Below are positions 1 to 64,000 of a stretch of DNA of 64,000 nt, piece after piece. Under the pieces are notes generated by a model that saw only the letters and a list, made by a program, of their open reading frames with translations, was not told the DNA's origin and ran no database searches. Within the stretch, counting starts at the first letter, position 1. Each line of letters begins with the position of its first letter. The stretch is taken from assembly GCA_001931875.2 (NCBI GenBank), contig MSJH02000812.1, positions 434,001 to 498,000 of the forward strand, read 5' to 3'. Source of the stretch: Byssochlamys sp. IMV 00236. Lineage: Eukaryota > Ascomycota > Eurotiomycetes > Eurotiales > Thermoascaceae. A program made the position numbers and the translations under genes.

Positions 1-499
1 CGAGAGACAGAAATCGATTATCGAAAGACAATCGATTGCAGAGGTATGTTAATCATGTCTCTGGACAGGGCCCCGGTTTGTTATATACTGACATCAAACT
101 AGGTTATGTAATTATGTCTCCAGTATCAGTCTCTCGAGTTGCGTATCCTTCTCCAATTTTATGTCGTTATAGCCCGGGAAATTCCACATATAGTGTTCAG
201 TATCATTTCTCCGGTTTAGCTTATCTACCACAATTCTTTATATGCAAGCATCGGCGTTGTGGTGCTTCGAGGACGAAAATGCGAATAAACTCGGGGAAAT
301 CAATGGGATCTACTACGTTTTGCTAAAACATGATACGATGCTAAAGAATAGTATTATATTATGCTTCAACTCGTTTCAATATGCTAATTCCTCGAAAGTT
401 GTGTGTTCAAGATAATTGTTCTAGGAAGAATGACGTATCCACTCTCATATAACAGGAAATCATAGTCCTTTTCAATTCGATATGCGACTAGAAAATATC
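1..499. other. Intergenic, no gene seen
   Basis: Short frames exist here but none has a recognisable domain or a credible splice structure. The stretch lies downstream of the Rad1 gene and probably holds its 3' untranslated region. Confidence 0.5.
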
Positions 500-1687
500 T
501 TACTCTACGTCCTCCCCCTCTTCATCACGATCTTCTTCCTCGTACTGCTCTTCACCGTCATCAACTAATGGCACGAACCGGAAATCCACAAAGCTCACAT
601 GTCCCGCGAACCCGCCTGGAGGTTGGACTCCTCCAGTGGTACCGCCTCCGTCTCCAAGATCAATTAGGAATTGCAGACTCAGTACGCCTTGGACGTCACC
701 TCGAATGCTCACTTTATTCGCGACCGCCATAGCCCGTGCAGCTTTGCGGATGAGTGCGAAACGATAGTTTTGCTTGACGCGAACACCCATGGAAGGTGGC
801 GGGTTAACTAGGAAAGTCTCCGTGGCGGTAGGTGCTATTTTGGATCTCTTGGCTCGTAATCTGGATGATCCGTCCTCAGTTAGGATCTTATGAGTAGTGT
901 CCGAACGGACACTGCCGGTTTCGTGGTCTTTGTCAATTGAGAACTCTACTGTTGATTCGCTGAAGGGTCCGCCTGAGCCGGAGAGAGCGAAGAATGGTTC
1001 GCGCTTCGCTGATGCGGAGATAGTGAGGATGGTAGGGGTTGTTGAGTCGAGTTCTTTGATAGCATCGTGGAGTAGAGCAGAGCGCATGATGATCTTCATA
1101 ATGATAGCGTCTCGCTGGAGAGGAATTTCGAAGTCACCGGGCGATGTGCCGAAGGTTTGATCGTCAGGCTCATAAGCCGTCAACTCGCAGGTTGTCGTGA
1201 CGCCTGCCTCAGAGAGTGTGATGCTTAGAGGGGCTCCGAGCTCGGGGTAATTTATCGTGCAAGACCGGTTGAGAAGCAAGGCTGGCGTATTGAAGGCGCT
1301 GGAAGGAGGCTGATTTGACTGAGGGGCAGAGCTGCTTGCTGCTGACGCGTCGTTCACCCCGAAGATCTGGAGGGTTTCCAGCAGAGCAGAGAGGGAAATG
1401 AGGAAATGAGGGTATATGATGCTACCGCCGTCATTATCAGGGCTATTTTGGTCATTGTTGTCAGAGTGGTCGGCCTCGGCGGGCGGATTAAACGTATAGC
1501 TGGTAAAGAGAGCTTTGTCGAGAAAGGCCAGGCCTTGCATGACCCGGCTTTCTTCGACTGAAAACCGGATACCCTCCGGCGTGATTTGAACCGATGCCTT
1601 GGGAGCAATCCCTATGCAACGCAATAGGGTGTAGAGTTGATTGGCATTGCTAGACACCGCAGACAAAATAGGTGCTCTTCCTGCCAT
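500..1687 (-). CDS. rad1: DNA damage checkpoint protein Rad1 (9-1-1 clamp subunit)
   Basis: Single-exon gene of 395 residues. Rad1 is the PCNA-like subunit of the nuclear Rad9-Rad1-Hus1 clamp, which is loaded at damaged DNA and activates the ATR-type checkpoint kinase. The N-terminal block with LYTLLRCIGIAPKA, VQITPEGIRFSVEE and SRVMQGLAFLDKALF is the typical start of the Rad1/Rec1 fold. The C-terminus is a highly acidic tail (EEQYEEEDRDEEGEDVE). I chose the ATG at 1687 because the upstream in-frame extension to 1744 is hydrophobic and unlike the family. A low-complexity insert rich in Asp, Asn and Ser near residue 80-90 and a Ser/Gln-rich insert near 120 are common in fungal orthologues. It is transcribed divergently from the Gcn5 gene. 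Confidence 0.85.
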   Translation of the reverse strand: MAGRAPILSAVSSNANQLYTLLRCIGIAPKASVQITPEGIRFSVEESRVMQGLAFLDKALFTSYTFNPPAEADHSDNNDQNSPDNDGGSIIYPHFLISLSALLETLQIFGVNDASAASSSAPQSNQPPSSAFNTPALLLNRSCTINYPELGAPLSITLSEAGVTTTCELTAYEPDDQTFGTSPGDFEIPLQRDAIIMKIIMRSALLHDAIKELDSTTPTILTISASAKREPFFALSGSGGPFSESTVEFSIDKDHETGSVRSDTTHKILTEDGSSRLRAKRSKIAPTATETFLVNPPPSMGVRVKQNYRFALIRKAARAMAVANKVSIRGDVQGVLSLQFLIDLGDGGGTTGGVQPPGGFAGHVSFVDFRFVPLVDDGEEQYEEEDRDEEGEDVE

Positions 1688-2546
1688 CTTCAACGTGTGT
1701 AACGGCCTGGCCAGGAGAACGATTGCGGAGAAAAAGGTCTTCAATAGAATTGCCTGAAGAATATAACAAAAGATTCGTTCCTTATTCCAGCTTATGGTAC
1801 ATTATACAGCATAGGGGTATTGTTCGAGAATGGAATGGGAGGTTAAACGTAAACTCCGGCGGCGCAGATCATGAACACGGATCCGAATCTACGCAGTAAA
1901 GACTGATTAGACATATACCGCTTGATGTGAGAAATATGTCGCTTACCCGAGCGCTAGAGAGGCAGGCAGTCCCAGCAATGGTATATTCAGAAGAGAGCGA
2001 TCTAGCAACATGTCAGTGAGCGGCGGCGTCAGCGTGTCTGTCATGAATGAGGTACTCACTGAGACCGAAGAGACCGGTGAGGATGATAGCTATAATATTA
2101 TATGTTAGTTCCATGCAGACAAATCGGAATCTATTCGAGCTGACCACTCAGAATCAAGGTGAAGCCGACGAAGAATTGCGCGTCTTTGGAGACGAGAGGA
2201 TAGTAAGGTCTCGCGGAGGTAGCCTCCCAGACTTCGTTGAGAGACATTGAGGTATTGTCAGCAAGTCGACGGCTTCAAATAAAGAACAGGATACTGGAGC
2301 TCCGCGATCGATTCTCCGTGATAGCGGTGATAGACCTCTTCATGAGCACCTCGTCCTCGAGGTTGATCTAGAACTAGAATGCGTTGATGCTCCGGTCGAT
2401 CTGGCCCCATTGAGTGTCGGATAAACGTAATCCCGGAGCTAAACCCCATATCCAGAACGCGGAGATCAGCTCAAGATACGCCACCACCCGCGACATCACC
2501 TTGGTTGAACAACAGCACCCTCGAGACGGATTGATTGCGTGACAGC
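1688..2546. promoter_or_regulatory. Divergent promoter region rad1/gcnE
   Basis: About 860 bases between two divergent housekeeping genes. No coding frame with family resemblance is seen. It should hold both promoters and 5' leaders. No specific element was recognised. Confidence 0.5.
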
Positions 2547-4093
<1,547 letters not shown>

Positions 4094-5061
4094 AAACACA
4101 ATATGTAACGCTAGCACGGCTTTTCATTCGATGAGGACGGAGTTTTTCCGGTTATAAAATACCCAATGGTCAAGTGGATTATCGGCGTTGGAGAACATGT
4201 GATTTAGAAGTATCTATAATAAGGACTGTGTGCACATCTTGTACAGACCTCCTACTGGCCAAAGCGCTCGACTTCGACGTACAACATTATCGAATGAAGA
4301 AGCAGCCAGATGGTTTTGATTAGGCACCTGGGTATACAAGGTCCTTGGCCATCGCGAAGTCACTCGAGGCTACGTCTGCACTATTGGTTGATTAAGCATA
4401 GGTACTGTACTTGCACCTGGGGGCCATCAGATCAACGCATCAATATCGCTAGCCTTCCTGCGCTATTTTAATTTAGCATGGTCCTTTCCATCGACTTTGG
4501 GCTGCTAGTCATGACCGGTCACTGCGCTGATGTGTTAATTTCGGCTACATGTTTTACCGAGCCGCCAGGCCATGGCGACGGGCGTTTCACTTTCAGAGGG
4601 ATATCGCTGCAGAGTACGAGAACAACATTTTCATAAATTCACTGGCAGGACTGGCTTTCAACCCTGCTTTATGCCAGACTGCGTCGACTGCTGCTTATCA
4701 GTTCCTGTCTTAAGTGTTCTACAGCCCAGGGTGAGCTGTTGCGGGGTTCTCTATCCGTCTTACAGAAACCACTGTTGATACCCGCATTCCTCTCACCATA
4801 TCGGCTCTGGGCATTCACCATTGTGGCTTAGCGGTCGCAACACAGGGGCACGATCTCTTGCAGGACAGTATCCTGTCACTGTTCTTGGTGGTTTATCCAC
4901 TCTACTGTCGATAATCGCGTTTGTGTGCGACTGGTGCACCGCTCCCTTATTACTGACGCGCCCCTGAGTTCCACGGTCGGCACTGTTGATGCCCCCTGTC
5001 ACGAGGTGTTCATCAGAGGCTGCGATCGTTCAATTGTACAAACAAAAGAGGTGCAGAAGAA
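4094..5061. other. Intergenic, gcnE 3' region and rax1-like 5' region
   Basis: About 970 bases with no supportable coding exon. Short frames here (for example 4572-4778) have no recognisable content. Probably 3' UTR and promoter sequence. Confidence 0.5.
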
Positions 5062-6295
5062 ATGGCTACAGAATCTCTTTCAGAGATGGAGCGGCGCAAT
5101 CGGCTGCCGACCCTTTTTGAGGTCCTCAGCCGTCGCACCCTTGCGCCAGTTGACTTATTCTCTTTCTATATCTACATGCGCGATCAGCAGCGCTCTGTGG
5201 ATTACTTGGATTTCTGGTACGTTTAGTCTTGGTGTCTCAAAATAAAAGTGCGTCTTGTCTAATCACGATTGCAGGCTGGATGTATCGCAACACATGTCCT
5301 TGTGTCGACACTATGTCCGCGAACTACGCCGCTCTGTCTTGGTGGCTACTCCTGACCTCGAGAAGGCGGGAAGCAAGAGGTCGTCGACTGTCCTAGAGAA
5401 CCTGGAGAACTTGGGAGATATCCCACTTGACGAAGCCGGTCCGTCTGGCTTTCACAACAGAAACTCAGAAGAGAAGGACGCCGATCAGAAACTCTCTGCT
5501 TTCCTGCGTTTAGAAGGTCAGGGGTCTTCTCCGCAAGGCAGTATAGGCTCTCAATCCGCCGGAAGAGTATCGTCGAACGAGCAGCGCCCTCGCGAGAGTT
5601 TCATGACTACGCCTGAGCCGGGAATCGATTCTGGCTCACCTGGCCATACTGTGACTCGTGCGGATATTCGCGCCAGTGCTGAAAAGATCCTGTATACATA
5701 CCTACTTCCAGGATCTGAGCGCGAAATTATCCTTCCGGAGAACATGGTGAACAGCTGTATCAACATGATCGAGGATGATGGCCGAGATGATCCAGAAGTT
5801 TTCGACTCTGCCAAGGACTACGTCTTCCAAGCCATGGAGCGCGATGCTTTCCCTGGTTTCTTGCAAGCAAAGGCCCTGGGCAACTTGGTTCCCTTGAGTA
5901 TTGTGGCCCGCTTGGCATTTGCGCTGGCGTCCTTCGGAGGAGGGTTCTGGGCTGCTTTCTACGTAGTGCTGAGTGATAAACCAAGACATATCCGCTGCTG
6001 GGTAAGCCATTCCTTTGCTTTGAACGATCGAGTCCCATTTTACTGACTGCTGGGATAGGTTATCCTTCCTTTCGCCATAGCTTCTTATTTCCTTGTTTCC
6101 TACCAGTACAAGATCGACCCGGTTATGGCCCTGGTTGGGTACAGCGAGTACACGTTCATGAATTGGACGCGGATCCAGGAGCCTTACGTGCGCCGTCTCC
6201 TCAACAAACGAGCGACTGCCACTCTCTTCATTACAATTCTCCTCGCTGTTGCACTCTGTGTGCTATTCATTTTCGTTCCCGGAACGATGCTCTGA
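5062..6295 (+). CDS. RGS-domain membrane protein, Rax1-like
   Basis: Three exons (5062-5216, 5275-6001, 6059-6295), 372 residues. The N-terminus (LPTLFEVLSRRTLAPVDLFS, then YIYMRDQQRSVDYLDFWLDV) and the later RASAEKILYTYLLPGSEREI segment form a split RGS-like domain separated by a Ser/Gly-rich spacer at about 100-165. The C-terminal part has three hydrophobic segments: around LVPLSIVARLAFALASFGGG, around VILPFAIASYFLVSY and a final LFITILLAVALCVLFIFVPG. This is the layout of yeast Rax1, a bud-site selection membrane protein, and of the Aspergillus RGS protein family that includes it. The role in polarity or G-protein signalling is inferred from the family. The ATG at 5062 is favoured because the exon 1-2 junction restores W-L-D-V. 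Confidence 0.8.
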
Positions 6296-7316
6296 ACACC
6301 CAAATACCCTCTCGAAAATCAGCTACCTGCTGTCCTTTTCCTATGTTTCTTGTGGCGTTCCGGTATTACCCCGCTATCCAATCAGCGGCAATCTCGCATG
6401 GTTTCCTTTGGCCCAGCGTATCGATATCATCCCGAGATTTACTGTCCAGCCAGGCGTATGGTGTTATCGGTTTCTTAACAGGTCGAACGAGTTCTCGAGC
6501 ATTATCCAGTTATGGAAAAAAGCAGTTACCGCTCTTGAGGGCGACAGCGACTTGTTTGTTCCTGTTTCTTATCTCATCAACCTATTTCTCTTCTGTCTGT
6601 CTCATATTCCGTCTTGATCTTTCCGATCTTCTCCTGTGAAATCTCCAGGTTCTTTTTTTTCGCAATTGAACATATCCCTCACCACGGCACCCGCCACGAG
6701 TTTGAGCGACTGCAATCTGTCTCCCGCCATTTTATCTTCTTTCTCTCTCCCTCGATACCTTTTTCCCAACATGCCCAGCACCTTTAGCCTCTCCGGTACA
6801 GAGTCTTTTTCTTTTCTTGTTTCTTTTCGATTCGTTGCACATAATACCCCTTTACTTTTTGTTCTCCCATGCAGTCGATGTTTGTAATGTACAATGAGTT
6901 TCTCAGATTACTTGTGGGCGGCCCTATCTCTCTTCAGGTGTGGATAATGGGGCATGCTTCGAATCTAACGCATTTCTCGCGAAAAGGGTTATATTGTTCT
7001 TAGTCATTTTTAGATCGTAGACTGTAGTTACAGTTTGGTAGTGAGATTTTACTAGAGTATGCTTGTATGGTAGATCAGAAGTCTCGTATTATAGCGTGAC
7101 GGAGAAATACTCTTGAGGGGTCTTCTTTGGAGCAAAATAAGGAGGGATATTAATCTAGCTAGGACGGTATATCTGAGGGATAGTTTCCTTTCTTGTTGTC
7201 ATTTCATTGATTCTAAGGACGGGAGAAGTTAGTCCATATCCTATCCTCCCTTTTCTACCCTTTTCTAAGAGGCCGTCGTATGTTCATTAAGTATGCTTTA
7301 ACAATTGAGATAATGC
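6296..7316. other. Intergenic between convergent genes
   Basis: About 1 kb, T-rich, between the 3' ends of the Rax1-like gene (+) and the Csn7 gene (-). Open frames here (for example 6163-6639) overlap or follow the Rax1 stop and are pyrimidine-rich without domain content. Likely 3' UTR sequence. Confidence 0.5.
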
Positions 7317-8414
7317 TCAGGACTTCTTCCCCATATTCAATATGCGCTTTGCCTGTCTGGCCCCTGTCCCTCCCGCAGCTCCCGCTCTGGAAGAAGATCC
7401 GGCTCCCTCGTCGATGTCCATACGGGATCCTCCAGCACCCGAATCACCAGCGCCATCGCTCCCGTTATCCCAGTATCCGTCGTCGTCGTCGTGGTCAGCG
7501 TTGAATTCACGTTTATTGCCAGGACCGGCGCCGCCGCCAAAGCCATGCTTGCCATCTTTGGACCTCAGACCACCTCTGCGTCCGCCTCCTGACTCCCCGT
7601 CCGTATCATCCTCACCTTCCCAGCCGTTCAGGGCTCGCTCTAGGAGCTCTGCCCGTGCGCGCTCCTTGGCACGTCGTTTCTCTGCTTCCATTTTAATGCG
7701 TGCGATCTCGGCCTCGATGCCGCCGATCACGCCACCGCAGCGGTTCTTCCATTCCGTCAGGATGGCGATCATCGTAGCTACGGATTGAGGTCGAACATCA
7801 CGGAGGGGTGCGACGGAGGTCACATGCACCGTAGGAGGGTTGGTTGCGGGGGAGAGACGTGCGGTGATTAGCGAGGAATAGATCGCTTTTGTAACGAGGG
7901 ACTCCAGCTCAGACGGGGAAGAGATCGAAAGGGAAGTCATGAGAGATTGGTAGGTGAGGGGCTTGAGGGTGGTGGAGAGGGTGAGGAGAGATAGGAGACG
8001 GAGTTTCAGCTCTTGCTCCGGTTTGAGAGCGGGGAGGTTGGGGGTTGCTGTATATTGACAATAAAAGATTAGTTAGGTATTATACAGCGCTCTATGGTTG
8101 AAGTTTCCAAGAAGGAAAAAAGGTGATGGGAGATCAAAGAAAGCGGGGTACTCACATTGATACTCCTCCCATGTTCCCCAGGCGAAGATTTCGAGCAGTT
8201 TTAGATATCCCTTGTATTCCTCTGGCGTGTCTGCTGATCGGAGAGCTTGCACGGTTGGTGTCTCCAGAAGCTCGGCAAAGACGTAGGTGTTGGGGCTCGA
8301 AGTGGCATTCGTTATCAAGTTCGCAACGAACCGGGGGGAAGTTGCGCTGTTGGAATTCGCAACGTGTATGAATGGTTGAAGAGCCTCCAGGGCTCGCGCG
8401 TGAGCTTGATCCAT
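7317..8414 (-). CDS. csnG: COP9 signalosome subunit 7 (PCI domain)
   Basis: Two exons on the minus strand (8414-8156, 8047-7317) give 329 residues. Csn7 is a structural PCI subunit of the nuclear COP9 signalosome, which removes Nedd8 from cullins. The helical N-terminal repeat part (ARALEALQPFIHVA, FAELLETPTVQAL) leads into the PCI winged helix with KLRLLSLLTLSTTLKPLTY and the ELESLVTKAIYSSLI segment. The junction restores YQSTPNLPAL. The C-terminus is a long Gly, Asp and Arg-rich disordered tail (about 235-329) after an Ala/Glu/Arg helix. In Aspergillus the signalosome controls sexual development, which fits its position next to a velvet gene, but adjacency is not evidence of joint control. 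Confidence 0.88.
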
Positions 8415-8959
8415 TATCGTAGATGCACCCTTGTCACGATCATGAGCAGAGAGGGCTAGGCAAGAGAGATGTTGGAGCTGTCTTGAGGGACTGGGAGGGA
8501 CGGATAACTAGTAGCTGCTCTGGGAGAGTGTTTCGTCCCGCGGGCTGGAAAACGGACGATTTTTAAGCTCTTGAAAGGCTAACTTGCCAACTTGATACTG
8601 TCGATTAGAGGAGCCTCCTCGAATATTGTTTGCAAGTCCTAGACTGATAACGATGGTGATGGCCGGCGGTGATGGTAGTTGGATGGGGTTATTCTGCATA
8701 CAGTGCAAACAGCTCCTCCGCAGCGGATATACTTCATACGACGGTGCACTATATATATACACTGACAGTTTCTCGGTGCCAGGTACAGAAATCCGGGTCT
8801 ATTTCAGGCTAAAGTATTATTCAGTCCTATTCTACACATAGAAAAGAAATATATGTGTCAATATACAGTAGCTCTCTCGGGGCCATCTCGTGCAGAATCA
8901 CTACCAGCTGGGTACTCTTCCATTGCTGCAACAATGTCACAGCCCCATTAGTTACACTC
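8415..8959. promoter_or_regulatory. Intergenic vosA-like 3' end to csnG promoter
   Basis: About 545 bases between two genes on the minus strand. It holds the csnG promoter and the 3' end of the velvet gene. Short frames here have no recognisable content. Confidence 0.5.
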
Positions 8960-9889
8960 TCATTGAGCTGACTGTACCCTGGGCTTGCTGAGATGCTCCA
9001 ATCGATGGAGATGGCCGTGAGGGATTGTATAATCAGACACTGGAGTTCGCTCTGGAGGGCATTCTTGCATCGCCTGGTTTTGGTAAGCATTGACCTGGTC
9101 TGCATACAGATTCACCCTCTCGGGGTAAGCGCCCATGTGCCGTGCGAAATACTCTTCATTATTATGTATACCTCTACTGGGATCCTCGGAGGTCCGCTGA
9201 AACTTCAGAGGCCGCTCATAGTATGAAGTACAGTCTCGATCAATAGAATAATATCCTCCAAATGTACCGGCTGTTTGCAGAGACGAGTAATTAGGAGGTC
9301 GAGATAGCGCAGATTGAGAATAATCTTCTGGCATTAAAGTCCGTTTCATTATTTTCCGGGATCTTTTTCGGAGCCTTAACTTCACGCCCTGGTCCACGAA
9401 TGATCTTGATAAAAACGTCGATTCTGTCATACCGGGGAAGTACTTCTGGGAAGACACGGTGAAGCGATCAGAGATGACAGATTCGAGGCCGACAACAATG
9501 TCTTTTCTCATCTCGAAGAGAGTGAACCTCAACCGAAATTCACCTTCAACCTTTATGAATAAGTTCCCGAAAATAAAGAAGCCTCCGTCGCTATTATCGA
9601 CGTCCTTCAGTCGGTGAAGGGACGAAACCAGTGTTCCTGCGAGAGCGGTAGACGGCTGCACCGTAGCCGGACGATCCTCTGCGGCGTCGTACAGACTCAT
9701 GCACATAAAATAATATGGGTTTTGCAGGTAGTTCTGCGCGAGATAATGATTACCGTCCCGAATCCTGAGCTGAATGATGGGTGGCGGATCGATGGGCTTG
9801 CGGTCTCTTTCTTTGCTGCCAGCCATTTTTGCCCGATCGGGCTGTTGGCGGATCAACAATTCGAAATCGGCTCTATGAGTGGTCGGCAT
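8960..9889 (-). CDS. vosA: Velvet-domain regulator, VosA-like
   Basis: One exon, 309 residues. Velvet proteins are NF-kappaB-fold DNA-binding regulators of fungal development and secondary metabolism; VosA controls spore viability and trehalose. The velvet domain runs from about residue 33 to 175, with DRKPIDPPPIIQLRI, NPYYFMCMSLYDAAEDRP, LAGTLVSSLHRLKDVDNSDG (the most conserved block), GEFRLRFTLFEMRKD and GMTESTFLSRSFVDQGVKLRLRK. The PPPIIQ start and the short N-terminus argue for VosA over VeA or VelB. The C-terminal region has YYERPLKFQRTSED, a possible nuclear signal. At 309 residues it is shorter than A. nidulans VosA (about 430), so a further 3' exon or natural shortening is possible. 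The ATG at 9889 was chosen; an internal ATG at residue 22 is the alternative. Confidence 0.82.
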   Translation of the reverse strand: MPTTHRADFELLIRQQPDRAKMAGSKERDRKPIDPPPIIQLRIRDGNHYLAQNYLQNPYYFMCMSLYDAAEDRPATVQPSTALAGTLVSSLHRLKDVDNSDGGFFIFGNLFIKVEGEFRLRFTLFEMRKDIVVGLESVISDRFTVSSQKYFPGMTESTFLSRSFVDQGVKLRLRKRSRKIMKRTLMPEDYSQSALSRPPNYSSLQTAGTFGGYYSIDRDCTSYYERPLKFQRTSEDPSRGIHNNEEYFARHMGAYPERVNLYADQVNAYQNQAMQECPPERTPVSDYTIPHGHLHRLEHLSKPRVQSAQ

Positions 9890-12140
9890 AATCAGAGATG
9901 TAACTGGGAATTATTGAATCGTGTATGGAACCACAGAGATGTACGTATACCTGAGTTGTGCTTGCAATTGAATTAGAATGAATCTCGGATCGCTCGATCT
10001 GATATTCTAGGAGGGCTTTTACATAGTTAACTGATTCTCCTTGTTCCTTGCCTTGCTTTGGTAGAGCTACTTTTCCATTTACGATCCCTAACGAAATCAT
10101 CTCTCCGCTCTGTATTGATACTTGAACCTATATTTGGAGTTTAATATGTTCATATTCTTACTGAGATAGGCTTAGCACTTTCCTCGACATGACCTGGCTC
10201 CTATCCGAATGAGGAACCGACCCGAATCAACATTGTTAATAACGGTTCCCGTTCAGCCTAGATCTAAAGACTGGTCTAATCTATTACCTAGTCCAAGCTC
10301 AGCCGCAAGATTAGCTGCCTAGGTATTTCAGAGCGGCTCCGAATCGAGACGTGGAGTAAGATCTCATCAACCTCCCGCCCAATGCACCCGGGATCAAGCA
10401 ATAAGGGTTCACTCTACGGTACTTGTGACTCAGTCTGACATCCCCATCTGCCTAATATGGTCATGAGACTCTCAGGAGCGCGGGATTTTGGGGATGTTGT
10501 CTTTTAGAAAGATTACCCGGCCTTGAGAGATGGCTATCTTACAACCGTAGAAGAGAGTCTGTATTCACTTTTGTACTTATTTTGCAGAAGAGAACCATTC
10601 ATTGTTCGTGGAAAGAAACCCACCAAGAGGGGTATTCATGAAGAATGCTCGATGCAACATTTTTACTTGCCAGGTTGATGCCGTTCGTCTCGATTTGCCT
10701 ATAGCTTCAGCAGACAATCTCTGTAGACTGGCCAGAAGAGACTTCGGTTTCGACCTTTGAAACGGACATGTTTCATGTGTCTTTTCCAAAACCGGCGGCA
10801 AGCGTTTTTCTCTACTATCGCCGATGCGTGAATTTACCACACGGCGTGTGAGCAACCACAAAGAACACGGTTTTGTGCGCCAGCAGTTGGATGCAATACC
10901 TACTAGTTAATGGATTTCGGACAGAAGAACAGCTATAGAGTCTTTGTTTCTACTTCCTCTTCGATGCTTCGGGACCAATAATCTTCGTACAATGGCAACA
11001 ATCCGATATCGGCTTTCACCGCGTAAGCACGGCGTATTAGATCCCCAAGGCTGCAACCAGAAAGAGTGGCTTGGCTGATCTTGTCCTAGCGAAGCTTGGG
11101 TGTTTCTTTGTTCCGGTCACAAAACATTGAGGCGATCGATGAAACCATCTAGTAGTTTCGTCAGAACCATAAGCGGGTCAGTGATAACGACCTGTGCTGT
11201 CGCTAGAGCGCCAGTGTAAGTCACTAGACAGAACGCCTGGAGTGAACAAGCGCTTCTGATCACTTAACTAAGAGCTGGCCTAATCTTGTCATCTATGACA
11301 CTTGGGTCTGAGAATGACCAAAGACAGACGGTGGCTTGCGGCAGGACTGGGGCTGTGAGACTTCACCGGCTCAGAGCCTAAGCTAGCGCACTCCAAGCAG
11401 AAAGAGGTATGGTAATAACATTCTTTAAAATGTGCCAGGGAAGAGCTATAATAACGCAGACTCGATAGAGATAATAATAATCCTGTTCTGGGAAGCTGGT
11501 TATGAATCCCTGGCTGCTCCGTGTTTCGCGGCCGTCGCAGATCCAGTTTCACCAAGTTGTGCGCAGTAGGAATACGGAAAGACGAGCCGGATAGAGGATG
11601 GACACAGGACAATAAAATCTCAGGCCACCCGGGACACAAAAAGACAAGCCTGAGTTCCACAGCTCTTCGTTTCTTTCTTTCTTTTGTTATTTTGATCTCA
11701 CCTCATCTCATCTCAGCGCTGAGAAAGCATCGACGACCAATCAGCCTGCTGGGACGAGCCGGGAGAACCGCTGGATGAACGCCGGTCGTTGCCCAGTATA
11801 ACTAATTATAATTCCCGCCCGGGATTTGGACTGGATGTATCCCTCTCTAGAGAGCTGGTCTTCTCTTTAATAATTATTATCTTCTCTTTAATGTTCTCCT
11901 AGAGTTGCTTATTCTTGTTTCTTTGTGTTACCCATCCCCAACCACCCCGCTCAACCTCGTGAGGCAAGCCTGGCTTTGACTTCCGTTCCGCAAACGTCAA
12001 TCGGCGGCGGACTTGCGTGTGCTGGATAGAATTCGAATTCGATAGCATCGGATCAAGCCCCCCTTGATAAAAGCACTCCATGTGCTAGAAGACACCTTGT
12101 CGGATTGTTTCTTCTGCTTCCTGCCTCGAATCCGAGCGCG
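9890..12140. promoter_or_regulatory. Long divergent intergenic region vosA-like / copper ATPase
   Basis: About 2.25 kb without a supportable gene. Long regulatory regions are common upstream of fungal developmental regulators. Frames at 10577-10861 (-) and 11289-11660 (-) have no recognisable domain. The last 400 bases are pyrimidine-rich and probably serve as the promoter and leader of the ATPase. Confidence 0.5.
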
Positions 12141-15100
12141 ATGGCGTCCTCTTCGTATGCGCCAGTGCCTACGACAGCCGATGACGAGTCCGCCGCTTCC
12201 AGAGGGCCACCGGCCGCGCACATGGCCACGACAACGGTGAAGGTGGACGGGATGACATGTGGAGCATGTACCTCGTCAGTGGAGAGTGCGTTCAAAGATG
12301 TCCCCGGTGCAGGGAACGTATCTGTCAGTTTGGTGATGGGCAGGGCGGTGGTCCATCATGACCCGTCGCAGCTACCGGCGGATAAAGTAGCTGAGCTGAT
12401 CGAGGATCGGGGCTTCGATGCGCAAGTTCTATCCACCGACCTTCCAGATACCCAGGCAGACGAGATCGAGGACGACGGTCCGGAGATGGTGACAACTACT
12501 TTGGCAGTGGAAGGAATGACCTGCGGTGCTTGTACCTCAGCGGTCGAGGGAGGATTAAAAGAGGAGGCCGGCGTGCGATCGATAAGTGTATCTCTTCTGT
12601 CAGAGCGTGCGGTCGTGGAACATGACCCGTCCGTGATCACGCCGGAGAAGATTGCAGAAGTAATTGAGGATCGTGGATTTGGCGCTACAGTGCTGGACAC
12701 CAAACCGTCAGAGGCGCGGTCTTCGAAGACAAAGGGACCGGCTGAGGAGAAGCCCAAGTTCTTGACGACGACGGTCTCTATTGACGGAATGACCTGCGGT
12801 GCATGCGCCTCGAGCGTCCAGAGAGCTTTTGACGGCGTCGATGGTCTCCTGCAGTTCAACATCAGTCTGCTGGCAGAGCGCGCAGTCATCGCCCATGATC
12901 CTCTAAAGCTGTCTGCGGAGAAGATTGTCGAGCTGGTCGATGATGCTGGCTTTGATGCGCGCATAGTGTCTTCCGAACCGCATACATCCGGGTCTTCCAA
13001 AACGTCCAAGTCAGTAAACCTTAGCCTCTATGGTCTTACAGATGCTGCTGCGGCAACCTCTCTGGAAGAAACAGTCCGCCAGAAACCCGGCATCATCTCA
13101 ATATCTATATCCGTGGCTACATCACGGGCCTCTGTCAGCTACAACTCGTCCATCATCGGTATCCGCTCCATCGTGGAGACTATCGAGGCCGCTGGCTTTA
13201 ATGCTCTGGTGTCCGATTCAGATGATAATAATGCGCAGTTGGAGTCCTTGTCAAAGACAAAGGAGATTCAGGAGTGGAGACGGGCGTTCCTGTTCTCCCT
13301 CTCTTTTGCTATTCCGGTCTTCCTTCTGGGCATGATCGTCCCTATGTATCTGAAGCCGCTGGACTTTGGCAAGTTCCAGATATTGCCTGGTCTCTACCTG
13401 GGGGATCTCATCTGTCTGGTCCTTACGATCCCAGTACAATTTGGTATTGGTATGCGCTTCTACGTTGCCAGTTTCAAGTCTCTGAAACACCGTTCTCCCA
13501 CGATGGACGTCCTGGTCATGTTGGGCACATCGTCTGCCTTCTTCTTCAGTGTCTTCACCATGTTCATGGCTATCTGGTACCCGCCGCACACACGACCGCA
13601 TACCGTCTTCGACACAAGCACCATGCTCATTACTTTCATCACTCTTGGTCGCTGGTTGGAGAACAGAGCAAAGGGTCAGACGTCTAAAGCCCTATCACGT
13701 TTGATGTCTCTGACTCCCTCGATGGCGACGATCTACGAAGATCCGATCGCTGCCGAGAAAGCCGCAGAGGAGTGGGAAACCTCAGCGAAGTCGCCGCAGG
13801 AGAAGACTGACGAGGCCACCCCTGCTCACACACGAAACGCGGGTTTGAAAACAATCCCAACCGAGTTGATTGAGGTCGGTGACGTTGTCGTTTTGCGACC
13901 TGGTGACAAGGTATCGGCCGATGGTATTATCATCCGCGGAGAGAGCTATGTTGACGAGAGCATGATCACTGGAGAGGCCATTCCGATCCACAAGAAGAAA
14001 GGCAGTCTCGTCATCGCTGGTACTGTCAACACGGCTGGCTCGATGGATTTCAAGGTCACCAGAGCCGGTCGAGACACTCAACTTAGCCAGATCGTCAACC
14101 TCGTGCAAGAAGCCCAAACGAGTCGAGCGCCTATCCAGCGTATGGCTGATGTCGTCGCCGGTTATTTCGTCCCCACCATTATTTCCCTTGGATTGATCAC
14201 TTTCATCGGCTGGATGATTCTCAGTCACATCCTCCCCAATCCGCCAAAGATCTTCAATGCGGCAGGTAACGGAGGGAAGGTCATGGTATGCCTGAAGCTC
14301 TGTATTTCCGTCATTGTCTTTGCCTGTCCTTGTGCCCTTGGCCTTAGCACTCCCACAGCGGTCATGGTTGGCACGGGAGTGGGCGCCGAGAATGGTATCC
14401 TCGTGAAGGGAGGCGCTGCCTTGGAAGCCGCAACAAAGATCAACCATGTCGTGTTTGACAAGACAGGAACCTTGACCGTAGGAAAAATGAGCGTCGCTGA
14501 GACGAGAATGGAACGCATTTGGTCATCCAACGACTGGCGCCGGCGTCTATGGTGGCTGATTGTTGGTCTCGCGGAGATGGGAAGTGAACACCCGGTGGGA
14601 AGAGCTATCGTCGAAGCTGCTAAGGTGGAGACTGGAGGCTCTAGCGAAGAGACGCTGGATGGCAGTGTGGGCGATTTCGAAGCTACTATCGGCAAGGGAA
14701 TCTCTGCCGTCGTGGAGCCCAACTCTGGTGTTGAACGCACGCGGTACCGCGTCCTGCTGGGAAATGCGTCCTTCCTCCGGGACCAGGATGTGCAGGTCCC
14801 TGAAGCCGTTGACCCCGACTCTCAGCCTCCTGACGAGTCTGCCTCTGCGTTTTCTGTGCCGTCAAAGCCAAATGACTTCGCCGGGCTGACCCTTATTCAT
14901 GTGGCCGTCGACGGTCAGTACGCGGGCACCATCTCGCTCCGCGACTCGCTCAAGCCATCCGCTGTTGCTGCAGTTGCCGCAATTCATCGTATGGGCTTCA
15001 AGACCTCACTCATCACAGGCGACACATACTCCACGGCTCTGTCCGTTGCGAAGGCAGTGGGCATCCCACCTGTGTCAATCCGCGCTTCCGTGTCTCCCTC

Positions 15101-15749
15101 CCAAAAGCAGACCATCGTTGCCGAGCTTCAGGCCGGCGGAGATCGTGTCGCAATGGTTGGAGATGGTGTCAACGACTCGCCAGCCCTGGCTACCGCGTCT
15201 GTGGGAATTGCGCTCGCATCGGGTACCGACGTCGCCATGGAAGCAGCCGACATTGTGCTCATGCGACCGGATGACCTGCTGTCTGTTCCCGCCAGCTTCT
15301 CCTTGGCCCGCTCGATCTTCAACCGCATCAGACTCAACCTCATGTGGGCCTGTGTCTACAACATCATCGGTCTACCGTTCGCCATGGGTCTTTTCCTCCC
15401 ATTCGGAGGCATCACTCTACATCCCATGGCCGCTGGCGCCGCGATGGCTGCATCGAGTGTCTCCGTCGTCGTCAGCAGTCTGCTCCTCAAATTCTGGAGC
15501 CGCCCACGCTGGATGAGCGTCGAGAGGCTGGAAAAGGAAGTACAGACGGGCAAGATCAGATCTCACCTGTCTCGAGACCTGCGCTGGACCGAAGTCTTAG
15601 CAGCCTCCGTCCCAAGATCTCCTCGTGGTGCGCTCGATCAATTCAAAGCTCTTGCTTCTGCCGCGATTGGCATTATTACCGGCAAGGGATCAACAGGAGC
15701 CAGAGGCGACGAAGGTTACATTCCACTGCAAACGGTCGAACCAGTCTAA
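12141..15749 (+). CDS. Copper-transporting P1B-type ATPase, Ccc2/CtpA-like
   Basis: One uninterrupted exon, 1202 residues. It pumps Cu(I) across a membrane using ATP; Ccc2-type members load copper into the secretory pathway for laccases and multicopper oxidases. Three N-terminal heavy-metal-binding domains carry GMTCGAC at about residues 38, 126 and 217. A fourth ferredoxin-like repeat (about 290-360, SVNLSLYGLTDAAAATSL) has lost CxxC. Next come paired helices (FLFSLSFAIPVFLLGMIV), the actuator loop with SMITGEAIPIH, the membrane CPC motif in FACPCALGLSTPTAVMVG (about 730), the phosphorylation site FDKTGTLT (about 773), the SEHPVG nucleotide-binding motif, and MVGDGVNDSPALA (about 1007). I use the ATG at 12141; the frame continues 36 bases upstream only to a TTG. 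Against a CrpA-type detoxification pump: no Cys-rich N-terminal extension is seen, though this is not decisive. Confidence 0.9.
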   Translation: MASSSYAPVPTTADDESAASRGPPAAHMATTTVKVDGMTCGACTSSVESAFKDVPGAGNVSVSLVMGRAVVHHDPSQLPADKVAELIEDRGFDAQVLSTDLPDTQADEIEDDGPEMVTTTLAVEGMTCGACTSAVEGGLKEEAGVRSISVSLLSERAVVEHDPSVITPEKIAEVIEDRGFGATVLDTKPSEARSSKTKGPAEEKPKFLTTTVSIDGMTCGACASSVQRAFDGVDGLLQFNISLLAERAVIAHDPLKLSAEKIVELVDDAGFDARIVSSEPHTSGSSKTSKSVNLSLYGLTDAAAATSLEETVRQKPGIISISISVATSRASVSYNSSIIGIRSIVETIEAAGFNALVSDSDDNNAQLESLSKTKEIQEWRRAFLFSLSFAIPVFLLGMIVPMYLKPLDFGKFQILPGLYLGDLICLVLTIPVQFGIGMRFYVASFKSLKHRSPTMDVLVMLGTSSAFFFSVFTMFMAIWYPPHTRPHTVFDTSTMLITFITLGRWLENRAKGQTSKALSRLMSLTPSMATIYEDPIAAEKAAEEWETSAKSPQEKTDEATPAHTRNAGLKTIPTELIEVGDVVVLRPGDKVSADGIIIRGESYVDESMITGEAIPIHKKKGSLVIAGTVNTAGSMDFKVTRAGRDTQLSQIVNLVQEAQTSRAPIQRMADVVAGYFVPTIISLGLITFIGWMILSHILPNPPKIFNAAGNGGKVMVCLKLCISVIVFACPCALGLSTPTAVMVGTGVGAENGILVKGGAALEAATKINHVVFDKTGTLTVGKMSVAETRMERIWSSNDWRRRLWWLIVGLAEMGSEHPVGRAIVEAAKVETGGSSEETLDGSVGDFEATIGKGISAVVEPNSGVERTRYRVLLGNASFLRDQDVQVPEAVDPDSQPPDESASAFSVPSKPNDFAGLTLIHVAVDGQYAGTISLRDSLKPSAVAAVAAIHRMGFKTSLITGDTYSTALSVAKAVGIPPVSIRASVSPSQKQTIVAELQAGGDRVAMVGDGVNDSPALATASVGIALASGTDVAMEAADIVLMRPDDLLSVPASFSLARSIFNRIRLNLMWACVYNIIGLPFAMGLFLPFGGITLHPMAAGAAMAASSVSVVVSSLLLKFWSRPRWMSVERLEKEVQTGKIRSHLSRDLRWTEVLAASVPRSPRGALDQFKALASAAIGIITGKGSTGARGDEGYIPLQTVEPV

Positions 15750-16436
15750 ACACCTCGGTAGAAAGTATGTATCATCCGTCATGTTCATGGATGAGTCCAT
15801 ATGTTTTTGTTCCTTTTTTGTGTATATTTTGTTTTGTCTGGGTTATTTTTAACTTCTATGATACCTCTATTGTTTGCTGGCCCTTTTTTTTTGTCAGATT
15901 TCTTTTGTTCATGGTAGAGTCCTGCTAGACAGACAGTACATGCATGTAGTTCCTTGCCGTGATGACTTTGTACAGTTGTATATAGTCTAGGCTGTATGGA
16001 CACCGCAATGAGAGTAATGAACGAAAGTGTATAATTTATAAGGAAAGATAGATCTAAGATAAAGACTAATATGTAGATCCTCGTGGTTTCTATATAGCAT
16101 TGGGCAATAAATACGGAAACTACATCAGACTATATCTCCAGGGAGGGATTCGATATTTGTGGATGGATAATCACATTTCGAAAATGATAAGTGAATGAAA
16201 ATGAAAACTGATAATTGGCCGTGAGAGTGGAAATAGCGACGCCAGATTAAAAGCAATGTCCATCTTGTGCACATCGATCAAGATGCAAGAAGTAAGTAGC
16301 CCCTGACCGCGAACAAATAACAAAAAACAGGCCAATTCAAGCCCAGAATCATCGACCCCATCCATTTCTGTAGTATTCACTATACAAGACCCGAACTAGT
16401 AGTAAAAAAAAAAAAAAACAAAGAAAAAACCCAGTT
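15750..16436. other. Intergenic between convergent genes
   Basis: About 690 bases between the 3' ends of the copper ATPase and the next minus-strand gene. It contains T-rich 3' UTR-like sequence and a poly-A run near 16405-16418. No coding frame is supported. Confidence 0.5.
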
Positions 16437-17507
16437 TCAACCATACTTTGCAGCCTGCGTCGGCGGTGGTGGGAAATACATCTGCGGCTGCGGCTGTTCC
16501 TGATACGCATATCCCGACATCGAACCTCCACCAGTATGCAAATGCAGAGGACCACCCGGATTCGGTGTGCTGAAGTGATGTCGAAGCGGGAGGTCACTTG
16601 CTTGGGATCCGCTGTCGAGTCGAGTAAACGCTAGAGTGCGCGGGGTCATTGCTGGGAATGAGGTCCCTGTCATTGGGCCTGGAGTCATGGGATAGGTTCC
16701 CGATGGGGGAGCTCTGAGGATCGAGTCTTCGTAGGCTTTGAGAGCGCGCTTCTCTTCGCGGCGTTCGCGGTATGCTTCGCGCTCGGCTTTGGTGGAAAAG
16801 CAGGAAATGAGGGCAATGATGAATTCGGAAAAGTAGATGATGCTGGTGATGTGTGTTAGTTAGTACTAGATGAAGAAGGAAAGAGAGGTTATATAGGATT
16901 TTTGCATACGTGATGATGATGGTGATGGCAAAGAGGGATTTTGCCTGCTCGCAGTATCCGATGTTGGACTTGTGAGCTGCTACGCTGCAGCTTTTGGTGA
17001 TATACCATGGTGGTCCTGGCTGGGGGTGTTGCGGATCGGACATATCTTTGCCTGCTTGGAATGATGCCGCTATTGAGTACAGCACGATCAGAGCTCCGTG
17101 TACGGCGACGGAAATGGGTGGGTAAAACACCCGTAGGATTTGCATCGGGGCCTTGGTGAGTAGGAAAAAAGTGCTCAGCACTCCGAGAACGAGGTTATAT
17201 TCCGTCAGGCTATGAGTATATTTGTTAGCTTGTATGTCCTTAGAGTGGATTCAATATCTGGCACAAAAACATACAATGAGCTCCAAACCATGGGGGCTGT
17301 ATATGGTCTGTAGTTGGCAGCAGCGTAGATGGCTTCGTCTGGAGCGCTGTTAAAGCCATTATCGGCGCCGTCCTGCCAAAGCTTCGTTCGATATGTGTTA
17401 TGATCCGCGATTCCGGTGAGTATCAGAATCACAACTGTAAATGGGAACTCTGCCGCCATCATGATCAAGGCCGCTTTGTGCGACCGGTACTTCTTTGGGA
17501 AGAACAT
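16437..17507 (-). CDS. Four-helix membrane protein of unknown function (MARVEL-like layout)
   Basis: Three exons on the minus strand (17507-17275, 17209-16910, 16842-16437), 312 residues, all phases closing. I do not recognise a named orthologue. Four hydrophobic segments are seen: ALIMMAAEFPFTVVILILTG, LVLGVLSTFFLLT, VHGALIVLYSIAAS and FAITIIITIIYFSEFIIALI. A basic cytosolic stretch rich in Arg, Glu and Lys follows, then a Pro, Gly and Gln-rich tail. The four-helix arrangement with charged termini is like fungal MARVEL-family proteins. The ATG at 17507 precedes FFPKKYRSHKAAL; the upstream in-frame extension crosses a tetranucleotide repeat and looks non-coding. Confidence 0.7.
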
Positions 17508-18300
17508 GATGTCTGCTTTTGTTCTGCACTTTTGTCTGTCTGTCTGTCTGTCTGGATGGATGGATGGATGAGAGTTCAAGGTCGAGTAACAGGTGTTGGA
17601 TATCGCGCGAAATCGCGAATCGCTTTCTTGGATCTATAAGTAATAGTAAACAGCGTCAAGTACTTAGCATCTATGCCAGACCGGCTGGCTGCCCGTTCAT
17701 AACGCTGCCATCGAAACACTCGCTGCGGCCCTGACAAGAATTCAATCTCACGGACAAAGACGAGGCCTGGGAGAAACGGTCCAGATATGGGGAATCCGCT
17801 CCCTGGTCTTATGGCCGGCCAGACTGCCCTCCATGACTGGGATTGGGGAGAGGGGTTTGGGCCGTGGGACGATATGTCGAATACCAGAAGACTGACAAGC
17901 GCCGAGGGTTCCCTGAGATGCAGTGGCTTGATGCTTGTTGAGTACAAGGCGCCAGTGAGATTGCAGCATCGACGATCGTCCGCCAGCGCGAAGATGTGAC
18001 GGCGTTGAAGATGTCGCCAATGAACGGCGCAAGAAGCATCTCTCCCGGGCGGCCCGTCACACGCTAACAAGTCAAAAGGTGATCGGATGGCGAGCGCTTG
18101 CAGGGCCAGGACATTCTGTTGGATCAGAAGCATTCGAGGGCGCTTTCAGTGGTGATCTTGTGGTTAGCAGCGCAGAGATACTTGACATATTCTATCCGCC
18201 TGTTCTGTTGATTCGAGCTTCTTTTGGCTCCAAACGTCATCGCGGGGAAAGTAAGTAAGATTAGATCTCAGTTAACAACTAACTGACACTAACTTACTGC
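17508..18300. promoter_or_regulatory. Divergent promoter region
   Basis: About 790 bases between the minus-strand membrane protein and the OXNAD1-like gene. A 185-codon frame on the minus strand (17576-18133) has no family resemblance and crosses the expected promoter, so it is not called. One CGG-N8-CCG match lies at 17682-17695, useful as a background example for the motif described in the catabolic cluster. Confidence 0.5.
17533..17571. repeat. Compound tetranucleotide microsatellite (TCTG)n(GATG)n
   Basis: About five TCTG units are followed by about four GATG units. It sits just upstream of the start of the minus-strand membrane protein gene, probably in its 5' leader. Confidence 0.85.
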
Positions 18301-19673
18301 ATGGGGAATCTCCGATCACTGGCATCCTATACCACACTGGTGCGTCCGCGAATCTCCTGTCGAGCTTCCCAACTCCGTCGTCTGGCTATTCCCCAAAGCA
18401 AGATGAGTACAAGAGAAGACTCCATTCCGCATGAACTGCGGACAGCAGCAGAACCACGACAGAATAAATTGTACCCCGTCCGGATATCACAGATTGACCA
18501 GGTCAACCCCTCAATCCGCCTGCTCCGGCTGGCGTTGCCGCCAGGAGGCGACCAAACAGATGAAGGAGAAGTATGACGATCCATTCCCCATAATATATAA
18601 AAGTAGACATTCTTCGATCTTTATATGGATCGAGTGCCTGTTCTACAATGCTATCATTGCCTCTCACCCCGTGATATTGTTTAACTGTATAGATCAAGCT
18701 GATTTCTCGCGGTTATCTCGACCAGGCGGACCCCAATCCGGAGCAATTTACTTTTCTCCCAGGCCAATGGCTGGATGTTTTCATTCCGTCAATATCCCAT
18801 GCGGGTGGTTTCACCATAACCTCCACTCCAGCAGATGCCCATCTCCTTCCATCGCCAGAGCCTCCAACGGAGTCCTTGTCCATCGAGGAGGAAGATCTAC
18901 CTCCTGTGCGGTCAACGGGCAGAACACCCTATGTCGAACTAGCAGTGCAAAACGCGCCATCTAATCCTGCAGCTGCATGGCTGTGGAGACCCAAAGAAGA
19001 GATCCTCGGCAAAGAACTAAATGTTCGCGTGGGAGGCAGCTTCATATGGCCGCCAGCTGGGTTTAACACGAAGGATATCAGAAATGTCGTCTTCATCGCT
19101 GGCGGAGTGGGTATAAAGTTAGTGTGTCCATTTCCCTTTCTTTTTTTNNNNNNNNNNNNNNNNNNNNTTTTTTTTTTTTTTTTCTGAGGACATTATTGTT
19201 AACTATTATACAGCCCTCTCATATCCATATTATCCCATCTAAAAAATGACGACACGGCCACTCTCTCTCCTGGAACAGAAGTCCATTTCCTATATTCGAC
19301 CCGGCTTCCTCCCAGCAAGTCCGTCAGCAACTTCCAAGCGGCACTAGATCAGATTCTCTTCTTGTCTCGTATACGGGAGATTATCCACTCGCATGCTCCG
19401 TCTCGACGTCTCCGTATCTCTTTGGACTTGTTTCTCACAAATCTGAATGAATATCCCGATTTAAAGATATCTACACCTCAAGATATGAAGATCCATGATC
19501 GTCGTATCACTGCTGAGGACTTGAAGACCGCCGTCACTGGATCTAGCGGAGATGAGACCGGCACCGGGACGGTCTGCTACATCTGCGGACCGCCGCCGAT
19601 GACGGATGAGTTGGCGGACAAGCTCAAAGGCATGGTAGGGAGCGAGCGGGTGTCTTATGAAAAGTGGTGGTGA
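18301..19673 (+). CDS. FAD/NAD(P)-binding oxidoreductase, OXNAD1-like
   Basis: Three exons (18301-18570, 18693-19117, 19214-19673), 384 residues. Ferredoxin-reductase fold protein of the OXNAD1 type, expected to pass electrons from NAD(P)H through FAD; the physiological partner is not known. The N-terminus is Arg/Ser-rich and lacks acidic residues for about 35 positions, consistent with a mitochondrial presequence. The FAD domain includes FTFLPGQWLDVFIP and GGFTITSTP. The NAD domain starts with VVFIAGGVGINPLISIL across the second junction, and the protein ends with VCYICGPPPMTDEL and the usual aromatic terminus (SYEKWW). The second intron (19118-19213) holds a 20-base run of N within poly-T, so its length is uncertain but the coding sequence is unaffected. 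Confidence 0.85.
19141..19183. repeat. Poly-T tract with assembly gap (N at 19148-19167)
   Basis: Twenty N bases are flanked by seven T on the left and sixteen T on the right, inside an intron. This is a homopolymer-caused gap in the assembly. Confidence 0.95.
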
Positions 19674-20140
19674 GAGAGTGCAGTCCACTCACTCGTCTTT
19701 GCTCGATCAACAGGTGCATGGTGCTGCGAGTTGAAGGGCGTGGGTAGGAATGCAGAAATTGACTCAACTCTCAAGTCACTCACCTCCCTGATCCCTTTGG
19801 AAATCACCGGAAGAGTATGACTGTTCTAGATAATATGTATTCTCTATCTAACTGACTCTTCCGCTACATACGTATCATCCTTAAAAATACCACCCCATGA
19901 AACCAGATACTAGTTATCCCTGAGCGATCCGCCATCAAGCATAGATCATAAACCTATCCTACCTACCACCGAGTCCATATTGATCAACCCCCCGAAAGCT
20001 TTTCCGGACCATTACAAAAAAATCCATATAAACAAAAGAAGATACAACATAACTCCTCATTTCCAGCTCCTCAAACAAAACAACAACCACCTCCCAGGAC
20101 AAACTCGGACAAGGAGACACACGACACACGACACACCGAG
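19674..20140. other. Intergenic
   Basis: About 470 bases between the OXNAD1-like gene and a small membrane protein frame. Just before the next start is an ACGACACACGACACACC-like CA-rich leader. No other feature is seen. Confidence 0.5.
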
Positions 20141-20278
20141 ATGGACACCGCCATAATCGGTGCTATAATAGGCGGAGTCGCTCTGGTCGTGATCTTTATC
20201 CTCATCACGCTCTACGGCACACCATGGGGGTTCCATGCAAGAGGGGTAAAATGGGAAGCGAGGAGGGATCAATCATGA
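20141..20278 (+). CDS. Small single-pass membrane protein (45 residues)
   Basis: An ATG-initiated frame of 45 codons not long enough for usual gene callers. The first half is one hydrophobic helix with small residues, TAIIGAIIGGVALVVIFILI, preceded by an acidic start and followed by TLYGTPWGFHARGVKW and a charged end (EARRDQS). The GxxxG-like spacing of small residues in the helix suggests helix packing. The positive charges after the helix predict an N-out, C-in topology. I do not recognise a family. It stands alone on the plus strand between the OXNAD1-like gene and bL31m. Conservation in related genomes would decide whether it is real. Confidence 0.45.
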   Translation: MDTAIIGAIIGGVALVVIFILITLYGTPWGFHARGVKWEARRDQS

Positions 20279-21170
20279 GCTGGGTATATCTTCGCGGTTA
20301 AATGTCCCTCTGTGAGTGATGAGAGGTCAGGGTGTGTCTGTGGCTGGGTAAGGAGTACATGCATAAGAGTAAATGGGTTGGTTGGTTTGGGGGGAAGACT
20401 AGATTCTGATGGACTGGGCAGGTTCGACTCTTTCCTTTTGGTATGTTTTTCGAGGCCATATCCTTTTTTCCCCCTCTTCTGGAGTTAGTGAACTGCATTT
20501 ATCTAGCTAGCTAGTCATAGATAATAATGATGCGTCGTGCTCTTCATCTGTTCGTTTGCTTCCTCTTAATAGTTATCTAGTTAGTTACTTGCTCATCGAT
20601 GATTCCTCATCCAGGCAATTCTTCTTTCCCTTTATTTAAGACGGCCTAGTTCCAGTCTCTAATCTCAAAGATTTGAGACAATTGGACTGAAAAGACAGGA
20701 TACCCTTCTCATATGCATTGTGCTCCAAGTGGGGAATCTGATTTGCAAGTGTACAGTATATATCCATACAATGTGTAACAGGAGCATTTGAAAAAAAGTA
20801 AATAAAATCGAACAATGCTCGAGAAGCAAGCAAACAAGCAAGAAAGCAAGGATATGCTTCGTGATATGTGTGTAATATATCCCATCCGTTCATTTCAGCC
20901 GACCCAAAAAAACAGCAGAGGTAGGAATTTCATGTAATAGGGCAAGATAAAAAGGGTCGGCTGTTGATGCAGGTTCGCTCGCGCCATTTCATCCTCCTCC
21001 TCCTCCTTTTCTTTCAGAATATTCGTACATAAATCAATGGTTCTGTCCCAGAGTGGGTATGCGTCCGGCTCTATTGATCATGAACCATCCCAGAGTGGGT
21101 GTATCGATCATGGAACCATGTATGATCCAACTCCAACTATCTTTCTTCTTCCTCACGGATCCCGCAGCAC
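20279..21170. other. Intergenic, no gene seen
   Basis: About 890 bases. Contains CTAG-rich and T-rich sequence and a short duplicated phrase CCCAGAGTGGGT near 21047 and 21089. No supportable coding exon. Confidence 0.5.
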
Positions 21171-21689
21171 TTATTTCTTCTTCTTCCCAGCCGGTTCCTG
21201 CTGCTGCTCCTGACCAAAAGAGCTGATCAGATCCAGCAAGTTGTCTTCCTCCTCCTCATCCAGGGCCGCCTGAGCAGCAGCTTCTGCATCAGCCTTCTTC
21301 TTTTCCTCACTGGTCTGCACCTTGCCATCCGTCTCCTCTGCCGGTGGCGCTGCTGCGTCCCAGCTTCGACCGAACTTGGCTCGGAAAGCGGCCAATCGGC
21401 CGGCCTCGTCCTCCTCGACGTTCATCAGCTTCGTGCTGGACGGGTTCCAGAGTAGGGAATTGCGCGTGTCGCGAGTCGAGCGGTACACAGGGAGCGGGGA
21501 GGTGGTGCGGTGCGTGAAAGTGCTTCCGTCAGAAAGAGTGATCAGCTGAGTAAACGTATACGGACGCTTCGGTCTGCGTAGCAGAGTGGCATGTCGGCAT
21601 TGAGTGCAGATGAAGGTGGGAGTGGACAAGATCGAGGATGTGCCGGCGGCTGCACTGCCCGTGCGGCGGACGGTGAGGTGTATCGACAT
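21171..21689 (-). CDS. Mitochondrial large ribosomal subunit protein bL31m
   Basis: One exon, 172 residues from the ATG at 21689. A structural protein of the mitochondrial large subunit, homologous to bacterial L31 and yeast Mrpl36. The core contains FICTQCRHATLLRRPKRPYT, TQLITLSDGSTFTHRTTSP and STRDTRNSLLWNPSS, the last being the conserved L31 block. An Ala/Lys/Glu-rich C-terminal extension ends in a run of Lys. The N-terminus (SIHLTVRRTGSAAAGTSSI) looks like a presequence. An upstream in-frame TTG at 21713 was not used. Confidence 0.85.
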   Translation of the reverse strand: MSIHLTVRRTGSAAAGTSSILSTPTFICTQCRHATLLRRPKRPYTFTQLITLSDGSTFTHRTTSPLPVYRSTRDTRNSLLWNPSSTKLMNVEEDEAGRLAAFRAKFGRSWDAAAPPAEETDGKVQTSEEKKKADAEAAAQAALDEEEEDNLLDLISSFGQEQQQEPAGKKKK

Positions 21690-22106
21690 TTTGTTTAAGA
21701 CGTGACTGGACAATTGAAAGGAGTCACTGCAAGTTTTCTCTTGATGAAGCTCGTGAAAGAGAAAATGGGGAGCTCCTTGAAGTTTTGGTCTTATCGTTTC
21801 GGAGTTGGAGAAATTTAGCGGAGTCGGACACCGCGGGTTGGGTTATGTAAGCCGATCCCAGCGCAGTCAAAGTATCCATCAAACTATCTCGATCTTGCGG
21901 GCAAAAGCAGAGCTGCTTGTTTTACCTCCTACTTGACGGACAGATCACGATGGATAGCTGTTGATGCACTTTTCCATAGTCCCAAACTGGAGCTCATGAT
22001 GAAGTCGAAGAGCTTCAACTGTTTGTATACCTCCTATAATTGCCGCGCCGTCCCGTGAAGCCCTTCGTCTGTACTCCGTCACTTCGTCTTCTCCGACGGA
22101 AGAAGC
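21690..22106. promoter_or_regulatory. Divergent promoter region
   Basis: About 415 bases between the divergent bL31m and flavin reductase-like genes, both probably mitochondrial. No specific element recognised. Confidence 0.5.
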
Positions 22107-23060
22107 ATGAAGCTGCTACTACTATATAGACGGCCGGTCTTTCTGACCTGGCGAGTTTCTAGCCATGGAAGGGGTATGTCATCATTCATTAAATATGCCA
22201 TTGCTACTTTATACATACTAATAAATCAACTCCAACCAGGAATATCAACATCCCGCCTCCCCACCAGCTCACGAATCCCTCCACGACTCAGTCCACAACA
22301 ATCGCTCCTCCATCGCTCCATCGCCACGAACGCAACGGCCCTAAACAAACACGCACAGCAATCCTCGCCCTCGAACGAAGAAGAGGAACAATCCTCTCCG
22401 TCCCTCTCAGACCAAGTCCGCTTCCTCATGCGCCAGGTCCCGCACCCTGTCGCCATCATCACCGCAACAGACCCCAACAGCCCAACAGCAAACGAAGCAT
22501 ATCGCGGAATGACCGTCTCGTCCTTCAACACTGTGACTCTCTATCCAGAACCCGTCATTTCATTTAACGTGAAACGACCCTCGGAGACGCTCCACGCCCT
22601 CCAGACCTCGGGCCATTTCCACGTACATTTGCTCGCGCCGAGCGAAGCGACTGCGAAACTCGCGCGCGATTTCTCAAGAGGGAATAATAACTTACAGATC
22701 GTGAAGGGTGAGGGAAGGTTTGAATTCTTCTCAGATTCGGGTTCCGAGACGACGGGTCAGGGGCGGGGCCCTCCAGTGCTGCAGAGGAGGAGAAAGGATA
22801 ATAGCAATAAAGATGAGAATGACTCAGCCATCATCGACTTCCCGTTTATATTCGAATGCCGCGCTCATCCCCAGAAGATCGAAGTGTATGACCATACCAT
22901 CGTGCTGGGGACCGTGGTGCGCACCCTTCGACATCCTGCTGCTGGACGACGGGGAGGTATAAGTGGAAATGCGAGAGATGATGACGATCCGCATTCAAAG
23001 GAGGATCTCTGCTTGACGTATGCGGATACCAGGTTTTGGAAGATGGGTGAGGTCGTATAG
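22107..23060 (+). CDS. Flavin reductase-like FMN-binding protein, probably mitochondrial
   Basis: Two exons (22107-22173, 22240-23060), 295 residues. The intron (66 bases, GTATGT to CAG with a CTAAT branch region) has no stop and is a multiple of three, so the frame reads through it; I prefer the spliced form because the hydrophobic insert it would add is unlike the family. The flavin reductase-like domain begins near residue 85 with VRFLMRQVPHPVAIITA and has GMTVSSFNTVTLYPEPVISF, the FMN-binding signature, then HVHLLAPSEATAKLARDFS. An Arg/Lys/Asp insert at about 200-220 splits the domain. The N-terminus is Ser/Arg/Thr-rich as in mitochondrial import signals. The substrate is unknown. Confidence 0.75.
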   Translation: MKLLLLYRRPVFLTWRVSSHGRGMSSFIKYAIATLYILINQLQPGISTSRLPTSSRIPPRLSPQQSLLHRSIATNATALNKHAQQSSPSNEEEEQSSPSLSDQVRFLMRQVPHPVAIITATDPNSPTANEAYRGMTVSSFNTVTLYPEPVISFNVKRPSETLHALQTSGHFHVHLLAPSEATAKLARDFSRGNNNLQIVKGEGRFEFFSDSGSETTGQGRGPPVLQRRRKDNSNKDENDSAIIDFPFIFECRAHPQKIEVYDHTIVLGTVVRTLRHPAAGRRGGISGNARDDDDPHSKEDLCLTYADTRFWKMGEVV

Positions 23061-23685
23061 TCAATAGGTTAGGGTCATTGGCTCGTTTTACCTTTATGCA
23101 AGAGATACCATGGTTTTTATGTACAGTACAATATTTGCGGAATGGAAAAAGTCCAATGTCAATGTTACAAGCTTCAATCGCTGGGTTGGTCCAGCTATTC
23201 TTGGACTATCCTTATAGTGTGGACAATATAATATAGAGGTTATGTGAATCGAATTAGCAGGTAGAAACTTTTTGGCATTCGTTTTTTTCCCGTTCTTCGG
23301 GCTGGTCCGGCTAGCTACAAATGTCCCAATTCCATTGCAAGCTCCTTTCCCTTCTGCTGGTTCTTGTTCCATTCGTGTACAAAGCGTCTTACCGGCCGCC
23401 TCGGTGGACATGGCGACTAGACAGGATATTGTCAAGAGAACAAGATATCCGTGGAGTAGAATCGAGGATTCACGGAGGGTAGGAGGCTGACAGTGATCAA
23501 AGAACCCATCTATAAGACGTACGAAGAAGCCGATTCAAGCTGGAAGAGAAGAGCGAATCACGAACATGGTGGACAACCAAACGACCAAACAAAGCACGCA
23601 GGGAGAGATGCCCCTAACCGAGAGGACGTGCCACAGCTGAGAAGCAAGCTGTATATTGGGAGAACAGATAGATCTTCTAGCTCAA
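23061..23685. other. Intergenic between convergent genes
   Basis: About 625 bases between the 3' ends of the flavin reductase-like gene and acrB. No supportable frame. Confidence 0.5.
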
Positions 23686-26600
23686 TTACCAGATCCCCTT
23701 TCCGCGAGAAGAGCTGGGGCTACCACTGCCGCTTCCACTGCCGCTTCCACTTCCACTGCCCCGGCTCGCCGCCCGATTGAATGGACTAGCAATGAGTCCG
23801 TAGCCAAGGTTGGCCTGGAGTGAGTCGGAACCAGAGCTTCTTCTCTTTACTGCCACGCTGTCAGGCACATCAACCGCCAGTGAGGGCACCCGACCCATGT
23901 CCATCGCATCGAACTCAGCATACATGCTGCTACGCGCAGAACGGTTCGAAGACGAACGGTCGCGGTTGTTAGCATCCAGACCGAAGTACGAGTTTGCGCG
24001 TACCAGAGGGGACACAGGGAACTGGTTGTTCTGCGACGCGCGCTGAATAGGACTTTCCGGGTGAGAGGACGAAGCACCGATGGGCGACGGGGAAGTCTGA
24101 TGAGGACTGGACTTCAGTGGCGGGAAGGTCAACGCCAGAATCGACCTGCCGTTCGCAGAACCGGCGTTGTCCGGGTGAGAATTGGTACCGGGCAGGTTTC
24201 CTTCAGGCGTGAGAGGTCCAGTTTCCATCAGCATCTGTTGCTGCTGCTGCTGCTGTTGGATAGCCTGTTCGATGGCGGAGGCCTGCTGCCACAGCTGGTT
24301 GGTGCGCACTTGGTAATCCTGCACAGATTGACTGATGCTTGCCAGCTGTTCATTGAAATTTGCCTCGATCTTCGCTTGCTCCTGCTCTCGGGCAAACTGT
24401 TCGGCAGCCCTACGCTCCCTCTCATTGAGCCCTTGCGCGTTGGCAGACACGATCCGTTCGTACTGTTCGTTCACTCTCGTCCTGCGACTCTGCAGACGTT
24501 CGCGCCTCTGGATGGTCTGGTTGAGCTCAGCTTCCAAGGAAGAGAGCTCCCGGGCAACAGCTGCACGGGCAGCAACCAGTTCTTCCTTGGCCGAATTCAG
24601 CAGTTCCAGCTCTTTTTCGAACTTCGCTTTCTGCGAAGACCATTCCTCCAGTTCTTCCTCCGGAATGTGCTCCAAATTGTCGAGCTGCGATTCAAGCGCT
24701 GCGGTGGCTTCCTCCGTCTGGCGAATGTTCCGTTCCAGCTGCAAAGAGCGTTGCTTCTGACGGTTCTCGTCATTTCCAGTATTCAGTCGGTGATTGTAGT
24801 TATCTAGCTCCTTCTTAATCCTCGAAACAACCAGTTTGTGATCATTCTTGGCTTTCTTCAAACGGGATCGTTTCTCATTCAGCTTAATCTCGGCATTGAC
24901 GATCGAGTTCTTGAGAGTGGTGGTGGGAGAAGACGGTCTATACGACGGTCGTGGCGGGACAGATGGGGACAAGTTTACTGTAGAAGCTAGTTAGATCCGA
25001 TGGCCACGAAATATCACATTGTACGGTCTTACCTTGTTCTGCGTGGGGTGTCGAGGGGGTCTTGACACTCACGACGCAAATCTCCTCGCCCGTATCGCTG
25101 CGCACAAAAGAACAGGTGTATGCACAATTAGGGGCAAGACCGGAGATCTCCCCACGCCACTGAACCGCACTTGAGCCTTTAGAGTCCTCGTGGACTCTAG
25201 AGATTGTAGCAGTAGCCCAGTGGGCGCCATTGACATAGACGTAGAATGGCTCCAACTCCTCGTTTCCCAAGCCTCCAGCCTCGCAAACGGCCGATGTAGA
25301 CGGTTCTTCCATCGATACGAAATCACCTGCGGCGAATTTGATTGATGAACTGTCAATGCTCGTAATCCAGACCAAACCCTCTTCCAGAGTCACTCCCTGG
25401 AGGTCTTCTTCGGTCATTGGGAGACTTCGCGCAGTTTTCGACACAGCCCTCGAATGCTCGTATTCCCTCATAACGGTGACTTTTGTGCTCGCCAGAGCAG
25501 CCCAGAATGGTTGCCGACTTCGCACTTGATTTGCCTGCCTTCTTCGTTTCTTCGCGGATGTTAACCGGTCCCTGCTCTCTTTTAATGCGGGCGGCGTGAC
25601 TACTTGGCCATCAGCGCCTATCATGGAGGAAACACTAGCGCCAGACTCGAATGCGGAATCAACCTGAGTCTGAGATCCCGCAGACGCTTCTGTATCGCCT
25701 CGTTTCCCAGTTCGAGATGGTGGGGTAGAACGGTTTTTAGCCATTGATCTTCTTGCCATGGCGGTTCCCGCCTGTGCTAGGATATGAACGGCCAAGAGAC
25801 TCCTGATCCAGCTCGGTGAGGTTTGCGATTCAGCGCGTCTGAACTCAGGCGGTATGAGATGGGCGTATTGTGCGAGCATATCGGGGCTGATTATCTTTGC
25901 GGAGATTAAATGCCCTAACACGAAATCCTGAATACCTTTGCTGCGGATGAGATGCAGGATCAGAACGATACCAACACACAAAGCGTTGACACCTCCATTT
26001 TTCCCCGAACTACCACCTCCTAGCGTAATTGCGACCTGCACCTGGGCCAGATCCAGCGCGAAATTCTGCGCCCATGACCACATGAACAGACCCCACACCA
26101 GTAAGCAGAACCCATCCATCGCGATCATCGTCCCGAGTGAAGGAGTTCCGGCGGGTCCCTGGAAGATATCGAAGTTGGACGTCAAGGATCCGGAGGAGGC
26201 GCCGCCGGGAGGCATGAAAGTCAGCGAGGCAAAGAGAAACTGGACCAGCGTAAGGACCATTGGCGGCAACTGCAGGAGGAAGATGAGAATGGCGATGGTG
26301 TCGTACATCGGGCAAGACTTGAGAATGGTTGACGCGAGCATAAACGGGTTCACGGAGGAGTTCTGGGTCGACCGCTTGGTTCCTGCTGTCGCCTTGTCGG
26401 GGCAACGAGAAGCCTGGCCTGACAGGGTCGCGTCGTCAGGCGCCGCACCGTTTGTGTGCCTGTAAGTCGCATCCACGCCACCCTTGCTATAACCGTTGAC
26501 ATAGGCCCGTCCATTGCTTTCCATCTTGGAGCCCTCCGCCGCAACGTTCAACTTGACCGTCGCAGCCGCCGCCGCCGCCGCGGACACCATGGCGGAATCA

Positions 26601-26779
26601 GAGGCACGGCCAGACAGATCAACCTGGGAGCCTGAGCTGGAGGAAACCCCGCTGGGAGGGGTCCCGTCTAGGTGCCCATTAGACTTCTGCTTTGTTACTC
26701 GTTTTCCGGGGCCAACGAGGCCGTTTTCGTGCCGATTGCTGTGATGATTCTTCCTAGGCGCGGCCGCTGGACGTGGCAT
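23686..26779 (-). CDS. acrB: Ubiquitination network signalling protein AcrB
   Basis: Two exons on the minus strand (26779-25033, 24977-23686) give 1012 residues, close to the length I recall for A. nidulans AcrB. AcrB is a fungal membrane/coiled-coil protein genetically linked to the CreB/CreD/HulA ubiquitination network and to acriflavine resistance. The N-terminus is basic and disordered. Three hydrophobic segments follow at about 150-300 ([54 protein letters not shown]). A middle fibronectin-like part has [17 protein letters not shown]. The C-terminal half is a long coiled coil (about 595-820: [19 protein letters not shown] to [10 protein letters not shown]), a poly-Gln stretch and a Ser/Gly repeat tail. 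The splice junction joins HAEQG to [12 protein letters not shown] in frame. Confidence 0.87.
24236..24257. repeat. CAG/CTG trinucleotide repeat coding poly-Gln in AcrB
   Basis: About seven CTG units on the plus strand read as a run of Gln codons in AcrB on the minus strand, just after the coiled coil. Confidence 0.9.
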
Positions 26780-29007
26780 CGACGAGGGAACGAAACACCC
26801 AGGTCCGAGTCAGCTTGGCAGGAACGAGCCAAGGACTTGGACCAGGCTGAAGAAATTCGAGAGACACGGCGAAGTGAATCTAGGAAAGGGATTTCGGAAG
26901 GGAGGGGGGGGGTGGTGTTGGAGAGAGCGAAAAAGAGAGAGAATGACTGCGGGAGAGGAAGTGGCAGAAGGGACTCTGCACCAGAGAGCGAGACACTGGC
27001 GTGTGGCGGGGTTGGGATTTCGCCAAAGGTGAAGGAGAGTCGAGGTTCTGCGTAGTAGTATTATGGGAAGATCGATTTGGACGGGAAAAGGACCGGACAA
27101 AGACGAGATAATATTAGTTTGCAGTCTTGTCGATCTCGAACAGAACAAGAACGAAAGACTGTTCAAAGTTACCTTCGCTTCAGCCCTTTTTGCGTGTCTA
27201 GCGCTGTCTGGTACGGTAACGGCCGTGACCGTACGGGTACGCCTCAGTACAGCCTCTTGCCTGGGCTGTGGTTCCGACTGGCTGGTAAGTTACGAATTAC
27301 AGATACGCAGTGCTTTGCTCTGGATCTGGAGGTTTGCAACACTGACTGACAGCTCAGTTGATAGCATAAAGGACGCTCTGGAGCTATACCGTAGAGCACG
27401 ATGCCATTCTCCCCAGTCGCGTGTGAGGATCTGCTGTGTTTTCAAAGCATAGATTCGGATAGTGAACTTGGCAGAGAGCACAACTTATTACTGTACGTCC
27501 TGCTAAGCTCGGCAGTGGCGCGATCTTACCTTTCGGTGACGGGCTAAGGGGAGCCTACTGTAAGCCGCGTGACGGATAGACCGGACCTGCTCCGTCTAAC
27601 GTGGACAACTGTTCCGCCAGCTGTCCATGATATGCTGGTGTTCGTGGGCGACAACGAATGGTCTGGTCCTGGTTCTACTGTACTATGTCTAGGTCTGTTT
27701 CAGGTCGAAGGCTCCGCATGATTGATATAGGATCCAATATATCTGGTCAGTCTAGGATGAAGAACGAAAGGCGGTTCATGGAGTGATATCAACAGAGCCT
27801 GTACGCAACTAGAGAGCTAAGAGATTTGTCCATTGTTTTATATATCTATATCGGACGGGCTACCAGCATCTGCATTAGGAAGCCAGCAACTAACGACGCG
27901 CGAACTGATGGTCAATGGGGAAACCGATTTCCTGGCTCCCAGAACACCAGACATATTATTATTCAACCCAGAAATACAGTTTCCTAGCCGTATTGCTATT
28001 TCTTTTGGTGAGCGCTTGTTAGGTTCCCAATCTTCGGTAGCCCCGACAATATGGTTTGCTTTTGTCACCCGGTAAACAGATCTATTCTCCGTCATTGAGG
28101 TGTCATCAGCACTGCGCAGTCCTTTCATGTCCAGCACAGAAGAGGAACAGTGACTCGGCACACGGTTTCTGCAACATCCTCGGTGGGCGGAAGCATGCGA
28201 CGATCACCCCGGGGCGCAGAACATACTTACAGTGTGCGGGGAAGGTCACCGCATTTTTCATATACTTCGTGGCGATGAAGGAATCGTCAGTGGTACCATT
28301 GTTATAGACAGTATCCGGTCATTTGTGTGGCCGGTCGTGAAAGTGGTTTATCCCGTAGATAATATATCATATCATATTTCGGGTGGTCCATCATCCCCTC
28401 ACCAGTGCAGGATGCATCATGTCTATGGTAGATAGCCGTTGGACGAAGACAAGGATGTCACGACATGATAGAACAAAAACTACTATATAGTTAGTAGATC
28501 GGCCGGTTGCTCAGGCAGTCCCCTGCTCATAGAGTGCAGTAGATCAGACCAAGCCAGACAGAGGAATGGTTCCCGAGGAATATTTCCGAATCGGGAGGGC
28601 GTACGATGAAACGGTAATATCATTTCCACTCGACGGAAAGAATCCTCCGCGGTGGCCATTGTGATTTGTGCTCTTCACAGCCGGATCCGCGGACTATCTC
28701 TCCATCAAAACGCTTGCCAGCACCTTCTTTTCTGCGTCCCCGGCTGATAATCGGGCTAATGCACGTCGATTCGCGGAGGGAGATGATGAGTTTTCCGGTC
28801 TGACAGCAAATCATGGATCGATCGCGACTCCCAAAACGGACGGTCGTAGCCATTATTACCGTATTGCTTCTGCCCCGCGATGCTGTGGGTGAAGATTTTG
28901 GCTCTCCCTTAACTCGTCTGTTCAACCTCCGAGGGTCTGAAAAAGAAACTCGGACCGGTCCCAGCTACCTATTCTATATTCTCCTTCGTCTCTGGTCGAT
29001 AGTAAAA

Positions 29008-29028
29008 AAATAATAATAATAATAATAA
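29008..29028. repeat. TAA trinucleotide microsatellite
   Basis: Six TAA units preceded by a short poly-A run. A second run of the same type lies at 29957-29985. Confidence 0.9.
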
Positions 29029-29956
29029 GCCTCTGGTGCAAAAACTCGCCCTAGAGCGGGGGACCCAAGGCCTGGGCTGGTCAGCCAAATCCACCGGGCT
29101 GTCTTTTGCCAAGCAGAGAACATTTGAAGGAAATCAGCCTTTTCCCGAAAGGCCGTCGTTACCGGTCGATAACTGGTCTTAGTTTGAACTCTGCAGAAGA
29201 GCCTTCGTGCGCGGTACGATCATCGGCTCATGCAGCCTCAAGGCTCGAACTAACGAGCGATCCAAGCGAGTTTGTCACATGGTGCCTCTTCTCTCGCATT
29301 CGAGACGGGCTCTCTTGAACAATTGTGCCAGCAGGAGAAACCCCCCGCCAATTTGGCCGTGTTTGGATGCTGTTTCTATCATAGACAGCCTCAATGTTGA
29401 AGACGGGAGGGCGGGAATCCTGGCTCCATCGCGGCAGGAAAGCCGCCGAATGTCTGGAATGAGGGATCTCCCAAGGGCCAAATCTGGACCATTCCTGACT
29501 CATGGTAGTAATTTTTTTTTTGTTTTTTACCTTTCCTCTGCAGAAATAATCAATACCGTCCAAACTTCGAAGCTCTAGTTAATACGCGGCTGTGGCGCGG
29601 ACCATTAAACGGTGGTCCTTGGCACAGACCTGTAACAACAATAATAGATCAACTCCTGTATGGCCTTTTTTCCTATCATGATCCCTCGCTTCTCTGACAG
29701 GTCATGGCCCACAAATGACGGAGCACACCTGACCATCAATAATAATAATACCAATATAGTCCTTGCCCTTGCGCAAAGATTGTATTTACCGCGTACTTAT
29801 GTAGCAAGGGCAATGGCTAGGAAGAGAGCTTATGATGGTTCTCAAATGGTTAGAGATGTCTACATTGATAGATATGCTACTACAGTATTTTTACGAATAG
29901 ATAGAATCCTTAGTGTAGTAATAGGGGGAAATAATCCTTATTACAGGGTGCTACGC

Positions 29957-29985
29957 TAATAATAATAATAATAATGATAATGATC
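29957..29985. repeat. TAA/TGA trinucleotide microsatellite
   Basis: Six TAA units followed by TGATAATGATCA-like degenerate units, in an AT-rich stretch. Confidence 0.85.
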
Positions 29986-30527
29986 ATAGATATGCTAGAA
30001 TATTTCTAATTTTGTAACTCGAGGCAAAGGCGGTGAACCCTGGCAGAACCACACCTTCCATTTGTATGTCGTCAAAAGGTATCTATCTCATTTGGCAAGC
30101 ACTTGACTATATGTGAAATGGCCTTTGTCCAACTATCATGTTAACAAGGCAGATAGCACCATGGCAGATCCGGACAAAATTCTAATACCACCCCCACCAT
30201 TGCCTAGCGATAACTATTTATGGCTTCTACGCATAGATCACCAAGCGTCGGTGCCTCCAGGGCATCGTCGGAAAAAATCAAGGGCATTCTCAGAGAATAC
30301 TAAGCTCGCAGTTGGAAAGAGCTCAGAGCGTCAGAGATATTGGGCGTGCGGCAATACGCTAATCTATATTTGCCATGTTATTAATAGCCCAAGAGGATAA
30401 ACAGGTAGGCAAAACACGCATTATATTATCTCTAGATGGTAAATCTAATAATATTTTTTTCAGGCTGAGCTGTGGCATGACCTTGGGCTCATAGAGTTTT
30501 GTTAAGCTTTAGATCACGGAAGCAAAG

Positions 30528-31374
30528 ATGTCTGCAGAACATATAGGTGAGAATGAAAGAGTCTCCATTGCTTGCTATCTAAATGATAGGAATCTAACGG
30601 ATATTTATGTTCCTAGACCTAGCTATCCTGATGAATCCCCCTTCGCTGCTACCTGCCATATGGTTACACATCCTACCCGTACAATGTGTCGAATCCACGA
30701 TCTTCCTCTAAGGAGTTCTCCTTTTTGGTCGAATCAGTTAGGATCCTTCGACACAATGGAGTTGAGCCACGGCACGGTTTATTAGTAGGTGATACAGCAC
30801 AACCGTAGCTCCGGATAGCTACCCATAGCAGATGCAGCTCGGCTTCATGCAGAGGTCTGGATTCCAACAATTTCCCGATAGCCTCTGTGCTAAATGCAAT
30901 CCTGCTATGCCCGAACAGTTCGATTGTTATTCGGATCCTGGATTTGTCTTTGCGCCTGTTGATATCGATTTCTTCATTGATTATGAGATGAAGGATGGAG
31001 AATACAGGAAATCCGCGGCTGACCAAGGGTTACCCCGAAAGCGAGCGGTTCCCACGTCTGAGGAATATAAGAAATATTAAGTCGACAAAGGCTTAATCAG
31101 TGCTGAAGCTAAGGGTGGTCTATACCTTCCTCTATTTCTGAAATCCTATCTTCTTCGCGATCGGCTTGAGTTCGATATTAGGCCAATGCTATCAAAGCCT
31201 ACAGTCTGGCACGGCGCCCCCTTGGCTTGCCTCAGACGATGCTTTCTATATCTAGGATCCCTGCGTTTGGGATCTGTAAACAAGGCAGTCTTCGTCAAGC
31301 TTCGGAAATTGTTCGACCTTTATTTCTTCGAAGATGAAGATTCCTCTCCTTTGAGAAACCAACTATCCGATTAG
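30528..31374 (+). pseudogene. Decayed gene of unknown family
   Basis: Three open pieces on the same strand read like one protein that has lost its frame. Piece 1 (30528-30785) has IYVPRPSYPDESPF. Piece 2 (30832-31080) has PDSLCAKCNPAMPEQF and ends EEYKKY at a TAA. Piece 3 continues in exactly the same frame after that TAA with VDKGLISAEAKGGLYLPLF, then WHGAPLACLRRC and KLRKLFDLYFFEDED. The in-frame TAA at 31078-31080 would be explained by a single C-to-T change of a CAA codon, the change made by repeat-induced point mutation. I do not recognise the family, and no functional splice of the three pieces was found. Confidence 0.5.
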
Positions 31375-33101
31375 TCGGAAAGAAACGAGAGTTTACCGAG
31401 GTCTCGCCAGGAGGCTCCAGCGAGAGGTGCGTGCATACTGGAGCCTAGGACCAGACGGAGGAAGCAGTGCATCAATTTGCACCGTTACTAATTCGATCGG
31501 TTAATTCTGCGCGTGTCTCAGTCTGCTTTATACGTTATTATTTTTATTCTCCGCGCCTATGCTAGTTTATACTGTATGTTAACCGCGTATTCATCAGATC
31601 CAGAGAAGTTGTTTTAAACTAGAATTATTTCCTAGTTCCTACCTAACCATGGAAAGACCATATTGAGGTTTCTTCTCTGGAATATAGCGACCGTCTTGAA
31701 CCCGTCCTCCAGACCCATCAGACGCCATGTGCCAGAACAAAATCCAGGACAATAATGGGTACGATCGATTTCAAAAGGCCTCGAGTTCATGGCAGATGAC
31801 GAGGAAGACGACAATGATCACTGTAGACCTTCATCGGCTTCACAGAAGGGAAGAGCCCCAATTGCGCACCTCATAATGGACCCGCCGACCTACGTGGATG
31901 CTGTAGTTCAGCCAGCATATAGGAACAAATTACCATAGGGATACTGGAAACCAAGTTACCCGAACGCCAAACACCTGATGGAACCTTGGAAGCGGCAGAG
32001 TTTTCTGGTACCCTTGTGTCTTTGGATTGGAGATCCTCAAAACGAGGATCTGTTGAGTACGTATTAAGACTGGTCTTTGGGTTGGTATCATCATCGCCGT
32101 CTCTAGATAAGAATATTAATGAATTCTTTTACAGCTTTCCAACCGATCTTGAACGCTACCACTATGAGCTAAGTTACATGGTTTAGGTAGTTATTCTGCC
32201 TCTCATTATATTCGTACTTGCTTGTTTGTTTCAATAATAAGCAACATCCAGAAGGGCTGGTTACTTTACATAGTTATCCACTAGTTAGTAGTCAGCAATA
32301 GTTATAACTATGGCTCATAGTTATTTTTTTCGCGCAGAGCGCCCACGGGGACACAGACAGACCATGCCTATATATAGTTAGCAGAAGGCAACGCCCATGG
32401 TGTACAACCGGCAGACACAGTTGGGGGTTCCGTAATCTCTGCGAGGAGCCTTTATCATGGACAGGAAATTACGAACCCAGCCAAACTAAGAAAAGCAACA
32501 CGGGGCTCGAGATCCGAGAAACGGATTTTCGACAAAAAAAGACCACCTAGAAGGGAAGGACCATGGCGAATACGAAAGGGAGCTTCGCTAGCAGATGCTC
32601 ACAATGGACGGCAAGTGTGGATGCTGGGGCAATTTCAAACCATGATACAAGCTACTGCTGGGAGCCTAGCAGAAGAGAAGCCACCGGTTTAACAGAGGCA
32701 TCTGGTGCTTAGGTACTTTCCACGAAATTCCATTCCCAAACAAACTTAAGCTTAACGGTGGAGGAAGACGGCGATTCTAGAGGCAGAACGCCTCGGTAGG
32801 TGCAGTGGCTTCACGGGGTAGCTTTCTCGAATCAAGCATCTTAGCAGCTTCAAGAGATTGCAACAGTAAGCTTCTCTTGAGCTGTGTCGACAGCTACTTT
32901 GCACCGTATCGGATGGCCAGGCATGCTTCTATCAATGCTAGTTCGGGCGAGATGTGAGGATAATAGGATACTGCATTGATGTAATCTTTCTCGATGGCTG
33001 ACTCCTAAATCACTAAGGGGATAAGCAATATTCCATGTCTGGCAACAAACAGATCGCATGTCCTTGTAGAATCATTAAGCCGTGTCATCGTAACGGGAAA
33101 G
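31375..33101. other. Intergenic, no gene seen
   Basis: About 1.7 kb between the decayed gene and the Psy4-like gene. AT-rich, without supportable exons. Confidence 0.5.
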
Positions 33102-34611
33102 TTAGGCGTCCTCGTCAGCTTCTGCATCTTGCTCCGTAGACACTAGCTTAGAAGCGCCCTCTTCCTGGTCTGCACCTCCGGTAAGGCTTTTCCCGGTGCC
33201 CTGCTGCCCTGTCCTTCCTGTAGCATCGGAGAGCAGGATATCACCGTCGCTGTCGGGATTACCATTTCCCGCATCAACGCCTTCCGGTTGACCTTGCTGC
33301 TCCGTAGCAGATATATCAACCCCGTTGTCCGGTGCCGTCTGCGAAGTCAGCGTCATTTCGACTCCTTTTCCGTTTTGTAAGCCCATATCCTCAACTCCTA
33401 GCACTGAAGGACCACGAGCATGTGGAGCATCTTCTTCAGCTTCTGGGGATCTTCGTGCTTCGATTCCTTCACTGGACGTTACAAGATGAGACGTAACGAC
33501 AATGCCCGCTTCCTGTTCCTGTCTGATGAGCTCTCCTTGTGTCACTCCGCCAGATTCTCTCCCTATCATCCGTCGCTTGTTAGCAAATCTATGTCAAAAT
33601 CCATACATATTTATCCGCCTTACCTTCATCTAAAGGATCAGACCCAGCATCCTCTAGAGCGGTGTTATTTAACCACGAGATCGGAGTCAATAGAGCACCG
33701 CCTAATGATTCATCGCTGCCCAAAGAATTGTCCGCTATCATGAAGCTTCCGCCATTTGACTGACCGTTCGCCGCGTTGATATCTCCCAGGTATGCCGTCT
33801 GCGGTAGCGGGAATATATCTGCGCTGCTAGAGACCGAAACGACTCTATCCATCGCTCTTAGGTAGGCGGGTAGTGTACGGTAATGTCGCGTCGGCCTAAG
33901 GATCAACTCTGCGAGTCTCTGGATAGTATGCGGGGGTTTTGAAGAGAAATATGACCGCAGGGTCGATTTGATCGAATTCAGAATAAGGAGCAAAGGAGGG
34001 GGCAGGGTATCATCGGCTGGTCCCGGTGCTGACTGCTGCGAATCGGGAATGCGCTCGGTAGTGTCTGAGAAAGCAGGCACAGGAGGTCTAGGAGGAGTCT
34101 GCAGGTCTTCAGGTGGAGCATTCTCCTTATTGCTGCTTGTGGGAAAACTGGCGTCTTGTGATGGGTATGAGGGGAATGACGAGCTAAGCGTCTGGGCGAG
34201 CTCCGGCGGCATCTTAGGCATCGGGAAGTCATTGTGGACTATCTAATCAAGTTGTTAGTTATAGGCGATCAAGATGATTAGAGCGTCACATACATGATCC
34301 AATCGCTCCAACAGAGGTTCCACCATGCCAGGCCATTTCTCGCTTGAACCATGTCAACATCGGTACTCGTAGAAGACGGTTCGAATATTTAACATACTAT
34401 TCCATTGAGCCATCTTTGGCCACGGCCTCTAGGACCTCTTCGTCTGCAAATCCAAGGTCAGTAATGCTCCAATGCTCCAGTCAAAAACGGTCCCAAAGTA
34501 CGCGCTAGCGGGATCAAGAGAAGAACGTGGTGATGAGGGTCAACAACAAAGAGATGCAGGACCTAAGCAGTTACAAGGTCCGCTCAAAGGCATCTACCTA
34601 CCCAAAGCCAT
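33102..34611 (-). CDS. Protein phosphatase 4 regulatory subunit 2 (PPP4R2/Psy4-like)
   Basis: Five exons on the minus strand: 34611-34602, 34443-34398, 34342-34294, 34242-33624 and 33562-33102; 394 residues, all phases closing. PPP4R2 binds the PP4 catalytic subunit and directs it in DNA damage recovery. The spliced start reads MALDEEVLEAVAKDGSMEYE, then KWPGMVEPLLERLDHIV. After a Pro/Ser-rich insert comes SYFSSKPPHTIQRLAELILR followed by PTRHYRTLPAYLRAMDRVV, typical of the family. The C-terminal half is acidic, low-complexity and Gly/Asp/Gln-rich. The first coding exon is only ten bases (ATGGCTTTGG) with a donor at 34601. That exon is supported by the sensible junction but is the least certain part. 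Confidence 0.8.
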
Positions 34612-35273
34612 CGCGCCAACGCACGCAGAGTCCAGAGCGCAAAGCTGTGCGGGGGATAGGAAATATGATCAGGTCTGGACTCCGTCTGGCAATGCGACGC
34701 GATACGATAGGATCGTCTGGGTCTGGCGCGCCGCGGCTGTCCTAGCCTTGCGTCACTGGCGACAGCCGCGCTCTCTCCACTTCCGCGGTGGCATCGCATA
34801 CAGTTGGGCTATAAAATCTCAATATGCCAGTTCACACGAACTATAAGAATATACAACTTTCGCAGGTTTTACTGAGAAACACAATGAGTGCTCTAGATAG
34901 TCTCGACATGTTATTGGTATGTAAGTACTTGGTGGGAGTTGAGTATCTCAAAGGGTCCATGAGCAATGCTTCTGACATTCTCCAGACAACGTAGAGGCGC
35001 AGAACTCTCTTTAACTGGTTTCTCATGATTTATAATTTCTGATAGATGTTCCGTGGGATAATGCAACAATTATCGGGAACGAAGCCGGTGCGGCTCGTTA
35101 GTTAGATATTGATTTTATGCCATTCCCCGGAGCAGCACCCGAGTCATGTATGTAAGTACACCGCAAACTAGAAGATTCATCTATACATATATCCGTCAAT
35201 TACTTCACCGAATAGCATATCAGTTACAGTCAAAGAATTCCATTTTGACCAATTCCCATTTCGCGTAACCAAG
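34612..35273. promoter_or_regulatory. Divergent promoter region Psy4-like / aspartate aminotransferase
   Basis: About 660 bases marking the left edge of the catabolic cluster. It contains one CGG-N8-CCG element at 35074-35087. Confidence 0.55.
35074..35087. promoter_or_regulatory. Palindromic CGG-N8-CCG element, aminotransferase promoter
   Basis: Reads tCGG-GAACGAAG-CCGg, 187 bases upstream of the aminotransferase start. Inverted CGG half-sites are what dimeric Zn(II)2Cys6 factors bind. Confidence 0.55.
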
Positions 35274-36838
35274 ATGTTTGCAGACGTACAACCCGGTCCG
35301 AAGGACCCTATGTTTGACCTGAAAAAGCTGGCTGACGACGACATTTCCCCGCGAAAGATCGACTTGGGAGTAGGTGTGTACCGTAACGAGGAGGGGGGCT
35401 ACCACGAACTTCAAGCAATTAAAAAGGTGTGCATATGATCACCTCGCATTCCTAGCATCTTTTATCTGACATATTATATCGATCAGGCCAAGAAGATCCT
35501 AAATGAGACCAATCCGGGACACGATGTAAGTTGTCATATTCCAACGGTCCCCCGCTATACTGACTGTGATGGCTCTGACATAACCACAGTATGAGCTTAC
35601 TACTGGCAATCCATCCTTTTTGAATGATGCAGCCGTATTGATGTTTGGAGAAAACAGCAAGGCTCTTAAGACTAAAAAGGTATCTACAGAGTGTCAATGT
35701 TTCTAAGACTAAATCTACCGTACTAATAGCCACAGATTGCTTCCGTACAAACCATTTCCGGCACAGGAGCCTGCCACTTGGCAGCATTGTTTCTTCGACG
35801 TTGCAAAGCATTCGCTCAGAGTGTCGTCTACGTGGGTACTCCAGCTTGGGGCAACTACGAACCTCTACTCAGACTTGTTGGCTTTGAAGTTCAAAAATAC
35901 ACTTACTATGACCCGCAAACGCATGCGGTGAACTTAAAAAACCTCCTTGACACCGTGGCCAATGCCCCTCAAAAAAGTATATTCATTCTTCAGGGATGTT
36001 GCCACAATCCAACAGGAGCGGACCTCAGTCAGGAGCAGTGGAGGTTGCTTGCAGATGCCATGGAGAAAGCAGATGTGTTCCCGCTCTTCGATGTCGCCTA
36101 CCAGGGCCTCGGTGCGTCTCCCGACAACGACGCCTATGGAATTCAACTATTCGTCGAGAAGGGATTTGAGATGGTAGTATGCCAATCCTTCTCGAAGAAC
36201 TTTGGTCTTTATGGTGAACGATGTGGGGTTCTACATGTTGTCACAGACGAGGAGACAATCTGTGCAAATGTCTATGACCAGCTCCGTTCCCTGATCAGAT
36301 GGGAATTCTCATCGTCGCCTGCGTATGGCTCCCGACTGGTGAATATCGTTCTGGGAGATCCGGATCTCAGAGAAGAATGGTTTGTTGCTCAAAATATGTG
36401 TTAGAAGGGGCGTTTTTCAAAGCTAACTTTTAGATAGGCTCAAGGAGTTATCGACTATGAGAAATCGACTCGTCGATAATCGAAGGAAGCTCTACCATAA
36501 TCTAGTACATGTGCATAAGGTATGTTCGAAGAACTTAGGGCAGACTTCAGAATCTATACTGACCATTCTCAGACACCAGGAAGTTGGGAAGCCCTTCTTA
36601 CAACCACTGGTCTATTTTGGTATTGTCCATTTTCCTGCTCTGCTAGACTACGGGCCATGCTAACTCTATGCGCAGCTATCTACCTCTCGCGAAAGAGGAA
36701 ATCATCAAGTTAAGAGAAAGGTTTCATATCTATCTACCAGACAATGGGCGTGTAAATGTCGCTGGTCTTAACCCGACGAATTTGGGCTCCGTTGCTTCGG
36801 CTATCAATGAGGTTGTGAGAGATGCTACTAAGCTCTGA
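35274..36838 (+). CDS. Aspartate aminotransferase, class I
   Basis: Seven exons: 35274-35426, 35487-35525, 35590-35679, 35736-36379, 36438-36519, 36573-36619 and 36676-36838; 405 residues. This PLP enzyme exchanges the amino group between aspartate and 2-oxoglutarate. In hydroxyproline breakdown, aspartate aminotransferase is also the enzyme that turns 4-hydroxyglutamate into 4-hydroxy-2-oxoglutarate. Motifs: KIDLGVGVYRNEEG, CCHNPTGADLSQEQW, and the PLP lysine in CQSFSKNFGLYGERCG. The C-terminus reads RVNVAGLNPTNLGSVASAIN. The N-terminus has no presequence, so a cytosolic enzyme is likely. The exon 6-7 splice (donor GTATTG at 36620) gives GLFCYLPLAKEEI. It is the leftmost gene of the proposed proline/hydroxyproline cluster, which favours the catabolic role over general amino-acid metabolism. 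Confidence 0.92.
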
Positions 36839-37304
36839 GGCCGGATCATGAGCCAATGTTAGAGCTGGAAGGTTCCCTAATGCCTAGAAGAGTAGTTAAC
36901 CATGGAAAACTATTTTGCTTGACGGCCCGCGCTCGATGTAGACCTACGGCTCCTGGACCCGGAGGTCTGTGAGTTTGTAGCCTATCTGTCAATTGCTTTT
37001 GCAACCTTGAAGAGTATAGTCATTCAATACCGAAGGGTCCATCTCATCCATCCAATGGGATCATATCCGGGATGTCTGCCGGTCATGGTATATCAGTCAC
37101 GCGTCCTCGATTGAGTACCGGAACAGTTCCCGACACAGCAAAATAGTAAGCGTGTACACCATAGCATAAGGTAGAACGCGAAAATAATATCATGGATTTA
37201 AAAGGCTATGTTTTCTGACAGGTCTCTCAGTCAAATAGGACTACAAGTGAGACTGAGAAAGCGTCTAGACGAACCCCCCATCACACTACATTATACAACA
37301 CAAT
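36839..37304. promoter_or_regulatory. Intergenic, aldolase promoter
   Basis: About 465 bases between two plus-strand genes; carries one CGG-N8-CCG element at 37068-37081. Confidence 0.55.
37068..37081. promoter_or_regulatory. Palindromic CGG-N8-CCG element, aldolase promoter
   Basis: Reads cCGG-GATGTCTG-CCGg, about 224 bases upstream of the aldolase start. Confidence 0.55.
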
Positions 37305-38305
37305 ATGGCTGTTCCCATTCCTCCTCCTTTCGGAATTTATCCCCCAGTTGTTACATTTTTCAACGAAGACGAGACGGTAGACTACAATGCATTTTCGAAG
37401 CATCTTGGAAGGCTTCTAGACGGCGGCGTTACGGGCCTCGTTATCCATGGGAGCAACGGAGAAGCCTCCCATCTTTTGCACGAAGAGCGCGCGGAGATGA
37501 TTCGGGCGGCACGAAGAATTGCGGATCAGCGAAAGAAGTCAACTGTGATCATTGCAGGGTGCAGTGCACCTAGTGTTCGTGAAACGTTGCTCTTTATCGA
37601 AGAGGCGAAGCAAACTGGGGCGGATTATGCATTGGTTCTTCCGCCTAGTTTTTGGCCTGCTGTCATGACAAAGCCTGTGATAAGATCTTTTTACATTGAT
37701 GTAAGGATCTATTTCCCAAATTGTATGTACATTTCGCGCCATCATCACTGACAATATACATCTTATAGGTCGCTGCAAAGTCACCACTTCCGATTATAAT
37801 TTACAACTTCCCCGTTGTAAGCGGCGGCCTCGACCTAGATTCCGATCTTATCACCGACATCGCAACTTCATCCCCAAACATTGTGGGAGTGAAGCTCAGC
37901 TGCGGAAATGTAGGAAAAGTAGCAAGACTATCCTCATCTTTCGACCGCGGCAGATTCGCTCCCTTCGGAGGAAAGGCAGACTTTCTTCTTCCCGGCCTCA
38001 TTGCAGGATCGCATGGCGCAATCGCGGTTCTTGCGAATCTTACCCCCAAGGCTCTTTCGAAGGTGATCAGTCTTTATGACGAAGGAAATGTAGCTGAGGC
38101 GAAAGAACTTCAAGCAAAACTGTCTCATGCCGATTGGACTTTGAGCACGTTGGGGGTTTCTGGTACGAAGTTGGCAACGCAGAAGTTTTTTGGGTACGGT
38201 GATCCGAAGACGAGGACTCCTTTTGTGACTGTCGGAAAAGACGCTATTGGCGTGAAGGCGCTCGAAAAGTTACAGGCGGTCATTGATGTGGAGAATGGGA
38301 TTTAA
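37305..38305 (+). CDS. DapA-superfamily aldolase, candidate 4-hydroxy-2-oxoglutarate aldolase
   Basis: Two exons (37305-37700, 37769-38305), 310 residues. Class I aldolases of this family form a Schiff base with pyruvate-type substrates. The family block VTGLVIHGSNGEASHLLHEE is present. The barrel Tyr lies in PIIIYNFPVVSGG (about residue 143), and the Schiff-base Lys in NIVGVKLSCGNVGK (about 173). The YNFP and KLSCGN motifs are also found in fungal 2-keto-3-deoxy-L-galactonate aldolases (GaaC type), so sequence alone does not fix the substrate. Next to an aspartate aminotransferase and proline-type dehydrogenases, cleavage of 4-hydroxy-2-oxoglutarate to pyruvate and glyoxylate is the best inference. 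A pyrroline-4-hydroxy-2-carboxylate deaminase, also of this superfamily, is the alternative. Confidence 0.8.
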
Positions 38306-38600
38306 AGCAAATCTGTAGTCGTTTAGGCAAGCGAATGGACCATGGTCATCATTAAACTATTCCTTTTTTTTTTTTTTGATATAACCTTGCTAGTCACTAA
38401 GTAGACATAAGCGTAAAATGAGGAAGTCTTCATGCGGAACTGAAACTTAACAGCATTGACCATGGCTACTTTTCAGCTGGACAAGCATAAAAAATGGGAA
38501 TATGCTTTCTGTTATTGATATGAGCAGAGAGCTCAGTTAGAGTTGAGTAATTCTGTGCTATTCTTAACATAGGTATAATATCCATCATTGCCACGATCCT

Positions 38601-39947
38601 CTAGAGCTTAGCACGAGGTGTAGTGGCCAAATCTGAACTCGAGCCTGTCCTCCACGCAACAGTGTCACCCGGCTTTGACTCCTTCCATTTCCATCTGGAT
38701 ACTCTCTGCTGGCCATCCACCAGGAGCTTCATCGCAAGGCCACCCATGACGGGTAACATCTTAAAGCCGTGCCCTGAGTCCCCGGAGAGGATTGCGAGTG
38801 ATCTTTCCGTTTCTGGAACATAGTCTATCACAAAATTATAATCATCGCTATCTGCAAACCAGCACAGATGATTGTCGATGAGGGGTCTGTCAGCGAGATG
38901 GGGCAACGCCTCACGTAGCAGTCTTCTGGATGCCTCTTCATCCTCTTTCAAGATAAAGTCGGAATCTGCGAGTCTCGACGGTGGTAGAGAGATTCCAGTA
39001 GAGCCGGAGGAATTGGTATATCCCCCTCCCATGTGACAGACTTTCAGTTTATTTGTGGCCAGGTCAGGCTCAAAGAAGAAACCGATATCGCGCACGTTGA
39101 TAACCGGAATTCCTCGGAGCTTTTCTGTTTCCTCCTGACTGAGCTGAATGTGGGAGACACCCCAACACCTCGCTGTTATCTGAGACGTGGCAGACGGTAT
39201 TATCCTCACTGCATTCGCACCAACGGCCACGATAGTCGTGGCCGCATGGTAGCGCACGTCACCTTTTGTCCTCGCGCCGATACAGCGACGGGTCCCAGGC
39301 GCGAAGAGGAGTTCAGCAACCTCACCTTCGTGAGGTCCAAGGCGGAACGAGACTCCTTTCTGGAGACAATCTTCATAAACTGATTTCATTGCATCCGCGG
39401 CGTGAGCGTATCCGGCCAGAGAATTGAGATAGCCGCTCCAACCTTTCACGGGCCCAGAAAGTGCAGGTATCAATTTCTTGATTGCAGAGCTATCAGGACA
39501 TGGCTGTATCTTGTCCCGAACTTCGGGGTGCCCTGAAACAGAAGCTAGATACTTTTGCAATATATCCCGCGATATCTTCGGTGCTGACCCAGAGGTAACA
39601 TTTAGAAATCCGACCTGGTGAAAGTATGGCTTGTACAGAGGATCTTCCTGCCATTTCTTTATGGCTTCCTGAGCGGAGAATGTCAGTTCTGGCTCTTTTA
39701 TATTAGGATTAAAGTGTGAGTAAATGCTTACCAATGTCAACGCAGTGTAGAACGAGTCTGCGTACTCGGGACGCACGATTTTGTTAAGATCGTAGCCTGC
39801 TGAGAAGCGACTTGGAATCTGGCCGTCTTTTTCCAGAACGGTGATATTTGTATAGCCTGCTGATGCCAGCTGATGGGCTGTGGCTAGACCAAAGACACCA
39901 GCACCGACAACAAGAACAGGATCATTCTTTTTGTGCTCGGAAGTCAT
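38601..39947 (-). CDS. FAD-dependent amine oxidoreductase (DAO family, sarcosine/amadoriase-like)
   Basis: Two exons on the minus strand (39947-39732, 39668-38601), 427 residues. The 63-base intron is a stop-free multiple of three, but GTAAGC to CAG borders and the family alignment argue that it is removed. The N-terminal dinucleotide fold reads VLVVGAGVFGLATAHQLA. The C-terminal part has HLCWFADSDDYNFVIDYVP and LSGDSGHGFKMLPVMGGLA, as in monomeric sarcosine oxidases and fructosyl amino-acid oxidases; the Cys at about 341 is at the place that binds FAD covalently in those enzymes. The substrate cannot be read from sequence. Co-location suggests a secondary or cyclic amino acid such as a D-hydroxyproline or pipecolate. 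It ends in AKL, a plausible peroxisomal PTS1 signal. Confidence 0.78.
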   Translation of the reverse strand: MTSEHKKNDPVLVVGAGVFGLATAHQLASAGYTNITVLEKDGQIPSRFSAGYDLNKIVRPEYADSFYTALTLVSIYSHFNPNIKEPELTFSAQEAIKKWQEDPLYKPYFHQVGFLNVTSGSAPKISRDILQKYLASVSGHPEVRDKIQPCPDSSAIKKLIPALSGPVKGWSGYLNSLAGYAHAADAMKSVYEDCLQKGVSFRLGPHEGEVAELLFAPGTRRCIGARTKGDVRYHAATTIVAVGANAVRIIPSATSQITARCWGVSHIQLSQEETEKLRGIPVINVRDIGFFFEPDLATNKLKVCHMGGGYTNSSGSTGISLPPSRLADSDFILKEDEEASRRLLREALPHLADRPLIDNHLCWFADSDDYNFVIDYVPETERSLAILSGDSGHGFKMLPVMGGLAMKLLVDGQQRVSRWKWKESKPGDTVAWRTGSSSDLATTPRAKL

Positions 39948-40694
39948 GATTATGGGAGTGTTCTAATTCGGGTGCTCGCTGATACAAGATAACGAATGAT
40001 AGCTTCTAATATATCTACTATTGGATCTTGAATATATTCGCGGAATCAATAACTTTATAAGCAATACCTAGGAGCTCCTGTACTAATCATACGATAACCT
40101 ACTCATCGGCAGCCATACATTGCAAGGGATCTCCAGCTTGCCATTGCATTCATGACCGCCTGCATCCTGCGAAGTCGGTCGGGAGGATTCCCGGTGTGGT
40201 TACCCGCGGCTGTAGATAAGCTGTATGCTATAACTAGGTAGGTATTGATCGGAATCCCTACCGATGATCGTGATACGGAATTGATACCCTAGATAGGCAG
40301 TTTCTTAAAAGATTCTACGGATAGCATAACAGGAAAAAATTAGGTACATGTTGGAATATTTGCCACTCGACATGAGTGCACGACCATATCACAGCTGCTA
40401 GAGAGGAAAGGACTGGTCAAGGGCTTGTATTCTCTAGGGGGGAGCGAGCTCCAGCTCCAGCAACTATCTAGCTATATGCTGTGTTTTGGGCTAGGCCCTT
40501 CCATCCAAGGTTGCCTACTAGGCCATAGGGCCCAAGACCAGTAATGCGAACGTATCTTTCCGTGAGAGCCTTCCGTGATTGCACTTTGCTATATGTCTAA
40601 TTTCTAGTGTAGCATCGTCCTAGCGACCTCGACCCTGGTTTATACATTAGCTGAAGATATTCAAGAGCAAAGAAAAGTCAAGCAAGATCATAAC
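39948..40694. promoter_or_regulatory. Intergenic with FAD oxidase promoter
   Basis: About 750 bases; promoter of the FAD oxidase and 3' end of the carrier gene. It has one CGG-N8-CCG element at 40180-40193. No gene seen. Confidence 0.55.
40180..40193. promoter_or_regulatory. Palindromic CGG-N8-CCG element, FAD oxidase promoter
   Basis: Reads tCGG-GAGGATTC-CCGg, about 233 bases upstream of the FAD oxidase start on the minus strand. Confidence 0.55.
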
Positions 40695-41884
40695 TTACAT
40701 CGTAAATGTCCCTGCCGATACTGGAATTGCACGGACTAGCGTTGGTGTCAATCCACGGTAAAAGCCTTTAAATCCGTAGGCATTGAAAGTCTGGCGAACC
40801 GCATCAAGGGTGGTGCGATATTGTTGCTTCTCGCCGAAGCTATCTGTTTGCATTTTGCTCTTGATGATGTCCATCGGATAGTTTGTTATCCAGAGGATTT
40901 CACCGACGAGAGCTCCGCAACAAGCAATCTGCCATTTGGGAAGTTCGTCCCGTTTCTTATTTTGCACTTTGGAAATCTCCTGAACGAAAACCTCAAAGCA
41001 AGAGAACCAAATCCCATAGCTGCCGAACTCCCGCAACATAGTCGCCGTAAGTCCTCGATATAGCCCCCGCATCCCAGCTTGTCTGACTATCTTTCGTACA
41101 CAATCCGCTGTTCCTGAGTAAAGGCGGCTGGACTTCTCATGAGTTTGAGTCTGGAGTCGTATCCTGACGTGTTCGGTAGGGCCTGAGACGAAACTGTTCA
41201 CAACACCGGCCATTCCTCCTGCTAGATAAATTCGTCCCAGACTGGTCTTTCCGTCAATGCTGGTATGGCTATCGTCGCCAACAGTGTCAAAGAATTGACT
41301 AAAAGCGTGGAAGGACGAATACACTATGCTAATCTTTAGTTTGGTTTTGTGAGAGAGTACTCATCAGATAATCGGACAGACCGGACATACACAAGCCCCT
41401 ACTCCAACCAGCGGAGCAGCGGATCCCTTATAGTTAATGAACGATGTTACTAACATTCCCCCCCCCAAAAAAAAGACAGAAGCGTCGATATTGGAGCTTT
41501 CAATAACACACCTTGTAGAAAGCTAGAGGGCCTTCAAGAGACCAGATATTGCGTGCAACAGAGAACATGTCCCCATTTCCTCTAGTCTGCATCCGCACCT
41601 TCATAATATCTACCGGCCATGAAGGTTAGGGTTTGATGACAATGGAAAGATATAAGAAATATCACAAACCAAATGGTTGCCCTGATGACCGTTAATGATT
41701 GTACACTGTAAATATTGTATACTTTATCTCCGTGGCAGTAGAGCTTTGCATGGATATTAATCCTGAACATACCAATCATAACCTGTGTGACTCCCCCTAC
41801 AATACCAATAACCATTTCTTTAGCTGTTTCTGCGACATGGTCTCTCGGGATTTCCAAGGTAGGAACCGAATCAGTTACCTCCAT
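40695..41884 (-). CDS. Mitochondrial carrier family protein (SLC25; Ymc1/amino-acid carrier-like)
   Basis: Five exons on the minus strand: 41884-41773, 41681-41670, 41609-41512, 41426-41393 and 41323-40695; 294 residues. It moves a metabolite across the inner mitochondrial membrane. The three repeats are visible: GQPFDIMKVRMQT (needs a 12-base microexon), GPTEHVRIRLQTQ and NYPMDIIKSKMQT, with matching GLYRGLTATMLRE and GFYRGLTPTLVRA segments. The second-repeat motif with Glu instead of Asp is typical of Ymc1/SLC25A29-type amino-acid and acylcarnitine carriers. The exon 4 donor is ambiguous (GTGTAT at 41392 restores the frame). A final GTAAGT at 40696 could add an intron but would end in the same place. 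In this cluster it may carry proline, hydroxyproline or glutamate. Confidence 0.78.
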
Positions 41885-42354
41885 ACTGTCGGCGAAGAAT
41901 CTCTATAGACACCGGTTCACAATGAAATATATTTAGCATTCCCTGTTCGAGGTTGTTCTTCCAGAGTAGTTGACACTGACCGTTGGGCCCATTACCTAGT
42001 TCAATTGACTGTCTTGTTAAGTCCAGGAATTCGGTAGAAGATCCGATCTTCATCCGCTAGTCTGAAGGATAGCATGCAAACGTCAAGTTCGGTTTAGAAT
42101 ATCCCCAGTATCTTATCTGTGGTCAATTCATTGTAGATTCCGGGAGTAAACCCGGTGTTCCAGTGGAAAACCCTGATAACACTGTAACAACCAAATTGCT
42201 CACCCCACATTACTGTTTAACGGCGGCATTATTTATGATAGCACTCCTCTTCAAAGTCAGGAATATTAAGCTGCTATACTACAGTATGTCCTCAAAACTA
42301 GGCCAAGGGACCTTGACTGTCACCAGCGTCTGTGTCTTTACAACGACGTCGAAA
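41885..42354. promoter_or_regulatory. Divergent promoter of carrier and proline dehydrogenase
   Basis: About 470 bases with one CGG-N8-CCG element at 42141-42154, placed to serve both genes. Short frames here are not supported. Confidence 0.55.
42141..42154. promoter_or_regulatory. Palindromic CGG-N8-CCG element, carrier/dehydrogenase promoter
   Basis: Reads cCGG-GAGTAAAC-CCGg and extends to a longer inverted repeat CCGGG-N6-CCCGG (42140-42155). About 200 bases from the dehydrogenase start and 257 from the carrier start. Confidence 0.6.
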
Positions 42355-43790
42355 ATGACATTAAAACCAACACGAAGTTGCTACAGAATCGTGCAACACC
42401 AGATACGTTGCAAGTCTACTATAGGAGTATCTCTGGGCAAAGCCCCCGCACCTACATTACGACCTCCACTTGCGGTTCTTCCTACAGGTACACTTCTTCG
42501 TTCGCTCTTGGTTTCCACCATCTCGTCGAACCGATATCTGTTGCTCCCATCACTTTCGATCCTCGCATACCTTTCTGATCCGCGGAGAGGCGCTCTTTTA
42601 AGCGTTGATAGGAATCCAGTCCTTCATGCAATACTTAAGAAGACGTTTTACGAACAGTTTTGCGCCGGAGAAAATGCGGAAGAGACGAAGAACAGCATGG
42701 ACAAGCTCAAACGACTAGGCATTCGCGGGATTATTCTCACCTATGCACGAGAGACCGTCTTTGATCACAAGACAAACAAAGCGCAGCCTCAAGGACACAT
42801 ATTAAGCGAACAGAGTGTTGCCGTCGATTACTGTCCTAATATTGAAGCCTGGCGAAAGGGGACACTTGAAACCATTGACCTTATTAGTGAAGGGGATTAT
42901 TTGGCCCTCAAGTATGGATCTTCCGTTCTCTTGCATTTGAATACAGATTAACTGGCTGCAGATTGAGTGGCACTGGCCCAGTGGCTACTAAAGCTTTCAG
43001 TGCCGGTGAATTACCACCGCAGCAAATGATGAATGCCTTGGATGAAATATGCGTTCGTTCAAGGGACCGCAAAGTGCAAATCCTAGTCGATGCTGAGTCT
43101 CAGCATTTTCAGCGAGGAATCGCTCGCGTGACTCTTGAACTTATGCGCAAGTATAACCGTGATGGATACGCTCTTGTCTACAATACCTACCAGGCCTACC
43201 TGAAGAGCACCCCGAAACTCATTGAAGAGCATCTCGAAGCTGCCAGCAAGGAAGGGTTCACTCTGGGTCTCAAGCTAGTGAGAGGAGCATACATTGCTTC
43301 TGATGAACGATCTTTGATTCATAACACCAAGCTGGATACTGATAATGCCTACAATGAGATTGCCCAAGGAGCTCTCAAGCAACATATTGGAAAGTTCGGT
43401 GGGGTTGATGGCCGTCCATTTCCTTCACTGAATCTGTTCTTGGCGAGTCATAACAAAGAAAGTCTTTTTGCGGCCTACGAGTTATACCGTCAACGCCTAA
43501 ACTCGAATTTGCCTACCGTTCCCGTTCGATTTGGTCAACTCCATGGCATGTCGGACGAGGTCAGCTTCTCGCTCATACAGCTGAAAGATGTTTATGGTGA
43601 CAACATCGGCCCGGAAGTCTACAAATGTTCTACATGGGGCAGCATGCGTGAGTGCATGGCATATCTGATACGACGAGCGATAGAAAACAGGGATGCTGTA
43701 TCGAGGGCAAACGACGAATATTCTGCATTGAAAGCGGAGTTGAGGAGGAGATTGGGCTTTTCTTCGTGGCTTTCCTCTGCGAGTCACTAG
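42355..43790 (+). CDS. Proline/hydroxyproline dehydrogenase (PRODH family)
   Basis: Two exons (42355-42911, 42962-43790), 461 residues. A mitochondrial FAD enzyme that oxidises proline to P5C, or hydroxyproline to 3-hydroxy-P5C, and passes electrons to quinone. The N-terminus is rich in Arg, Ser and Thr without acids, like a presequence. Family motifs: ILVDAESQHFQRGIARVTLE, LVYNTYQAYLKSTP, LGLKLVRGAYIASDE, LFLASHNKES, GQLHGMSDEVSFSL and the substrate-binding YLIRRAIENRDAV. In KCSTWGSMRECMAYLIRR the residue aligned with E. coli PutA Tyr540 is Cys (about 408); human hydroxyproline dehydrogenase PRODH2 has Ser there. The ATG at 42355 (context GAAAATGAC) is preferred over an upstream in-frame ATG at 42163, whose extension is not presequence-like. 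Confidence 0.88.
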
Positions 43791-44213
43791 ACGCTTGAAA
43801 GGGCATATAGTTATGCAGCTGCTTTTTGGATATCAGAGATCAATGTCAAGAAACATCGTACTTTTGCTGAAGTCACCAGTGCAAATTGGAGAGTATTCTT
43901 TAACATAACATCAAATGAAGCCATCAATCCTCTCCTTCATTTATCGCGGACGGCCTACATCGTGATACATCCCCGCTCTACCCCGCAGGAGTAAGCGATC
44001 CACATCTACGGAGAGCGTTCGGGTTGAAGATATCCTGCTGTATCTATGTCGGAACCCCTTCCGTAGTCTCTGTGGATCTTAGGTATGGATGTTTGAAATA
44101 CCGCCGAACAGCCTCTGCCAACTCGTTGTTTCGTGATTATGTATATATTTGAATCACAGATGGGTTTCGTTTGGAAGACCTGGAATAGCCAGTTTACGCA
44201 GGAATAGATCAGA
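43791..44213. promoter_or_regulatory. Intergenic, P5C reductase promoter
   Basis: About 420 bases with one CGG-N8-CCG element at 44050-44063. No gene seen. Confidence 0.55.
44050..44063. promoter_or_regulatory. Palindromic CGG-N8-CCG element, P5C reductase promoter
   Basis: Reads tCGG-AACCCCTT-CCGt, about 150 bases upstream of the P5C reductase start. Confidence 0.5.
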
Positions 44214-45179
44214 ATGGCACCGGAAATAAACCACCTTACGTTATGTGTCCTAGGTTGCGGTGAGTTTCAATGCTGTAGAGATACTTTCATAATTTCTGAC
44301 GGCCGAGAAGGAAACCTAGGAACCTCAATCCTCGCTTCCCTTGTCGATAGTCCTCCGGAAGGCGACAGTGTACCCTCGGCAAACCAATTTATCGCCTGCG
44401 TCAGAAGCGAAACTTCAGTTCACAGAGTGAAGGAAAGATTCTCTTCGCACTTATCAAGGTTGAAAGTGATGATAGGGAGTAACGTGAGCGCGGTTCGCGA
44501 GTCGGACGTCGTTATTCTGAGCGTCGATCCGGCAGACGTCGAGAACACATTGCGACAATCCGATCTCGCTATTGCCCTAAAGAACAAGCTTTTGATCAGT
44601 GTCGTGGCCGGATGGACTAGAAAGAAGCTGGAAACGACGATATATGGAAGTGAAACCACGCTTGCAAACATAGAAGAGCGCTGTCAGATCGTCCGTACTC
44701 TGCCAAACATTGCAGCCACTGTTGCAGAATCAATTACCGCTATTGAAACTTCAGAACCGCCCTTGGCGCTTCACTATGTCCAAATCACAGACTCCATCTT
44801 CAATCGCATTGGGAAGACTGCGTATATCGACCCCAAATTGATGGATGCAGCCACTGCTGTGGGAGGATCAACGCCCGCACTTTTCTCTGTTATCTGCGAT
44901 GCATTAGTTGATGCATCAGTGGCTGTTGGGGTTCCGAGGGCTATTGCACAGACTATGATCTTCCAAGCCATGAAAGGCACAGCTACTCTTTTGCAGAGCG
45001 GAATACACCCTGGGGCTCTTAAGGATCAAGGTACCAGTCCAGAAGGGTGTACAATTGGCGGGTTGATGGTTCTGGAAGAAGCTGGTGTTAGGGGCCACGT
45101 TGGAAAAGCGCTACGGGAAGCTGTTACTATTTCTCGTCTTATGGGGAACGTGGCTCATGTAAACGATACAAGGCATTAG
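44214..45179 (+). CDS. Pyrroline-5-carboxylate reductase
   Basis: Two exons (44214-44259, 44311-45179), 304 residues. It reduces P5C to proline with NAD(P)H. The 51-base intron is a stop-free multiple of three; removing it restores the dinucleotide-binding LCVLGCGNLGTSIL. The C-terminal catalytic region has MDAATAVGGSTPALFSVICD and TSPEGCTIGGLMVLEEAGV, corresponding to the family signature. A biosynthetic enzyme inside a catabolic cluster is unusual. It could reduce 3-hydroxy-P5C back to hydroxyproline, run a proline/P5C redox cycle, or serve on a related imine. A housekeeping copy is expected elsewhere in the genome. Confidence 0.9.
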   Translation: MAPEINHLTLCVLGCGEFQCCRDTFIISDGREGNLGTSILASLVDSPPEGDSVPSANQFIACVRSETSVHRVKERFSSHLSRLKVMIGSNVSAVRESDVVILSVDPADVENTLRQSDLAIALKNKLLISVVAGWTRKKLETTIYGSETTLANIEERCQIVRTLPNIAATVAESITAIETSEPPLALHYVQITDSIFNRIGKTAYIDPKLMDAATAVGGSTPALFSVICDALVDASVAVGVPRAIAQTMIFQAMKGTATLLQSGIHPGALKDQGTSPEGCTIGGLMVLEEAGVRGHVGKALREAVTISRLMGNVAHVNDTRH

Positions 45180-45352
45180 ATATCCTTTATTTGAAGACTT
45201 TCAGCATCTCTACTGTATGTAATGACTTGGCCTCAAGATAATTCTAGATGGACAAGACCTTGAATCACTGTAGAGTTTCACTCTATTGTTATGTATGCCT
45301 GCTATGTATGTATGTATGTACATACATACCAGGAATGATCACAACGGTGGCA

Positions 45353-46324
45353 CTAGATGTTTATCGTCTCATCCTGGAGCGCTGCGTGGCCAGTCAATCG
45401 GAGTTCTCGATTCACAATGCATCCAATTCCAAAGGCAGGGATTAACCGAAAGCATCGTGCCGCAACAGTTGAGAGCATACCCTGGCGAATGCGGACAAGT
45501 CGATCGGAAAAGTGTATGGCGTGTGGTCGGTTATGTAAATCCAACCCGAAGAGATGGACAGGAGCAGCAACCAGCTGTGTTAGAGCTGGAACGACTAATT
45601 GGGACAGGATGGATTTGGTATGGGAATTCGCAGCTAGCGAAGTCGGAATGTAGCCCGATAACATATCCGCCAGGGTGAACGACCCGGAGATAGTAAGTGC
45701 ATCCCGCAGGAGAAATGTCGCCCAAACACTCATAGGGACTCGGCTGGCCACTTTCGCAGTCACTGCCGAGGGAGTTGAGAGGCGTGGTGATGGTATCGCA
45801 GTCCCACTCTGTGTAGCGGGGATTGGCTCTATGGGACAGTCGGAAGCGGTTCTGTAGAACTGCGCAAAGCGAACATCTTTCCACAATCCCAGAGGTACGT
45901 TTACCAAGAAAGTAGAAATGAAGATGGTGCTTTGAACAGTAGCTGTATCTGTGACCTGAAATGCGTCTTTGATTATAGTCTCCGATAAATTTGCTGCCGA
46001 GTATGTGACTCCGTATAGAGACGAGACGATGAAGAATGGTTTCGATATGAAGAATCGCCGTGGTTGTCTCAGACAATAGCTAGTATGTCTCTTCAGGATA
46101 TCAATGAGATTGTTCTTCGAGGATGCCTGTTCAACGATGGCTCTGCAAAATTCAGTCACTAATTGAGTGATATAGATCGTTTCATGCGCTCCTCACCTGT
46201 CAATAATTGTCACCGCAGGGGCTACCAATGTTGCAGAAACTAACGCGGAAGTCACATCACTTCCAAGTTCTCCTAGAAAACGGTAATTATAGCCATTTCG
46301 GGCTTCTCGTATCTCTGAAGACAT
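45353..46324 (-). CDS. Conserved fungal membrane protein, function unknown
   Basis: Two exons on the minus strand (46324-46197, 46142-45353), 305 residues. I do not recognise a characterised family. The spliced N-terminus reads LVSATLVAPAVTIIDRAIVE. Hydrophobic segments include PFFIVSSLYGVTYSAANLSE, TVQSTIFISTFLVNVPLG, VWATFLLRDALTISGSFTL, SQLVVPALTQLVAAPVHLFG and near the end RLIPAFGIGCIVNRELR. The block VNVPLGLWKDVRFAQF is distinctive and would serve as a search query. The pattern of several moderate helices with basic loops suggests an organelle membrane protein. It lies tail-to-tail with P5C reductase and head-to-head with P5C dehydrogenase, so it may be a transporter or an accessory of the pathway. 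Confidence 0.6.
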
Positions 46325-46542
46325 GCTGCGGTATGGAGATCCTGCTGGACTCTACTCCGATCTTCATGGTGTTCAAAATACTACTAAATTGTCGTAGATA
46401 TAAAGGTCGGGATATTTCCGAGAGGCAACATCCATTGTAGGGCTAGTCTGTCAGATAATGACTCTACCCAGTCTCGTATAGTGGATGCTATAAGCGTTGG
46501 TGGTAACTAAGCTTGTCGGTAACATCTCGTGATGGTCTCAAT

Positions 46543-46556
46543 CGGAACGCTGTCCG
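46543..46556. promoter_or_regulatory. Palindromic CGG-N8-CCG element (distal to P5C dehydrogenase)
   Basis: Reads tCGG-AACGCTGT-CCGc; 220 bases from the orphan membrane protein start. Confidence 0.5.
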
Positions 46557-46712
46557 CTTGTGCCAACAAGCGACTACTTACGCTAAGTAACGTCCTAGCA
46601 CAATGATCAATTCTGTACGTCAAAAGAAACCACCATAGATAGCCTGAAAATATGGTAGATCTAACACAGGCGGGTCTGTCCAACCTCCACGGTTAGTTTG
46701 CGTGGGTATACT

Positions 46713-46726
46713 CGGATTCCCTACCG
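46713..46726. promoter_or_regulatory. Palindromic CGG-N8-CCG element (proximal to P5C dehydrogenase)
   Basis: Reads tCGG-ATTCCCTA-CCGg; about 277 bases from the P5C dehydrogenase start. Confidence 0.5.
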
Positions 46727-47002
46727 GTGATGAATCAAGCTGCGCCAGTGTTGTTCTGCGGGGTCGAGGCGGCGAGGTTACCGTGATTATGGCGAAGAGT
46801 GCAATAGATTCGGAACGAGTAGTTATGGGTACAAGCCAATACGATGCGATAGCAATCTATGAGCCGATAGATCAGCCTACGGGTTGAAGTCCGGCAAATC
46901 TGGCCACATCATAAGTAGAGCTTCGAATGTTGACTCCCCTTGAATCGTTTAGCAGTCAGTTGTATACCTGTTCTCGGCGTAACACTGACAACTCATCGAA
47001 GT

Positions 47003-48923
47003 ATGGCACTTATGCAGTCCGTGACTTGTTTGCGTTCGAAGTCTCGACGACTGATTCGAGACGGCATAGCTTCATTGCCTTCAGGATCAATTGTGCCGTT
47101 ACGACACGTTGCTACAGTGCCGTTCCGGTTACCAGCTCCCAGGAATGAACCCAATGTAAGTCTCGGACTGGCAGATCAGAAGAAATTCAGCTAACTGTTT
47201 TTAGCTCCAATACAAAAAAGGATCCCCTGAACGACTCCGTCTCGAAGAAGCTTTGAAAAAGCTCCGCTCACAGCTGCCTCTCGAGAGTCAAATCTTCTAC
47301 AATGGCAAGGCACAGAAGGCACCAAAGTCCGTTGGACAGCCGATGCCCAGCGAGCATGGCACGACGTTTACCAACTTCCCACTTGCCACCAAGGAACAAA
47401 TTTCGGTTTCAATTGACTCTGCCCTCAAAGCAAAGAAGGACTGGGAGAACACACCTTTCGTTGACCGAGCGGCCATATTCCAGAAAGCAGCTGAACTCGT
47501 CGCGACTAAATACCGCTATGAACTTATTGCAGCAACAATGCTGGGCCAGGGGAAGAACATCTGGCAAGCAGAGATCGATGCTGCAGCGGAGTTGGCGGAT
47601 TTCTTCCGCTTAAATTGCAATTACGCTGCGGAGCTTCTAGGAAGGCAGCCTGATCGTGGGAGCGATGGGATGTGGAGGTTAGCCAGCTATCCCTAAGTTA
47701 ACGTGAGGCATCCCGATCGCGCTGACCTTGAATAGCCGTCTAGACTATCGTCCATTGGAGGGATTTGTGTACGCCATCTCTCCGTTCAACTTCACTGCCA
47801 TCGGTGGAAACCTGATTTCAGGCCCAGCTTTGATGGGAAATGTGGTGATTTGGAAGCCGTCTCCATCCAACATTTATGCGAGCACTCTGATTTACAAGAT
47901 CCTTGTCGAAGCCGGTCTGCCACCAGATGTTATCCAGCTAGTGCCTGGCGATGCTGAAGAGATCACTGACATTGTTCTTTCCCACCGTGAGTTTGCGGGT
48001 TTGAACTTCACTGGCTCATCGCATGTATTCCGGTCCATCTATGGAAAGGTCAGCAAAGGCGTTTCCGACGGCTTGTACCGTGACTATCCCCGTCTTGTGG
48101 GAGAGACCAGCGGCAAGAACTTTCACCTCGTTCATCCATCGGCAGACATTTCAAGTGCTGTTAACCATACCATCCGTGGAGCATTCGAGTACCAGGGCCA
48201 GAAGTGCTCGGCAACTTCTCGTCTCTACCTTCCAGAATCCCGTGCTCAGGAGTTCCTCTCACAACTCACAGCTGGGGTGAACAAGATCACAGTCGGAAGT
48301 CCAGATAAAGACCTTGGTGCATTCGTGGGGCCTGTCATCCATCGCCAGTCATTCGAAAAGATAAAGTCCATCATCGATGCCAGTAACAAGGATCCGTCGC
48401 TGGAGCTTGTTGCTGGAGGAACCTACGATGACTCTGTCGGTTACTATGTTAATCCAACTGTGTACCGAGCTTCTACGCCAGACCATGAACTCTTTCATAA
48501 GGAGATATTCGGCCCGGTCCTAGCTGTATACGTCTATCCAGATGCTGAATGGTCCTCCATCTTGAAGAAGGTTGACCAAACTGGAGGCGGGTTCGCCTTG
48601 ACCGGAGCTGTATTTGCTACTGAGCGCACGGCAATTCGAGAAGCAGAAGATACCCTCCGGTACTCTGCAGGAAATTTCTACATCAGTAAGTCATCCATTG
48701 AGTTATTCTATTTGAATGGCTTGTCGAACGCATATGCTAATTATCAATAGACTGCAAAACCACAGCGGCTTTGATTGGCCAACAATCTTTCGGTGGCAGC
48801 CGAGCCAGTGGCACAAACGACAAAGCAGGCAGCTCCAATGTTCTGCTGCGATTTACGAGTCCAAGGCTCATCAAGGAAGAGTTCTTCCCTCAGAGCACTT
48901 TCTTTTACCCTAGTAACGAATAA
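47003..48923 (+). CDS. Delta-1-pyrroline-5-carboxylate dehydrogenase (ALDH4 family)
   Basis: Four exons (47003-47155, 47205-47677, 47736-48685, 48751-48923), 582 residues. It oxidises glutamate semialdehyde to glutamate in the mitochondrial matrix; the human ALDH4A1 orthologue also converts 4-hydroxyglutamate semialdehyde. The N-terminal about 50 residues are rich in Arg and Ser (presequence). ALDH4 motifs: EGFVYAISPFNFTAIGGNLI, GNVVIWKPSPSNIYASTLIY, FTGSSHVFRSIYG, the general-base Glu in RLVGETSGKNFHLVHPSADI, the nucleophile Cys in GAFEYQGQKCSATSRLYLPE, and HKEIFGPVLAVYVYPD. After the last junction comes TTAALIGQQSFGGSRASGTN. The ATG at 47003 was chosen; the frame extends upstream only to a TTG. 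It matches PrnC of the A. nidulans prn cluster in kind. Confidence 0.93.
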
Positions 48924-49230
48924 GTTGTATTGGTAAAGATGAAAGGTATGAAATCAAGACGACGGTGATTGGAGGGTAGCGTAAATGGATTATTCGCAGA
49001 GCTAGCTAATTGATTTCAATTATTGCCATAGACCTCGTACATCAGAAGACCACTACATAGTCTTTCGAAATTTAGAGGAAAACTGTGCAGCGCAATCAAT
49101 ATGAAGTGTATAAATACACATTCAAGAGGCTAGGCGTCATCACATACGGTAGAGGCCTTCATTTTCCATATAGCAACCTTCTAAGAAGTGTCGTGAGATC
49201 CAATTTTCTTAGTTACATTGATATGGAATT
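48924..49230. other. Intergenic between convergent genes
   Basis: About 305 bases between the 3' ends of P5C dehydrogenase and the transcription factor gene; nothing recognised. Confidence 0.5.
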
Positions 49231-51766
49231 CTACCATATGTTATTTTGCGCCAGAGCTTGAGACACCCATTCCGCGTCTCCACTCTCAATCGAGTTGGCC
49301 ACGGCCAGTATCTGTGCTGTCGTAAACCCTTCGTTGAAAGCATACTGTTCCTGGTTTTCTGAGCTGAAGTTATTTTCTGTAAATTGCATTGGGTGTTCTT
49401 GTGCAAGCGCGGGACCTGGTTGGTTAACAGCACCGCTATCTCGAGAAACGGCAACATTGGTAGCCGGTATAGGCCAGGACGATGATAAACGATCCAATAC
49501 GCCCTCCACTTGTTGTAGCTCAGACTTTCTGAACTTCGCAATCAAATTTCCGCTTGATATCATGTCATCGATGATGGAGTGTGACTTTTGAAGCCATGGT
49601 GACCGGGTCTCGAGAAGCCGAGTATCAATCACGGGCGCAAGCAAAAGCACCATTGCTGATACGAATACAGACTCAAGATCGAAGTAGAGGAATGTCTCTG
49701 AGCGAGAATGTGACGTAAGTATAGATATACATAAATATATAGTTTGAAAACTACACCTTACCTAGAAGACCCTGTGTTTGGAGGTTTCCGAGGATATTGA
49801 TCATTTGAATGGAAGAGTCGATGCACATCTGCAGCACATTCCGAACTGTCGGAGAAGAGCTTAGAGAATCGGCAAGAGTCTCTGGAGAGGATATTCGTAT
49901 CTTAAGGAATGAGAACAACAGCGGTCTTGTGGCAAGGACAATGCACTGAACGCAGGGTTAGTAAGCATCAAGGAATGGATATGCCATACGCAGACCTGGT
50001 GGTAAAGAAGATGTATATACGCTGCCAGCCTGGATATACCGCTAGCGGAGTTTTCCAGTGGAATAGGTAACATTCGTCGCATCTCATCGGCTAGACCTGC
50101 TACGCTTGCGAGTGCTGACTTGGTGCTGAGCAAAAAGCTCGTGTTGAGTCGTCCGTCAGGACCATAGATAGCTTATTAGATTAGCCAGTGGATAAGTAGA
50201 AGGCCAGTTATTTTACATACTCTCGTTTATCCCTGCTATCACCCGAGACAACTTTATTTGCATATTTAGAGCCGCCGTCCGCTGTGCTGAGACCATAGAC
50301 GTTGGTGCTTGGTTATGCAGATGATCGTCGCGTATCGATTGCGGTAGGCCGAATAAGGATGTCATTTCTCTGTCCAGTATGTATACCGTCCACCAGATCT
50401 TTCGACACCTCTGCACTAGACGCTCTCCCAAGTATTGAACTGGCATATCTGTATGCATTCCATATCCTAACGCCATACGCATTGCTTGCCCGATCTAAAG
50501 GTATGAGATGCGTCATTATTTCGTTTCTGAAATGCAATCCAGGTAACTTACATATTGGTGGGACGAATGCCTAAAGTCCAAGGACTGAAGGTATAAAGCG
50601 ATGCAGCAAAGGATTTCCGTTGATATAACTGGTTCCTTGCAGAGAACGCTTACGTCTGGCAGAAGTTGAAGAGCGAGGACAAAGAATTCGGCACCAGGAG
50701 GTTTTCTGCCGTCGTTCTTCCGCAACACAAATGCTTTTCCAAACGCGAGAATGACGAGAAAGTGGATATACCAGAGGTTCGTTTTAGATGTTCGACTGTT
50801 AGAGTCCGAATAAAAATCGTAAAGTGACCTCATAAACTCCTCTTCATCGAAAAGGTGGAACAGTTGACCGCAATGGAATTTGACAGAGTTGATTAAGTAA
50901 ATAGCGTGATCAGTAGTTGGAATAGCAGGTTCCTCGGGAATGGAAGTGCGGAATCCATCCCATCCTAAATCGTAAGCAGAACCGTCAAACAATAGTGTCT
51001 CTGTCGGGAGGGGTTCTTGGTAAATGTGCTCATAAACCATGGCTAAAACTCGTCTCGCAAATGACCAGTTTGACGAAGTTCCAAGATAAACTGGATTTCT
51101 GTTAGCTTTTTGCGTTCCATTACTGCAGGAGAAGCATGTTCACTGACAGGCCCTTCCGTTTGCTGCTGACATGTAGGCTGACGGTCCTGTAGAAAGTGGA
51201 TTTGTTAAACCTGAGGGGATATTTTCCATTTCCTTTTCTGACGGAGCATCTCGGTCCTCGATTTGCGCTTGTTCCTCGTCCTGGATTGAACCTGCCTCCA
51301 TATCTGCTGACAAAGGTCAGTAGATATCTCAAGGGATGTTAGAAAGCGAACAATAAGTATCTCAGCCGCCTACCATCTTCCAGAATTGTGTCTTGTTCTG
51401 GGTCTGTAACGTCCGGACTGGACGGAGTATGGCCTTTGCTCATTCGTCTCAAAGACACAATCTGTCGCTGGAGATCGATAATGTATCTAGACCACGCACT
51501 TAGCAAGTTTCCACTCTCGAATTCTTTCTCCCGTATTACCCTCTGGTCACCATCATTTTCTGATCCCGGTCATCGAAGATGCATGGCAGGTTTCGCTTGC
51601 TGCACCCACTGCACGGTTGCGATCCCGAACACTTGATCTTTTGCCTTCGACATCGTGTGCACCTGAACAGGCATTTTAGCAAGAGTTCCCATTCCTATCG
51701 CGGCGGGTTTACATGCGCATTAGAAGATCTTTTTCCTACTCTGCGTTTTTCCTTCCCAGATTCCAT
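49231..51766 (-). CDS. Zn(II)2Cys6 transcription factor, PrnA-like; likely cluster regulator
   Basis: Nine exons on the minus strand: 51766-51717, 51662-51540, 51486-51374, 51306-51148, 51090-50552, 50494-50221, 50171-49996, 49945-49762 and 49697-49231; 694 residues, all phases closing. The binuclear zinc cluster starts at residue 18: CTRCRRQKIKCSG, then PCSGCSKRNLPC, giving the six Cys. A linker and a coiled coil (YIIDLQRQIVSLRRM) follow, then the fungal-specific middle homology region with FYLGTSSNWSFARRVL and GYGMHTDMPVQYLGERLVQR followed by CRKIWWTVYILDREMTSLFG. Exon 1 must end with a GC donor (GCATGT) to give SSNACTRC; the alternative start MRMCTRC uses a normal GTAAAC donor. It sits next to the permease and has its own CGG-N8-CCG site, consistent with autoregulation. 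Confidence 0.85.
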
Positions 51767-52420
51767 TTGTCTGAACAGTCTCTTCAATGTCTGGATAGCA
51801 TGAGCGATGAGTGTTCCTCTCACTTGGTCACTGCGGCGTGTACAGGCTACTCCTAAGTACCATCGCTACCTACCTAATCTTTCCATCGGTTCGAGGGGAA
51901 ACCCGGGGCCATTATCCTTGTCTAGCCCATTATGGTAATCAAATCGCAGCGCGTTAAGCTTTAATAATGCACTTATGGAATATATACCATAGTCAAATGC
52001 GGGGTAGCAGTTCTCAGAATTGAATTGGTCCTGTGGGATGGAGACCGATGATTAAGTGAATCGACTCGAAGAACGCCGCCGAGAAATGCCAGAATTCCCG
52101 TCTTTTGCCGCTCCAGTTTAGTTAGGTACTTACACCCGATAAGAGACCGGATGCTCTTCCGACCATTTGAGATAATTATATACGAGCTAGCGACAACTAA
52201 CTACCTAACTACCTACTTGTTAGTTCTCGCATATCAATAGATAGAAGAATGATAGCGAGAACAACCAATAGTAATGCTATGCATATCTCAAGAACCTATG
52301 ATATGACCAGGATCAGATCGATAACTGTCTCGCTTCCTATCTACTATCTATCCCACACATGGGACTAGAACAGATCCTATCTGTGCCTCCGTCTTACCTA
52401 CTACTTACTAACTATTTTAA
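51767..52420. promoter_or_regulatory. Promoter of the transcription factor; permease 3' end
   Basis: About 650 bases with one CGG-N8-CCG element at 52148-52161 and many CTAC/ACTA-rich repeats near 52195-52220. No gene seen. Confidence 0.55.
52148..52161. promoter_or_regulatory. Palindromic CGG-N8-CCG element, regulator promoter
   Basis: Reads cCGG-ATGCTCTT-CCGa, about 382 bases upstream of the transcription factor start. Confidence 0.5.
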
Positions 52421-54035
52421 TTATACAGAATTGGAGTTATCGGCGCAGGACCAGGCAGCGGATCCTCCCGATTCTCTGTAAGTATCAATAATGTTGACAA
52501 TAGACCCATAAGTACCACCAACCATCAAGAACGTTCCAGAGAGTACAACGAAAACACTCCAGCAAACCATCAAAGCCCATTTGCGGTCAGTGGCCAGCTT
52601 TCCGCGGCTCCAGTTATCGTATAGCCACATGCAGCCCATCGGCTGAAATGCCATGAGTGTACCCAGTAGAGCACCCACTAGTGAGACAAGACTCCCAAAG
52701 ACAGGGATCGCACTGGCAATGATATAGGCAGTTACCGCGATACCAAATGTACAGCCCAACCAAGTTGTCCAGTGTACTACCGTATTGGCGACAAGATGCC
52801 TGGATCCTTGCAATATGCGAACAAAGATATACTTGGCTGGCAACTGCAGAAAACAATTAGCAAATCTTCCTGGGTAGCATCCACTGGAGTGCTTAGTTAC
52901 ATGAATTACAAGCGTGGTTGTGACGATTAGACCGGGTAGAGCAAAACCGTAGGCAACCTTCTTTACCATAACACCAGCGGAGCCAAGGGCGGGCGAAGCA
53001 ACATAAGACCCGCAATAATAGTAGACAACACAGCCAATTGTGATATATATGGCCGTTACACCACCCTGGCATAGTAGTAGTGATCGAGTATATTTGCGAG
53101 GGTCGCGCATTTCAGATACGATGGCGAAGAATGCCGGTGTTCCCGCGTACGCGAAGACGATAGAGGACACAGCAGACATGGCATCGCTGAAGCTAGGGTT
53201 GTTGACAATTTTATAGTCTGATTTCCAGGGACCACTCTGTGGCGCAGCGCTGGGACGATCTTGTATACCAACAGCAATGGTCACAATGAGGACTGTGAAG
53301 CATGTTAGATCATAGCTGGAGACTTATAATGGATCAACCCACTAGCAGTAAGGATACAGGTGACGCCAACCCACGCAAGCCAACTGATGCGGCCGAGCGT
53401 ACGAATACTACCCAGGACGAAGCTTACGGCAGTGGCAATGGCAACGAAGACAGCTGTACATGTACCATGGGTAGAAACAGCATTGAGCCCGATCGATATA
53501 CCTAGGATACCAGATCCAGCTACGAAGGTCCAATCTGTATGGTCAGAAAATAGTCTCTTTCGTTGCAGGAATGACCTACAAAGACAGAACGAGAATCCAA
53601 GCATCACACGGCCAATGTGACCAAACATTAATCCACCGGCATCGTCGATACTGTAGACTGTGGGATGGAGAAGCTTGAAAACTCCGATCATGTAGTCCGA
53701 CCACGTCGTGATAACCGCAACAACTAACAAGATGATGACCCCTGGAACGAGGCCCAATATGTCAAAGGCACTTGGAATTGAGAGGACACCGAGGCCAATC
53801 TGGGTCTTGAGCATCAGAACGGTTGTTCCGAGCCATCCAACCTGCAAGGTCATCAATTCGTGCACGAAAATGGATCTTGGAAAGAGCATACGTTACGATA
53901 GTTGGGGCCGTCGTCGGTGATATCCCCAAAAACAGCATCGTGAGTATAACTCGTGCCATTGTGAATTTCTCCGATCTGTGAGGGAACTGTAGCTAACTCC
54001 TCGGGGCCAACTTTAGCCTTGGACATGTCAGACAT
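52421..54035 (-). CDS. AAAP-family amino acid permease
   Basis: Five exons on the minus strand (54035-53892, 53841-53580, 53534-53343, 53292-52901, 52843-52421), 470 residues. A plasma-membrane symporter of the amino acid/auxin permease family, expected to import neutral amino acids. The core starts at residue 49: VGWLGTTVLMLKTQIGLGVL, then SIPSAFDILGLVPGVI. Further helices include WTFVAGSGILGISIGLNAVS, AMSAVSSIVFAYAGTPAFFA and SLVSLVGALLGTLMAFQPMG; about ten to eleven helices in all. The 45-base intron at 53535-53579 and the 57-base intron at 52844-52900 are stop-free multiples of three; removing them gives CLYWTFVAGSG and VIHLPAKYIFVRIL as in relatives. PrnB of A. nidulans is from the different AAT/APC family, so this cluster uses another transporter type. 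Hydroxyproline or proline uptake is inferred from context. Confidence 0.88.
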
Positions 54036-54281
54036 TGTGCAGAAGATGTTATGAATAACCATCAATCCGGGCAATGGTTGTGTGGGGAGATCGAGTCTTT
54101 AAATTCAACTGAGGCACCCAACTTTCTCTAATAAAGAGGCCTGTCTGCCATTGTTGGGTTTCATAATCCCCGAAGGCCTGAAGGGTGACGCCACCAATCT
54201 GTGTTATCGCTAATCTGATACTGTTACTAGAACCACTTTATCGGTTATGTTCTCTCCTCTCCTAGCTCAGGATTAGATACC

Positions 54282-54295
54282 CGGAGGCCTTGCCG
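54282..54295. promoter_or_regulatory. Palindromic CGG-N8-CCG element, permease promoter (proximal)
   Basis: Reads cCGG-AGGCCTTG-CCGa, 247 bases upstream of the permease start. Confidence 0.55.
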
Positions 54296-54681
54296 ACAAC
54301 GGAGGCAACGATCAAGCTTCCACGAGCAATTCCTCGGGAAGACGCCGCCATTAGACCGGAACCTCAGGCGACGTGTCACTTGTTAATGTTCTGTTGCTTC
54401 CCCGGATTCTTCGAATCTAGTTTGGGCATATGATCTTGGGAAGTACTGGATTGAACAGGCCGTAATGTCCAATTCAAAGTTATCACCGACGGAGACTGTT
54501 GGCCAGTCGTAATATAACTACATGTAACTCTATATGCCATGCAAGTAGTAGTAGCTTTAGGAGAGCGCATAAAGTCACGATGCGAAATCCTGTAACATCC
54601 CTACCAGTGAAGCAATACTCCATACTTCACATCCTTAATAAGATTACTGTTGATTTATTATTCTGAAGTTATCAGTCCTTT

Positions 54682-54695
54682 CGGGAGGCCTTCCG
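54682..54695. promoter_or_regulatory. Palindromic CGG-N8-CCG element, permease promoter (distal)
   Basis: Reads tCGG-GAGGCCTT-CCGg, nearly palindromic throughout and sharing the AGGCCTT core with the proximal site; 647 bases upstream of the permease start. Confidence 0.5.
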
Positions 54696-56215
54696 GAGTC
54701 TAACGATGTGAAATAACGTCAGATGCATCTGCATAAGTCCAACATTATTAAACTGCGAAGGATTCTTCATAGCTATAATCAGTTAATATGCGGCATTGTT
54801 GTCACTTGCTAGGGATGGATAACCCGGATCTATCAATTCGCACTTTGGACATACCTATGCGGGGTACCTAGTCTTTGTGTTACACATGAGACACCTCGGA
54901 TATTTCATTCTGCAGATGGCCATAGATGCTTGTATAACTATACCACTGCCACGGATATTGCCGACCTGCAGAAACATTGTTGGATATGTGCACTGATCGG
55001 AACAATTGACTTCTGATCAAGCCCCAGATTTATTCTGTTGGGTCTGGGGTTGCAATGCGGGGGAACGGGCATGTCAATCACTGCTTCTTACGGCAAGCGG
55101 AGGGATAAGCTAATGATGGCACTGTTGAGAGACTGGCTGAGGAGTGGGACATTTCGCCATGGGCACAGAGAAGCTGAGCAGGACCTCTTGCTCTGTCTGA
55201 AGCTCATTTCAGTGGGGGTGAAGTTACAGCTACCTGTCGCGATACAGGATACATTCTGAGGATATCGCGCATCCGTGTGTACCTGAGACAATGGAGTCGA
55301 AGCCCACCAATTATAAGGTGGAGGTTGCGCGGTTGCAGTCTTCGCTCATTGATAGCGACCGTGAACAGCAATTAACAAGGAGCCTTCTTTTCAAGCTTAA
55401 CATGAGGTATGCATGGGAACTTATACAACGGCTGCCCAAAATGCAAGAGTTACATAGTATTTATATTCGCAAAACCGTTACTCAACAACGCCTAGTAGCA
55501 GTCAAGGTTGACATCTATTAAGTCTTCGCTTGGCCTGTGAATGGACGAGTAACTAATGTCTGGTTAAAGGTTGCTCAAACGAGTCTTCTGAAGTTGTTAA
55601 CATTTCGGACTATTTGCTCCCCATTAGCTTACCAGGGTACACAACACTGTATGTACAGAGCTATCCAGACGAAATATGAAACAACGACTGTTCCGTTCTC
55701 GATCGAATGTGTGGGCTCTCTTCTATTGGTATGGCTGTCTCGGTTGTATTCCGTATCTAGTCGATTCTTGGACGAAGGATATAGAAGACGGATACGGTGA
55801 CAGGCTTCTGCTAACACTTGGCACCGCAGTGGTTCTCTTGAAGTACATGCATTAACGTACCTCATACTCTGCCGCAGTCTCTGCTATGTTTGATTTTGGC
55901 ATTTTCGGGTGTTTTCTTTGACCAAGAGGATATTCTGTCCTCGTTAAGATAGTCTCATTAATTTGTGCCTTCTGACGAAGTAAACGGGATAAACTGAACA
56001 GAGGTTGTTTGAACGGGGTTTAAATGTACCCTATTATATACCCTCAAGAAGCTTCTAGAGAAATATTCTACTTCAACTGCAAGAATGGATCAACATGATA
56101 ATTTATTGTCCAATGCCATATCGAAGAGCTTTCGCTTTCGTATGCTGCTGAATCTTCATATTGAGTGGTTCCCCTTTCTTTTCTTTTTTTTATATATTAG
56201 TTGTTTCCATCTGAA

Positions 56216-57361
56216 CTAAAAGTCCTGGACAGAAAGCCCCTTGCCTCGCCGACTGGCGAGTGATAATATCGCTGTACCCGCTGCGAGATCAGTCATACTC
56301 ACGCCGACGCTCTTGTATATAACAAATCCCTTTCCTAACCAGTTTTCCAATTGCTCATTATCCGAACGATCGTCCTTCAAGTTTATGACCTCGCCGACTT
56401 CTACCAGCTGCTCCGGTTTAAGTTGACTTTGAATTAACTCGCCGGAGCTCGTTCGTGCAACTTCACGATCATCCACTATCACAGCTCCACCGGCACCGCC
56501 TCTTGGGTTATACGCGGAGTTTGATGTGACGGCATCCCGTAACAGTTCAGGATCCAACTCAATCATGCTAGGCTGCCAGGAACCGATGCTCGATACATAA
56601 CAACCACCTGTTTCAGAGAGTTGTCTCCGAAGAAAACGAGCGGGAAACAAAGGAACTTTCGACGGTGTCGTACAGAAAACAACATGAGCAGTAGCAAGCA
56701 CGTCTTCTAACTGCCTCTGGAACTCGGCGTCTGTAATATCGAGAGAATCCAGCTGAACAGAAGACTTCCAACGTGACTGATTCTCTTCTCTTATCTGAGA
56801 AACCAACGATCGAGACCTCTCAGCAGATCGATTCACGATAGTAATCTGTTTGATCTCGTCTCCTCTGAGTGCCAAGGCAAGGCGAATATGCCATAAGGCT
56901 TGCTTCCCGGCCCCAAAGACTACAATTTTAGCAGTCCTTTCTCGCCATGAGAATGGGATCATAACAGAAAGCGACGTGCGGTGAGCTGTGATCTCGTCGG
57001 CGTTGATGATTCCCCTGGGCAGGCCGTCCTTGTTGCACAGAATCAAGAGCCCGTGCAGAGTAGGTTTATTGGCATTGGTAGTGTTCTCCTGCAAAGAATC
57101 GGTTTGTTCTCTCGACGTACTTGGATCAACGATGATCTTCGTTCCCACATATTCTGGCGAGGTGAAGGCTCTGAATAGAGTCTTGACGCCGTTTGAACGG
57201 GCCACAACGGCTGGTTCTGGCTGAAAGCTTCGTTCGTCAGAGGTGGAAAAGCTCAGCAGAGACGTGGCGAGAGTATTGAGGAATTCACAAATCTCATCTT
57301 TTGAGAGGCTGATTAAGATTTCTTGCACGATTTTATCGCCTAGGACGGTGCAGTTTTCCAT
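56216..57361 (-). CDS. Ornithine cyclodeaminase/mu-crystallin family protein (candidate pyrroline-2-carboxylate reductase)
   Basis: One exon, 381 residues from the ATG at 57361. The family covers ornithine cyclodeaminases, alanine dehydrogenases and NAD(P)H ketimine reductases. The N-terminal half has EPAVVARSNGVKTLFRAFTS and the substrate region ADEITAHRTSLSVMIPFSW. The Rossmann fold reads KIVVFGAGKQALWHIRLALA. Further motifs are IGSWQPSMIELDPELLRDAV, and YKSVGVSMTDLAAGTAI near the end. As far as I recall, A. nidulans prnX, a prn-cluster gene of unclear role, also belongs to this family. Here it is divergent from a proline racemase-family gene. In bacteria that pairing reduces pyrroline-2-carboxylate, made from trans-3-hydroxyproline, to proline. 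That role is an inference. An upstream in-frame extension begins only at a TTG. Confidence 0.85.
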   Translation of the reverse strand: MENCTVLGDKIVQEILISLSKDEICEFLNTLATSLLSFSTSDERSFQPEPAVVARSNGVKTLFRAFTSPEYVGTKIIVDPSTSREQTDSLQENTTNANKPTLHGLLILCNKDGLPRGIINADEITAHRTSLSVMIPFSWRERTAKIVVFGAGKQALWHIRLALALRGDEIKQITIVNRSAERSRSLVSQIREENQSRWKSSVQLDSLDITDAEFQRQLEDVLATAHVVFCTTPSKVPLFPARFLRRQLSETGGCYVSSIGSWQPSMIELDPELLRDAVTSNSAYNPRGGAGGAVIVDDREVARTSSGELIQSQLKPEQLVEVGEVINLKDDRSDNEQLENWLGKGFVIYKSVGVSMTDLAAGTAILSLASRRGKGLSVQDF

Positions 57362-57570
57362 AGTTTGGTTCAAATGAGATATGGTATTGTCAGAGTCTGT
57401 AGGATTCAAGTGATATCAGGTAGAGTTAATTGCTCGAGTATTGCAAATCATAGCACGGCTACAACGCTGATTTATGCTTCAACAGCGCTGCTCATATCAC
57501 TCCGGATTCAGAGGGTTTCTTTGGCTCTTTCAAAACGGAGTTGATCAGATACGGCTCTCTTTGCCGAAAT

Positions 57571-57584
57571 CGGCGGCGTTTCCG
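57571..57584. promoter_or_regulatory. Palindromic CGG-N8-CCG element
   Basis: Reads tCGG-CGGCGTTT-CCGa, 210 bases upstream of the cyclodeaminase-like start. Confidence 0.5.
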
Positions 57585-57711
57585 ACTTTCATTTAATCGA
57601 CACACGTCCCAACTGAGACAGCCAACAGAAGTCATTAATATGATCGTATCTTATAATATCTACTTAGCAAGGAGGGGGAAGTCTCTATGTGGACTGGTTG
57701 GTTGTCATCGT

Positions 57712-57727
57712 CCGAGTCCATACTCGG
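57712..57727. promoter_or_regulatory. Perfect inverted repeat CCGAGT-N4-ACTCGG
   Basis: A 6-base perfect inverted repeat around CCAT. Its outer triplets form CCG-N10-CGG, an everted arrangement some Zn(II)2Cys6 dimers can bind. Function not known. Confidence 0.4.
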
Positions 57728-57989
57728 AGTGGTAGGCGCAGAAGATCTACCGCAGGGTATATAGGGACAGCGAATTCAAAATCTATAAACATTTAATATC
57801 CATGGACGACATTACCTGTCAACTTTATCGGGAATGTTACCGTTACTGAATGGATACTTATCGTATTTGCGCGGAAGTTGTACCTATATCGGTATCTCTC
57901 CCCATATACGCATAGATACGGTGCCCCGCAAGGCAACATAAAAGAAAATAGGAAACGCGCAAAGCGACATTTCATCTTTCTAGTTACTT

Positions 57990-58022
57990 ATCATCATCAT
58001 CATCATTATTATTATTATTATT
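57990..58022. repeat. CAT/ATT trinucleotide microsatellite
   Basis: Five to six CAT units followed by about six ATT units. Confidence 0.9.
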
Positions 58023-58109
58023 TTTCGTCCTTGCATGTTCAAAGATAATAAATTCCATATACTTCTCAACGGCAACAGCAACAGTCCGTTTGATCCCTCA
58101 GACATCAAA

Positions 58110-58118
58110 CCGGCCCGG
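58110..58118. promoter_or_regulatory. CCGG-N-CCGG site, PrnA-type consensus
   Basis: CCGGCCCGG lies 17 bases before the racemase-like start. CCGG-N-CCGG is a published PrnA target form in A. nidulans. The position is very close to the start codon, so it may lie in the leader. Confidence 0.4.
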
Positions 58119-58134
58119 TTGATATCTCAGCGGA

Positions 58135-59181
58135 ATGGGTATCAGTCGAACAATTAGCATAGTTGGCTGCCACTGCGCGGGCGAAGTTGGCGATGTCATC
58201 GTTGGAGGTGTTCTCGACCCCCCTGGATGTTCAACGATGTATGAAAAACTGGTCTACTTCCGAGACAAAGCTGATGATATTCGTCAACTTCTCCTGAATG
58301 AGCCCCGAGGCCGGCCGGCCATGTGCACGAACCTCGTCCTCCCGCCATGCAATCCCAAAGCAGATGCCGGGTTTCTTATCATGGAGAGTGAAGAATACCC
58401 ACCAATGTCGGGTGGTAATACTATTTGCACAGCCACTGTGCTGCTGGAAACGGGGATGGTGCCAATGAAAGAGCCGATTACCAGGATGCTACTAGATACG
58501 GCTGCAGGTCCTGTAGGCATCACTGCCGAATGTGAGAATGGGAAGTGCAGGGCCGTTGCTTTTGACAACGTACCTGCGTTCGTATTCGCTCTAGATTATA
58601 AGGTCCGAGTACCTGGTCTTGGAATGATTTCTGTGGATATTGCCTGGGGCGGCATGATTTATGTAGTTGTCGACGCAGCGTCCGTTGGTCTTCGTATCAA
58701 CAACAGAAATGGTCCGAAACTTATTGACATCGGCGAGAGGATCAAACAAGCTGTACAAAACGCATACACTCCTGTTCATCCGGAAAACCCGGGGATTCAA
58801 GGAGTCTCTATTCTCGAGTTTACGGAACCTCTGCGGCAGGAACCATCAGGAGAAAAAGTAGCTGTTAACACAGTTGTGGTAGCTCCTGGAAGGTTTGATC
58901 GTTGCCCATGTGGCACTGGGAGCTGTGCTAGAATGGCGATTTTACATGCAAGGGGACAGCTGGAAGTTGGAGAAAAGTTTCAGCATCGCAGCATCATTGG
59001 GAGCAGCTTCGAGTGTCATATACGAGGTACGACGAAGGTTGGAGAATATGATGCAATCCTCCCAAGTGTGAAAGGAAGTGCTTGGGTCACAGGGTATAAG
59101 CAGATGTTCTTGGATTCTACGGATCCTTTTCCTCTTGGATTCAGGGTGGGAGATCAATGGCATATGTCAGATGCTGCTTGA
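58135..59181 (+). CDS. Proline racemase-family enzyme of the Ser/Cys type (hydroxyproline epimerase or dehydratase)
   Basis: One exon, 348 residues. The family contains proline racemases, 4-hydroxyproline 2-epimerases and trans-3-hydroxyproline dehydratases. The start ISIVGCHCAGEVGDVIVGGV and the block HRSIIGSSFECHIRG are typical. Racemases and epimerases use two Cys. Here the first position is Ser92 in PPMSGGNTICTATVLLETG and the second is Cys259 in DRCPCGTGSCARMAILHARG. Human trans-3-hydroxyproline dehydratase has Cys then Thr. Bacterial Ser/Cys members linked to hydroxyproline exist, so the exact reaction (dehydration or epimerisation) is open. The divergent ketimine-reductase-like neighbour favours dehydration of 3-hydroxyproline to pyrroline-2-carboxylate; the FAD oxidase in the cluster would fit epimerisation of 4-hydroxyproline. 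The absence of introns and the closeness to bacterial forms raise the possibility of transfer. Confidence 0.88.
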   Translation: MGISRTISIVGCHCAGEVGDVIVGGVLDPPGCSTMYEKLVYFRDKADDIRQLLLNEPRGRPAMCTNLVLPPCNPKADAGFLIMESEEYPPMSGGNTICTATVLLETGMVPMKEPITRMLLDTAAGPVGITAECENGKCRAVAFDNVPAFVFALDYKVRVPGLGMISVDIAWGGMIYVVVDAASVGLRINNRNGPKLIDIGERIKQAVQNAYTPVHPENPGIQGVSILEFTEPLRQEPSGEKVAVNTVVVAPGRFDRCPCGTGSCARMAILHARGQLEVGEKFQHRSIIGSSFECHIRGTTKVGEYDAILPSVKGSAWVTGYKQMFLDSTDPFPLGFRVGDQWHMSDAA

Positions 59182-60908
59182 AATATGTTTCAGCCGCGCA
59201 TTTCGTATTTGAGACATCTCAACGCCTCTAGCAATGAGAATAAAAGAAAGAGATAAATCTAAGAATATATGGGATAACAAGAGACTGAATCTACCCTGTA
59301 TTTTTTCTATCTCGCGCTCAAGTATTTAGAATGAAGGCATCGTACGATATTAACCGCGACTTATGGGACTAACAAGATCCCAACAAACAGCAGTAGCCTT
59401 GCCTTCCCATAAGTCCTTATCATTCAACGCCCGGAACGCAGGCACAGACGATCATAATGCGTGAAAAAACAGAGCCTCCCATCAGCTCAGCTGTCCTAAG
59501 CCACATACAGGCAAATTGGTAGCTAGAGGAACATACAATTACTGCGGTCTCCAAACCGGTTATATTGCGCGAGCGTCAATACCTATTTGAAGTAATTACA
59601 GTCCAGCAGTTACAGTATGTAGCGACTATCTTATAATTGATCTTTAATCAATATTATCCTTGTCGAAGCGATATTGATAAAGCAAATAAGGCGTTTCATC
59701 ACAGATCACATTCTATTGCGGGTTTTATGTAACAGAGTAGTCCCATGCCAAACCTCATTCTAATTAGTTCATTTCACCCTAATGTTACATCCCCTTCCAC
59801 CGCTTTTTTTCTTTTCTGTAGTCAGGCCACTTTACTGTCCCTATTCTCTTAGTCATCGGCGCTCGGGGTGCGTAGGATCCCTAGTAGGCTAGTAGGGTTC
59901 TATGTACAGTGTGCGCCTTACATTGGTGCCCTGACGATATCGGGAGAAAAGCAAAAGAAAAACAAAAGAAACAAAAAAAATAGCGTGCTAGAGATTTTCT
60001 ATAGTGCTTTTTACTCTAGAGTATTGAGTCTTATGAAGAGTCTTTCAAGTTTTCGGGGAGGTACTTGTATATTGATCAATTGCTAAAGCTAGCTTTGACC
60101 TTGACGAGGATTTTAGTGACTTAACAACAGGTAATTACTTACCTTCTCAGTCCTCTCCGGGGAATGGTCTTTGTGTATGTGTATTGGTATGTGTTATCCT
60201 TGCACGAGTCACCAACTCTTCTTCTTGTCTTTGAAAGACGATGAATAATACTGCAGTGCGATTGACCAGTCGAGTACCTTGTTGAGGCGAGGTTATCAGG
60301 GTTCATCGACCCGTACCCAATTAGAATATGTAGTATCAATAAGTACGGGCTGGCTGAAAGACAACCCTCGAAACTCCAACTTTTGCCGACTCATCCAACA
60401 TCATACTGGCTGACGCTGTCGGCCCCGGTGATGCCAAGCGCATACCAGAGGAAACAGGCTCGCGACCTCCCTCGAACTTCCAAGGGAGGGAGCGTTCGTG
60501 AGCGCCTGGCTGGTATTATTATTGATTAATGCTAGTTCTCAGAATAGCGGTGATCAGTTGCGGCTTGGTTTCTTTTGGCGTTCCCGGTCTAGATACATTA
60601 CTTACAGCAGAAGTGAGAATACTTTGTACGCTGTTTCTTGTAATGGAGACGGATGTGCTTTGATTGCGAATCCCATTATCATATTTGTTTCCTTTCTTTC
60701 GCAGGGAATAATGATATTAATAATAACTAACAATATCATTGACTAACTACTATTTTTTTTATCCTAGCTTCTCCATGAATAATAACTAGCAGCGCTACAG
60801 CAGCACGCCGCCGTTTCGTACCTGTCAAACAATAGTAACTAGTGGTAAGTGAGACCTCGACTCCGCTTCCGAAACGCAGATCACATAGTAAGCGTGAAAC
60901 GAGGGCAG

Positions 60909-60928
60909 TAATTATTATTATTATTATT
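60909..60928. repeat. ATT trinucleotide microsatellite
   Basis: About six ATT units. A TAA run of similar length lies at 61268-61285. Confidence 0.9.
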
Positions 60929-61267
60929 TCCTCTCTCGCCACCCAGGAACCGCATCTCGTCAGCAAATCGACGGGCCTCAGATCGTCCGCAAGAATTTAG
61001 TTAATTATTCTAGATTGGGGAGTCCTTGCTGAGATAATAATTCCAGCCATTCTGGTGTTTCCTGTCGGGCGCACTGCTGTACGACCATGGCTGGCTTAGA
61101 CACAAAGCCAGGACTTAGCATTGTGTCGCCTTACAGGACTTGAGAGTACTTACAATACTGTACAATGGATATCGCGGCTTCTGAGGTAGTTAGTTACTTA
61201 TGCCTGGCGATCGATCATGAAAATCGAAGCTTGAGTCTGCTGCTCACAGGGAGTAGTAAACGGCAGG

Positions 61268-61285
61268 TAATAATAATAATAATAA
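61268..61285. repeat. TAA trinucleotide microsatellite
   Basis: Six TAA units, in the same gene-free stretch as the ATT run. Confidence 0.9.
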
Positions 61286-63200
61286 GAACTATTATCGGTT
61301 CAGCAGCTGGGAATGCGAAGGCCCCACTGGCCCTATTATTACTGCTTGCGAGAGAGGCCCCTTGGGGAGATGACCGCTCCGCGATGTCAAGGAACGGTAC
61401 CTTGAGCCTTGAGGCCTCCTGTGATCCTCAAAAGGAGCCTATCAAATCTGGATGCGGACCTTGTAAGATCGAGCGCTGAATAATGGTGACCCTTGCCACT
61501 CTCGTTCAGCTCTGCTGACTCGCACATGACTATTATTATCTGGTTCTGAGCAACAGGGAGAACCGGTGATAACTTAATAATAATTGTATACATCGGTGGC
61601 TAACTCGATGCTACCATGAGAGCCGGCGGATGGGAATCGTGCTGGTCTTCGCGGACACGTGTATCGCATATTACGTTAGCGAGGGGAATCATAGTTAACT
61701 AAGTTAACTAATAACTACCTAAAGAATAAGCAACCGGGGGTTGAATGCGAGATGGTCAGCTTCGATTTCAACGTCCTACGACCAATTTACGAACAATTCG
61801 GATCCGAACGTCGCCTGGTTTCCCCCCCTGGGGTTACTGGCTTGCAGCAGCCGGGTGACCTGCGGGTCAACTCGTAGCCTCTCTGATTCATGAGGTTGCC
61901 AGGCTCCGCTGGTTCTTTTTAAGACATCCATTATTGCTGCTGCATGTCGCGATATCTATGATCGACCAGATTCCCATCGGCGGGCACAATTGACGCCAGC
62001 TACGGCTTAAATACGCAGAAAGAACATTGTGAGATTCCGCATTCTAATCATCAATACAATCTCCAGAGAGCCAGACCCAAAGCGAGAGAAGTGTCGATGT
62101 CTCCACATTTGGCACGCGAATGGGGCCGACGTCTATAAGTTAGCGGTCCGTCGAACGAGCTCGCGAAGTCCGGAGGCGCTCCGGAAAGCCCAGGCTTGGG
62201 CCGGATTCGCTGGTAAGTTACGTAGTGGTCCCGAGGAGCGAGAATCGCCTCCCTTCCAGCTGGAGTTCCAGGCATTGGCTCTTTGTTTTTGCAGAGGTCG
62301 GCGGTGTGGTGACGCTTTTCAAGAAAAGAAAAATTTGGTGTTCGCTCTTACATTCCTCTGCGAGGAGCTGTAGAAACCGAGGCGTCGCGGCGGGTGATCT
62401 GCGGTCAGGGAACAGCTTAAGGCGAACCTCGTGGGAGGCTGCTTCCACGAAAAGGAAAGCTGTGGACCGAATGTAGTACGACAAACCGTCCAAGCAGAAG
62501 CAAGCAAGCAAGGCATGGTTGCTATCACATCCTAATAATCTTCTAGTCGTCTTCCCCGCTTGCTGGGCGTTAGAGACCCTGGTCCTCCCGACTCGATTCT
62601 TGCCGGGCATTAATTGATTAATGTTTCGACGGGCACAACTAGAGAAAGGCAGTCAGTCAGTCGATAGGGCGACAGGCTCCAGCTGGGAGAGAGCAAGACG
62701 GACGAAGCCATCGATTGATCAGTCCATCATCCTTTACGCCCCCTTCTGGACGACCAGTGGGGGCAACGCCGTGGCAGGGCAGGGCCATGGCGTAAGGTAG
62801 CGTCCGTAGCGCGGATAGCGTGCCAGAGGAGGACAAGTTCCGTATGGTCACGTCCGATGGGTGGTGTGTACACGCTGCGAAAGTCAGTCAGTCTGCCCGA
62901 GTTGACGTGGGAGAAAGAAAGGATAGCAGTTGGGTGAACCAGCAGCGAGCCAGAGTTACGAGCCAGACCAGACGGACGGGAACTGGGCTCAGAAGGAGAA
63001 CATCAGTGATTTCCGTCAGTCTGGATGGGGAGAGAAGCATCTCGACTGACGATTGACTTCGAGGTTCGCTCTCAGCTGGACTCGAAGAAGCAGAACGCAG
63101 CCACTGCACCCGCCTCGCTTCGCCTCAAGCAGTAATAGTGCAGTCCTGCTTGGCACGCCTACCGACAACGAGGTACCCTACGCCGCTTCTCCCCACTGCC

Positions 63201-63291
63201 TCCTCACTCACTCTCACTCTCTCTCACTCTCTCTCTCTCTCATTCCCTCATTCCCTCAGTCTGTCACTCTCACTTTCTCTCTCTTCTCTTC
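63201..63291 (+). repeat. CT-rich (pyrimidine) tract upstream of the ELL-like gene
   Basis: About 90 bases of CTCACT, CTCT and CATTCC units. Long pyrimidine tracts are common just upstream of transcription starts in fungal housekeeping genes, so this may be core promoter sequence for the gene starting at 63570. Confidence 0.7.
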
Positions 63292-63569
63292 CAGCATCCC
63301 TCCCTCCTGCTCGACTTCTCTGGGCTGTTGGCGTCCTGCTGGCCATGTGTCTGTCTCGTCCTGAGGGCTTGTTTGCCTCTCTCCCAGCAAACATCATTCC
63401 TGCTCCCTCCACCCTTCCGGCCATCGCCTGATCTATGGAGCTGGGCGACCTCAGCTTTCCGTGCTTCTGGTAGCTGAGAGCCAGCTCATAAGATCCTCCA
63501 GGTTGTTTAACCTCTTTCTCGAGACTCTTGACACTCCAATTCCTTTCCGTCACGGCCACATCTCTCGTC

Positions 63570-64000
63570 ATGGCGGTTTTGGATGTTCCCGACACCGGGC
63601 TGTCTCTCCGGAGAGACCAGCCCGATGGCCTCTCCCCCGGACCGTCAGCCAGAACCACACAGATCATGCGGTTGAATCTCGCCCAGAGCACCCTGGATGA
63701 GCTCGTCCAAAGCCTTCGAAATGAACAGAAAGCTCGAATCCGCCTAGGGAGACACCAGACCCTTTACTACGGTTCCAAAGCTCAACATTTCCGCTCCTCA
63801 CCCGAAGCCCACCGATCTGAGATCTACAGCGCCAATCCGGCAGATAAGGAAAACATGTACTTCACTGGTGTCCTTAGTCACAACCTCGAGGTTCAAAAGG
63901 CTAAGGAGGACACTGCGGCAACCGATGAGGCCCTGGCCAACCTTGAGCTGAGCCTGAATGCCTTCGAAAGGGGAAAGGAGTCCAAGAAGACACACATGAT
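63570..64000 (+). CDS. N-terminal part of an ELL-like RNA polymerase II elongation factor (cut by window end)
   Basis: 143 codons are open from the ATG at 63570 to the end of the window, with no intron seen. The start VLDVPDTGLSLRRDQPDGLS is followed by IMRLNLAQSTLDELVQSL, IRLGRHQTLYYGSKAQHF, ENMYFTGVLSHNLEVQKA and TAATDEALANLELSLNAFER. The order of a short GL-L opening, an L-L-x-x-L helix, a phrase on a glycine-rich sheet and a helical end fits my memory of fungal ELL-family elongation factors, but I could not check it. A conserved fungal nuclear protein is the safer statement. The rest of the gene lies outside. Confidence 0.5.
   Translation, partial: MAVLDVPDTGLSLRRDQPDGLSPGPSARTTQIMRLNLAQSTLDELVQSLRNEQKARIRLGRHQTLYYGSKAQHFRSSPEAHRSEIYSANPADKENMYFTGVLSHNLEVQKAKEDTAATDEALANLELSLNAFERGKESKKTHM

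Follow-up and report, generated by a model that had tools for sequence, protein, structure and literature searches.

Collagen and plant cell walls contain the amino acid hydroxyproline, and the locus at positions 35274-59181 of the window (the whole 64,000-nucleotide stretch of DNA that was analysed) raises the question of whether its genes form one pathway for breaking this amino acid down. The original prediction had proposed a twelve-gene hydroxyproline/proline cluster, larger than the known prn cluster, that combines a mammalian-type route for 4-hydroxyproline with a bacterial-type route for trans-3-hydroxyproline. Twelve gene models, built by hand from splice sites and free of internal stops, fill the block.

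35274..36838, + strand: aspartate aminotransferase-type enzyme, 405 aa, 7 exons, no presequence-like start
37305..38305, + strand: DHDPS-superfamily aldolase, 310 aa, 2 exons, HOGA residue set
38601..39947, - strand: FAD oxidase of the fructosyl-amino-acid/L-pipecolate/sarcosine oxidase family, 427 aa, 2 exons (39947-39732, 39668-38604) plus stop
40604..41884, - strand: mitochondrial carrier (Mito_carr), 303 aa, 5 exons
42355..43790, + strand: PRODH-family dehydrogenase, 461 aa, 2 exons, presequence-like N-terminus
44214..45179, + strand: P5C reductase, 304 aa, 2 exons
45353..46324, - strand: orphan protein, 305 aa, 2 exons, no Pfam match
47003..48923, + strand: P5C dehydrogenase (P5CDH), 582 aa, 4 exons, presequence-like N-terminus
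49231..51720, - strand: Zn(II)2Cys6 factor with Fungal_trans domain, 684 aa, 9 exons
52421..54035, - strand: AAAP-type amino acid permease (Aa_trans), 470 aa, 5 exons
56216..57361, - strand: OCD/mu-crystallin family reductase, 381 aa plus stop, single exon
58135..59181, + strand: proline racemase-family protein, 348 aa, single exon, Ser92-Cys259 dyad

The Pfam families represented are Aminotran_1_2, DHDPS, DAO, Pro_dh, P5CR_dimer, Aldedh, OCD_Mu_crystall, Pro_racemase, Aa_trans, Mito_carr and Zn_clus/Fungal_trans; the 305-aa orphan protein, a putative membrane protein in the original prediction, finds no Pfam family at a threshold as loose as E<=5. The flanking frames with a Pfam match bear no relation to the functions of the block. 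In the FAD oxidase gene, an in-frame 63-base intron gives a product of 427 rather than 448 aa.

The regulation of these genes was examined by scanning for CGG/CCG dyads at spacings 0-20 and for general three-base dyads. CGG-N8-CCG occurs 18 times in the intergenic DNA of the block against 0.77 expected from Markov simulation; the maximum over all spacings in 1000 simulated sets was 6 sites, and the motif ranked first among 69,040 three-base dyads. The whole window holds 32 sites, compared with 10.46 (sd 2.81) in shuffles, and 0 of 100 shuffles reached 32. Sites lie in all nine promoter-bearing intergenic regions and in none of the three convergent regions. The nine regions serve 12/12 genes, three divergent pairs sharing their sites (listed without strand).

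35074..35141, two sites (starts 35074, 35128): upstream of the aminotransferase
37068..37132, two sites (37068, 37119): upstream of the aldolase
40180..40263, two sites (40180, 40250): upstream of the FAD oxidase
42032..42154, two sites (42032, 42141): shared by the divergently transcribed carrier and PRODH genes
44050..44063, one site: upstream of the P5C reductase
46543..46893, four sites (46543, 46713, 46770, 46880): shared by the divergently transcribed orphan and P5CDH genes
52148..52161, one site: upstream of the Zn2Cys6 factor's own gene
54282..54695, two sites (54282, 54682): upstream of the permease
57571..57842, two sites (57571, 57829): shared by the divergently transcribed OCD and racemase-family genes

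The gene models, their Pfam families and the presence of the motif upstream of all twelve genes confirm the twelve-gene cluster, and the common pattern strongly supports the claim that it is a single one. The shared motif is predicted to switch the twelve genes on together, likely as one regulon. The Zn2Cys6 factor of the block would bind CGG-N8-CCG and activate all twelve, its own gene included.

Aspergillus, which the original prediction had taken as the source, does not stand: named P. variotii DTO proteins match the racemase-family protein at 98-99% identity across 76-90% of its length, which identifies the source, at the level of protein sequence, as Paecilomyces variotii or a close relative. 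The FAD gene of P. variotii DTO166G4 carries locus tag 1874 and its racemase gene 1883, the same nine-gene step as in the block; together with the shared motif, this places the clustering beyond chance. The full block is not universal, as the racemase and OCD relatives of Aspergillus nanangensis are listed on contigs that differ in length, and likewise the racemase and FAD relatives of Xylogone. Relatives of the carrier and the FAD oxidase are fused in one Scytalidium lignicola gene model (58% and 71% alike); this merged model and the DTO166G4 tags are hints of synteny.

Mammals degrade 4-hydroxyproline to glyoxylate and pyruvate through PRODH2, ALDH4A1, aspartate aminotransferase and HOG aldolase. 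The P5C dehydrogenase of the block passes the equivalog cut-off of NCBIfam TIGR01236 (724 bits against 613.6). The aminotransferase has a mitochondrial AAT as its best PDB match (308 bits, aligned over residues 4-400), is 30-50% alike to other AAT pieces of the assembly, and is predicted to carry out the step from 4-hydroxyglutamate to 4-hydroxy-2-oxoglutarate. The aldolase carries the full HOGA set Ser77/Asn78/Tyr168/Lys196/Ser198 (human numbering), for which excerpts of PMC3188589 assign Lys196 as the Schiff-base residue, together with Tyr168 and Ser77, and Asn78 and Ser198 as substrate-binding; Phe replaces HOGA Tyr140, a change that the human enzyme tolerated in the same source. Among the five DHDPS-family genes found in the assembly only the window aldolase has the full set (0/4 paralogues), and it occurs in 0/15 DHDPS genes of bacterial racemase-family loci, one of the 15 being gapped at two positions.

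The PRODH-family protein has Cys aligned with PutA Tyr540, in an alignment that is weak overall (E 3.9e-05). This Tyr is described, in excerpts of the published work, as enforcing proline over hydroxyproline. Three PRODH paralogues have Tyr (C820), Tyr (C462) and Leu (at a prn-like locus) at this position. A hydroxyproline dehydrogenase of the PRODH2 type would carry a small residue in place of this Tyr. Human hydroxyproline dehydrogenase (PRODH2) has Ser there, not Cys; given this Ser and the Leu of the prn-like paralogue, a missing Tyr alone is no proof of hydroxyproline use. Collectively, the PRODH and aldolase residues support the mammalian 4-hydroxyproline route as judged from sequence, and this half of the original prediction is supported by gene content and by these residues, while its trans-3-hydroxyproline half proves weaker than stated.

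We consider it somewhat better than an even chance that the twelve genes form one regulon degrading 4-hydroxyproline to pyruvate and glyoxylate in the mammalian manner, with a predicted side branch that feeds other hydroxyproline isomers back into this route. The permease would import hydroxyproline, and passage through the mitochondrial membrane, of hydroxyproline or of a product, would fall to the carrier. The PRODH-family enzyme and P5CDH are placed in the matrix because they are the sole two proteins with presequence-like starts; there they would form 3-hydroxy-pyrroline-5-carboxylate and then 4-hydroxyglutamate. The aminotransferase and then the aldolase, both lacking such starts, would act outside the matrix to yield pyruvate and glyoxylate.

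Proline itself is probably not the substrate of the block, since a prn-like locus with its own PRODH, OCD, AA_permease-family amino acid permease and P5CDH lies on another contig (C838) of the 47.4 Mb assembly, which may be mixed. The description of the block as larger than the known prn cluster holds for size, but the block is a second locus. Alternatively, the block could be a second locus that serves proline, pipecolate or some other cyclic imino acid, without specific hydroxyproline use; this would suit the PRODH, P5CDH, P5C reductase and L-pipecolate/sarcosine-oxidase relative, and one relative of the OCD protein is named 'putative proline utilization protein'. We regard this as improbable: the prn-like locus could already serve proline, neither the HOGA-type aldolase nor the dedicated aminotransferase has an obvious part in breaking down proline or pipecolate, and the motif is common to all twelve genes.

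The racemase-family protein, the single Pro_racemase match found in the assembly, has a Ser92-Cys259 dyad as in epimerase PDB 4LB0, and Ser-Cys is present in 120/120 homologues among the matches listed. Excerpts of the literature give this dyad for a 4-hydroxyproline epimerase and Cys-Thr or Ser-Thr for trans-3-hydroxyproline dehydratases. A 4-hydroxyproline 2-epimerase has a two-base active site, either Cys-Cys or Ser-Cys, and the protein agrees with the second form. The best NCBIfam score is that of a dehydratase model (391.2 bits, below the cut-off of 550; also 246 bits), and the epimerase cut-offs are missed as well (261.8 vs 376, 158.1 vs 450, 112.1 vs 442). The closest solved relatives, 4K8L, 1TM0 and 4K7G, all have Thr at the second position in printed alignments and fall in a group that excerpts of published work describe as functionally mixed. 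For the OCD protein, the best NCBIfam rows are pyrroline-2-carboxylate reductases, all below cut-off (best row 80.5 bits; NF005603 cut-off 266).

Bacteria convert trans-3-hydroxyproline to proline with a racemase-family dehydratase and an OCD-family reductase. Such a branch could accompany the mammalian route here, the dehydratase forming pyrroline-2-carboxylate and the OCD protein reducing it to proline, for which the cluster has its own proline-to-glutamate enzymes. The Thr of the solved relatives, the top-scoring dehydratase model and the top rows of the OCD protein all point this way. We nevertheless judge it unlikely, as the Ser-Cys dyad differs from those of the dehydratases, both family cut-offs are missed, and the FAD oxidase is left unused.

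The preferred 4-hydroxyproline reading gives this oxidase a place. Its C-terminus is AKL, which is PTS1-like; of 120 homologues among the matches listed, 107 have a length of 400-480 aa, and a PTS1-like tripeptide stands at the end of 86 of those 107. We infer that the racemase, FAD oxidase and OCD reductase form an isomer-salvage branch, in which the peroxisomal-type oxidase and the OCD-family reductase would shift ring imino acids towards the L form by oxidation followed by re-reduction. The P5C reductase, which passes TIGR00112 (210.6 bits, cut-off 196.75) and matches another copy at C823 at 44%, would return surplus pyrroline. The presence of P5C and OCD reductases within a breakdown cluster partly reverses the pathway and counts against our best explanation. 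More tentatively, and as something we would sooner doubt than assert, the block may be a complete eukaryotic hydroxyproline regulon in which Zn2Cys6/CGG-N8-CCG control would join a mitochondrion-cytosol mammalian-type route to a peroxisome-linked stereo-inversion (Ser-Cys epimerase, FAD oxidase, ketimine reductase) feeding D and cis isomers into the L pathway. If true, the stereo-inversion branch would show a eukaryote using an enzyme class that has hitherto been linked to 4-hydroxyproline pathways of bacteria.

The bacterial pathway itself, which the original prediction did not name, was also tested. Here an epimerase, FAD oxidase, DHDPS-family deaminase and aldehyde dehydrogenase would take trans-4-hydroxy-L-proline to 2-oxoglutarate. 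The four superfamilies that mark bacterial 4HypE pathways in excerpts of the source (eLife 2014) are all in the block, the dyad matches 4LB0, Ser-Cys occurs in 59/67 racemase-family genes recovered from 65 of 80 bacterial loci, and DHDPS relatives occur in 15/80 loci. Against this, the aldehyde dehydrogenase is a P5CDH and scores 169.8 against the ketoglutarate-semialdehyde dehydrogenase cut-off of 770. Asn78 and Ser198 of the aldolase are HOGA-like, Asn78 being present in 0/15 bacterial-locus DHDPS genes (one gapped) and Ser198 alone in 5/15, and no role is left for the PRODH or the aminotransferase. We rank this route lower, as improbable.

Hydroxyproline is used by fungi: Aspergillus fumigatus grows, slowly, on it as nitrogen source (excerpts of PMC2526178), and in Aspergillus niger an aconitase X gene lies close to a putative trans-3-hydroxyproline dehydratase gene (excerpts of PMC5144071), a published sign that fungi group hydroxyproline genes. 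Aconitase X has no match at the family cut-off in the present assembly (best 23.2 bits vs 31.5). Among the open-access papers listed, titles, abstract starts and term counts gave no description of a full fungal hydroxyproline gene set.

The prn cluster of Aspergillus nidulans consists of prnA, prnX, prnD, prnB and prnC. Like it, the block unites a Zn2Cys6 factor, PRODH, P5CDH and a permease, and its OCD gene may be a counterpart of prnX, if prnX is an OCD-family gene as we infer. The block differs in its AAAP (Aa_trans) permease, prnB being YAT-family, and in seven further genes. Its motif also differs from the PrnA sites CCGG-N-CCGG or CCGG-N6/7-CCGG (excerpts of PMC5983819). The bacterial dehydratase/reductase pair is likewise made of racemase- and OCD-family genes, here adjacent and divergent, but departs from the block in dyad and in family scores; the bacterial epimerase pathway shares the four gene types and the dyad, but not the aldehyde dehydrogenase type or the aldolase residues. 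With mammalian trans-4-hydroxy-L-proline degradation the block shares all four enzyme types and an aldolase with the five functional HOGA residues. Unlike the mammalian route, its genes are clustered under one motif, its aminotransferase and aldolase have no presequence-like starts, its PRODH has Cys rather than the human Ser, and racemase, OCD, FAD-oxidase and P5C reductase genes are added. For direct testing the locus provides named genes together with a regulator and a DNA motif; it also provides a model, in a fungus, of the human pathway that underlies primary hyperoxaluria.

The cluster predicted at 35274-59181 of the window has held up: on sequence evidence, its twelve genes form a real, bounded and co-regulated-looking block, most likely for hydroxyproline, with unrelated Pfam-recognised flanks and the site CGG-N8-CCG upstream of 12/12 genes. 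The block limits given in the original prediction coincide with where the first gene starts and the last one ends. Splice sites were picked by hand for the twelve gene models, which were then translated; none contained an internal stop, and the introns measure 42-163 bases with GT...AG ends. Pfam concurred with the predicted family for eleven genes, while the product of the orphan gene had no Pfam match even at E ≤ 5. A single-sequence structure of the orphan protein (262 residues, exon 2) was discarded at a mean pLDDT of 35.6. A thirteenth gene in the longest intergenic stretch of the block (54036-56218, 2.2 kb) was rejected, as the open frames there are all 87 aa or shorter. Eight flanking open frames were also scanned, including a long right-hand frame that starts where the window ends. 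Three had no Pfam match. Flanking features recognised by Pfam were:

33595-34242, PPP4R2, adjoining the block
22059-23057, flavin-reductase-like protein, in the flank
12030-15746, heavy-metal P-type ATPase with four HMA matches, in the unrelated left flank
outside the window on the right, DUF155 and C2H2 zinc finger proteins

Since none of the five frames with Pfam matches relates to amino-acid catabolism, the block looks bounded.

Pairs of CGG/CCG triplets upstream of genes were counted in four arrangements at spacings of 0-20. Promoter-bearing intergenic DNA amounts to 7,380 bases and contains 18 CGG-N8-CCG sites, compared with a first-order Markov expectation of 0.77; across 1000 simulated sets, the highest CGG/CCG count at any of the 21 spacings was 6. 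When three-base dyads with gaps of 0-20 were scanned without a preset sequence (69,040 seen), the same dyad came first (18 vs 1.18 expected), and several of the next-ranked rows were shifted copies of it. All nine promoter-bearing intergenic regions hold at least one site, and the three convergent-gene intergenic regions (778 bases in total) hold none. For each of the twelve genes a site is centred 117-434 bases 5' of the start codon, with three divergent gene pairs having their sites in common. Counts were 3 in the 16.8 kb of the block's gene bodies, 10 in the 34.2 kb left of the block, and 31 in 170 kb of other DNA examined; the whole window holds 32 sites vs 10.46 (sd 2.81) in shuffles, none of 100 reaching 32. 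A stricter core, CGGNANNNNTNCCG, has 7 sites in 5 of the 9 promoter-bearing regions (expectation 0.07) and 434 in the 47.4 Mb assembly, but is not independent evidence because it was derived from the same CGG-N8-CCG sites. Zn2Cys6 factors commonly bind CGG dyads of this kind, and we infer that the factor encoded in the block reads CGG-N8-CCG. An apparent second regulon on another contig, C711, where 10 kb with an aldolase and an AAAP paralogue holds 8 sites, was set aside: judged by eye, several of the sites fall within long open frames and few look consensus-like.

The block had been read as a mammalian 4-hydroxyproline route combined with a bacterial trans-3-hydroxyproline branch, and the former is supported by residues of PRODH and the aldolase. 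In E. coli PutA, Tyr540 is reported to enforce proline over hydroxyproline, as cited in PMC3718742. The window PRODH has a Cys aligned with this Tyr, in a gap-free stretch up to the conserved RR pair, and PDB chain 3e2q has a Ser there. We take the aligned PutA position to be number 540. PRODH paralogues in the assembly have Tyr at this position on contigs C820 and C462 and Leu in the prn-like copy. The C462 copy (within 17001-37000) is a divergent PRODH with extra sequence ahead of the catalytic part, and the part of that contig examined is 37% GC. All five functional residues of human 4-hydroxy-2-oxoglutarate aldolase (HOGA) named in PMC3188589, Lys196, Tyr168, Ser77, Asn78 and Ser198, are present in the window aldolase. 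Of the DHDPS-family genes found elsewhere in the assembly, all four carry Thr at position 198 and two of them carry it at 77 as well. The window P5CDH exceeds its equivalog cut-off, and residues 4-400 of the 405 in the aminotransferase align with mitochondrial AAT. Basic, nearly acid-free, amphipathic N-termini were found in PRODH (7 basic and 0 acidic in the first 40 residues) and P5CDH (6 and 1) and in no other block protein. With a presequence-like start confined to these two, the aminotransferase and aldolase would be predicted to act outside the mitochondrial matrix.

The bacterial epimerase pathway offers a rival reading, as it employs the same superfamilies as the block. The block aldehyde dehydrogenase, however, is of another type than this route needs (169.8 vs 770 bits). 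Eighty bacterial loci with relatives of the racemase-family protein (47-56% identity, Ancylobacter best) were kept, 65 of which yielded racemase-family genes with a gene caller. The neighbourhoods gave a mixed picture: 15 loci have a DHDPS gene, and an aldehyde dehydrogenase is present in 17 by BLAST or 19 by clustering; BLAST with the window proteins returned OCD, FAD-oxidase and PRODH genes in none of the 80, a search too weak to establish absence. Asn78 occurs in 0 of the 15 DHDPS genes (one has a gap there), and position 198 is Glu or Phe in 8, Ser in 5, Thr in 1 and Val in 1. The full HOGA residue set thus distinguishes the window aldolase from these neighbours, which are presumably deaminases, and argues for the mammalian-type route.

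The proposed trans-3-hydroxyproline dehydratase fared less well. The catalytic pair of the racemase-family protein is Ser92 and Cys259, and Ser-Cys was found in all 120 homologues listed (best 120 of 7,379) and in 59 of 67 bacterial racemase-family genes from the 65 loci. In an eLife 2014 study, the Ser-Cys group corresponds to 4-hydroxyproline epimerase and a Ser-Thr structure to dehydratase, and the group with the nearest solved relatives of our protein is functionally mixed. Against an epimerase, the top NCBIfam model is a dehydratase, and every dehydratase and epimerase cut-off was missed; on balance an epimerase is favoured, dehydratase activity being a possible alternative. An old bacterial transfer is a possible origin of the fungal gene. 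The FAD protein belongs to the fructosyl-amino-acid/L-pipecolate/sarcosine oxidase family and ends in AKL; among 120 homologues listed, 107 have a length of 400-480 aa, 86 of which likewise end in a PTS1-like tripeptide. A single-exon model of its gene was rejected because 21 of the residues it encodes are missing from named P. variotii proteins; they correspond to an in-frame 63-base GTAAGC...CTCAG intron, which leaves a protein of 427 aa. The top scores of the OCD protein were to pyrroline-2-carboxylate reductases, all under cut-off. Together, the racemase-family protein, the FAD oxidase and the OCD protein would bring D or cis isomers back into the L configuration. An OCD-family relative in Xylaria curta is listed with PF03820 (sideroflexins), which may reflect a fusion or a merged gene model and hints at a mitochondrial partner. 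In A. niger, an aconitase X gene lies near a putative trans-3-hydroxyproline dehydratase gene (PMC5144071). The whole assembly gave no aconitase X match above the Pfam cut-off, so this gene seems to be absent here.

Synteny was read from the locus tags and listed contigs of protein records. In P. variotii DTO166G4 the FAD and racemase genes have tags 1874 and 1883, the same nine-gene step as in the window, and 569,749 bases is the longest contig given in both records. For P. variotii No. 5, a contig of 215,557 bases is listed in the OCD as well as the racemase record, and for Penicillium angulare one of 3.4 Mb in both the racemase and the FAD record. A single gene model in Scytalidium lignicola merges a carrier relative (58%) with a relative of the FAD oxidase (71%), so the two genes adjoin there too, a sign that their adjacency is conserved in a distant lineage. 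Relatives are listed on differently sized contigs in A. nanangensis, Exophiala dermatitidis and Cylindrodendrum hubeiense (racemase and OCD) and in Xylogone, Aspergillus karnatakaensis and Neonectria ditissima (racemase and FAD). Some of these may be paralogues; the six fungi speak against a universal block. Over 76-90% of its length, the racemase-family protein shares 98-99% identity with named P. variotii DTO proteins, which ruled out Aspergillus as the source; it is 92% identical to that of No. 5. For the FAD oxidase, identity to the DTO021C3 protein is 98.6%. Judged by these near-identical proteins, the host is P. variotii or a very near relative. The assembly (47.4 Mb, 840 contigs) may be mixed and hold a second organism, given contig C462 with its low GC where examined and its divergent PRODH.

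A separate prn-like locus sits on contig C838, where ~12 kb holds an OCD-family gene, a factor-like gene (32% over 90 residues to the window Zn2Cys6 factor), a P450-like frame recognised by eye, PRODH and an AA_permease-family gene. A P5CDH lies ~45 kb beyond this group (pieces 50001-70000 and 100001-120000). The AT-rich stretch separating the two pieces (22.6% GC) fits the description of the P. variotii genome as two-part in PMC6300479. The prn-like stretch at 50001-70000 has one CGG-N8-CCG site. Identity between window and C838 copies is 61% for P5CDH, 29% for the OCD protein and 37.5% for PRODH, the last being 41% identical to the C820 copy. The C838 group is similar to the A. nidulans prn set as given in PMC5983819, and by these comparisons the block is distinct from the prn cluster. 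Its novelty lies in the combination of genes, the chemistry itself being already known.
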